Shown here piece after piece: positions 1 to 38,384 of a stretch of 38,384 nucleotides of DNA (its first letter is position 1; every line of letters begins with the position of its first letter). Below the pieces are notes generated by a model. The model did not search any database, was not told the origin of the DNA, and saw nothing but the letters and a program-made list of their open reading frames with translations. A program made the position numbers and the translations under genes. Source of the DNA: a virus; the IMG/VR virus record IMGVR_UViG_3300026097_001119, positions 1-38,384 of that record; one strand, given 5' to 3'.

Positions 1-81
1 GTTCAAAAGTCTCTTAATAGATTGCTGCAAATTGATTACACTGTTCGTATTCAAAGTTTAACCGGGTTTAACGAGGTTTAA
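1..81 (+). CDS. C-terminal end of an unidentified gene (partial)
   Basis: The window opens inside a reading frame that runs 26 codons (ending LTGFNEV) to a TAA at 79-81. The next gene starts two bases later and its GAGG ribosome site (73-76) lies inside this frame, so the two are co-transcribed. From its place just ahead of fibre genes it is probably a baseplate or tail protein, but 26 residues are too few to identify it. Confidence 0.6.
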   Translation, partial: VQKSLNRLLQIDYTVRIQSLTGFNEV

Positions 82-83
82 AT

Positions 84-2156
84 ATGCCATATATTGTAAA
101 TTTTACAGATAGTCAAAACAAATTACCCATTACGGTTTTTGACAACACATCGAACACAGACACTAGTTTGACATTTCCAGGCAGAAATGTCACAGGATAC
201 GGACAATTAATAGCTGAAAACTTTTTAGCACTATTAGAAAATTTTGCCAAAGAAACTGAGCCAGTTAATCCGATTGAAGGACAGCTGTGGTACGACACTG
301 CTGACGGTGTTCTTAAATTATGGGATAATGTTAATTGGAAAGCAGCCAGCAATATTCAAAAAGGACCAGTTGAACCTGCAGTTGAACAATCTAAAGTAGG
401 TGAACTATGGGTAGATACAACAAATCAACAGTTATACGTTTTCAGTGGGAGTAGATGGATTTTAGTTGGTCCGGACTTTTCTACAGGATTACGCAGCGGT
501 CCTGTTGTTGAATCAGTAGTTGATTCAGATAATAATGATAAAGTTATTTTAATCTTTTATATTGAAGATGTTCCTTTAATTATTTTTAGTAAAGATAGTT
601 TTACTCCTAAAAACGCCATTAATGGATATGTGACAATTAAGTCAGGATTAAACATCACTTCTTTAGACGTCGGACTTGGTAGTTTTGATACTAAAATTTA
701 CGGAACTGCTATAGCAGCAGAATCTTTAATTGTTGCTGACTCAGAAGTACCATCGACTAGATTTTTACGTTCAGATACTGCAAACACTACTGATTTTGGA
801 TTTAACATTAGGAATAATGCTGGATTAACAGTAGGTGTAGATGGTATTTTTAGTTTATCAGCATCATCAACAACGGCTAAATTATATAATTCAGCATCGG
901 GAAGCAGTATCGATTTACAAGTCAACCAAGATGGCATCCCTTCTACTACATTAAGAGTTATTGGTGATACAGTTGGCATTAACGTTCTGTCACCAAACGA
1001 GGCATTAGAAGTTGATGGAAACATCTTATCTACAAGATCTATAATTTTAACTGATACAACCCCAAGTACAAATTTTGGTAACGGAACAATACGTACCGCA
1101 GGCGGAGTTTCTATAAGTAAAAATTTGTTAGTCGGTGGAGGTGTAGACATAACAGGCACCACAAATACTCAAAATGTTACACCTAAGGATAGTGACATTT
1201 ACGATTTAGGCTCAGTGTCAAAGAGATGGGGAGTTATCAGAACAAAAACATTAGTCGCTGATGTAATTGAAGGAGTACTCGACGGTAATATTTCTGGAAA
1301 TGCATCAACAGCAACCAATTTAAGATTTTCAACTAGCTTTAAACTAGAAGGTGATGTAACATCGCCGACTGTGCAGTTTGACGGTCAGGTCGGCGGATTA
1401 ACAAAGATATTTTCTACAGCACTTACTTCTGAAATCATAAGTAACAAGCCCGAACCATTACCTAATAGATCTCAAGAAAGCGATACTGTTTTAGTATTTA
1501 GATCAGGTACCGGATTAATCAAAGAAACTAGAGATGTATTTGTATCAGACTTAGGAGTTCCTGTCGGTACAATATTGCCTTATTCTGGATCTCAAGCCCC
1601 GTATGGTTATTTGCTTTGTGACGGTAGTGAAGTAGAAAGAACACGATATAGTAAATTATTTGATATTATAGGAACTACATATAACGGATCAACACCGTTA
1701 GTAGGGGTCAATACATATAGATTACCAGACCTTCGAGGAAGATTTCCGTTAGGTAGAGATAATATGGATAACGGATTTACAGTTCCTAATGCACTTGGCA
1801 GCTTTGTAGATGCCGGAGGTGGCAATGTCGATAGGATAGGCGGAACAGAACCTGATAACGTAGGAGCATCAGGAGGGCAATCAACATCAATTCTAACTGT
1901 TAATAATCTTCCTGACCATGAACACGATATGAAAGGTTCAACCGGACAGCAGTATTATGCAACGAGAATTGATACGGCGGTTCCTCTGGATTCTGGATCA
2001 TTCTCAGACAGGGGACCTACTACCCCTGGACAGAGCCAATATCTTCCATCGTCAGGCGGCATCAAAACAGCAGGCAGTGTAGGACAAGAATTCTCTGTAG
2101 TTAACCCATTTTTAACTCTGAACTACATTATTCGTTCAGGACCACCAGCATTTTAA
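84..2156 (+). CDS. short-tail-fibre-like protein with phage tail collar domain
   Basis: This is a 690-residue receptor-binding fibre candidate. Residues 33-130 form an N-terminal module (GRN, then GQLWYD at 66-71 and GELWVD at 106-111, ending LVGP) that recurs in the next three genes and is probably the virion attachment part. The middle is low-complexity beta-rich fibre sequence with a GNISGN element. From about residue 491 (VPVGTILPYSG, then LLCDG and YRLPDLRGRFPLG) it matches the phage tail collar domain known from T4 gp12. About residue 642 it has LPDHEHD; in T4 gp12 an HxH of this kind binds a structural metal, so the same is inferred here. The start is set by a GAGG site 7 bases upstream. 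Its role as the gp12 equivalent is inferred from the domain and context. Confidence 0.85.
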   Translation: MPYIVNFTDSQNKLPITVFDNTSNTDTSLTFPGRNVTGYGQLIAENFLALLENFAKETEPVNPIEGQLWYDTADGVLKLWDNVNWKAASNIQKGPVEPAVEQSKVGELWVDTTNQQLYVFSGSRWILVGPDFSTGLRSGPVVESVVDSDNNDKVILIFYIEDVPLIIFSKDSFTPKNAINGYVTIKSGLNITSLDVGLGSFDTKIYGTAIAAESLIVADSEVPSTRFLRSDTANTTDFGFNIRNNAGLTVGVDGIFSLSASSTTAKLYNSASGSSIDLQVNQDGIPSTTLRVIGDTVGINVLSPNEALEVDGNILSTRSIILTDTTPSTNFGNGTIRTAGGVSISKNLLVGGGVDITGTTNTQNVTPKDSDIYDLGSVSKRWGVIRTKTLVADVIEGVLDGNISGNASTATNLRFSTSFKLEGDVTSPTVQFDGQVGGLTKIFSTALTSEIISNKPEPLPNRSQESDTVLVFRSGTGLIKETRDVFVSDLGVPVGTILPYSGSQAPYGYLLCDGSEVERTRYSKLFDIIGTTYNGSTPLVGVNTYRLPDLRGRFPLGRDNMDNGFTVPNALGSFVDAGGGNVDRIGGTEPDNVGASGGQSTSILTVNNLPDHEHDMKGSTGQQYYATRIDTAVPLDSGSFSDRGPTTPGQSQYLPSSGGIKTAGSVGQEFSVVNPFLTLNYIIRSGPPAF

Positions 2157-2167
2157 GGTAAACACGT

Positions 2168-3973
2168 ATGGCATATTCGATTAATAAAACTGACGGAACT
2201 GTATTAGCAACAGTGGCTGACGGACAAATAGATAATTTTTCCTCTGATATAACTTTAATTGGAAAAAACTATAGTGGGTTCGGCGAGTCGCTAAATGAGA
2301 ATTTTATAAAATTGTTGGAAAATTTTTCTAACAGTGCTCAACCACCTAGGCCTGTTAGAGGCCAGATATGGTTTGATACAAGTGACTTGAAATTAAAAGT
2401 CTATAATGGCACTGGGTTTGTTCCGGTTAGTTCAGCCACTATTTCAAATACTCAGCCTGCTAATTTAGGAATTGGCGACTTATGGTTTAACAATGTTGAT
2501 AAGCAATTATATTTTTTCGACGGCGTAACAACAATATTACTAGGACCAGATTTTTCAGAAAGTCAGGGATTAAGCGGACTTCGAGTCAATAGCATTTTAG
2601 ATTCTTTGAATCAAACGAGAGTAGTGACATATCTTTACACTAACGGTATCTTAATAGGTATTTTTGCAAAAGATGAATTTACTCCTAAACTTCCAATTGA
2701 GGGATTTACTGGAAATATTTTTCCAGGATTTAATGCTGGAAACTTAGAAGGTATTAAATTTAATGTTACTGCTACTAATTCAGAACAATTAGGAAACCAG
2801 CCCGCTACTGCTTATGTAAGAAATGATACTTCTAACATTATTAATGGACAACTAATTCTATCATCAAATCTGGGATTGATCGTTGGAGATGCTAACCAAG
2901 CACAACTGCAAGTACAAGACGGTGATGTCGTTATTGCAAATATTGCATCAAACAAAAGAATTGTGTTAAACGTTAGAAAAAATGTTGAAGTAGAATCAGC
3001 CATTGATATATTGTCAGATACTAGAACAATTAATTTTTATTCTGGAATCGACGATTCTCCTGTTCCCGAATTTAATATGAATGGAAATCTTGTAGTTGAA
3101 GGAAATTTAACAATCAATGGAACTACTTCAACAATCAATACTTCTACAATTTCTGTAGAAGATAAAAATATCGAATTAGCAAACACTGCCGCAGCAAGCG
3201 ATGCATTTGCAGATGGTGGCGGCATTACCTTAAAAGGAACCACTGATCACACACTGATATGGACAGATGCTAGCAGAGCATGGAATAGTTCAGAACATAT
3301 TAATTTAGAAAGTTCTACTAGCGTTCCTAATCCTGCATATAAAATTAATGGAGTTACAATTTTAACTCCTGACGAGTGTTTTGTTACACAATTTCCGAAT
3401 GTAACTCAGTTAGGAAAACAGAACGTAGTAAGGGTCGGACCAGGAATTGTAAGCGATCCTTGGGTTCTTCAGATAGAGAACACGAGAATTAGCACTGTAT
3501 CTAATAATGACGATATTGAATTAGAACCTGACGGTACTGGCAATATTGTGTTAATCGGAAGTCCGAAGATTGTTGGGCTCGCAGATCCTGAAAATCAACA
3601 AGATGCTACTACTAAAGAATATGTCGATAATACAATTGAAACGAGAAACATTGTGTTAAGTTTGGATATTTCCGATGGTATTTCCAACTCAGGGATCGCA
3701 GATATTTTAGAGCAAATTGCACCCACAAGCGAATATAGAAATGGCACTTTAGCTAGGATTTTATGTACTTTTGTGACAAATTCCACTACTACGTTAGATA
3801 TTAACCCGTTAGTTACTACTAATGTAGATGTTTTTAATCAGCCAACAGGCGTTGCCGAAGCAATTACATCTATATCAATCGCACCTGCAACAGTTTCAGC
3901 ACCTACGATATCAACTATCAGGATTATTAAAGTATTTCAGATAGCTGGGGGAGCATGGACATTTATCTCTTAA
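2168..3973 (+). CDS. fibre-like virion structural protein (paralogue 2)
   Basis: This 601-residue protein repeats the N-terminal module of its neighbours: GKNYSGFGE near residue 32, NENFIKLLENF, GQIWFD at 65-70, GDLWFN at 103-108 and LLGP at 124-127. The middle holds an NGTTSTINTSTISVEDKNIELAN-like segment of a kind common in marine T4-like tail proteins, followed by a DGTGNI segment and ATTKEYVDN, which often precedes a trimeric stalk. It lacks the collar domain of the first gene and the C-terminal domain of the next two, so its tip is different. It begins 11 bases after the previous stop, with AAGG upstream. A baseplate-attached fibre or tail-pin part is likely. No receptor or enzymatic function can be read from it. 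Confidence 0.75.
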   Translation: MAYSINKTDGTVLATVADGQIDNFSSDITLIGKNYSGFGESLNENFIKLLENFSNSAQPPRPVRGQIWFDTSDLKLKVYNGTGFVPVSSATISNTQPANLGIGDLWFNNVDKQLYFFDGVTTILLGPDFSESQGLSGLRVNSILDSLNQTRVVTYLYTNGILIGIFAKDEFTPKLPIEGFTGNIFPGFNAGNLEGIKFNVTATNSEQLGNQPATAYVRNDTSNIINGQLILSSNLGLIVGDANQAQLQVQDGDVVIANIASNKRIVLNVRKNVEVESAIDILSDTRTINFYSGIDDSPVPEFNMNGNLVVEGNLTINGTTSTINTSTISVEDKNIELANTAAASDAFADGGGITLKGTTDHTLIWTDASRAWNSSEHINLESSTSVPNPAYKINGVTILTPDECFVTQFPNVTQLGKQNVVRVGPGIVSDPWVLQIENTRISTVSNNDDIELEPDGTGNIVLIGSPKIVGLADPENQQDATTKEYVDNTIETRNIVLSLDISDGISNSGIADILEQIAPTSEYRNGTLARILCTFVTNSTTTLDINPLVTTNVDVFNQPTGVAEAITSISIAPATVSAPTISTIRIIKVFQIAGGAWTFIS

Positions 3974-3998
3974 CAGTTAAATACATAGGGAGCGAGTT

Positions 3999-5804
3999 AT
4001 GGCATATGTAATAAACAAATTTGATGGCACACCGTTAGTAGTACTTGAAGACGGCACACTAGATACTAGTACTAGCATAGGGTTACTGGGAAGAAATTAT
4101 ATAGGATACGGAGAAATTCAAAACGAAAATTTTCTATTCTTGCTTGAAAATTTCGCTAACACTGCTCCGCCATCTGTGCCGATTACAGGACAAACTTGGT
4201 ATGATAAAAATACCGAATCCCTTAATGTGTATACTGGCACTACTTGGACTTCTGTAAATTCGGCAATTCTTAGTGATACCGCTCCTACAGCAACTTCTGG
4301 ATCATTGTGGTACAATACGTTATCTAATCAATTATTCTTATTTAACATTGATAGCTGGGATCTAATAGGTCCAGAAGCAATCGCAGGGTTTGGTGCTACT
4401 AAATTTGAAAGTACAGGAATTCCGGACAGGAATGAAACTATTAGACCAGTTATTAAGATATTCATCGATGATACTCTGATTGGTATTTGTTCAAAAGATT
4501 CGTTTGATGTAAGTTTAACAAACACTATTCCGAATTTTCCTACATTACAAGCAGGAATTACTCTGTCACCAGTTCACACATTTGCAGGATCACTAACAGG
4601 CAATGCCACAACTGCTACACGATTAGAAACAGGCAAAAGAATTAACAACGTGTTATTTGACGCTTCGTCTGATATCACTATTAAAGCCAGTACAACTAAT
4701 CTGTTAAAACGTGGAGATTATTTAACAGGCACCAATTTTGATGGCTCTCAAGAAATAACCTGGAATGTAGATGCTAGTTCTAGTAACAGTATTGGCAAAA
4801 TTGTTGCAAGAGACAGTGCAGGAAATTTTTCTGCAGGAACAATTACATCTGATTTATTTGGTAATGTTGTCGGTAACGTTACATCTACGTCTGGTACAAG
4901 CACATTTAATAGAGTAGAAGCCAACGAATTCGTCGGAGCAACATTATCAGGAAATGCATTTTCAGCCACTAAATTACAAACTGGAAGAAAAATTAATAAT
5001 GTTATTTTCGACGGCACCCGAGATGTAACAATACCAGTTTCCGGTTTAGACATCACAGGCGAAAACTTAGCACCAAATGTAATTAAATCTAATATTACAA
5101 CATTGGGAAAGTTAAACGCTTTACAAGTTAGAGACTCGGGAATAACAGTTGGTGACAGTAATGATATAAATTTTTTTATTGAACAAAGTCAATTTCCGAC
5201 ATTTCTTATTAACAACGGCCAAGGATTAAGAATTTCTCTTCTAGATACTAAACAAGCAGGTAATCAAGCTAATTTTGAATTTATGCCCAGTGACATAGCA
5301 TTATCTGCAGGTGGCAATAATGATCCTGCATTTGTTGGCGATTCCGATTCTAAATGTAACATAGGATTACCTTCAAGAACGTTTGGAAATGTATATGCAG
5401 ATTTTTTCAGAGGCATTGCTACTTCAGCACAATATGCTGATCTAGCAGAAAACTATTCTTCTGATGCTCCTTATGAAGCAGGTACAGTCATAGAGTTCGG
5501 CGGCAAATGCGAAGTAACCATTGCAGACGATGAAAGTAAAAGAATAGCAGGTATTGTATCAGATAAGCCCGCATACCTAATGAACTCAGAATGTCAAGGT
5601 GAATTTGTTGTTCCTGTTGCATTACAGGGAAGAGTAATATGTAATGTTCAAGGACATATTAAAAAAGGTGACATGTTGATAAGTTCAGGACGCGGGTACG
5701 CCAAAGCTTGTGATAATCCTAAATTAGGCAGTGTTATCGGCAAAGCGTTAGAAGATTTTAATGGATCACAAGGCACAATTGAAGTGGTTGTAGGCAGATT
5801 ATAA
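3999..5804 (+). CDS. fibre-like virion structural protein (paralogue 3)
   Basis: The 601-residue product has the shared N-terminal module (GRNYIGYGE about residue 31, GQTWYD at 64-69). The middle contains two copies of a 28-residue repeat of the phage-tail-repeat type, with cores GKRINNVLFD and GRKINNVIFD, 351 bases apart. From about residue 470 (AQYADLAENY, then DAPYEAGTV) to the end it has a compact C-terminal domain that is also at the end of the next gene. That domain recurs in structural proteins of marine T4-like phages, but its function is not established. Cysteines occur only in the last third of the protein apart from one near residue 170. The start follows a GGGAGCGAG stretch, giving a strong ribosome site. 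Confidence 0.75.
   Translation: MAYVINKFDGTPLVVLEDGTLDTSTSIGLLGRNYIGYGEIQNENFLFLLENFANTAPPSVPITGQTWYDKNTESLNVYTGTTWTSVNSAILSDTAPTATSGSLWYNTLSNQLFLFNIDSWDLIGPEAIAGFGATKFESTGIPDRNETIRPVIKIFIDDTLIGICSKDSFDVSLTNTIPNFPTLQAGITLSPVHTFAGSLTGNATTATRLETGKRINNVLFDASSDITIKASTTNLLKRGDYLTGTNFDGSQEITWNVDASSSNSIGKIVARDSAGNFSAGTITSDLFGNVVGNVTSTSGTSTFNRVEANEFVGATLSGNAFSATKLQTGRKINNVIFDGTRDVTIPVSGLDITGENLAPNVIKSNITTLGKLNALQVRDSGITVGDSNDINFFIEQSQFPTFLINNGQGLRISLLDTKQAGNQANFEFMPSDIALSAGGNNDPAFVGDSDSKCNIGLPSRTFGNVYADFFRGIATSAQYADLAENYSSDAPYEAGTVIEFGGKCEVTIADDESKRIAGIVSDKPAYLMNSECQGEFVVPVALQGRVICNVQGHIKKGDMLISSGRGYAKACDNPKLGSVIGKALEDFNGSQGTIEVVVGRL
4599..4682 (+). repeat. 28-codon fibre repeat, copy 1
   Basis: Copy 1 of an internal in-frame repeat in the third fibre gene. 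Its core reads ATRLETGKRINNVLFD, followed by a DITI end. It is the same length (84 bases) and reading phase as copy 2 at 4950-5033. The pattern resembles the phage tail repeat type seen in many fibre proteins. Confidence 0.75.
4950..5033 (+). repeat. 28-codon fibre repeat, copy 2
   Basis: Copy 2 of the internal repeat. The core reads ATKLQTGRKINNVIFD, followed by DVTI. The amino acids are closer to copy 1 than the bases are, which suggests an old duplication held by selection on the fold. Confidence 0.75.
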
Positions 5805-5817
5805 TGTTGAGTTTTGC

Positions 5818-5825
5818 GATAAATA
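5818..5825 (+). promoter_or_regulatory. possible T4-type late promoter (GATAAATA)
   Basis: GATAAATA lies in the 43-base gap before the fourth fibre gene, 22 bases ahead of its ATG. It differs in one base from the T4 late consensus TATAAATA, and the placement fits late transcription of a structural gene. An eight-base AT-rich match can arise by chance, so this is tentative. Confidence 0.4.
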
Positions 5826-5847
5826 ATAGATGAGTATGGAGCTATAG

Positions 5848-7617
5848 ATGGCATATCAAGTAGACCGATTTAACGGAACATTTTTAGTATCAGTAGACGA
5901 TGGAACTATTGATACCACAACAGATTTACGACTTGTAGGTAAAAATTATGCCGGATATGGAGAACTTCAGAACGAAAATTTTTTACATTTATTAGAAAAT
6001 TTTGCCAACACAACAGCACCGCCAAGGGCTATATCCGGTCAAATTTGGTATGATAGCGGCAATAAAAAGTTAAAATTTTACGACGGCACTAGATTTAAAA
6101 CAGCATCTGGTGCTGAAATCGGTACAACAGCTCCACCGGGATTACAGATTGGCGAATTTTGGTTTGACACTAGTTCGGAACAATTATATGCATGGAATGG
6201 AACAGAATTTGTTTTAGTTGGCCCGGAATCGCCCCCAGACATTGGTGCTTCGGCGGTAGTATCAGAAGTAGTTAAAGATACGCTAGGAACTAATCACTCA
6301 ATTGCAAAACTACAATCATCGAGTGTTGTACTCGCTATAATCAGTAAAGATGAATTTGATTTAGATAATGTGCTCAATCCAATAACAGGGTTTAATCGAA
6401 TCAAAAAAGGATTTACATTAGTTAATACAGGTGATACTACAGGAATTACTGCCGATGACCACTACTATTGGGGCACATCATCAAATTCTCTAAAACTTGG
6501 CGGATTTGATGCAAGCGACTTTTTAAAAACCGCAAATGCTGTTTTTGATCAAGATGTTACCTTTTCCGACACCGGATTTACTGTAGGTGATCAAAATGAT
6601 CTAAGAATAAGGATAGAAAACGGCGACGAATCTATTATCGAAAATAGACTAGGTAATACAATTACTTTTAGAATTCGTTTATCAGACAGCGATCAACGAA
6701 ACGTTTTTAATATTACACCTTCGGGAATTTTGCCAGGAATTACAGATTTTTACGACCTAGGAAGTGCAGTTAATAAATGGCAATCTGTTTACTCGACTGA
6801 TTTTTATGGAAATTTGACCGGAAACGTAGCGGGAAATTCTACTGGTACTCATAAAGGTAATATATTATCTAGCGACGACACAGTTGCATATGATTCGACA
6901 AACAAAACATTCTTCGGAACAGTGGGTAGTACGACAGAATTAGCACTTCTTTACGGAAACGTCGTAGGAAACATCACAGGAAATGCAACAAATTCTCTAG
7001 CATTAAATGGATTAACCGGAGATCAAGGAGCTGTAGCATCAACTGTGGTATTACGTGATCAGAGTGCTAATATAACAGCTACTAGATTTATCGGAATTAC
7101 TGACAAAGCAGATCGACTCAAAATTGATAATTCAGCGTCAGATACTGATCCGGATTATAAGACAGCAAAAACCACGGCAGCAGCCAACAGTATTGCAGCA
7201 AGAGACGGCTCAGGAAATCTAATAGCAAACATATTTCAAGGTACTGCAACCGCAGCTAGGTATGCGGACTTGGCAGAGAAATATTTATCTGATGCTCCTT
7301 ACGAAGCAGGTACAGTCGTTGTTATTGGTGGCGAAAAAGAAATTACAGCATCCTCTAAAGGCCAACGAGCAGTAGGAGTAATTAGTGCTAATCCGGCATT
7401 TATGATGAATAAGGATCTCGAAGGCGGTGTATACGTAGCATTAAAAGGAAGAGTTCCAGTTAAGACTACTGGCATAGTTAATAAAGGAGACAGGCTGATA
7501 GCTAACGACAACGGAACAGCATCAGTTGCTTCACAATTCGACATCAATATATTTGCAATAGCACTCGAAACTAGTTCTACGTCTGCAATAAATATAATCG
7601 AAGCAGTTGTATTGTAA
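5848..7617 (+). CDS. fibre-like virion structural protein (paralogue 4)
   Basis: This 589-residue protein is the closest partner of the preceding gene. It has the same N-terminal module (GKNYAGYGEL about residue 31, QNENFLHLLENFANT, GQIWYD at 64-69, LVGPE near 129) and the same C-terminal domain (ARYADLAEKY, DAPYEAGTV, then GRVPVKTTG and NKGDRLIAND). The middle has GNLTGN and GNVVGN elements typical of fibre shafts and no copy of the 28-residue repeat. A GGAG at 5838-5841, six bases before the ATG, fixes the start. It is probably a virion fibre or baseplate-attached protein made late in infection. The two shared ends around unlike middles suggest modular exchange of the shaft. Confidence 0.75.
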   Translation: MAYQVDRFNGTFLVSVDDGTIDTTTDLRLVGKNYAGYGELQNENFLHLLENFANTTAPPRAISGQIWYDSGNKKLKFYDGTRFKTASGAEIGTTAPPGLQIGEFWFDTSSEQLYAWNGTEFVLVGPESPPDIGASAVVSEVVKDTLGTNHSIAKLQSSSVVLAIISKDEFDLDNVLNPITGFNRIKKGFTLVNTGDTTGITADDHYYWGTSSNSLKLGGFDASDFLKTANAVFDQDVTFSDTGFTVGDQNDLRIRIENGDESIIENRLGNTITFRIRLSDSDQRNVFNITPSGILPGITDFYDLGSAVNKWQSVYSTDFYGNLTGNVAGNSTGTHKGNILSSDDTVAYDSTNKTFFGTVGSTTELALLYGNVVGNITGNATNSLALNGLTGDQGAVASTVVLRDQSANITATRFIGITDKADRLKIDNSASDTDPDYKTAKTTAAANSIAARDGSGNLIANIFQGTATAARYADLAEKYLSDAPYEAGTVVVIGGEKEITASSKGQRAVGVISANPAFMMNKDLEGGVYVALKGRVPVKTTGIVNKGDRLIANDNGTASVASQFDINIFAIALETSSTSAINIIEAVVL

Positions 7618-7627
7618 AGGAAAATAA

Positions 7628-8539
7628 ATGGCAATTGGTGATATAATTTCAGCAGATGATTACAATTCTATAAGGAATAAAATTGTTCCTGTTATAGGAG
7701 CGGGATCAGGAAACAGCGGATATGGACAACTAGTTCAAAGTTCAGCAGTTTCTGCAGGTAATATAGTCACAAAATCTCAATGGGATAATTTAAGATTTGA
7801 TATTTATAATTCATTGATACACCAAACAGGATCAGCACCTAATATTACAAACGTAGCAATAAACAGTGTAATCCGATACGGAGCTGCTCAGCCTGTATTT
7901 CAATACGATACATTGTCAACTACAGCAGTTACTAACAGATTTGATTTAGGGACAGGAAGATTTGCTACACTAGCCGGTGATACTACATCGAGAAACTTTA
8001 CTTGGTCTACTTCTGCTACAGCAACAGTGACTGTCACTTTCGCCACATCAAACCAGGCAAGATTCTTTTTTAATTCTGGCGGAAAGATAAGATTTACTAG
8101 TTCGTTAGGCAATAACGGCGACTCAAAATCTCAAAATACTTCATGGATTAATTTGTTAGCTGGAGCAGGAACGCGTCAGTTCGGCGGTAACACTCCGTCT
8201 GTAAATTTTTATACGTTAACTAGTTCTTATCAAACTTGGTTTACTACTACGGCAACAAGTCCTTATGCACAAAATAATTATAGATTAGACGCATTATGTA
8301 ATGTCGCCAACAATAGTTCCGGTACAGCAAATTCGGTAACATTTCGTGCTGTATGGACAGACGGGTACACAGATCCGCCAGGCGGAGCGCCTGGACAATT
8401 CCCCCCAGAAGACGGTGTTAATGGTACACTAAGTTTAATAGTTGATCAAATAAAAGCAACTGGCGATATATTGCCTTCTGGGTCGTTTACTATTGCCGGA
8501 CCAGCATCAATAACAGCATCTACAATATCAGGATCATAA
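7628..8539 (+). CDS. putative virion structural protein
   Basis: The 303-residue product opens MAIGDIISADDYNSIRNKI and has a GSGNSGYGQ stretch near residue 30, then a long Ser/Thr/Asn-rich body with no cysteine-rich or enzymatic motif. It ends with a Ser/Thr/Ile-rich tail. Proteins with this opening are known in marine T4-like phages as virion structural proteins of undefined role; that link is from memory of the family. It follows the fourth fibre gene by 10 bases with AAGGA upstream, so it belongs to the same late transcript. It may be a fibre accessory or tip protein. There is no signal peptide and no membrane segment. Confidence 0.6.
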   Translation: MAIGDIISADDYNSIRNKIVPVIGAGSGNSGYGQLVQSSAVSAGNIVTKSQWDNLRFDIYNSLIHQTGSAPNITNVAINSVIRYGAAQPVFQYDTLSTTAVTNRFDLGTGRFATLAGDTTSRNFTWSTSATATVTVTFATSNQARFFFNSGGKIRFTSSLGNNGDSKSQNTSWINLLAGAGTRQFGGNTPSVNFYTLTSSYQTWFTTTATSPYAQNNYRLDALCNVANNSSGTANSVTFRAVWTDGYTDPPGGAPGQFPPEDGVNGTLSLIVDQIKATGDILPSGSFTIAGPASITASTISGS

Positions 8540-8550
8540 ATTAGAATATC

Positions 8551-8586
8551 TATATAATAGTACATAAATAATGTACGTATATTATA
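8551..8586. other. imperfect inverted repeat between fibre genes and sugar/radical SAM operon
   Basis: The arms 8551-8565 and 8571-8586 pair around a five-base loop (8566-8570). The inner GTACAT/ATGTAC is perfect; the outer AT-rich part pairs with a bulge. It overlaps a possible late promoter and lies in the only gap between the structural block and the 18-gene array. It could be a weak RNA hairpin or a protein-binding site. There is no T-run after it, so it is not a standard terminator. Confidence 0.4.
8563..8570 (+). promoter_or_regulatory. possible T4-type late promoter (CATAAATA)
   Basis: CATAAATA differs in one base from the T4 late consensus TATAAATA and lies 24 bases before the ATG at 8595. 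If used, transcription would start past 8571, which supports the later ATG as the true start of the next gene. It would be the promoter for the 18-gene array. Tentative because of the AT-rich setting. Confidence 0.4.
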
Positions 8587-8594
8587 GGTATCTT

Positions 8595-8945
8595 ATGGAC
8601 GAACAACTTAAAGCAGCATTAGAATTTGCCAATTATTCTCAAACATTAGCAATACAAAAAAAAACACTAAAAGAAAAAATTGATGCTCGATTGACCTATG
8701 GATGCAACGGTGGCATTTTTAAGATCGATAGATCATTAATTACATTCGTACAACTATTGATCGACCAAGAAAGACTTGAAAATGTTCCGTTACTTGACAT
8801 TAATGACACTCCGATCTTAATCACTAACTTAGTAGAATTTCGAGATGATATTTTAGATCGATACTTTACATCAGTATACGAATATTACGATCAATATGAA
8901 CACATCAAGAAATCTAGATCTGTTGAGAAGATAATCGATCTATGA
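8595..8945 (+). CDS. conserved phage-type protein of unknown function
   Basis: This 116-residue product is not recognised. It opens MDEQLKAALEFANYSQTLAIQ, with a charged helical first third, then a LITFVQLLIDQERLENVPLLD core and an acidic, tyrosine-rich end. No enzyme motif is seen. An ATG at 8571 in the same frame would add eight residues (MYVYYRYL), but the ATG at 8595 has AGG six bases upstream, and the earlier one has no ribosome site and falls inside the inverted repeat. It is the first gene of the array and its stop overlaps the next start by ATGA. Its size and charge would suit an adaptor or tail-assembly factor, which is only a guess. Confidence 0.6.
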   Translation: MDEQLKAALEFANYSQTLAIQKKTLKEKIDARLTYGCNGGIFKIDRSLITFVQLLIDQERLENVPLLDINDTPILITNLVEFRDDILDRYFTSVYEYYDQYEHIKKSRSVEKIIDL

Positions 8946-9805
8946 AAAACGGAGTAGTCTTATTTGCACATAACAGTCGTCAACTTGATTATGGGCTACT
9001 GTCAATTATTGCCGGAGGTCTTGCTAAGAAACATTTAACTGTTCCTGTTTCTTTAATTACGGACAAGGCAACGATTTTGTGGATGCAAAATAGTGGTTCT
9101 TATGATACTGCGGCAAAAGTCTTTGACCAAATAATTTTAGTAGACAATCAAGCAAATAATAATACGAGAACTATCAGTGATGGCAATTCTTCGCAAGTTG
9201 TTCCGTTTATTAATGCTAATAGATTTTCAGTTTGGGATTTAACGCCCTATGAAAATACTCTAATGATCGATAGCGATTATTTAATCTTTTCAGATACTCT
9301 CAGCAACTATTGGAATACTAAAAGCGATATACTAATTTCTCGTTCAATCAATGATATCAAAGGTGACAGGACCGGTGTATTAGAGAAACACGTTTCGGAA
9401 ACAGGTGTGCATCTATATTGGGCGACCACAGTAATGTTTAAAAAGAATAATCGTAGCAAAATATTTTTTGATTTAGTTAATTATATAAAAAATCACTATG
9501 ATTACTATTCTGATTTATTTAGATTTGATCCAAGACAATATAGAAATGATATTGCATTTAGTATAGCAAAACATATTTTAGATGGTTTCGAAGAAAATAT
9601 CGCAGATTCATTGCCCCCAATTTTGACGGTATTAGATAAAGACATACTAATAGATGTTTCCGACAGTGGTCGACTAAACGTCCTAGTGAATGATATTACA
9701 GACCCTAATAAATTTATCGCATCGTCAGTTATAGATACTGACATACACATTATGAACAAACAAAGTATTGTTAGAAATAAAGATCAATTATTAAAATTAT
9801 TATGA
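8942..9805 (+). CDS. putative GT-A-type glycosyltransferase
   Basis: The 287-residue product looks like a GT-A fold nucleotide-sugar transferase. It has an N-terminal beta strand (GVVLFAHN), a second strand with SLITD near residue 38, and a MIDSDYLIF segment whose D110-x-D112 is the expected metal/nucleotide-sugar binding DxD. A HLYWATTVMFKK strand follows near residue 155, a common position for the acceptor side in these folds. No signal or membrane segment is seen, so it acts in the cytoplasm. Donor and acceptor cannot be read from the sequence. It overlaps both neighbours by four bases. The next gene is a distant relative, suggesting a pair acting in series. Confidence 0.6.
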   Translation: MKNGVVLFAHNSRQLDYGLLSIIAGGLAKKHLTVPVSLITDKATILWMQNSGSYDTAAKVFDQIILVDNQANNNTRTISDGNSSQVVPFINANRFSVWDLTPYENTLMIDSDYLIFSDTLSNYWNTKSDILISRSINDIKGDRTGVLEKHVSETGVHLYWATTVMFKKNNRSKIFFDLVNYIKNHYDYYSDLFRFDPRQYRNDIAFSIAKHILDGFEENIADSLPPILTVLDKDILIDVSDSGRLNVLVNDITDPNKFIASSVIDTDIHIMNKQSIVRNKDQLLKLL

Positions 9806-10644
9806 ATTTTGGATATCTAATCGTAGTATCATCAAGCGAAACTGTCGATTATCTTCGACTAGCATACGTGTTAGCATTGAGTATTAAAAACACACAAAAA
9901 GAAGGGTATGACAAAGTAGCTCTAGTAATCGATGATAAAACAAAAATTGATAAGTTAACTTCACCTTGGGTTTTTGATCAAGTTATTCAATGGGATCAAG
10001 AAAAATTTTGGGACGGTCGTAGTTGGATGGATCAGTTGACTCCTTGGGATCACACCGTATGTCTTGATGCCGACATGATATTTGTAAGAGATTATAGTCA
10101 TTGGATTGATTACTTTGTTGAAAATTCTGAACTTTTTATTCCTTCATCAGCCTATACTTATAGAAATCAATTAATTGTTGATGATTATTATCGAAAAACC
10201 TTTACTTATAATCAGTTACCAAATCTTTATTCTTTTTACACATTTTTCAAGAAAGACTGTGCATTATGCGAGGAGTTTTTTACTCTAGGTAGATATATTA
10301 TTAAATACTCTAACGAATTTAAAAATGCTTATTTAAAAAATAGAAAACCTATAATTTTAGGAACCGACGAAGCATTTTCTCTCAGTGCAAGTATTTTAGG
10401 TATTGAAAATATTATTACATATGATTTAGAATTTCCTAGAGTAGTGCATATGAAACCTATGATACAGGACTGGCCGTGGCCTGCTGATAATTGGACAGAT
10501 CATGTAGGATGTTATATAAATGCCGACGGCAAAATTAAAATAGGTAATTATCAACAAACTAATATTGTTCATTATGTTGAAAAACAATTAATTACAGACG
10601 AAATAATTAATATATTTGAGGAAATTGCATGGAAGAAATCTTAG
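9802..10644 (+). CDS. putative GT-A-type glycosyltransferase (GT8-like layout)
   Basis: This 280-residue product has the same plan as its upstream neighbour: an opening strand FGYLIVVSS, a VALVIDD strand about residue 39-45, and CLDADMIFVRD with D89-x-D91 as the metal-binding DxD. A later ILGTDEAFSLS segment near residue 190 resembles the acidic segment that follows in family 8 transferases, and PRVVHMKP near 213 could supply the histidine often found there. That makes it the clearer of the two as a sugar transferase. The substrate is unknown. Its last 16 bases overlap the next gene. It is predicted to be cytoplasmic. Confidence 0.65.
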   Translation: MNFGYLIVVSSSETVDYLRLAYVLALSIKNTQKEGYDKVALVIDDKTKIDKLTSPWVFDQVIQWDQEKFWDGRSWMDQLTPWDHTVCLDADMIFVRDYSHWIDYFVENSELFIPSSAYTYRNQLIVDDYYRKTFTYNQLPNLYSFYTFFKKDCALCEEFFTLGRYIIKYSNEFKNAYLKNRKPIILGTDEAFSLSASILGIENIITYDLEFPRVVHMKPMIQDWPWPADNWTDHVGCYINADGKIKIGNYQQTNIVHYVEKQLITDEIINIFEEIAWKKS

Positions 10645-11249
10645 ACTTTGACGAGTTTGTTAAAAATCAACCTAGCAAAGATATAAAATATTGGGCGGTG
10701 TTCGCCGCTGAGACCGGCGAAGTGCAAGGAATATATCCAAATAATTCTGCTGATCACTATTTTGATAAGATTGAAATCAGCAAAGATCTAGCAGAATCGA
10801 TAATTGAAGGAACAGTTCAATTATCGTCTTGTTTTGTTGATATTACTAATGATAAATTAGAAATTATTGAAACTCAATCTTTAAGAAAAATTGATGATAT
10901 ATTACACAGAGTAATAGATGTAAAATGGTCAAATGCTAGTGATGCAGATATTGATATTAAATATTTTAAAAAAACAAAAAAAATGAAAGTATCTATGACT
11001 GATAGATTTTATGGAACAACGAAATCAAAAGCATCAAACTCAAAAAGAAAAATTGACTGGAAAGGGTCAACAGAAATGCTATTATTGATCACCGACTATA
11101 ATGATCCTAATATGTTATATTACACATTATCTTTAAAAATAACTGACTTGATCGGAAAAGATGTAATTTTTAAAAATATACAAGTTCCACAAAAGTTTAG
11201 CATTTATACAAGACGAATTTTTAAAAATTATGTAATGAGTATACAATGA
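10629..11249 (+). CDS. hypothetical protein within glycosyltransferase group
   Basis: This 206-residue protein is not recognised. The first 100 residues contain WAVFAAETGEVQGIYPNN and a KDLAESIIEGTVQLSSCFVD segment that reads like a small domain. The second half is lysine-rich and strand-rich (KTKKMKVSMTDRFYG, then LLLITDYNDPNML) and may be a beta-sandwich. There are no catalytic, metal or membrane signatures. It overlaps the preceding transferase by 16 bases and the next by four, so it is probably made in step with them. The WAVF...GEVQGIYP opening resembles small uncharacterised phage structural proteins, so a target or scaffold for the surrounding enzymes is possible. That is inference only. 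Confidence 0.5.
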   Translation: MEEILDFDEFVKNQPSKDIKYWAVFAAETGEVQGIYPNNSADHYFDKIEISKDLAESIIEGTVQLSSCFVDITNDKLEIIETQSLRKIDDILHRVIDVKWSNASDADIDIKYFKKTKKMKVSMTDRFYGTTKSKASNSKRKIDWKGSTEMLLLITDYNDPNMLYYTLSLKITDLIGKDVIFKNIQVPQKFSIYTRRIFKNYVMSIQ

Positions 11250-12154
11250 AGATTATAGAATTTGATGTTGTATTTTTAAGTTATGACGAACCAAATGCTG
11301 ATTTAAACTACGCTAATTTGTGTAGCAAGGTTCCTTGGGCTAAACGAGTGCATGGTATTAAAGGCTCAGACGAAGCGCATAAAGAAGCAGCTCGTATATC
11401 GGATACAGATTGGATTATAACTGTTGACGCTGACAACATTGTCGATACTAAATTTTTTAATTTAGATATAGATGTCGAAGATCCGAAAATACAAGTATAT
11501 AGTTGGCTGGGACAAAATAAAATCAACGGACTTCAATATGGCAATGGTGGATTAAAAATATGGCGTAAAGACTTTATACTTGGCATGAAAACACACGAAG
11601 CAGCAGATACTGAAAATGCTCAGGTTGATTTTTGTTGGGAAGATGGATATCGTCAATTTATGAAATGCTATAGTATAACTGATATTACCGGTAGTCCGTT
11701 CCAAGCATGGCGCGCAGGTTTTCGTGAAGGTGTTAAAATGACACTGATGGACGGAATTAAAGTACCTGCTCAAGAAATTCAACAACGTATTTGGTGGCAT
11801 AACATACACCGATTGCGCATGTGGTCAACTGTAGGTGCACATGAAGAAAATGGTGAATTTGCCGTACTGGGTGCAAGAATGGGAACATATATGGCTAATT
11901 GCACAGATTGGAATTATGTAGAGGTCAGGGATTTTGAAGTATTGAAAAACATTTATAATAAAGATGTTAAAATTATGGAAAACGATTCTGATATGGTTAT
12001 AAAAGCAATTAAAGACTTTGGTGATAAGATTAAATATCAATTGGGTCTACATTGGCCGTATTTTACTCCAGAACACAGTCAATACATATATGATCTATAT
12101 AATGAAACATTACACTTAAATCAAACCTACTATAGGGCTTCGAATGATTTATGA
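11246..12154 (+). CDS. putative GT-A-type glycosyltransferase with VDADN motif
   Basis: The 302-residue product begins FDVVFLSYDEPNAD, continues with RVHGIKGSDEAHKEAA and then WIITVDADNIVD. D61-x-D63 is the DxD expected of a GT-A transferase. A GNGGLKIWRK segment near residue 100 and the FREGVK segment near 160 are repeated almost in kind in the last module of the next gene (GYGGVKLLPR, FRECVK), so the two are paralogues. The HGIKG motif between the first strand and the DxD marks this subfamily, which I recall from T4-like phages but cannot tie to a known reaction. It is cytoplasmic by composition. It overlaps the previous gene by ATGA and the next by 11 bases. Confidence 0.65.
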   Translation: MKIIEFDVVFLSYDEPNADLNYANLCSKVPWAKRVHGIKGSDEAHKEAARISDTDWIITVDADNIVDTKFFNLDIDVEDPKIQVYSWLGQNKINGLQYGNGGLKIWRKDFILGMKTHEAADTENAQVDFCWEDGYRQFMKCYSITDITGSPFQAWRAGFREGVKMTLMDGIKVPAQEIQQRIWWHNIHRLRMWSTVGAHEENGEFAVLGARMGTYMANCTDWNYVEVRDFEVLKNIYNKDVKIMENDSDMVIKAIKDFGDKIKYQLGLHWPYFTPEHSQYIYDLYNETLHLNQTYYRASNDL

Positions 12155-13517
12155 TTTATTTTATGTTTCAAATCGAACAGTTAATCAAACTAGTTGGAAA
12201 ACATTCAAAGAACGTTTTCCAACTGCAAGATTATTGGAAAACATCACCTCTTTTAATCAAATTAAAAACAGAGCATTTACAAAATTATTTTGGGTAGTAT
12301 GGGACGACCTTATAGTCGAAGATGATTTTCTTTTTGATTATGTAGTACCTAAGTGGGATCAACAATATATTCATGTTTTTTTAAATAATTTATCTTACGA
12401 CGGAATTACATTATTTCCAAAATCAGCAGATATTTCTCACCGAGAATTTACTCATAGATTTTTTACAAACAAAAAAGAAGTAGATGTAATAGCAAGCACT
12501 CCAAGAGCCTACGATAAGTTTTATATTTCTACATATGACGAGTATTTAGAAGCAATAGAGAAAACATCAACTGAAATGTTCTGGGTAATATGGGACGAAG
12601 TTGAAATAACAAACGACTCGATATTCTCGATATATTTTGATCATCATAATGTTTATGATAGAAATGAGAATCACGTCTTTAAAAATATTTTTAAAAATGA
12701 AGAAACATATTTGCATGGTATAGTTTTATTTTCAAGATCGAAATTAATTACAAAAAAAGAATTCGATTATAGATTTTTGATTGAAAAAAAAGAACACGAC
12801 ATTGTTGTTAGCAAAATGAAACCTTTTGATATTGTTTTTATCAGTTATAAAGAAGCTAATGCAGATGATAATTACAAAAAACTTATAAGTCGTTTTCCTA
12901 ACGTAAAACGTGTGCATGGTATTAAGGGGATTCATCAAGCACATATAGAAGCAGCCAATATAGCATCGACAGAAATGTTTTGGGCCGTTGATGCCGATGC
13001 AGTTGTCGAGGATAGTTTTCATTTTGATTACGAAGTTTCGAGATATGATATCGAAACAGTTCATGTTTGGAGAAGCCGTAATCCGATTAACGACTTAGTT
13101 TACGGGTATGGCGGTGTTAAACTATTACCTAGAATATTAACATCTAATTTAGATATTACAGAACCGGATATGACTACTAGTATTTCGACAAAGTTTAAAT
13201 CAATGCCCGAGGTGTCGAATGTAACAGCATTTAATATTAGTCAATTCGATACGTGGAAATCAGCATTTAGAGAATGTGTAAAACTTTCAAGTCGAATTAT
13301 CATTAATCAAAAAGATGAAGAAACTCTAGAAAGATTAATGATTTGGAAATCAAAAGGAAAAGAAAAGCCATTTGGAGAATTTGCAATTAAAGGTGCTATT
13401 GATGGCGAGACCTACGGATTAAAATATAAAGATGATATTGAAGAATTAAAAAAAATTAACGATTTTGATTGGTTAAAAACTTATTATGAGCAACGAACAA
13501 AAAATATTCATTCTTAA
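12144..13517 (+). CDS. three-module GT-A-like protein, only the last module with an intact DxD
   Basis: The 457-residue protein is built from three related modules. Module 3 (about 227-457) copies the preceding protein: FDIVFISYKEANAD, RVHGIKGIHQAHIEAA, then TEMFWAVDADAVVED with D283-x-D285. Module 1 (about 3-118) and module 2 (about 120-225) keep the same frame of strands but are shorter; where the DxD should be they read LFWVVWDDLIVEDDF (W53-D54-D55) and MFWVIWDEVEITND (W150-D151-E152). Modules 1 and 2 also share an H/HVFxN and GITLFPKS/GIVLFSRS ending. Only module 3 is likely to be catalytic; the others may bind substrate or partners. Its last 32 bases overlap the first radical SAM gene, the longest overlap in the array. 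Confidence 0.65.
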   Translation: MIYDLFYVSNRTVNQTSWKTFKERFPTARLLENITSFNQIKNRAFTKLFWVVWDDLIVEDDFLFDYVVPKWDQQYIHVFLNNLSYDGITLFPKSADISHREFTHRFFTNKKEVDVIASTPRAYDKFYISTYDEYLEAIEKTSTEMFWVIWDEVEITNDSIFSIYFDHHNVYDRNENHVFKNIFKNEETYLHGIVLFSRSKLITKKEFDYRFLIEKKEHDIVVSKMKPFDIVFISYKEANADDNYKKLISRFPNVKRVHGIKGIHQAHIEAANIASTEMFWAVDADAVVEDSFHFDYEVSRYDIETVHVWRSRNPINDLVYGYGGVKLLPRILTSNLDITEPDMTTSISTKFKSMPEVSNVTAFNISQFDTWKSAFRECVKLSSRIIINQKDEETLERLMIWKSKGKEKPFGEFAIKGAIDGETYGLKYKDDIEELKKINDFDWLKTYYEQRTKNIHS

Positions 13518-14859
13518 ACAGAAAGTAGAACAGATAAATTCTGCCAGTCCTAGTTTCTGTACAGCCAAGTGGTTGCAGACTACCTTGTATTTACAGAATG
13601 GGTATAATCACAGTTGCCACCATCCTAGTCCTCATAAAATTCCTCTCGAAGAAATTCAAGAGAATCCGGCAGCACTGCATAATAGTGAATACAAGAAACA
13701 ACAGCGTGTCATGATGAAATCTGGCAGTCGACCTAAAGAGTGTGATTACTGCTGGAAGATAGAAGATTTAGGTAAGGATTACTTCAGTGATAGGCATTAT
13801 AAAACAGCCGATTATTGGGCATGGGATCGTTTTGAAGAAATTGCCAATAATGACCCGTTAGATAATGTTTATCCTGCGTATCTAGAAGTTAGTTTCAGCA
13901 ATGCTTGTAATCTCAAATGTAGTTATTGTAGTCCCGAAATAAGCAGTAAATGGTTAGATGAAATCAAGCAACACGGACCATATCCTATAACACAGAGTAA
14001 TAATGACATAGAATGGTATAAATCTGTAGGAAGATACCCATACAAAAATAGTGAATACAATCCCTATGTAGAAGCATTTTGGAAATGGTTTCCGGATGCT
14101 TTACCCCATCTGCGAGTGTTTAGAATTACAGGCGGAGAACCGCTATTGAGTAAAGATACTTGGCGTGTGTTTGATTATCTAAAACAACATCCTCAAAAAG
14201 ATTTAGAATTAGCTGTTAATACTAATTTGGCAGTTGACGATTCTTTAATCGATAAACTTATCACTGAAATTGGAGAATTAAAAAACTGCGTTAAACATAT
14301 AGATGTTTATACAAGTTTAGAAAGTACAGGGAAACAAGCAGAGTATTCAAGATACGGATTAAACTTTGATCAATGGATCGCCAACGTTAGAAAAGTATTA
14401 GACAATACCGATGTTCGTGTTAGCATTATGACAACTATTAATATTTTAAGTCTTCCTACGTTTAACGAATTTATTGATTTAGTAATGGCACTAAGAGCAG
14501 AATATAATCACAGTTATGAATACAACAGGGTATCCTTGTCTATTAACTATCTTCGCTGGCCTCCGCAATTAAGTGTAACTTTATTACCAGAGCAGATGAG
14601 GATCGCATATGCTGACAGCATTTTATCACACGCAGAAACATGGTTAAAATATTTTAGAAAACATCAATATGCTAGACTGTACTTAGAAGAATGGGATCAG
14701 GTACAGAGATTTTGCGAATATTTAAAAACAAATGAAATCAATGTCGAAGGCAGAATAAATTTTGTGAGATATATAAAAGAGTATGATCGCCGCCGAGATA
14801 CAGATTTTGTCAAAATATTTCCTGAATATCAGCAATTTTTAAGAGAGTGGGATGCCTAA
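13486..14859 (+). CDS. N-terminal-twitch radical SAM protein A
   Basis: This 457-residue radical SAM enzyme has the S-adenosylmethionine cluster motif CNLKCSYC (C141, C145, C148) and GGEPLL at 216-221. Ahead of the core is a cysteine domain (C25, C44, C86, C89; SPSFC, SCHH, ECDYCW) that should hold an auxiliary iron-sulfur cluster, the layout of the twitch-domain radical SAM proteins annotated in phages. Such enzymes start chemistry with a 5'-deoxyadenosyl radical; the substrate here is unknown. It is a tandem paralogue of the next gene with identical N-terminal cysteine spacing. No ribosome site precedes the ATG, which sits inside the end of the previous gene, so translation is probably coupled. 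The length before SPSFC matches its paralogue, supporting this start. Confidence 0.85.
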   Translation: MSNEQKIFILKQKVEQINSASPSFCTAKWLQTTLYLQNGYNHSCHHPSPHKIPLEEIQENPAALHNSEYKKQQRVMMKSGSRPKECDYCWKIEDLGKDYFSDRHYKTADYWAWDRFEEIANNDPLDNVYPAYLEVSFSNACNLKCSYCSPEISSKWLDEIKQHGPYPITQSNNDIEWYKSVGRYPYKNSEYNPYVEAFWKWFPDALPHLRVFRITGGEPLLSKDTWRVFDYLKQHPQKDLELAVNTNLAVDDSLIDKLITEIGELKNCVKHIDVYTSLESTGKQAEYSRYGLNFDQWIANVRKVLDNTDVRVSIMTTINILSLPTFNEFIDLVMALRAEYNHSYEYNRVSLSINYLRWPPQLSVTLLPEQMRIAYADSILSHAETWLKYFRKHQYARLYLEEWDQVQRFCEYLKTNEINVEGRINFVRYIKEYDRRRDTDFVKIFPEYQQFLREWDA

Positions 14860-16357
14860 GAAAAAAGAAGAAACATTAGTAGATTATAGAAATAGAACTA
14901 TAGACTCGGTTAGTCCTAGTTTTTGTGCGGCTAAGTGGTTAAATGCTACTATATGGTTAGGCAGTGGATCCACTGCCAGTTGTCATCATCCTCCCGCTCA
15001 CCAAATTCCATTAGAGGAAGTTAAAAACAGTTACAAAGCAATTCACAATACTAAACACAAAAAACTAATGCGTAAAATGATGTTAGAAGGCGAACGCCCT
15101 AGAGAGTGTGAGTATTGTTGGAAGATGGAAGATATTTCTAAAGACACAGTTAGTGACAGAGTGTTTAAAACTATTATCTATAAAGATGATGAAATAAAAT
15201 CTATAGCGTTAAATCCCTATACTGACGATGTTGATTTAAAAACTCTCGAAATTAGTTTTGATAGAGTATGTAATCTCGCCTGTTCGTACTGCAATGCAAG
15301 TTTTAGCACCACTTGGGCCAAAGATATCAAAAACAATGGACCCTATCAAAATCTTGTAAGCGACGGCGCTGGAGCATTTCATCAAGATGGCAGTTGGTCT
15401 CAACCGTATACAGAAGACGAAGACAATCCCTATATACAGGCATTTTGGAAATGGTGGGATAACGGGTTGAGTCAAACTCTAGACGAATTAAGAATCACCG
15501 GCGGCGAACCGTTGATGAGCAGTAATACCTGGAAATTATTTGATTGGTTTAACAATCAAGATTCCTCTATGAGATTTGCTATTAATAGTAATTTGATTGC
15601 CAAAGACGAAATCATCGATAAATTGATCGAAAAAAGTAAAAACATAAAAGATTTTCATATCTACACTAGTTGTGAAGCAGTTGGGAAACAAGCAGAATAT
15701 ATCAGAGATGGCCTAGATTATGAACAATGGAAACACAATTTGATTAGAGTAGGCCGTGAAGCCGACCTTAAAGGGTTGCATATCATGATGACTATCAACA
15801 GTTTATGTCTTTTCAGTATAACTGATTTCCTTGATGAAATATATGAAATTAAATCCGCATGGAAAAGTAAAAGTCCAACAGTAAGTTTAAATCTTTTGCG
15901 CTTTCCGAGTTTTCAAAGTCCTCTTGCGTTGCCTGACCATATTAAAATTTATTGTCGAACTCAACTGCAACAATGGTATGAAAAAAATAGAGAAGGAGAA
16001 TACTGGCACGAATTCGAAAAAGCCAGTATTGAAAGGCTAATAGATTATCTTGATGTAGTTGATGCTCCGCATAGAAGAACCAGTAATAAAATTACACTGT
16101 GGAGAGATTTTAAAACATTTTATAAGCAATATGACCAACGTAGGGGAAAATCTATAACTGTATTTCCAGAAATATTAACACAATGGCTAGAACAAATACC
16201 AGAAACACAATTAAACGTTGTTCAAGGATTAATTAATGGTAACAGTACTAATCAATATAACAATGACGAAGAATTAAAAAGATTAGCAGAACAAGAAGGT
16301 TGGATACTAAATCCAGATAGTAAAAATATTGACGATCCGTTGGCAAAATATGAGTAA
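14852..16357 (+). CDS. N-terminal-twitch radical SAM protein B
   Basis: This 501-residue protein is the tandem copy of the preceding gene. N-terminal cysteines fall at the same residues (C25, C44, C86, C89), with SPSFCAAKWL, SCHHPPAH and ECEYCWKMED. The core cluster motif is CNLACSYC (C140, C144, C147), followed by ITGGEPL. After the barrel it has about 45 extra C-terminal residues (from roughly IPETQLNVVQGLINGN onward) that its paralogue lacks, rich in Asn and Asp. Both A and B keep SDR and KT residues just after the twitch region, so they may share a substrate class or act as a pair. It overlaps A by eight bases and the next gene by eight. Confidence 0.85.
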   Translation: MPKKKEETLVDYRNRTIDSVSPSFCAAKWLNATIWLGSGSTASCHHPPAHQIPLEEVKNSYKAIHNTKHKKLMRKMMLEGERPRECEYCWKMEDISKDTVSDRVFKTIIYKDDEIKSIALNPYTDDVDLKTLEISFDRVCNLACSYCNASFSTTWAKDIKNNGPYQNLVSDGAGAFHQDGSWSQPYTEDEDNPYIQAFWKWWDNGLSQTLDELRITGGEPLMSSNTWKLFDWFNNQDSSMRFAINSNLIAKDEIIDKLIEKSKNIKDFHIYTSCEAVGKQAEYIRDGLDYEQWKHNLIRVGREADLKGLHIMMTINSLCLFSITDFLDEIYEIKSAWKSKSPTVSLNLLRFPSFQSPLALPDHIKIYCRTQLQQWYEKNREGEYWHEFEKASIERLIDYLDVVDAPHRRTSNKITLWRDFKTFYKQYDQRRGKSITVFPEILTQWLEQIPETQLNVVQGLINGNSTNQYNNDEELKRLAEQEGWILNPDSKNIDDPLAKYE

Positions 16358-17552
16358 TAAGAAAAATTTTTGTATATCACCTTGGGTACATTTACATACT
16401 TGGCCAAACGACCAAGTCTATCCCTGTTGTATGACTCCAATGGAAAATCCTGTCGGTAATCTTAAAGAAACTACATTAAAAGAAATATGGAATTCAGACA
16501 AACTAAAAGATTTGAGAGTTGATTTTTTAAACGACATACGTCCTAAAAGTTGCCGACGTTGTTTTGAAATGGAAGATGTTGGGCAAGGTTCGTGGAGACA
16601 GAGTTTAAATCAACACTATGCACACCATTTTAACAAAGTAGATAATACTTTATTTGACGGAACATTTGAAGAATTTAATTTAGTTTATTGGGACTTTAGA
16701 TTTAATAACATATGTAACTTTAAGTGTAGAACATGTGGGCCTCAGTTGAGCACAGGGTGGTATGAAGATACTAAGAAAATCTGGGGTAGTCTTCCTAATG
16801 ATGTTAAAGTGATTAAAGAAAACGTTCAAACATGGGATGAAATTGAACCGTTGTTTGAAACAGTTGAAGAAATCTATTTCGCCGGCGGCGAACCCTTGAT
16901 AATGGAAGAGCATTATAGAATTTTAAAACGGCTTGACGAAATGAAGCGATATGATGTTAAATTGAGATATAACACAAATTTTAGTCAATTAGAATATAAA
17001 AATCTCAAAGTTTATGAAATTTGGTCCAAGTTTCAGTCTGTAGAACTATCCGCTAGTTTAGACGGCAATGGCCTTCGAGGCGAATATATTAGAAAAAATA
17101 TGAAGTGGGATAAGATTTTAGAAAATAGAAAAAAACTTGATCCCATGCCGGATAATATATATTTTTATATTAATTTTACTCTTAGTGTTTTAAATTGCTT
17201 TCACGTTGTAGATTTTCACAGAGACTGTGTTTCATCTGGATTCATTGAATCACCTGACAGATTTAGATTAAATGTATTACAACATCCAACACATTTTAGA
17301 TTACAGATTTTGCCAGAACACTTGAAATCACAATTAGTTGAGCATTACGAAAACTACATTAAAGAATTAACAAAATTAGATAATAGTAAATCCGTCGTTG
17401 ATGATTTCCGTGCTGCAATTAATTTTATCCAAACAGAAAATTGCGAACACGAATTAGACAATTTTAGAAAGAACATTCTTCAAGTCGACGATATTAGAAA
17501 TGAAGAATTTGTTAAAATATTTCCTGAATTAGTAGAGTTGTTAAATGAGTAA
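16350..17552 (+). CDS. N-terminal-twitch radical SAM protein C
   Basis: This 400-residue protein opens with FCISPWVHL (C8), YPCCM (C26, C27) and SCRRC (C68, C71), an auxiliary iron-sulfur domain of SPASM/twitch type. The core follows with CNFKCRTC (C122, C126, C129) and AGGEPLIM about residue 178. The N-terminal set EIWNSDKLKDLR between the cysteine pairs matches the same region in protein D, so C and D form a second subfamily distinct from A and B. An in-frame TTG at 16329 would add seven residues, but the ATG at 16350 fits the short overlaps of this operon and puts FC near the N-terminus as in protein D. Substrate unknown. Confidence 0.85.
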   Translation: MSNKKNFCISPWVHLHTWPNDQVYPCCMTPMENPVGNLKETTLKEIWNSDKLKDLRVDFLNDIRPKSCRRCFEMEDVGQGSWRQSLNQHYAHHFNKVDNTLFDGTFEEFNLVYWDFRFNNICNFKCRTCGPQLSTGWYEDTKKIWGSLPNDVKVIKENVQTWDEIEPLFETVEEIYFAGGEPLIMEEHYRILKRLDEMKRYDVKLRYNTNFSQLEYKNLKVYEIWSKFQSVELSASLDGNGLRGEYIRKNMKWDKILENRKKLDPMPDNIYFYINFTLSVLNCFHVVDFHRDCVSSGFIESPDRFRLNVLQHPTHFRLQILPEHLKSQLVEHYENYIKELTKLDNSKSVVDDFRAAINFIQTENCEHELDNFRKNILQVDDIRNEEFVKIFPELVELLNE

Positions 17553-18321
17553 TATACTTTCATTAGGATGTAGTTGGACATATGGTCACGGGCTTGATGC
17601 AAGCGAAACTTATTCTGCACATCTGCAAAAGTTAACTACTGAATATACATTTATCAATGCTGGACACTGTGGAGCAGACATTGATTATGCTATCTTTTCT
17701 GGAGTTAAATTAATCGAACAATATAATCCCGAAATTGTAATATTTCAAGTTAGTTCTTTTGATAGGATAACATTAGGCACAGACGGATTTAATAATTTTT
17801 TAAAAAACGACTATCAAATAAGTCATGAATCAAAACTGTACTATGACAGAGATCGTGTTAATGTTAGATTAATTGGTATTAACGACGGTATTAAAACCAA
17901 ATATACACACGGTTCGTACACTGCATCTAAAAAAGATAGAGCAATCGAAATTCGTGATTCCGCTACGAAACAAATTGATAGTAAAAAATATAAAAATTTT
18001 GTAGATGTAATGTTTGAAAATATTGTGCATAGTGAATACGAAACAGATAAGAAAATTAATAATTTATTTCTGTTCAAGGAATATTTAAAATCAAAAAAAA
18101 TAAAAAGTCTTTGGTTTTTTTGGGTTCCTTCTTTTAACGATGAATTTTTTAAGAGTTTTTTTAGTCAAGAAGTTTATATAGAAACTCCGGTTATTAAATG
18201 GTTTAAAAAAACTTATCCTAATAAAAATTTTTATATTGATAACGGATATCATATTTCGTCAGAGGGAAACAAAATTTTAGCCGAACAGTACATATATCCG
18301 AGATTAATAAAAATTTTATGA
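17545..18321 (+). CDS. SGNH/GDSL-type hydrolase 1
   Basis: This 258-residue protein has an SGNH hydrolase layout. LGCSWTYGHG puts the nucleophile serine at S10, INAGHCGAD about residue 38 fits the block II glycine, and YIDNGYH near the end supplies D232 and H236 for the catalytic pair. The block III Asn motif is replaced by VIFQVSSFDR, a form also seen in SGNH2 of this array (VMWSSPVRFE). The family removes or moves acyl groups, often acetyl esters on sugars, which would suit its glycosyltransferase neighbours; that use is inferred. There is no signal peptide, so it works inside the cell. It lies between radical SAM genes C and D with 8- and 4-base overlaps. Confidence 0.75.
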   Translation: MSNILSLGCSWTYGHGLDASETYSAHLQKLTTEYTFINAGHCGADIDYAIFSGVKLIEQYNPEIVIFQVSSFDRITLGTDGFNNFLKNDYQISHESKLYYDRDRVNVRLIGINDGIKTKYTHGSYTASKKDRAIEIRDSATKQIDSKKYKNFVDVMFENIVHSEYETDKKINNLFLFKEYLKSKKIKSLWFFWVPSFNDEFFKSFFSQEVYIETPVIKWFKKTYPNKNFYIDNGYHISSEGNKILAEQYIYPRLIKIL

Positions 18322-19478
18322 AACAATGCATTTTACCCTGGATACATCTCGAATCAACATCTCAAGGAGAAGTCAAGCCCTGTTGTCTATATAACTCTAC
18401 TATAACTATACACAACGAGTCAGCTAACCTAACCAAGCATTCATTAACGGAAATATGGCATTCAGACTACATGGATGATTTGAGAACAGAGTTTTCTAAG
18501 GGAAACATGCCCTCGGGCTGTCAATCGTGCTGGGATACAGAAGCAGCAGGCAAAATCTCTAAGAGGCAAAATAGTAATAAACAATACGAACGTCATCTAA
18601 AAAGAATAAAAGAGCCGTTACAAAATCCTGTTTATTTAGATTTAAAATTAGGAACTGTTTGTAATTTAAAATGTAGATCCTGTTCCAGTGTGAGTAGTTC
18701 CAAATGGGTATCAGATGAAATCAAAATAATGGGCAAACCTTATAACAGTTCAAACGGTTATTGGATTGAAACAACAGATCCATTATGGAATGAACTTGAA
18801 AACATTTTACCGGATATCGAACATTTTGATTTTACTGGTGGAGAACCGTTTTTAGTTAAACGACATTTTAATCTCTTAGAAAAATGTGTAGAAAAAGGCT
18901 ATGCAAAAGATATAACAATACACTACAATACAAATGGTACAGTAGAACCTACTGATAGGATGTTTGAATTGTGGGATCAATTTAAATCTGTTGATGTGAT
19001 GTTTAGTATTGATGGTATAGATAAAAAATTTGAATATCTACGACATCCCGGAAAATGGGAACAATTAGAAAGCAATTTTCGAAAGTTTATTAACTACCCT
19101 CGTATCTACACATCAATATGCTATTCGGTAACAGTTTTTAACGTTGTGTATATGAACGAATTTATCAATTGGTTCCTTAAACACAATCTCGAAGAACATC
19201 GCCTTTATTTTAATTTAATTTGGAATCCGGAATATTTAAACATACAGTCGATGTCTAACACTAATAAAGAACAGATTAAGAATTTTTTAGAAAATACAAA
19301 AACAGAATCAGATTTCTTAAATCAACGAGTGTTAGAAGTTGTAAATTTTATGTTTGATAGAAATTTGCAATTAAAAGATACAAACGAGTTTAGTAAAATT
19401 ACCAAACAGTTAGACACAATAAGAGGAGAATCTTTTTCTGAAACATTTCCAGAATTAGATAAAATTTTAAAATTATGA
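18318..19478 (+). CDS. N-terminal-twitch radical SAM protein D
   Basis: This 386-residue protein carries an N-terminal auxiliary cysteine domain (C4, C22, C23, C68, C71) with ILPWIHL, KPCC and EIWHSDYMDDLR, then the radical SAM core with CNLKCRSC (C115, C119, C122) and TGGEPFL at 173-179. The C-x17-CC-x44-C-x2-C spacing is close to that at the C-terminus of radical SAM protein E. Late in the barrel it has YTSICYSVTVFN, matching YFYINFTLSVLN in protein C. It is separated from C by an SGNH hydrolase gene and overlaps both neighbours by ATGA. Cytoplasmic, oxygen-sensitive chemistry is expected. Substrate unknown. Confidence 0.85.
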   Translation: MKQCILPWIHLESTSQGEVKPCCLYNSTITIHNESANLTKHSLTEIWHSDYMDDLRTEFSKGNMPSGCQSCWDTEAAGKISKRQNSNKQYERHLKRIKEPLQNPVYLDLKLGTVCNLKCRSCSSVSSSKWVSDEIKIMGKPYNSSNGYWIETTDPLWNELENILPDIEHFDFTGGEPFLVKRHFNLLEKCVEKGYAKDITIHYNTNGTVEPTDRMFELWDQFKSVDVMFSIDGIDKKFEYLRHPGKWEQLESNFRKFINYPRIYTSICYSVTVFNVVYMNEFINWFLKHNLEEHRLYFNLIWNPEYLNIQSMSNTNKEQIKNFLENTKTESDFLNQRVLEVVNFMFDRNLQLKDTNEFSKITKQLDTIRGESFSETFPELDKILKL

Positions 19479-20482
19479 GTACAGCAGGGCAGGATTTTTT
19501 CGACAAAGATTTTTTTGACAATCAAACAGTTGTATTGTGTGACTATCCTATAGAAAAAATGAAATGGTATAGTTCAATTAATAGCGACATTATTGACGAT
19601 TGGAAAACAGAAAATTTTGTGACTTCGGAAGTAGAAGCCATTGCCAAGTCTATGCTGGATAATTTTGATGCCTGCGTACTGGCAATTCCTATTGCAGGCG
19701 AAAATAAAATCAAACATTATTTTGAAAAAGTATTATGGCTAATACAAAGTTATTGTGAAAACGGATGGAAAAATCCGTTAAAAGGAATTAATCATCTTGA
19801 TAATGGACAGATAGTAATTCATCCGGGAACAAACAGATGTGTTGCCTCAAAATTTTTAAAGTGTAAAACTTTATCGGTATTAATTAATATCAATAAACGA
19901 CAAACATTGTTGTCATCTATTAAAAATTACAAAACGATTAACAACGAGCAAGAATTGCGTTCTTCGTTAGTTAGTAAAGAAAAAATACTGTGGAGAACAG
20001 AAAATCAAGAAGAACTGTGGATCAACGGTGTAAATCAATCAGATGAATATTATAAAGATTTTACCTATGAGTTTTTAGGTACAGATGCTTGGCCGAAATC
20101 GTATTTGTTAAGTCAGTGGAGTAACTGTGTTTATAATTTTCTACCATTAAAAATTTATGTTGATCACGCAGTTGATATTAATATTATATCTCAACAATCA
20201 GAAGCAATGAAACAGTTTTCTTTTACAGATAGAGATAGCGGAAAGCAAGTGAAGTTTGATTTTGAATTTACACCTGTAGATAATTTTGATAAAATAAATG
20301 ACACCGGCTCGTTTGTTTATTTAGGCAAATACTCTAGATTTCAAAAAAACGTCTTCGAACTATTATTTTTCGTCAGTCCTCTTTACAAATATTCATCAAC
20401 AAATGATAAAAGTATTGTAGTACATAACTCGTTTGCAACAGAAGAAAAAACTTTAACAATTCCGGATCATTATGTCGGATGA
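19475..20482 (+). CDS. hypothetical protein between two radical SAM genes
   Basis: This 335-residue protein is not recognised with confidence. Residues about 105-130 read GINHLDNGQIVIHPGTNRC; a Gly-His-Pro-Gly-x-x-Arg segment of this type faintly recalls the ParB/sulfiredoxin-like fold, where a GxHR motif binds nucleotide. No other nuclease or ATPase motif is seen. The remainder is a charged alpha/beta sequence with LFFVSPLYKYSS near the end. It has two acidic, aromatic stretches (TYEFLGTDAWPKSYLLSQW). With ATGA to radical SAM D and an 11-base overlap to E, it is tightly tied to these enzymes, so it may be their partner or substrate carrier. That is inference. Confidence 0.5.
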   Translation: MSTAGQDFFDKDFFDNQTVVLCDYPIEKMKWYSSINSDIIDDWKTENFVTSEVEAIAKSMLDNFDACVLAIPIAGENKIKHYFEKVLWLIQSYCENGWKNPLKGINHLDNGQIVIHPGTNRCVASKFLKCKTLSVLININKRQTLLSSIKNYKTINNEQELRSSLVSKEKILWRTENQEELWINGVNQSDEYYKDFTYEFLGTDAWPKSYLLSQWSNCVYNFLPLKIYVDHAVDINIISQQSEAMKQFSFTDRDSGKQVKFDFEFTPVDNFDKINDTGSFVYLGKYSRFQKNVFELLFFVSPLYKYSSTNDKSIVVHNSFATEEKTLTIPDHYVG

Positions 20483-21329
20483 TATCTTTAACATTAATGA
20501 TCATTTTGATTTTAGAAATGATCGATACAGTAAAATAGACAAGACTAACGAAAAATTATTAGGTCTCGCTATTGTTGAAATCAATCCTACTGAGTTATGT
20601 AATAGAACCTGTAGTTTCTGCCCTCGTAGTGACCCTAGTGTTTATCCTAATAGAAATTTAAACATGACAACAGGGACTGCACAACTATTAGTTGATCAGT
20701 TATTAGCAGCAGGTTTTAGTGGCGACATACACGTTACAGGATATGGCGAACCGTTATTAAATCCCGACATTTTAGATATCATCAAAATTTTCTCTCAGCA
20801 TTTCTATGTAGAAATAATTACCAACGGTGATCGATTAACTAATAATCATTATACTCACGAACAATTATATCACGCTGGTTTAAATTTTTTAATCGTTGAT
20901 TGTTATGATGGCGATGATCAGTATGACAATTTTAGAAAAATTTTAAGTGATTCTTGTGTGCCGTACCGAATTAGAAAACACTACGACAACGGCAACACTG
21001 ATTTAATACAGATATATAATTTTAACAATCGAGGAGGTATGCTTTCTAAAAAAAGCATAAACCGTCCTTGTTGGTTACCGTTCTACAAAGCATTTATAGA
21101 CTGGAATGGAGATCTAGGATTATGCTGCAACGATTGGGCAAGGAAGCAAATATTTGGAAATATAAAACAAAAAACAATTTCAAAAATGTGGATGAGTAAA
21201 CAGTTTATAGATATAAGAAAAAATCTAGCCAACGGCGACAGATATAAAATTAAATCTTGCGAAAATTGCAATACAAAAGGAACATTGCAAGGAAAAGAGA
21301 GTGTAGAAGTATGGAAAAAACAACTATAG
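20472..21329 (+). CDS. radical SAM protein E with C-terminal SPASM-type domain
   Basis: This 285-residue enzyme has CNRTCSFC (C43, C47, C50) and GYGEPLL in place of the usual GGEP (residues 90-96). At the C-terminus RPCWLPFYKAFIDWNGD is followed by CC (C218, C219) and CENC (C263, C266), with C200 at the start: a SPASM-type auxiliary cluster domain in the canonical C-terminal place. The order is therefore the reverse of proteins A-D. Known SPASM proteins of this arrangement often modify peptides or nucleotide-sugar type molecules; the target here cannot be read. It is the last radical SAM gene, overlapping the next gene by 19 bases. Confidence 0.85.
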   Translation: MSDDIFNINDHFDFRNDRYSKIDKTNEKLLGLAIVEINPTELCNRTCSFCPRSDPSVYPNRNLNMTTGTAQLLVDQLLAAGFSGDIHVTGYGEPLLNPDILDIIKIFSQHFYVEIITNGDRLTNNHYTHEQLYHAGLNFLIVDCYDGDDQYDNFRKILSDSCVPYRIRKHYDNGNTDLIQIYNFNNRGGMLSKKSINRPCWLPFYKAFIDWNGDLGLCCNDWARKQIFGNIKQKTISKMWMSKQFIDIRKNLANGDRYKIKSCENCNTKGTLQGKESVEVWKKQL

Positions 21330-22309
21330 TTACCGCAGAGTTCGAAACTTGTCCACATCCGCGCATTGCACCGATAATTAAAAATTTTAGTAACTACCAA
21401 AGCCGAGAGTTTCAAATATGTGAGCATGTAGCAGGAATTGGTAAAATTGAGTATGACAAAAATATTCCGTTGGTAATTTTTCATTCTGAAGGAGATTCCC
21501 AGTATGTTGACATTGATTTTTTAAGTCAGTACGGCTCTGTACTACATTGCAATTACACGTTATCTAAAACTAAAGGAAAATTTTTTAACTATTGGGCCTA
21601 TGATTATCTACAGAGATTAAAGGCCTACCAACAACCAGTTAATGTATCTAATAATTTTATTCCAAAATTTTTGTGTCTAAACGGAAGACCTGAGTGGCAC
21701 AGATATTATGTTCTACAAAGACTTGTTGATAAAAATCTTTATAATCGAGGTTATATTAGTTTTTTAAATAGATACAATACTCTCAATAATGAGATTATAT
21801 ATGAGACTTTTTTAGACTTATATTCAGGGACCCCTGCATTTGTAAAAAATATTTTTGAAAAAAAACAACTTTTAGTTTTAGACAAATCTAATAACGAAAT
21901 ACATAAAAACGATAGATCCCATTCAGAATACATTTATAAAGACACCAGTGTTTCGTTAGTTACAGAAACATATCCCGATGCAGAACGAGGATTATTTATA
22001 ACTGAAAAAAGTTATAAGCCTATTGCAAATTGCCATTTTCAAATTTGGATATCGCAACCTGGCATGGTAGATTTTTTTAGAAATTTAGGGTTTGATATGT
22101 TTGATGACATTATAGATAATTCCTACGATGATATATACGATGATATAAAAAGATTCGAACAGGCATTAAACAGTTTAGAAACCTTGTTATCCGATTGTTG
22201 CAGTTTTAGTGAAGTTAAGAAGAAACAACTTCAGTATCGATTAAATAAAAATCAAAATAAGTACTTAAACATGAAATTATCAGATAAAGAAATAGAGTCG
22301 TGGTTATGA
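21311..22309 (+). CDS. putative glycosyltransferase with fucosyltransferase-like motif, copy 1
   Basis: The 332-residue product has FLCLNGRPEWHR at 120-131, LVTET at 216-220 and FITEKSYKPI at 229-238, then QPGMVDFFRNLGFDMF. The VTET...TEK..KP core recalls the donor-binding region of family 10 fucosyltransferases, where a (V/I)TEK segment binds GDP-sugar, so a GT-B transferase is likely but the donor is a guess. Two later genes have the same pattern. An in-frame TTG at 21257 would extend it, but the ATG at 21311 is preceded by GAGAG and overlaps the previous stop by only 19 bases. No signal or membrane segment. Confidence 0.55.
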   Translation: MEKTTIVTAEFETCPHPRIAPIIKNFSNYQSREFQICEHVAGIGKIEYDKNIPLVIFHSEGDSQYVDIDFLSQYGSVLHCNYTLSKTKGKFFNYWAYDYLQRLKAYQQPVNVSNNFIPKFLCLNGRPEWHRYYVLQRLVDKNLYNRGYISFLNRYNTLNNEIIYETFLDLYSGTPAFVKNIFEKKQLLVLDKSNNEIHKNDRSHSEYIYKDTSVSLVTETYPDAERGLFITEKSYKPIANCHFQIWISQPGMVDFFRNLGFDMFDDIIDNSYDDIYDDIKRFEQALNSLETLLSDCCSFSEVKKKQLQYRLNKNQNKYLNMKLSDKEIESWL

Positions 22310-23121
22310 AAAAATTCTACATATTCGGAGGATGCAGTTTTACAGACATGCTTAATTCGTGGGCAAGAGTTATACAAGACTCATATCTATCAAATTCTAA
22401 CGATTCAAGAAACTGTGCTAAGTCTGGAGCAGGAAACAAATTTATTTCGGCTGCTGTTATTGACACAGCGTTAAAAGTGGAAAAATTAGGATACTTACCG
22501 GATATCTCTGTTATGTGGTCGAGTCCTGTACGATTTGAATTGCCCATAGATCAAAAAGAAACACCTTTTGCTAGCGATCTTTTTGAGACAAACAAACGGC
22601 AGAATAATGATTTTAATCCCGGAATATACCTACATCAAGATGTAACCGGTGAAGTTGACAAGTCTTCAATCGACAATTTTTGGTTAATGCAGTGCAGTAA
22701 AGTTACTAAAAAAACTAAATGGTCTCATAAATCTTATATTGATGATCAATACGTAGATGCTTTTGAAAAATTTCAAAACTTTCTTTGGAATTCTAAATTT
22801 CAGTGGTATAATACCTTAACGTCGATATTATCAATGCAGTGGCTTTGCGAAAGCAAGAATTGGCCTTATAGATTTACAACATTTAGAGAAGGGCTTGGCG
22901 AGTATATACAATCTTGTCCAAAACAATTTTTAAGCCTGCAACAAGAAATAAACTGGGATAAGTTTGTTTTTACTGACGACAATTATGGTGGGTTACGAGA
23001 ATTTACACTGAACACAATTAACACTTGGGACGACGGTTATGACAATCATCCAAGTCATGATGCTCATCGACTATTTGTTGAAGAGTTTTGGCTACCTAAA
23101 TTTCCGGACGTGTATCGATGA
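22306..23121 (+). CDS. SGNH/GDSL-type hydrolase 2
   Basis: This 271-residue protein has FGGCSFTD with serine S11 as the nucleophile, SGAGNKFIS with N44 in the block II/III region, VMWSSPVRFELP near 70-80, and a C-terminal HPSHDAHRLF that provides the Asp/His pair. It is the second hydrolase of the array and differs clearly from the first in the middle. It may deacylate a sugar or acyl-peptide intermediate (inferred from neighbours). A GTG six bases before would add two residues, but the ATG at 22306 gives the standard ATGA overlap. No signal peptide. Confidence 0.75.
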   Translation: MKKFYIFGGCSFTDMLNSWARVIQDSYLSNSNDSRNCAKSGAGNKFISAAVIDTALKVEKLGYLPDISVMWSSPVRFELPIDQKETPFASDLFETNKRQNNDFNPGIYLHQDVTGEVDKSSIDNFWLMQCSKVTKKTKWSHKSYIDDQYVDAFEKFQNFLWNSKFQWYNTLTSILSMQWLCESKNWPYRFTTFREGLGEYIQSCPKQFLSLQQEINWDKFVFTDDNYGGLREFTLNTINTWDDGYDNHPSHDAHRLFVEEFWLPKFPDVYR

Positions 23122-24425
23122 TAACATTATTTTATCAAACAGAATCTAAAAATTTTACTATACCTAATTCCATTCCTTTGCATTTAAGAACTAACAACAG
23201 CCACGATTTTAAAAGTGTCAAACCGATTTTCATTGCAGATATATGTGCATATCTTTCAATACCGTTTAAACAGATTTCCAAGAACGCCTGGAGCGGCGAA
23301 ACAGCTTATTATCATATAGAAATAGAATGGATAGATCAGGCTATGGTCTATAGAAATATATTTGAATGGATAGATCAAGATGTATTAGAAATTATTAAAG
23401 ATCCATTATCCAATTTACGGTTGTTACTTTGGTTCTCAAACGAAGGGTTTTCGTTATCTATGCCTAGATTCATGGAAATTATAGATTTTTGTATTAGGGA
23501 TTTAAATATACCTCCCGAAAAAGTTTATTTTGTATTCGGTGACATTAATATTGAAAAAAATTATAAATATTGGTTAAAAACAAAGGGCTATTCGTTGATT
23601 AATATATACGGCTTTGATAGTTTTGAAACTACCTATCATAATGAATGTAGAATGTTAGAAAATACAGTACACAAAAATATTTTTCCTAGAGAAGATGATA
23701 GAATTAGAAACTTAGATAAAAGTCGAAACAAACGATTTATTTTTAGAAATGCTAACCCTCGTGAACATAGAGTTTATTTTGCTTCTGAATTAAAAAGACG
23801 AGATCTATTAAAAGATTCTTATTATAGTTGGTTGAATAGGTATTACATTCCCGAAGAGGATATGTTTGAGTGCTTTATTAAAAAATATTGTAAAGATGCA
23901 TCTATAATAGAAGAAATATATTATCATATGAAAGAATTTATCGATAATAGTCCTTACGTAATTGATCATACTGCTGACAATATCGGCGAAGGATTAAATC
24001 AGCGATATCTCAATCCAGAAATGTTTGCAGATAGTTATTTTACATTTGTAACAGAAACAACATATGATAACACACCCACTGAAAATGTTTTGTTTATTAC
24101 AGAAAAAATATATCAACCTATTGTACAATATCATCCATTTATTGTTGCGGCCTGTCCAGGTACATTAGAATACATGAGGAAAAGCGGATATCAAACATTT
24201 CCTGAGTTATTCGATGAACGTTATGATCAAGAACAAGACTTAAAGACCAGAACCAATATGATAATAGATAATATTGAAAGAGTTTGTTCAATGCCAGTTG
24301 ATGAATTACACTTTATATATTATTCTGAACAATTCCAACAAAAATTAATTCATAATAAAGATTTATTTGTAAAAGGCAAAGGCCGACAAAAATGGGAGAA
24401 TGCGATCAAATGGCTATCCCGTTAA
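23118..24425 (+). CDS. putative glycosyltransferase with fucosyltransferase-like motif, copy 2
   Basis: The 435-residue protein is the longest of three related products. FIFRNANPREHRVYF (about residue 209) replaces FLCLNGRP of copy 1, FVTETTYDN sits about residue 310 and LFITEKIYQPIVQ about 327, then CPGTLEYMRKSGYQTFPELFDERYD. The first 200 residues have no counterpart in copy 1 of the same clarity and may be an acceptor or regulatory domain. A GT-B fold with sugar-nucleotide donor is inferred from the shared core. It overlaps the SGNH hydrolase before it by ATGA and copy 3 by 16 bases. Confidence 0.55.
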   Translation: MITLFYQTESKNFTIPNSIPLHLRTNNSHDFKSVKPIFIADICAYLSIPFKQISKNAWSGETAYYHIEIEWIDQAMVYRNIFEWIDQDVLEIIKDPLSNLRLLLWFSNEGFSLSMPRFMEIIDFCIRDLNIPPEKVYFVFGDINIEKNYKYWLKTKGYSLINIYGFDSFETTYHNECRMLENTVHKNIFPREDDRIRNLDKSRNKRFIFRNANPREHRVYFASELKRRDLLKDSYYSWLNRYYIPEEDMFECFIKKYCKDASIIEEIYYHMKEFIDNSPYVIDHTADNIGEGLNQRYLNPEMFADSYFTFVTETTYDNTPTENVLFITEKIYQPIVQYHPFIVAACPGTLEYMRKSGYQTFPELFDERYDQEQDLKTRTNMIIDNIERVCSMPVDELHFIYYSEQFQQKLIHNKDLFVKGKGRQKWENAIKWLSR

Positions 24426-25408
24426 TTTACGATAAAGGATTTTCTAACAACATTATAGGAGATCATGATCAAACAATAAAGTCGAGAATTATATCGCAAC
24501 TTGACTCTGATGATCTTTTTGTTAATACAACTTGGATTGAACTTGATACCGATCTGTTATCATTATTAGATAAAAGACCTAACAGAATTATTTGTTATAG
24601 CGGCACAGATTGGGAAAACACTGTATGCAGAAAGCCAGTTCATGATTTTTTATCAAAATATAATACTGTCTATATTGGAAATAAAAACAATGAATACTAT
24701 TTTAGTTTTTGGTTAGACTTTGTTTATGACCATATGTCTAAATATCAAACTTTTGATCCTTTCAATTTTGATATTACAAAAACATTTATGTGCTTGAATA
24801 GAAAACCGCATGTTCACCGGATTGAATTAGTCAAAGAACTGTATAATAAAAATTTACAACACAGCGGATATTTAAGCCTTGGCACTTTTCCAAATAACGG
24901 CGTACCTTGGGATTACAAAGAACTTAACGTTCCAATTATGTTGGAAAACGATGTAAAAAATGTAGAAGGTGATCATGCTGTTTCGGGAACAGCCGGTGGA
25001 ATAACAAATGATATTACCGGTCTAGGACATCCTGAAAATTGGAACAGTCATTTCCTTAATGTAGTAACAGAAACTACGATACATACTAATGTATTTTTAA
25101 GCGAAAAAATATTTAAACCAATATTAGGGATGCGCCCGTTTGTAGTTCTAGGTGATGATGCAGTATATGATAAATTACATGAATGGGGATTCGACACATT
25201 TGATGATATTTTAGGTACAGGATACAAAGGAAAATATCATACTGATCGAATTGATTGGATACTTGATATCGTGTATAATTTAAATAGAGAAAAAAGCTTA
25301 AATAAACTTCTTTCGAGTTTAAAAACTAGATTAGAATTTAACAATAATCAATTTAGACACATAGCCTTATCAAATAAAGAAAAAATATACAATTTAGGAT
25401 TAAGATGA
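24410..25408 (+). CDS. putative glycosyltransferase with fucosyltransferase-like motif, copy 3
   Basis: The 332-residue product has FMCLNRKPHVHR (about residue 125), VVTETTIHTN (about 218), VFLSEKIFKPILGMRPF (about 229) and WGFDTFDDIL, the same order and spacing as copies 1 and 2. The last cluster of basic and acidic residues precedes a helical end. An ATG at 24392 in frame would add six residues (MGECDQ), but the ATG at 24410 fits the short overlaps seen elsewhere; both lie inside the previous gene. It joins the dehydrogenase gene by ATGA, which suggests the dehydrogenase may supply or change its donor sugar. Confidence 0.55.
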   Translation: MAIPLIYDKGFSNNIIGDHDQTIKSRIISQLDSDDLFVNTTWIELDTDLLSLLDKRPNRIICYSGTDWENTVCRKPVHDFLSKYNTVYIGNKNNEYYFSFWLDFVYDHMSKYQTFDPFNFDITKTFMCLNRKPHVHRIELVKELYNKNLQHSGYLSLGTFPNNGVPWDYKELNVPIMLENDVKNVEGDHAVSGTAGGITNDITGLGHPENWNSHFLNVVTETTIHTNVFLSEKIFKPILGMRPFVVLGDDAVYDKLHEWGFDTFDDILGTGYKGKYHTDRIDWILDIVYNLNREKSLNKLLSSLKTRLEFNNNQFRHIALSNKEKIYNLGLR

Positions 25409-26625
25409 ATATATCGTTTATAGGTACAGGTAAATTAGGAATGCCTTGTGCTGAAGCCATAGCACAAAAAGGTCATAGAGTTTCTGGATACGATGTAGCA
25501 GAAAGAACTAGCAAAATAATATCAGTGGTTGACTCTATTGAAGAGTGTATTAAAGGTAAAGATATTGTTTTTATTGCTGTTCCTACTCCTCACGATCCTG
25601 CATACGATGGAAGAAAACCAACCGCACATCTAGATCCTAAAGATTTTAATTATGACATTGTAAAGCAAGTGTTAGTAGAAGCCGATATGCACATGTCTAA
25701 AGATCAATTATTAGTTCTTATTTCAACAGTATTACCAGGAACAGTTCGTAGAGAATTTATACCTTTAATTTCAAATACAAGATTTGTATATAACCCTTAC
25801 CTGATCGCTATGGGAAGTGTTGCGTGGGACATGGTCAATCCCGAAATGGTAATGATAGGAACAGAAGACGGAAACGAAACCGGAGATGCAAAACAACTAA
25901 TTGATTTTTATAAGAGCGTAATGGAAAATGATCCTAGATATGTTGTCGGAACATGGGACGAGTGTGAATGTATCAAAGTGTTTTACAACACCTTTATTAG
26001 TGCAAAGATTGGTCTAGTTAATATGATACAAGATGTGGCACAGAAACAAGGTAATATTGATGTTGATGTAGTTACCAGTGCATTGGCAAACTCTACTATG
26101 CGTATTACAGGTCCTCAATATATGACTGCTGGAATGGGCGATGGAGGTGCATGTCACCCGAGAGACAATATTGCATTGCGGTATATGTCACAAGAACTAG
26201 ATCTTGGCTATGATTTGTTTGACAGTATAATGACAGCACGAGAAGTTCAGGCTAAAAATATTGCAAAAGAATTAGTTAGGCACGCTGCTGAAAACAATAT
26301 GAACATATATATTCACGGCAAGGCTTATAAACCCGATGTTGAATACTGTGACGGAAGTTATAGTTTATTGATAGGATATTTTTGTAAAGAAGCAGGATAT
26401 GAACCGATCTATGTTGACCCATTAACGGGTGACAACATAGAGTCTGTACATGGCGTAGTATTGCTAGCACATGATAGAAAGATTACATACGATTATCGAG
26501 GATTTGATCAATTACAAAATCTTTACTGCAAAATTGAAGATGGGTCGATAATTGTTGATCCGTGGCGGAAATTTCCTAAATCTGATAATTTAACAGTAAT
26601 TCACTACGGTAATACAAGATTTTAA
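25405..26625 (+). CDS. nucleotide-sugar (UDP-glucose/GDP-mannose type) dehydrogenase
   Basis: This 406-residue enzyme of the UDP-glucose/GDP-mannose dehydrogenase family oxidises the C6 of a nucleotide sugar to a uronate using NAD. It has GTGKLG (7-12) for NAD, AVPTPHDP near 59, the FYNTFISAKIGLVN helix with the conserved Lys/Asn type residues, and the catalytic cysteine C250 in GDGGACHPRDN. That loop differs from the usual GGSCFPKD: Phe is replaced by His and Lys by Arg, so substrate choice may be unusual. A C-terminal domain (GKAYKPDV, YDPLTGD-like YVDPLTGD) is present, so the enzyme is full length. It ends the array, and its TAA shares bases with the opposite-strand gene. Confidence 0.85.
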   Translation: MNISFIGTGKLGMPCAEAIAQKGHRVSGYDVAERTSKIISVVDSIEECIKGKDIVFIAVPTPHDPAYDGRKPTAHLDPKDFNYDIVKQVLVEADMHMSKDQLLVLISTVLPGTVRREFIPLISNTRFVYNPYLIAMGSVAWDMVNPEMVMIGTEDGNETGDAKQLIDFYKSVMENDPRYVVGTWDECECIKVFYNTFISAKIGLVNMIQDVAQKQGNIDVDVVTSALANSTMRITGPQYMTAGMGDGGACHPRDNIALRYMSQELDLGYDLFDSIMTAREVQAKNIAKELVRHAAENNMNIYIHGKAYKPDVEYCDGSYSLLIGYFCKEAGYEPIYVDPLTGDNIESVHGVVLLAHDRKITYDYRGFDQLQNLYCKIEDGSIIVDPWRKFPKSDNLTVIHYGNTRF

Positions 26626-26924
26626 AAAAGATTTTTACTTTGAATTTTAATGTCGTTTTTTAATTTTGGAATATTTAATCTGAATTCTAATTTTAGAATT
26701 TCGTCTTCGGTATCACGACAAGATTCGAATATCATATTTTCAATCGATTCGAAATCATAATCTGGAAGTAAATGCAAGTCAATCTCCCAACACCTTCCAT
26801 TAACAAAGTTTAATTTAATCAAATCAACATAATCGATAGGAAAAGTACTGATGTATAGATCTTCGAACACCTCTGGCCATGACGACACTAGGTGTTCGGG
26901 AGATTTATATAACGGTCTAGGCAT
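26622..26924 (-). CDS. hypothetical small phage protein
   Basis: The 100-residue product is not recognised. It opens MPRPLYKSPEHLVSSWPEVF and has an acidic middle (LLPDYDFESIENMIFE) and a lysine-rich end. It is the last gene of the leftward block and its stop overlaps the rightward array's stop. An eight-base overlap links it to the previous leftward gene. Position near an rnh homologue is where T4-like phages keep small transcription factors, but no such motif is evident. Confidence 0.6.
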   Translation of the reverse strand: MPRPLYKSPEHLVSSWPEVFEDLYISTFPIDYVDLIKLNFVNGRCWEIDLHLLPDYDFESIENMIFESCRDTEDEILKLEFRLNIPKLKNDIKIQSKNLF

Positions 26925-27555
26925 CAGATGTTTCTTTTGCTTTAGCAGTTTTTTTCTGCGGTGGATCCAATTCGTCAGCCTGTTTTCTTAACTTGGCTGC
27001 TTCTTTGTACATAGCATCAGCCTGACTGCGATATGACTTTGCGATATCTTTGTCAGACAACACTTCATTTTCAGCAGCCTTTACAGGTTCAGCAACAGAT
27101 TCTTGCACTTCTTGAATAGTATCCTGTTTTTCAGCAGCAGTTGAGTCACTGGTTTTAGGAGCCCCGCCTACTAGTGATGCCAAGTCTCCAACAGCAATGC
27201 CTTTTTGTTCGGCAATCAATGCATTTAGTTCATCTAGCGGAATAGATGAACTAATTTTCGGAGTCATTATTACATTATCAGTTGCAACTTTTTGTAATCG
27301 ATTGTCTTGCTGCATAGCAACTAACATAGGACGCCCGTCAGGGAAATGTCGAATAAACATAACCTCACCGAATTCGTTTGCGTCTTGTGCTTGTTCACTT
27401 TCTACCAGTTGTATCACAGCATCGTGATACTGATCTGGAAGAGTCGCAGTTGGAAGCACTAGTGCCGTATTAGATTCTCCTGGCAACGTTCTAAAAATCA
27501 CTAGAACTTTTGATCCAGTATTTTTCATCTTTCCTATATGTTTTAAGTTTTTCAT
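26917..27555 (-). CDS. conserved marine T4-like phage protein of unknown function
   Basis: The 212-residue protein begins MKNLKHIGKMKNTGSKVLVIFRTLPGE and has a folded first 120 residues (TDNVIMTPKISSSIPLDELN, ending AEQKGIAVGDLASL), then a disordered acidic linker and a Lys/Ala-rich tail with a short coiled-coil stretch (SQADAMYKEAAKLRKQADEL). The opening resembles proteins I recall from marine T4-like genomes, with no known role. A one-base TAATG overlap links it to the gene upstream. The charged tail would suit binding to nucleic acid or to another protein; this is inference. Confidence 0.6.
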   Translation of the reverse strand: MKNLKHIGKMKNTGSKVLVIFRTLPGESNTALVLPTATLPDQYHDAVIQLVESEQAQDANEFGEVMFIRHFPDGRPMLVAMQQDNRLQKVATDNVIMTPKISSSIPLDELNALIAEQKGIAVGDLASLVGGAPKTSDSTAAEKQDTIQEVQESVAEPVKAAENEVLSDKDIAKSYRSQADAMYKEAAKLRKQADELDPPQKKTAKAKETSDA

Positions 27556-27782
27556 TACTGTTCCTTCTTAGTTACTGATTCTAGAAAGTTGTTTAATTTA
27601 TTGTAGATTTTACCTACAGATTCTAGTTCATTTGATTTAAATGCGCCACGTTGACTAGCGACATCGATAACGCTTCGCAGTGCGGCTAAATCGTTTAAAT
27701 TCAAATCAGCGGCAGGTTGTCCTTCTGCTTGGGGTTGTTCTTGGGTTTCTTGTTGTACATCTTCTGTGTTTTCACTGTTCAT
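27555..27782 (-). CDS. small conserved phage protein, Gln/Glu-rich N-terminus
   Basis: The 75-residue product has a disordered Glu/Gln-rich first 27 residues and a compact helical end (LNLNDLAALRSVIDVASQRGAF). The RGAFKSNEL turn and a short second helix suggest a helical hairpin. The ATG directly follows the previous stop and has AGGAGA upstream, a strong ribosome site. Function unknown; the pattern is one I associate with marine T4-like phages. Confidence 0.6.
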   Translation of the reverse strand: MNSENTEDVQQETQEQPQAEGQPAADLNLNDLAALRSVIDVASQRGAFKSNELESVGKIYNKLNNFLESVTKKEQ

Positions 27783-28055
27783 TTATAATCTCCTAAAGTG
27801 TGGACATGCTAACATAAAATAAGTTAGTTCTTTTTGATCTTCGAATGCTATAAAAGCAGCAATTCTTAACCGACCTTTTTCATCAATGCAAGGACTCTTG
27901 ACGATTGAGTATCTGTTCTTTAATCTAACTCTGACCCAGTCTTCAATTTGATCTTCAAAATAGTCGCTGTCATTAATTCTAGTTTTAGCAAAATGATTTG
28001 GAATATAATCAAGTTTTCTCGAATCAATAACATCAAGTTCATTAATTTCTAACAT
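27783..28055 (-). CDS. hypothetical small phage protein
   Basis: The 90-residue product reads MLEINELDVIDSRKLDYIPNHF, then an acidic segment and SIVKSPCIDEKGRLRIAAFIAF with the end FMLACPHFRRL. It looks like a small alpha/beta protein with two cysteines but no metal pattern. It lies in the run of small genes after the rnh homologue, with an AAAGG ribosome site in the 33-base gap upstream. No function can be given. Confidence 0.6.
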   Translation of the reverse strand: MLEINELDVIDSRKLDYIPNHFAKTRINDSDYFEDQIEDWVRVRLKNRYSIVKSPCIDEKGRLRIAAFIAFEDQKELTYFMLACPHFRRL

Positions 28056-28088
28056 GCAATATTTAACCTTTTAGAATTAACAGGGTAT

Positions 28089-28502
28089 TTAATCTTGAGC
28101 GAGTCGATTTGCAAGAGATTTGGATAAACCAAATTTTCTAACGTCACCGCTAAACAAATACAGTTCGAAAGCGGCACGTTCTGATATTACGGTTATAGAT
28201 TTCTTATTGATATAAAAAGGAGTATTTAAGTATTGATCAAGCCAAATTATAGTTTGTGGAGTGAAATTAAAACCGCTGGGAAATTCTATTTTATACGTTT
28301 TTAAATCAGCGTAGTCAGTGACGAATTCAATCCCTTTATCTGTTAATCTCAATCCTCCGGTGTCTTTGTCTCTATAACTGTACCAGAATATTGATTTGTA
28401 TTTTTTTATAGATTCAGCGTCGGACGTTTGTCCGGAAGACTCAAGAAAAATCTTTGTATACTGTTCTTTAGAATTAAGTTTAACTGCTGATTTTTTCGCC
28501 AT
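28089..28502 (-). CDS. conserved hypothetical phage protein
   Basis: The 137-residue product contains SIFWYSYRDKDTGGLRLTDKGIEF and PQTIIWLDQYLNTPFYINKK, then LYLFSGDVRKFG near the end. The pattern is one seen in several T4-like genomes and suggests a winged-helix-like fold, which I infer from the LTDKG turn only. There is no catalytic motif. It overlaps the upstream gene by 23 bases and is followed by a 33-base gap. Confidence 0.6.
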   Translation of the reverse strand: MAKKSAVKLNSKEQYTKIFLESSGQTSDAESIKKYKSIFWYSYRDKDTGGLRLTDKGIEFVTDYADLKTYKIEFPSGFNFTPQTIIWLDQYLNTPFYINKKSITVISERAAFELYLFSGDVRKFGLSKSLANRLAQD

Positions 28503-28767
28503 CTGTAAGTTTAAAAACTGTGAAATCGCTTGTCTTAAAAAGTTTATTGAGTTTCTTTGCTAAATTGAGTGCATGTCCAGGATTACTAAAAGAAACCTTT
28601 TTATATTTTGGACCTGGGTAGCTGGCAACAATACTACCACTTTTAAGATTAAATGGTTTATCCTGATAAAAAACAGCCCAAATAGCTTCACTTTCTAAAA
28701 CCTGCTCTACTTTGTAAGTGTCTTTATTGGCGTTTTCTAAAATTATTTTGGGCTTTGGACGACTCAT
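28480..28767 (-). CDS. hypothetical small phage protein
   Basis: The 95-residue protein reads like one small alpha/beta domain: SEAIWAVFYQDKPFNLKSGS, then YPGPKYKKVSFSNPGHALNLAKKLN. No enzyme motif is found. AAGGA lies upstream of the ATG and a GATAAATA element (28797-28804) about 30 bases upstream could be a late promoter for this gene and the next ones. It overlaps the downstream gene by 23 bases. Confidence 0.6.
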   Translation of the reverse strand: MSRPKPKIILENANKDTYKVEQVLESEAIWAVFYQDKPFNLKSGSIVASYPGPKYKKVSFSNPGHALNLAKKLNKLFKTSDFTVFKLTDGEKISS

Positions 28768-28796
28768 GATACGTTGTTTCCTTAAAACTACGTATA

Positions 28797-28804
28797 TATT
28801 TATC
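28797..28804 (-). promoter_or_regulatory. possible T4-type late promoter (GATAAATA)
   Basis: The leftward strand reads GATAAATA in the 39-base gap before the gene at 28480-28767, the same eight bases as the rightward element at 5818. One base differs from the T4 late consensus. AT-rich chance matches are possible. Confidence 0.35.
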
Positions 28805-28806
28805 CT

Positions 28807-29058
28807 TTATTTAAATCCGCCACCGTCAAATTTTACTTCAATGTTGCTATTAGATGATTCAAGTCGTTTTAAACTTTGATTAATTTCGTTTATCGTGCTG
28901 CCTAATCTAGCCGTTAAAATACCTAATTCAAGAGCCAAGTCTCTCGCTTCTTGTATACTAATGCGTATATCTCGTTGCTGACTTCTTTCTGCAGAAGCAA
29001 CTCTAGACAGCAATTTTTCGATTGAAGGCAGTGTTTGCGGTACGTTATTTTGAGGCAT
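28807..29058 (-). CDS. small helical phage protein
   Basis: The 83-residue product is mainly helical: LPSIEKLLSRVASAERSQQRD, IRISIQEARDLALELGILTARLGSTI, then LKRLESSNSNIEVKFDGGGFK. The last residues form a short glycine-rich tail of the kind that binds a partner; T4 transcription and replication factors often use such tails to bind the sliding clamp, but no clamp motif is certain here. It overlaps the gene before it by 14 bases. Unknown function. Confidence 0.6.
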   Translation of the reverse strand: MPQNNVPQTLPSIEKLLSRVASAERSQQRDIRISIQEARDLALELGILTARLGSTINEINQSLKRLESSNSNIEVKFDGGGFK

Positions 29059-29521
29059 TACTTAGTACCTGTCGCATTTCTAACTCAGTCTTGAACGGTC
29101 CTTGATAAGGATACCTCTGCAAAGTAATCAATTTAGGACAAAAACTTTTAACCCAACCTTTTTCGAAACGAATAATGTAATAACCTGCACAATACAAACT
29201 TTTAGAATCACTGCTCTTAGTAAACAACGGTAACTTGCGTTTGATGTCAAACATTGAATTGTGAGGTATAGTACTACACGGGTATCCGTGTACTTCTTGT
29301 ACATCAGCATCTTCGGCCTCTCGAACAATTCGAGCAACAAAGAATTCATCACCGAATTGACTTACTAGGCTCTGTTTGTTGTTATAAACTTTAACTCCTA
29401 GTCGATTACTCATAACAAACCGATTGTCTTCTTCTCGACGAAGAGTAGCAAATTTTTCTCCGTCTTTTTCTACTATCCAAAACTTTTCTGGAATAACTGG
29501 TTTAGCTTGTAATTCATTCAT
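29045..29521 (-). CDS. conserved T4-like phage protein of unknown function
   Basis: The 158-residue product starts FWIVEKDGEKFATLRR (after a short leader) and has VHGYPCSTIPHNSMFDIKRKLPLFTK, LYCAGYYIIRFEKGWVKSFCPKLITL and YPYQGPFKTELEMRQ. I recall this well-kept pattern from marine T4-like phages, where it has no assigned role. Three cysteines are spread out and do not form a clear metal site. Its ATG overlaps the stop of the rnh homologue by ATGA, so the two are made together and may work on DNA or RNA in the same step (inferred). Confidence 0.65.
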   Translation of the reverse strand: MNELQAKPVIPEKFWIVEKDGEKFATLRREEDNRFVMSNRLGVKVYNNKQSLVSQFGDEFFVARIVREAEDADVQEVHGYPCSTIPHNSMFDIKRKLPLFTKSSDSKSLYCAGYYIIRFEKGWVKSFCPKLITLQRYPYQGPFKTELEMRQVLSNASK

Positions 29522-30504
29522 ACTATATACCTCGAATTTAATGGTTCAGCATAACTCTGTGCTTGGTCCGAAATCTTTTTTAAATCATAAAGATGACAAA
29601 ATTTCATCAACCTAATACCTACTTGATTAACATTTTTGTTAGAACTTATTGATTCTTTAATTGTATTATCAATTATAGCACGAATATCGTCAGGTTGTGC
29701 AGTTAAATCAATTAACTGGCAATTTCTTTCATAGTCTTCTAAAACACGATGCTCAACTCCGTTGTGATCTGTCCATCGTTGCAACATGAGATTGTTCCAA
29801 GAGAATCCTTTGGAATCTTTATCCTGAAACGCTTCTGTTAGTCCTACTTTGTTTTTCGATCCTTTTGTACGAACACCTGGATAGGCACTGAACACATTAT
29901 CACTAGTATCGCCTCTCATACACTTTTCAAACAATAGCCATTCTGGGTTAGGTGCTGCCTTGGCTTCTTTAGTTTTTTTGTCAATAACAGGTTTCCCTTT
30001 GTCGTCAAAGAATCCCTCATGCGTTATAGTAGTTTCTGAAACACCGTTATATTGACGAACATTGGGTGCAATAAGTTGCACAAAATCTGTATCAGTTGAT
30101 ACAATGACATGATTTTCATTTGGGTGATTCTGAATCCAGCCTGCAATCAAATCATCTGCCTCGAGTTGTTTGTGCTGTAGTACTGTACAGTTGGTTTTTT
30201 CAGTAATGAAATCTTTGAAAGTATCAAATGCTTCCCAAAATAATTGATCCTCTTCTTGTTCTTTCACAGTCAAGGCAGCCCGGGCCTCTGAACGATTACG
30301 CTTGTAAGGCTCATAATAGTCTTTGCGCCATGAACGTCCTTCGAGACAAAATACAACATGAGTGCCGTCAAACTGCTGCCACGCTTTTCGAATACTGTTA
30401 AGTGTAATATGAAACGCCATTCCTAGTTTGATATCAGCGTCGCCGTTAATAACATGTCTTGCACGAAAAAAAGTATTAGCAGTATCGATTAAAATATATG
30501 TCAT
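29518..30504 (-). CDS. rnh: T4 RNase H-like 5'-3' exonuclease/flap endonuclease
   Basis: The 328-residue enzyme of the flap endonuclease/5'-3' exonuclease family matches T4 RNase H, which removes RNA primers during lagging-strand synthesis. Metal-binding acids are in order: IDTAN (D7), LEADD (E115, D117, D118), STDTDF (D138, D140) and RGDTSDN (D199, D202). YKRNR at 67-71 is the arch-region basic segment. Length is close to the T4 protein (about 305 residues). It overlaps the genes on both sides by four bases. It should act at the replication fork with the phage clamp and ligase, none of which is in this window. Confidence 0.85.
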   Translation of the reverse strand: MTYILIDTANTFFRARHVINGDADIKLGMAFHITLNSIRKAWQQFDGTHVVFCLEGRSWRKDYYEPYKRNRSEARAALTVKEQEEDQLFWEAFDTFKDFITEKTNCTVLQHKQLEADDLIAGWIQNHPNENHVIVSTDTDFVQLIAPNVRQYNGVSETTITHEGFFDDKGKPVIDKKTKEAKAAPNPEWLLFEKCMRGDTSDNVFSAYPGVRTKGSKNKVGLTEAFQDKDSKGFSWNNLMLQRWTDHNGVEHRVLEDYERNCQLIDLTAQPDDIRAIIDNTIKESISSNKNVNQVGIRLMKFCHLYDLKKISDQAQSYAEPLNSRYIV

Positions 30505-30983
30505 TTATTATTCTTTCTAACTGAGTTAATATCAATTACGCCAGTGTCAACTTTTTCAGGACCACCGTAATCACCATCTACAACAACATTGGCGCAGAGT
30601 TCACGAAACCAACGATCCACAATTTCCTCTTCAGCATCACCTTCAACACCGTATCCGTCACGCTTTAATTGTAGCACAAAGTGCTCGTTCCAGTCAAGTT
30701 CAAAGAAACCATTTCGGATATTGTCTTGATTGACATGTGTATTGAGAACACCAACCCAAGGTTCTTTTTTACGATTAGCCCGTTCTTTTTCTGAAAGTTT
30801 AGCTTCTTCGGTTTTTTTGACTGCTTCAACAGCCGCAGTTTCAGCTTCTTTTTTCATTTGTTCTGCTTCTAGAGCAGCATCATTTGCTTCCTTTGCTACT
30901 CGAATAGCTTCTTCTGCTTCCTTTATAGCTTCTTCTTTAACTTTATCCAACCCCAACATTCTTTCAAAAAAACTTTTAAGCAT
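30501..30983 (-). CDS. coiled-coil protein with conserved phage C-terminal domain
   Basis: The 160-residue product has a long Ala/Glu/Lys coiled coil (about 10-70: KVKEEAIKEAEEAIRVAKEA and more) and a compact C-terminal domain: KEPWVGVLNTHVNQDNIRNG, FFELDWNEHFVLQLKRDGY, then EEEIVDRWFRELCANVV. The C-terminal part is a family I associate with marine T4-like phages, without assigned function. A coiled-coil rod on a small domain suggests an oligomer. It overlaps rnh by four bases and the gene upstream by eight. Confidence 0.65.
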   Translation of the reverse strand: MLKSFFERMLGLDKVKEEAIKEAEEAIRVAKEANDAALEAEQMKKEAETAAVEAVKKTEEAKLSEKERANRKKEPWVGVLNTHVNQDNIRNGFFELDWNEHFVLQLKRDGYGVEGDAEEEIVDRWFRELCANVVVDGDYGGPEKVDTGVIDINSVRKNNK

Positions 30984-31224
30984 TTGACTTGTCCTTGTAA
31001 AATTCTAAAACAGTGTTTTTTAATTCTTCGTGTGTCACGGCACTATTTTGTGTACTTATATCTCGTATCTTAAGAAAAACGTCTTCAACTAGTGCATGAG
31101 TATAATCGACAAACTCGTTGTCATATCTACTTGCCCAATCGATGACATCACCGGGATTCCAATCCTCATTCTTCCAAAGAACAAATCCAGCATCTTCTGC
31201 TAATTTTTTCACATGTTCGTTCAT
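30976..31224 (-). CDS. small phage protein, MNE..LAE type
   Basis: The 82-residue product opens MNEHVKKLAEDAGFVLW. The opening is like that of the gene at 32181 (MNEKFRLLAEQCGG), a widespread short phage family with an aromatic-rich middle and a helical end. No activity is known. It overlaps the coiled-coil gene by eight bases. Confidence 0.6.
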   Translation of the reverse strand: MNEHVKKLAEDAGFVLWKNEDWNPGDVIDWASRYDNEFVDYTHALVEDVFLKIRDISTQNSAVTHEELKNTVLEFYKDKSNA

Positions 31225-31225
31225 A

Positions 31226-31732
31226 TTATGTATTCCAATGTTTTTTACATCTTACTTGAATCCAACCGCCGCCATTACTACGTCCACGGTCTCCGCAGAC
31301 TTCACAGGTCCTGTATGACATCGATTCTGCGAATTGAATTAAAGCATATTGTTCACCGGTTGCGCCGTGAACATAAAATCGAAGTCCACCGTATTTCTCC
31401 TTTACCTGAGTAACAACGGGAATCTTTTCTTCCTCTTCGTCCATGTTTGCTTTTGCTTTGGCAACATTATCTTCAGTAACAATATCCTTGCCTTCGTGTT
31501 CCTTACCAAAATCGTACTTAGATTTACCCACACGAGTTTGTAAGTAGTCGTACTGTTCTTTGGCATACAACCAGTCAGAACAAATCAGTCCACACAGCGT
31601 GTTGATGATATTGAACCAACCGTCTCCTGTTTCGAACCCCCAGCACATGGCAGTGGTTCTCATATCGCCGTACCGATCTCGGAACATAGGTGCATACTTT
31701 TTTACGAGATAACGGTCATAGTGTCTATTCAT
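31226..31732 (-). CDS. conserved phage protein with C-terminal zinc-ribbon-like site
   Basis: The 168-residue product has an N-terminal part with FETGDGWFNIINTLCGLI, a charged helical middle, then QVKEKYGGLRFYVHG and a cysteine/histidine end (TCEVCGDRG, then C and H about 15 residues on: RCKKH). The CxxC...CxxH is likely to bind zinc. Proteins with GDGWF...KEKYGGLRFY...CE.CG occur in many tailed phages with no known role. It ends one base before the downstream ATG. A DNA- or protein-binding role is possible. Confidence 0.65.
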   Translation of the reverse strand: MNRHYDRYLVKKYAPMFRDRYGDMRTTAMCWGFETGDGWFNIINTLCGLICSDWLYAKEQYDYLQTRVGKSKYDFGKEHEGKDIVTEDNVAKAKANMDEEEEKIPVVTQVKEKYGGLRFYVHGATGEQYALIQFAESMSYRTCEVCGDRGRSNGGGWIQVRCKKHWNT

Positions 31733-32184
31733 TTTGATTCCATTGCTAATTTTGCCACAACTAAAAAGTGTTCATACGCTCTGCGTACTGTAGGGTTTTT
31801 CAATAAGTCCTCTGCCTGGCGTTGTAGTTCATCTACTCCAGCTTGGGCTATATCGTGTATGCTAGGACATTGCAAGGTTGCCAAGTCGTCTCCAAATGCT
31901 TCAGCCAACTTCTGCCACGCTGCCAATTGTTCTGGTGTAATAGGCTTACGAGTAGGACGTTTTTCACTGGCTTTATGTAAAGCATCTTCGATAGCAGGAC
32001 GAGCATAACATCCGGCTGCAATTAAGGGAGCAAATGCCGGATCAACATTGTATCGATACATTGTGTAATTTTTAGGAACACTCACTACTAGATGACTACC
32101 TTTTCGAAACGAATTAACTGTTGCATCTTCTATTGACACCGGTACATACCTACGTCCAACTTTTTCGTAATAGACTTTTTTCAT
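31729..32184 (-). CDS. conserved phage protein of unknown function
   Basis: The 151-residue product opens MKKVYYEKVGRRYVPVSIEDA and has GSHLVVSVPKNYTMYRYNVDP, AAGCYARPAIEDALHKASEKRP and, at the end, NPTVRRAYEHFLVVAKLAME. The pattern is common in large tailed phages; its role is unknown. It overlaps genes on both sides by four bases. Composition suggests a soluble alpha/beta protein. Confidence 0.65.
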   Translation of the reverse strand: MKKVYYEKVGRRYVPVSIEDATVNSFRKGSHLVVSVPKNYTMYRYNVDPAFAPLIAAGCYARPAIEDALHKASEKRPTRKPITPEQLAAWQKLAEAFGDDLATLQCPSIHDIAQAGVDELQRQAEDLLKNPTVRRAYEHFLVVAKLAMESK

Positions 32185-32399
32185 TCTTCAATTCCAAAAT
32201 GTTGCAACATAAACTCATCTAGTTCCAAATCACCAGTAAAGTCGAATTCGTGACTACAATAAACTCTAGCCATACTAGCACATTCCTGCACAATCAACTC
32301 AGCGAACTTTTCCAAATCTTTGTTGTAAAATCTCCATTCATCTTGGGAACAAGGAAATCCACCACATTGTTCGGCAAGTAGTCTAAACTTTTCGTTCAT
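32181..32399 (-). CDS. small phage protein, MNE..LAE type, first gene of a promoter-proximal unit
   Basis: The 72-residue product opens MNEKFRLLAEQCGGF, with EKFAELIVQECASMARVYCSHEF in the middle and an acidic end. It is a short phage family of unknown role; the gene at 30976 has a similar opening. It is the first gene after a strong sigma70-like promoter at 32432-32460, so it is likely made early and leads the leftward unit that includes rnh. A GGGA lies before the ATG as a weak ribosome site. Confidence 0.6.
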   Translation of the reverse strand: MNEKFRLLAEQCGGFPCSQDEWRFYNKDLEKFAELIVQECASMARVYCSHEFDFTGDLELDEFMLQHFGIEE

Positions 32400-32431
32400 A
32401 AAAAATCCCGGTATACTGGTAATATGCTTAT

Positions 32432-32460
32432 AGTATAACAGGATTCAAATATTTTGTCAA
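32432..32460 (-). promoter_or_regulatory. sigma70-type promoter for the 32181 gene and leftward unit
   Basis: On the leftward strand a perfect TTGACA (32455-32460), a 17-base spacer and TATACT (32432-32437) lie in the 73-base gap between queE and the gene at 32181. Transcription should start about seven bases further on, leaving a short leader. It fits an early promoter read by host RNA polymerase. It is the best promoter in the window. Confidence 0.85.
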
Positions 32461-32472
32461 TCTATTTTGGCT

Positions 32473-33327
32473 TTATGTACCCCATTCGTTCTTGAAAAGC
32501 GGCACTTGCAATCTATCGCTGTAGCGTAGTCCATTCTGCATAGCCAATTCGGCAACACGCCTATTATTAAGTTCGTAGACACTCTCTACACCCCCTAACG
32601 GCATGAGATAAACATGTCCTCGAAATCCAGCAGAACGATATTCATCAATTGCACGTTCAGCATCAGCAAAGTCTTGTTCAGTGGCAATTACAAACTTCAA
32701 GTAAACGGTACCAACTTCTTCATACCCGCATACAACTTCGGGTAGAATAGCGTCTTCCCAAGCCTCCCCGCTGCATGGTAATTTAGCACTTACACTGAAT
32801 GTAATCTCGCGTTCAGGACGTGCAGGAGTCTGCCAAAAATTCAACAGATAGTCTCGAAATTCCGATGTAAGTTTTTGAGTACCGTTTGTCTCAAATGTAA
32901 TTTCCTTGAGATTCTGCATCTCGGGCAATTCTAACAATGCCGGAAATGCACGTTGCCATCCCAGCAAGGGTTCTCCACCTGTGATTATCAAGTGTTCATC
33001 GCGCCATCCGTTAAATGGAAGTATTTCTACGATACGTTCTGCAATGGCTTCTACTGTTACCATGGGACTTAGATGTTTGAATTCTGGAGCCCACGAAGCA
33101 TAACTGTCACAACCTGAAGATACAAGTGGCAATTCTTCATAGGTTTTGAAATTGACAACTTGCTCAGCGATACGATGCCGTTCCTGCGTCTTTTCGCCGC
33201 GGGGCAACCCAAATCCGTCACAAGTAAAATTGCAACCAAACGTTCGAAGAAACACACTGGGAACCCCCATGTATCGTCCTTCACCTTGTACTGAATAGAA
33301 TAATTCTGCTATTTTAATTTTGCTCAT
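32473..33327 (-). CDS. queE: 7-carboxy-7-deazaguanine synthase QueE
   Basis: This 284-residue radical SAM enzyme turns 6-carboxytetrahydropterin into 7-carboxy-7-deazaguanine, the base-ring step of preQ0 synthesis. AELFYSVQGEG and GVPSVFLRTFGC are typical QueE. The cluster cysteines are not the classic CX3CX2C: C32 and C36 are followed only 37 residues later by C73 in GCDSYASW, with an insert (GFGLPRG, then a charged stretch) between. ITGGEPLLGWQ near 115 and FETNGTQ near 145 follow. With folE, three kb upstream in the same direction, it suggests 7-deazaguanine use in DNA or tRNA. It ends at the promoter gap. Confidence 0.9.
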   Translation of the reverse strand: MSKIKIAELFYSVQGEGRYMGVPSVFLRTFGCNFTCDGFGLPRGEKTQERHRIAEQVVNFKTYEELPLVSSGCDSYASWAPEFKHLSPMVTVEAIAERIVEILPFNGWRDEHLIITGGEPLLGWQRAFPALLELPEMQNLKEITFETNGTQKLTSEFRDYLLNFWQTPARPEREITFSVSAKLPCSGEAWEDAILPEVVCGYEEVGTVYLKFVIATEQDFADAERAIDEYRSAGFRGHVYLMPLGGVESVYELNNRRVAELAMQNGLRYSDRLQVPLFKNEWGT

Positions 33328-33341
33328 AATTTATTATACAC

Positions 33342-33776
33342 TCATCTTGTAATTTGTTCAACTATCACGCCACTCTTTTCTAAAAACTCTACGCCTGCTC
33401 TGCTACGATAGTCTTCACTGTAGAATACACGTCGAACACCTGCTTGAAAAATTAGTTTAGCACAATCAATACAGGGACTATGTGTAATGAACATGTCAGC
33501 ATCATTAGCACTAACAGTTGATTTAGCCATTTTACTTACAGCATTCGATTCAGCGTGTAGTACTTCCGGACGAGTCTTTAGTTCACAACTACCATCATGC
33601 ACATTCCAAACTTCCGTTTCGCAATCGTTATCCCACCCACTCGGTGTGCCATTGTAACCGTATGCAATCACATCGTCTTTGACAATTACAGCACCTACCT
33701 TGAGTCTACGAGCATGACTAAGTTCTGCTACTCTGTAGGCAATATCAATGTAAGCATCGACATACTTTTTCTTCAT
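33342..33776 (-). CDS. deoxycytidylate (dCMP) deaminase
   Basis: The 144-residue zinc enzyme deaminates dCMP to dUMP, the feed for thymidylate synthesis. RLKVGAVIVKDD and GYNGTPSGWDNDC are the substrate region; the zinc site is H74 (LHAES, with E76 as proton shuttle) and PCIDC (C102, C105). Length fits the cytidine/deoxycytidylate deaminase family of T4-like phages. It overlaps the HIT gene by four bases and lies 14 bases before queE. Confidence 0.9.
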   Translation of the reverse strand: MKKKYVDAYIDIAYRVAELSHARRLKVGAVIVKDDVIAYGYNGTPSGWDNDCETEVWNVHDGSCELKTRPEVLHAESNAVSKMAKSTVSANDADMFITHSPCIDCAKLIFQAGVRRVFYSEDYRSRAGVEFLEKSGVIVEQITR

Positions 33777-34168
33777 TTACGATAGTTGCCTTTCTCTGGG
33801 ATAACATGACGAACGCCTCCCCGGGGATCTTCTATATCACCGTTTCGTCTGGGAATTAGATGAACATGGGGCCAATCGACAGTTTGTCCAGCAGCCTCGC
33901 CTACGTTTACGCCTACATTAAATCCATCACACTCACCCGACATCACCTGTTCGATACCATGTTTGATAGCATCCTCTAAAGCATCGCGTAGCACACCTAC
34001 AGTATTATATTTAGGCACGAACAACATGTGTCCTTCAGTTACTGGGTATTTGTCTTTGTAAACCAAGACATGGACGTCTTCACTAACAGGATCACGCCAA
34101 GGCGCAGAGTTAGTATTGTCGATGTGCTCGGGCTCTGTGAGAATAATTTTATGAATATTTTCAATCAT
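33773..34168 (-). CDS. HIT-family nucleotide hydrolase or transferase
   Basis: The 131-residue product has the HIT triad region DWPHVHLIPRR: the central H101 (nucleophile in the family) and H103 are kept, while the first His of HxHxH is replaced by Trp99. An upstream VTEGHMLFVPK strand and GECDGFNVGVN fit the HIT fold, and RGGVRHVIP is the C-terminal loop. HIT proteins cleave nucleotide phosphoramidates or dinucleoside polyphosphates; which applies here is unclear. Overlaps both neighbours by four bases. Confidence 0.85.
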   Translation of the reverse strand: MIENIHKIILTEPEHIDNTNSAPWRDPVSEDVHVLVYKDKYPVTEGHMLFVPKYNTVGVLRDALEDAIKHGIEQVMSGECDGFNVGVNVGEAAGQTVDWPHVHLIPRRNGDIEDPRGGVRHVIPEKGNYRK

Positions 34169-34386
34169 CTACGGTACTCCTTATGCTCCTTTGGCAAATC
34201 ATTTTCTTTAATAGTAAATTCAAGTCCTGCCATTTTACCAACATATGCTTGATTTTTATAAAACATGCTTAACTTTACAGTGTTAACAGCAACCTCTAAT
34301 AATTTTTGAGGTTTATAATTTAACACATGTGCGTCAACATATTGATCCTTGTCTGTGCAATGTACTTTTACTTTTGCGTCAATCAT
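34165..34386 (-). CDS. hypothetical small phage protein
   Basis: The 73-residue product opens MIDAKVKVHCTDKDQYVDAHV and ends LPKEHKEYRR. It looks like a short beta-rich domain with a basic tail. No motif is recognised. Four-base overlaps on both sides place it in the nucleotide-metabolism unit. Confidence 0.6.
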   Translation of the reverse strand: MIDAKVKVHCTDKDQYVDAHVLNYKPQKLLEVAVNTVKLSMFYKNQAYVGKMAGLEFTIKENDLPKEHKEYRR

Positions 34387-34589
34387 TTTACGAACCTCGG
34401 TATGTTTCCGTTGCTGCCGTTATACTGAAAATTATCTAGCATGGTTAAGAGACTATCTAAATCATCGGCAGGATGTCTTTCTATCAGAATATCATCACTG
34501 TCTTGCAACATAAAAAATAGTTTTACATCACTGCCCTTAATCTGATCCAGTTGCGGTTTAAAAATATGTTCTAAATCTTCTTTTATCAT
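34383..34589 (-). CDS. hypothetical small phage protein
   Basis: The 68-residue product (MIKEDLEHIFKPQLDQIKGS, then FFMLQDSDDILIERHPADDL) is small and acidic with no recognised motif. A TTG four codons upstream (34601) is in frame, but the ATG at 34589 gives the usual ATGA overlap with the phosphoribosyltransferase gene. Function unknown. Confidence 0.6.
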   Translation of the reverse strand: MIKEDLEHIFKPQLDQIKGSDVKLFFMLQDSDDILIERHPADDLDSLLTMLDNFQYNGSNGNIPRFVK

Positions 34590-35146
34590 TTTGTCCACCA
34601 ATTTTCATAAGGAAAATCCAACCAAACGTCTTGTTCTGCTTTGTTAACTTCCATACCAGCATAATTAATTTTAACATCTGCTGCACTGGATAAGTTATCA
34701 ACTACCACAGCAAATTTAACATTGTTGCCCCAAATGCTGTTCCAAGCATCTTTTTCCTCCGGCAAGCAACCGCTAGGCCAATCTTTTAAAATCCAATTGA
34801 TAGTAGCACCAGTGTCATTGATATCATCTACAATTAATATGTTTTTACGCTTGCCAGTATCCCAACGCTGTTTTTCAGAATCTTGTTCCTCTACAGGAAC
34901 ATAACCAAATGCATCTTCTGCCATCCATAAATTACTTTCGCAATTATTACTGCCATTATCTCGAAGACTGACGTTTAATGTTTCACACGGAACATCAAAG
35001 TAATGACTAATCATCACAGCAGGTAACAGTCCTCCTCGGGTGATGCCAACTACGTAATCAGGACGCCAATCGCTATTGACAATGTCTCTACAGATAGTTG
35101 CCACTAAACCGTTAAAAGCGTTGTTTGATAAAATTAATTTATTCAT
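34586..35146 (-). CDS. phosphoribosyltransferase (hypoxanthine/xanthine type)
   Basis: The 186-residue type I phosphoribosyltransferase has VVGITRGGLLPA (33-43) for substrate/PRPP and the PRPP loop ILIVDDINDTGAT (104-116, with D107 and D108). The family makes nucleotides from a base and PRPP. A purine base is likely from the short loop and length, but the base is not certain. VWLDFPYENWW near the end is aromatic, as in gpt-type enzymes. It overlaps the cupin gene by eight bases. It may recycle purines during phage DNA synthesis. Confidence 0.8.
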   Translation of the reverse strand: MNKLILSNNAFNGLVATICRDIVNSDWRPDYVVGITRGGLLPAVMISHYFDVPCETLNVSLRDNGSNNCESNLWMAEDAFGYVPVEEQDSEKQRWDTGKRKNILIVDDINDTGATINWILKDWPSGCLPEEKDAWNSIWGNNVKFAVVVDNLSSAADVKINYAGMEVNKAEQDVWLDFPYENWWTK

Positions 35147-35606
35147 GTGCAGCCTTGTATCTCTGTTTTAAATATTGTTCATGTTGGATCCATCTATTGT
35201 CTACCCAAAATCCCCATTCACGTTGTTTAGGACCAGGCATAAACAGTGTCCAACATTCTACGCCAGGATCAAGTTCGATACGGTGAAAACTGTTAGCACT
35301 GCAAAAACGAAAATGCCCAGGCCTTCTCCAATGACAGGTTTCAGATATTTTCTCGCCTTGCTGATTGAATTCAGCAGTCCATTCATAATAACCACCTTTG
35401 AGAATTAATGTAGCATAAGGCCAAGGATGATCATGAACATCATCCGGATCGCCTTTTAAAAATTTGTGTAAAAATACGTTAAACGGAAAACGATTTCTAT
35501 CTTTTAGAAACACATAATATCGTTCTAAATATGGTTCGTTACTGGTACGATCCATTACAACTCGTTTTCTACCTACTCGTTCTAAAAAATTTAAGAACCA
35601 TTTCAT
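35139..35606 (-). CDS. cupin-fold protein
   Basis: The 155-residue cupin has the metal-binding pattern DVHDHPWPY (H58, H60) and, after a beta turn, RPGHFRFCSANSFHRI with H108. HDHP is a common form in phage cupins, and GGYYEW lies between. The reaction is not known; cupins can be isomerases, dioxygenases or binding proteins. Longer in-frame upstream starts would run back into folE; the ATG at 35606 is 4 bases after its stop. It lies in the folE/PRTase unit. Confidence 0.7.
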   Translation of the reverse strand: MKWFLNFLERVGRKRVVMDRTSNEPYLERYYVFLKDRNRFPFNVFLHKFLKGDPDDVHDHPWPYATLILKGGYYEWTAEFNQQGEKISETCHWRRPGHFRFCSANSFHRIELDPGVECWTLFMPGPKQREWGFWVDNRWIQHEQYLKQRYKAAHE

Positions 35607-35610
35607 GATT

Positions 35611-36354
35611 TTATCTCGGAGCAAATTCTTGTTGCAGTTTGATATTGTCCATAAATTCTTTTTTAGTTCCTGGATCATTTTTAAAAGCACCGTGTAACAC
35701 TGTAGTTTGTGTTAGGCTTGAATGTGCCATTATGCCTCGATTTTCGCAACATCCATGAATCGCCTGAATATAAACACCTACATCTTTACTGCCAGTTGCT
35801 GATGTAATCTCACGAGCAATATCCATTGCTAATTCTTCTTGCAATGTACCACGACGAGCACACCACTGAGCAATCCTTGTGTATTTACTAAGTCCAATCA
35901 GTGTATCAGCAGCAATAATACCGATATAAGCAACACCAGTAACAGGCTGATGGTGATGGCTGCACATGCTTTTAAGCTCACTGCGAACGACAAGCATTCC
36001 ATCATATCTTTCATCCGTTTGATTCGGGAAGGCGGTAGCATTGGGCTTCGGTTCATAGCGTCCACTCATTATTTCATTGAAATACATCTTAGCTAATCTG
36101 CGAGCAGTGTCTTGACTATTGGGATCATTTTCTCTGTCAATTAACAAACGATCCAGTACTAATTCAAATGCTTCTGTAGCTTCGTCAATTAGTTTGTGTT
36201 TTGTTTCTTTGGTAACATATTCTGATACATTGTCTCCTGCCCAGAATCTCTTACCATCTCGCTTCATTTTAAAACGAATAGCATCAGCGAGATATGCAGA
36301 TTCGTAGCCTTTATCAGACATTGCGTCTAGTGCTGTTTCTTTTTTATCTGTCAA
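35611..36354 (-). CDS. folE: GTP cyclohydrolase I, first step of pterin/7-deazaguanine synthesis
   Basis: The 247-residue zinc enzyme turns GTP into dihydroneopterin triphosphate. MCSHHHQP (C131, H134) and HGCCENRG (H200, C202) are the zinc and substrate residues; IGLSKYTRIAQW and the QEELAMDIA helix are typical. A TTG start at 36354 is chosen: GGAG lies nine bases upstream (36363-36366), while the first ATG (36321, residue 12) has no ribosome site. With queE downstream in the same direction, it provides the pterin for preQ0-type synthesis; queD and queC are not seen here. A 53-base gap precedes it. Confidence 0.9.
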   Translation of the reverse strand: MTDKKETALDAMSDKGYESAYLADAIRFKMKRDGKRFWAGDNVSEYVTKETKHKLIDEATEAFELVLDRLLIDRENDPNSQDTARRLAKMYFNEIMSGRYEPKPNATAFPNQTDERYDGMLVVRSELKSMCSHHHQPVTGVAYIGIIAADTLIGLSKYTRIAQWCARRGTLQEELAMDIAREITSATGSKDVGVYIQAIHGCCENRGIMAHSSLTQTTVLHGAFKNDPGTKKEFMDNIKLQQEFAPR

Positions 36355-36362
36355 TTTATTAT

Positions 36363-36366
36363 TCTC
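36363..36366 (-). promoter_or_regulatory. GGAG ribosome site that sets a TTG start for folE
   Basis: The leftward strand reads GGAG nine bases before TTG at 36354, in a 53-base gap. It supports a rare TTG start. The first in-frame ATG, 33 bases further on, has only A-rich sequence before it. Confidence 0.55.
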
Positions 36367-36407
36367 CGAGTTATCGTCGTGGATGACTTATATATTATTT
36401 TACTTGG

Positions 36408-37214
36408 TTATTTAGGCTCTGTCAACCGTAGCATGATATTTTTCTTGTTAGCAGCATCTATAACGCTTAATGATGATTTATTTGATTCGGCATATTTTAA
36501 TAAAGCACTAACATCTTTTGGAAAACATGCACCACCGAATCCCAAATACCCGTCTGGACCCGGAACATTCATATGTGTCATTCCAATTCTTTTATCTGAA
36601 ACAATTAAATCAGCAACGCGATTGTAATCGACATTGTCAGCGTCAGCTAATAATTTGAGTTCATTCATAAATACGACCTTGGTTGCTAAAAATGAATTAA
36701 CAGCATATTTTGCCAATGCTGCTTCTTCAATCGAACACAGTTGTACATCGTTTAAAGAATTTTGTCCTATTCTAATAATTCTCTCTGCTTCTCTAACATA
36801 CGCAGATATTCTACCACCTATAATAGCAAACCTACTTTCTAAATAGTCGTTTACTGCATTATGTGCTGTTAGAAATTCTGGAGCATGAACTAAGTTAGGA
36901 TATTCGTCGTTGAGCTTTCGATATACAGACGGCAAAGCAGTTACCTTGCTAATAATAACACCTTCATACTCTTTAAAGTGACTTAGTACTTCTTCTAAAA
37001 TAGAAGAATTGCATGACCCGTCGCTATCCATTGGACTAGGAACACATACGAAAATAGCCTCACAAGATATTAAATCACTATAGGAGTGACTGGTATTTTT
37101 TCTAGGATCTGTGTCTAAAGTTTTAATATTAAATGCTGAAAAATTATATGATTCAAGTACAGCATTTCCTACATAACCCAACCCTACAATTCCTATAGAT
37201 GATTTATATTTCAT
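36408..37214 (-). CDS. short nucleotide-sugar dehydrogenase lacking the C-terminal domain
   Basis: The 268-residue product has VGLGYVG (10-16) for NAD, FVCVPSPM near 55, AALAKYAVNSFLATKVVFMNE (K179, N184) and the catalytic C230 in GYLGFGGACFPKD. It ends about 40 residues later, where full-length enzymes carry a further UDP-binding Rossmann domain of roughly 120 residues. The stop is in normal spacing and no remnant of the domain is seen downstream, so this is a short form rather than an obvious break. It overlaps the glycosyltransferase gene by ATGA. Activity may need a partner or may be altered. Confidence 0.75.
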   Translation of the reverse strand: MKYKSSIGIVGLGYVGNAVLESYNFSAFNIKTLDTDPRKNTSHSYSDLISCEAIFVCVPSPMDSDGSCNSSILEEVLSHFKEYEGVIISKVTALPSVYRKLNDEYPNLVHAPEFLTAHNAVNDYLESRFAIIGGRISAYVREAERIIRIGQNSLNDVQLCSIEEAALAKYAVNSFLATKVVFMNELKLLADADNVDYNRVADLIVSDKRIGMTHMNVPGPDGYLGFGGACFPKDVSALLKYAESNKSSLSVIDAANKKNIMLRLTEPK

Positions 37215-38278
37215 TTGATATTTTTTAACAAGTTAACACAACTAAAGTAATTTTCTTTTAGATAATCTACTTGTTTATTTAGGCTAGGAATAAATTTTTC
37301 ATAGTTTGTCATTAGTTCTATAATTTTCTTTGCAAGATATGGACGATATCTTTCATACATTTCAAAACTTTCAGTCCATTCGCTTGGATACTTAAAAGTA
37401 TCAAATGCCATTTCTGTGTAGCTTAGTCTATCCGGAACTAGTGGCAATGCTCCAACTAATGCCCCTTCATACCAACTGATACCTAGTGTTTCCTGTAAAT
37501 TAGCACTAAAAACTAATTTGGCTTCGCCTAACAAATTATGATATTCGTTTTTTGTGAGGTTTTGTTCTTGACAAACAACGAATTCATATTGTGGTAGGTA
37601 TTCTTTAAGATCTCTGAAGATTTCAACCTGTTTTTCTGGAGCAATGCGATGCGGGAACAAGATCAGATCACGTTTAGGCATATTTCGATACATACTAAAT
37701 GTATCTTCCATATAATCCATAGGCCACCCTGTTCGAACTATTTTTTTAGAATTAACACAAGACTCCTTTGCCCACGGATCCATAAACACATCAGCAAACA
37801 TGTCGATGTGAAATTGACTAGCAAAGTAATTATGATCAACAGCACCGAAGAAACTTCGTTCAGCGTCACGCACCCAAGGAGCGTCTCCGATGAGTCTTCC
37901 TAAAAAATCAGCAGGATCATAACTGCCAGCATGCCACAGTGCATGTATAACTACACGAATTCCTAGCAGTTCGCTCATGTATTTGAGGTTAATGATACCA
38001 GGATGCCATGCATCAGCAAAGACAAAATGATCGCCTTCTTTGACTTTTCCATCGCAAAACAAGCGACCCATCTGTTCCACTTGTCCTGCTTTGTAGATGT
38101 TAGTGCCACCGAAGTTTAGGAAAGCACCGGCTGTTGTAGCACTAGGAATATCTTTGGAACCTTCAATTACATGGATATTCAGTCCAGTCTGTTTGAGAAT
38201 TTGTGGAAAGTGTTCCTTCCACTCGCATGTATAACGAGTAGGAACACTTTCTAGATCAACTAGAAACAGATTGGTCAT
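37211..38278 (-). CDS. GT-B-fold glycosyltransferase
   Basis: The 355-residue product opens MTNLFLVDLESVPTRYTCEW and has HFVFADAWHPG near 100, RVVIHALWHAGSY, DLILFPHRIAPEKQ near 205 and FSANLQETLGISWYEG about 265, an EX7E motif of retaining GT-B transferases. Donor and acceptor cannot be read; phage enzymes of this kind can modify DNA bases or a surface glycan. The ATG at 38278 is preceded by CGGAAA; an in-frame ATG at 38356 would add 26 unlike residues and run through the upstream gene. It overlaps the short dehydrogenase by ATGA. Confidence 0.75.
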   Translation of the reverse strand: MTNLFLVDLESVPTRYTCEWKEHFPQILKQTGLNIHVIEGSKDIPSATTAGAFLNFGGTNIYKAGQVEQMGRLFCDGKVKEGDHFVFADAWHPGIINLKYMSELLGIRVVIHALWHAGSYDPADFLGRLIGDAPWVRDAERSFFGAVDHNYFASQFHIDMFADVFMDPWAKESCVNSKKIVRTGWPMDYMEDTFSMYRNMPKRDLILFPHRIAPEKQVEIFRDLKEYLPQYEFVVCQEQNLTKNEYHNLLGEAKLVFSANLQETLGISWYEGALVGALPLVPDRLSYTEMAFDTFKYPSEWTESFEMYERYRPYLAKKIIELMTNYEKFIPSLNKQVDYLKENYFSCVNLLKNIK

Positions 38279-38384
38279 TGCGTTTCCGATTGTTGCGCGG
38301 CTTGTTATTATACCTTGCTCGACGCTTACTAGACAAGTATGTCTTCCAGTTAACACTGTCTCGATTGTATAAATCAGCAGGATT
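38256..38384 (-). CDS. C-terminal end of an unidentified basic protein (partial)
   Basis: The leftward frame entering at the right edge runs 42 codons to TGA at 38256-38258, ending NDQSVSS. It is rich in Arg, Asn and Lys (YLSSKRRARYNNKPRNNRKR), as in a nucleic-acid-binding tail. It overlaps the start of the glycosyltransferase by 23 bases. Too little is present to name it. Confidence 0.5.
   Translation of the reverse strand, partial: NPADLYNRDSVNWKTYLSSKRRARYNNKPRNNRKRNDQSVSS
38307..38336 (-). promoter_or_regulatory. possible sigma70-type promoter before the GT-B gene
   Basis: The leftward strand has TTGTCT (38331-38336), 18 bases, then a perfect TATAAT (38307-38312), 28 bases before the ATG at 38278. 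It lies inside the end of the previous gene. The -10 is perfect, the -35 is four of six. It may be real or chance. Confidence 0.3.

Follow-up and report, generated by a model that had tools for sequence, protein, structure and literature searches.

Why would a virus carry a long operon of radical SAM enzymes and glycosyltransferases directly behind its fibre genes? This question is raised by a 38,384-nucleotide stretch of viral DNA (IMG/VR record IMGVR_UViG_3300026097_001119; hereafter the window), in which 18 plus-strand open reading frames (positions 8595-26625) directly follow five fibre-like genes. Cassettes of glycosyltransferase and radical SAM genes were noted in pelagimyophage host-recognition islands in 2020 (PMC7029224), virion glycosylation with glycans on capsid and tail-tube subunits is on record for mycobacteriophages (Freeman et al. 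2023, cited in PMC12619734), and radical SAM enzymes of the BtrN and NeoN type, which act on cyclitols and glycosides, set a precedent for radical sugar editing (PMC10991966). We propose, at a probability of roughly 0.5, that the array is a late cytoplasmic glycosylation-and-editing cassette that acts on the phage's own fibre, i.e., on a protein of the large fibre family F or on the fibre-tip-like protein f (Table 1).

Results

Organization of the array

The preliminary description had reported 18 rightward genes with overlaps at every junction, and the reading frame coordinates agree; the 17 overlaps measure 4, 4, 16, 4, 11, 32, 8, 8, 8, 4, 4, 11, 19, 10, 4, 34, and 4 bases, respectively. Its count of eight exact four-base overlaps, by contrast, has to be corrected to seven of the 17, as eight is reached only if the convergent four-base overlap between the array end and the next gene, on the minus strand (26622-26625), is included. 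The array opens with the ATG at 8595, where the family alignment begins; an in-frame ATG is also present at 8571. Because 1,233 of 1,342 array junctions in relatives overlap (363 of them by exactly four bases), as compared to only 12 of 120 fibre-fibre junctions, overlap within the array exceeds chance. No free reading frame for a RiPP-type short precursor was found between the 18 genes.

The five upstream genes did prove fibre-like. The first F gene encodes a Phage Tail Collar domain (Pfam Collar, 7e-19), and the fourth shows a weak match to Peptidase_G2, an intramolecular chaperone (3e-5, just below its cut-off); the PA5oct homologues of the F genes (gp358 and gp359) and of f (gp360) are labelled as virion proteins identified by ESI-MS/MS.

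Table 1. Features of the window, with the evidence for each (all on the plus strand)
Feature	Coordinates	Strand	Basis or remark
Four large fibre/baseplate-associated genes (690, 601, 601, 589 aa; F family)	84..7617	+	
Late-promoter-like GATAAATA	5818..5825	+	motif scan; 30 bases before fibre gene 5848
Late-promoter-like AATAAATA	7587..7594	+	motif scan; 41 bases before f
f, 303-aa fibre-tip-like protein	7628..8539	+	profile match to PA5oct gp360, E=6e-52
Late-promoter-like CATAAATA	8563..8570	+	motif scan; 32 bases before g1
g1, conserved 116-aa protein opening the operon	8595..8945	+	family consensus starts at ATG 8595
g2, GT8-like glycosyltransferase (G family)	8942..9805	+	family profile vs glycogenin-1, E=7e-4
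g3, GT8-like glycosyltransferase (G family)	9802..10644	+	glycogenin-1 profile match; DAD motif
g4, conserved core protein between G and H	10629..11249	+	short or long forms in relatives
g5, GT-A glycosyltransferase (H family)	11246..12154	+	predicted fold
g6, long H-family protein, g5-like stretch C-terminal	12144..13517	+	H family profile
g7, N-terminal-twitch radical SAM enzyme	13486..14859	+	NF033640, 339.5 bits
g8, N-terminal-twitch radical SAM enzyme	14852..16357	+	NF033640, 309.7 bits
g9, N-terminal-twitch radical SAM enzyme	16350..17552	+	NF033640, 400.8 bits; AlphaFold2 pLDDT 85
g10, SGNH-like hydrolase or acyltransferase	17545..18321	+	G-C-S block; conserved N, R, C-terminal H
g11, N-terminal-twitch radical SAM enzyme	18318..19478	+	NF033640, 369 bits
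g12, rare accessory	19475..20482	+	found in 4 loci only
g13, radical SAM with C-terminal SPASM	20472..21329	+	Pfam Radical_SAM 1.6e-9, SPASM 3.4e-14
g14, TEK-type GT-like protein (T family)	21311..22309	+	weak motif-level GT10 similarity
g15, SGNH-like hydrolase or acyltransferase	22300..23121	+	motif columns; GTG start
g16, TEK-type GT-like protein (T family)	23118..24425	+	weak motif-level GT10 similarity
g17, TEK-type GT-like protein (T family)	24392..25408	+	weak motif-level GT10 similarity
g18, UDP-glucose/nucleotide-sugar dehydrogenase	25405..26625	+	phrog_9148, E=7e-97; Pfam UDPG_MGDP_dh domains

Glycosyltransferases and accessory enzymes

Seven glycosyltransferase-type proteins had been claimed; four of these are supported by profile or predicted fold, while the three T family proteins resemble glycosyltransferases by the TEK motif only. 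The assignment of g2 and g3 as GT8-like rests on the glycogenin profile match, which covers the N-terminal part only, together with a DxD motif; among 30 sequences, D91 of the g3 motif is invariant and D89 nearly so. With regard to g5, the AlphaFold2 model (pLDDT 88.8) has the PBCV-1 capsid glycosyltransferase 2p6w as its best Foldseek match (E=6e-6), with the fold of SunS, an enzyme that glycosylates a peptide, also near; Z scores of about 10-11 to several GT-A enzymes and the invariant D61 and D63 support its prediction as a GT-A enzyme, and g6 joins it in the H family. For g14, g16, and g17, similarity to GT10 over 48 columns around TEK reached P=0.002 (probability 13.5; controls at 0.04 or above), a profile comparison of the T family with PDB gave no match, and a first search of 14 genomes for GT10 seeds found none. 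Assignment of g1 to a known tail-fibre domain (DUF4376-like) was rejected, as searches found no support for it in Pfam, PHROG, or PDB; g4 had no PDB match. The two proposed SGNH-type hydrolases, g10 and g15, retain the conserved motif columns but lack a Pfam match, whereas g18 was confirmed, by PHROG and Pfam, as the nucleotide-sugar dehydrogenase initially described.

Radical SAM enzymes

All five predicted radical SAM proteins were recovered. While g7, g8, g9, and g11 passed the 170-bit cut-off of NF033640 (the NCBIfam model for N-terminal-twitch radical SAM proteins), g13 stayed below it (43.6 bits) and is of the C-terminal SPASM type. The N-terminal auxiliary-cluster cysteines C7, C26, C67, and C70, as well as C121, C125, and C128, are invariant in 33 sequences, and CxxxCxxC is kept in 273 of 273 full-length homologues; a broad alignment proved unsuitable for scanning contigs because of its divergence. 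In a profile comparison, the N-terminal twitch matches that of BtrN (4m7t, E=4e-7), an enzyme that oxidises a cyclitol and whose twitch domain is, by contrast, C-terminal. In a fold search with the g9 model, peptide-modifying (CteB, SkfB, and anSME) and sugar- or nucleotide-modifying enzymes (BlsE, DesII, and viperin) were equally near, and this model-based comparison thus fails to separate peptide from sugar substrates for g9. Among cultured phages, KVP40-like Vibrio phages encode radical SAM proteins related to g9 (about 22-24% identity); such genes lie near nadV and QueC-like genes in KVP40 and near PagP in K566, and the glycosyltransferase core was not recognised there. Stand-alone homologues also occur in cellular genomes, where 65 operon-like neighbours yielded two GT2 matches only and no common theme, such that cellular context was discarded as a clue to the substrate.

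Linkage to fibre genes in relatives

The block represents a module that is widespread. In more than 100 non-redundant IMG/VR contigs, the order F-f-1-G-G-4-H-(H)-R (where R denotes radical SAM genes) is fixed, and among g5-seeded loci with enough flanking DNA, a fibre gene was found upstream in 38 of 38 and a radical SAM gene downstream in 38 of 39, which lends strong support to the linkage to fibre genes initially proposed. The proposal that the set forms one pathway holds for the core from g1 through g6 and the following radical SAM gene, but not for the distal genes, which are interchangeable: additional radical SAM, SGNH, TEK-type, and UDP-glucose dehydrogenase genes vary between loci, and four loci (L015, L019, L055, and L082) have conserved flanks with differing array content. 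Findings that count against action on the fibre include nine of 72 g9-seeded loci without an H gene within 4.5 kb upstream, and some radical SAM arrays of this kind that are remote from the fibres and instead adjoin curli-like or secreted-repeat genes (L038, L029, and L023). Occurrence of the block away from fibres or in cells, which the preliminary description had named as grounds for rejecting its reading, was thus partly observed, with some arrays near curli-like genes and the stand-alone radical SAM genes in cells. Homologues of the g5 family were found in none of 398 pseudomonadote genomes, in a search run with a positive control. At least 598 IMG/VR stretches match g5, whereas a search of 50,697 isolate phage records gave no match; g5 therefore marks a common system that is invisible to cultured phage biology.

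Late-promoter motifs and solubility

As gp23 is present in eight of 10 contigs tested, these phages are T4-like. In relatives, NATAAATA lies near -30 before 48 of 85 F genes (as compared to 1.4% of random segments), before 23 of 119 f genes, and before 40 of 122 g1 homologues (mostly at -33 to -36), but before none of 281 G, 86 g4, or 259 H genes and only 14 of 697 R genes. With these motifs ahead of g1 and the fibre genes but absent ahead of the glycosyltransferase genes, the array looks co-expressed with virion genes; radical SAM genes on the opposite strand in four loci (L250, L254, L257, and L296) show that co-transcription is not universal. Only this positional test in relatives was informative, as a scan of the whole window for the T4 late promoter TATAAATA, with one mismatch allowed, stayed at chance level; sigma-70-type sites between 7400 and 9300 likewise occurred only in chance number.

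By hydropathy, membrane segments are predicted for the products of only 11 of 1,529 array genes from 117 loci, one of them polytopic; the array is therefore without the membrane machinery of the O-antigen type, and no flippase, polymerase, initiator, or transporter genes of an O-antigen or capsule cluster were found among these 1,529 genes. Essentially all array enzymes are predicted to be soluble.

Discussion

Under our preferred reading, the operon would be transcribed from a late promoter that lies between the fibre genes and g1, its first gene, and its soluble products would glycosylate a structural protein of the phage (the fibre most likely) in the cytoplasm during virion assembly. The conserved core of two GT8-like and one or two GT-A enzymes would install the sugars, possibly with g1 and g4 as adaptors or chaperones; one or more radical SAM enzymes may then use radical oxidation, epimerisation, or dehydration to edit either the sugars (rather than the protein) or the region of attachment. 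The product could be diversified by the variable distal genes, through acyl transfer or removal (SGNH), TEK-type GT-like proteins, supply of UDP-glucuronate, and further radical SAM enzymes. A point against a fibre target is that GT8 enzymes act on LPS cores too.

An unlikely alternative that nevertheless merits serious weight is that the block modifies the envelope glycan of the infected cell (LPS core, O-chain, or another surface polymer), blocking competing phages or stopping new virions from sticking to debris, with soluble GT8-like and GT-A enzymes working at the cytoplasmic face and the host's own route used for export. This is how glycosyltransferases in pelagimyophage host-recognition clusters have been read (PMC7029224), glycan decoration typically involves genes of the UDP-glucose dehydrogenase, SGNH-like, and methyltransferase-like kinds, and some radical SAM arrays adjoin phage curli-type genes and a carbamoyltransferase-like gene; against it stand motifs of the late rather than early type, the near absence of membrane proteins from the 117 arrays, the near-obligate position of the glycosyltransferase core beside fibres, and the lack of g5-family homologues in the pseudomonadote genomes searched.

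RiPP-style action of the radical SAM enzymes on the fibre protein itself (by cross-links, epimerisation, or oxidation), with the glycosyltransferases acting separately or in parallel, appears rather improbable. Foldseek gave just two matches for g9 at E<=0.001, both to peptide maturases (CteB and SkfB), and the cultured phages Atu_ph07 and Phosso carry, behind fibre genes of this family, an unrelated cassette of three to four radical SAM genes, with weak similarity to DynA/PapB/DarE and one protein that ends in a conserved CHxSCHxSCHxSRSRR; that cassette is, however, of a different radical SAM type, glycosyltransferases are invariable partners of the fibre-side N-terminal-twitch enzymes, and the array has neither a short precursor gene nor, among array proteins of relatives, recurrent Cys/His repeat tails. 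Production of a diffusible small molecule, or modification of a nucleotide or another non-virion target, seems very improbable, given the fixed fibre linkage, the late-promoter motifs, and no recognised exporter or carrier protein, even if the mixed tailoring enzymes look like natural-product clusters and BtrN is among the twitch radical SAM enzymes.

Like the pelagimyophage cluster, the present locus belongs to T4-like aquatic phages and combines fibres, glycosyltransferases, and radical SAM cassettes; that cluster, whose place is between VrlC and gp14, has been presented as a variable island that holds LPS-type glycosyltransferases (PMC7029224), whereas the present locus, on a 38-kb fragment, and its relatives show a conserved, ordered core with interchangeable distal genes, a late-promoter motif before g1, and near-obligate linkage of glycosyltransferases, radical SAM enzymes, and fibres, three features for which we found no description in the literature. 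The T4-like marine genome TARA_ERS488813_N000010 likewise has many radical SAM genes (12), discussed in the relevant part of PMC5332604 as Fe-S metabolism and without a link to fibres or glycosyltransferases. The passages of PMC12619734 on mycobacteriophage glycosylation do not mention radical SAM enzymes, and here the putative target is the fibre. PBCV-1 capsid glycosylation (2p6w, A64R) is also virus-encoded and directed at a virion protein, but PBCV-1 infects a eukaryote and shares only the GT-A fold with g5.

We tentatively suggest that a common but as yet uncultured class of T4-like phages may use N-terminal-twitch radical SAM enzymes, as part of a dedicated late system, to edit the glycan, or the glycan-bearing peptide, of their own receptor-binding fibre. 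The glycosyltransferase core, late-promoter motif, and fibre provide a defined context for probing the substrate of these enzymes. If the suggestion is true, fibre chemistry would represent a second, non-protein layer of host-range or evasion diversity, changed by swaps of distal genes at a fixed site, and prediction of host range from fibre sequence alone would miss this chemical layer.

Results

In the 38,384-base window, an IMG/VR virus record, the 18 genes of the array (g1 to g18) follow five fibre-like genes and, as the preliminary description had it, overlap at every junction, although exact four-base overlaps number seven rather than eight. The five radical SAM genes counted there were confirmed; g7, g8, g9 and g11 pass the NCBIfam N-terminal-twitch model (NF033640), and g13 encodes a shorter protein with a C-terminal SPASM domain. 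The claimed nucleotide-sugar dehydrogenase (g18) also stood. Among the seven proteins described as glycosyltransferase-type, g2 and g3 form one family whose profile matches glycogenin (GT8; E=7e-4), g5 has a predicted GT-A glycosyltransferase fold (pLDDT 88.8) with the PBCV-1 capsid glycosyltransferase as its top Foldseek match (E=6e-6), and g6 holds the same domain. The other three, g14, g16 and g17, form one family with an invariant E...TEK-type signature and a likeness to GT10 at the motif level only (P=0.002; controls 0.04 or more), and are putative glycosyltransferases. For the two reported SGNH-type hydrolases, g10 and g15, the likeness is confined to motif columns.

CxxxCxxC was kept in all 273 full-length radical SAM homologues, and four N-terminal cysteines were invariant in an alignment of 33 sequences. 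In profile searches, the twitch part matched that of the cyclitol dehydrogenase BtrN (E=4e-7) and the radical SAM core matched SkfB, viperin and BlsE, among others; fold comparison gave a tie between peptide maturases (CteB, SkfB, anSME) and enzymes that act on sugars or nucleotides (BlsE, DesII, viperin).

Elsewhere in the window, QueE-like and FolE-like genes possibly encode a 7-deazaguanine (preQ0-type) DNA modification pathway, and another gene of UDP-glucose dehydrogenase type (phrog_9148, E=1.5e-38) adjoins a glycosyltransferase-like gene at the far end.

Coordinates of the array and of other features in the window and related loci
Feature	Location	Strand
Array g1-g18	window 8595-26625	plus
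g18, UDP-glucose dehydrogenase		plus
g1, g4, g12, array proteins without assigned function		
NATAAATA sites	window 5818, 7587, 8563	
QueE-like and FolE-like genes, near each other	window 32473-36354	minus
Second UDP-glucose dehydrogenase-like gene, beside a glycosyltransferase-like gene	window 36408-38356	minus
Array of five radical SAM genes and an SGNH-like gene, next to curli-like genes	L038:1200-18596	
Secreted Asn/Thr-repeat proteins	L029:3688-4809; L023:4038-5159	
Methyltransferase-like protein, ~200 aa	L009:15404-16009; L029:8057-8668; L023:7210-7917; L038:9291-9938	
Tandem N-terminal-twitch radical SAM genes	L096:8000-20000; G297:C19:4283-9859	
Atu_ph07 cassette	L323:12811-19549	
Phosso cassette	L324:11999-19742	

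IMG/VR was scanned with g7, g9 and g5, which yielded over 200 loci on which family profiles were built. One gene order recurs: a large fibre gene (F), a gene for a fibre-tip-like protein (f), g1, two genes of the g2/g3 family, g4, one or two of the g5/g6 family, and finally radical SAM genes, from one to nine in number, interspersed with SGNH-like, TEK-type and UDP-glucose dehydrogenase genes. Linkage was counted from the g5 seed, a choice that takes no account of radical SAM genes, and also from the g9 seed. The proposed linkage to fibre genes held in 38/38 g5-seeded loci with at least 4.2 kb of upstream DNA; a radical SAM gene was present in 38 of 39 with at least 2.5 kb downstream (in four of these 38 on the opposite strand only), and a g5/g6-family gene lay within 4.5 kb upstream in 63 of 72 g9-seeded loci. 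Minimal versions (L305, L318) end at one radical SAM gene. Relatives with the same flanks (e.g., a 5'-3' exonuclease-type protein, 76-83% identical) differ in the distal array, which consists of g7, g8 and a different SGNH-like gene in L019, of g7 alone in L055 and of one g9-like gene in L082; L007 and L008 retain g9-g18. The array is therefore a fixed core followed by interchangeable genes.

The T4-type late-promoter motif NATAAATA was found close to -30 before 48/85 F, 23/119 f and 40/122 g1 genes; the rate in random segments was 1.4%. It preceded none of the 281 g2/g3-family, 86 g4 and 259 g5/g6-family genes. Between f and g1 the median gap is 57 bases; within the array, by contrast, 92% of junctions overlap. 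Of 10 contigs tested, 8 encode gp23, the major capsid protein. We infer that the operon beginning with g1 is translationally coupled and is expressed late, at the same time as the fibre genes.

Discussion

Parts of this picture are known: a 2020 paper described pelagimyophage "host recognition clusters" that combine fibres, glycosyltransferases and radical SAM cassettes, and interpreted them as host-envelope modification (PMC7029224); in 2017 a TARA genome of T4-like type was noted to hold 12 radical SAM genes (PMC5332604); and mycobacteriophage virion glycosylation is known from work cited in PMC12619734. We found no published account of the conserved core, its late-promoter motif, the near-obligate coupling of glycosyltransferase and radical SAM genes to fibres, or the core's absence from isolate phages (g5 in 0 of 50,697 records).

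Agrobacterium phage Atu_ph07 (NC_042013) and Sinorhizobium phage Phosso (PV764938) carry three to four radical SAM genes directly behind the same fibre family, in a cassette unrelated to the window's and with no annotation beyond hypothetical or radical SAM. One radical SAM protein shows weak similarity to peptide maturases of the DynA/PapB/DarE kind; the cassette also encodes a cupin/JmjC-like protein and a protein of 296/306 aa with a conserved C-terminal CHxSCHxSCHxSRSRR. In these two jumbo phages, both cultured, it is a candidate RiPP-like modification system.

For part of the family, a role on a surface glycan is still plausible: in some phages (L038, L029, L023), arrays that hold these same families of radical SAM genes do not lie beside fibres. 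The block's possible occurrence in cellular genomes with another gene set was borne out only in that g9 homologues exist in cells, where they stand alone, without a glycan neighbourhood; of the 398 pseudomonadote genomes sampled, only 3 had NF033640 members above cut-off, and none had a g5 homologue in a search with a positive control.

By our reading of their sequences, the L038 array adjoins CsgF/CsgG-like and curlin-like genes and is followed by a carbamoyltransferase-like gene, linking radical SAM arrays with the published pelagimyophage curli region, and those of L029 and L023 adjoin genes for secreted proteins composed mostly of Asn/Thr repeats (TNTNTN...), accompanied by desaturase-like and 2OG-hydroxylase-like genes. 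A methyltransferase-like protein (YGGW.GVL...D.D..C...VINTS.EH) recurs next to radical SAM genes across arrays of different types. Tandem radical SAM runs in bacterial assemblies (L096, a Bacteriovoracaceae MAG, and G297:C19) could lie on phage contigs or be truly cellular.

We lean towards the array's radical SAM enzymes editing sugars because of their glycosyltransferase partners and BtrN-like twitch; a precedent for such editing is the epimerase NeoN, whose substrate is a completed aminoglycoside (PMC10991966). O-antigen and capsule loci are defined by genes for a flippase, a polymerase, a lipid-carrier initiator or an exporter; none of these was found among the 1,529 genes of 117 non-redundant arrays, in which only 11 proteins, one of them polytopic, have any predicted membrane segment. 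Since such membrane machinery is absent, a cytoplasmic target is simplest for the array enzymes; the glycosyltransferases might instead be soluble enzymes of the LPS-core type. Proteins of the F and f families belong to the virion: their homologues in Pseudomonas phage PA5oct (gp358-gp360) are labelled 'ESI-MS/MS'. Given this virion status and the lack of membrane machinery, the phage's own fibre is the favoured acceptor.
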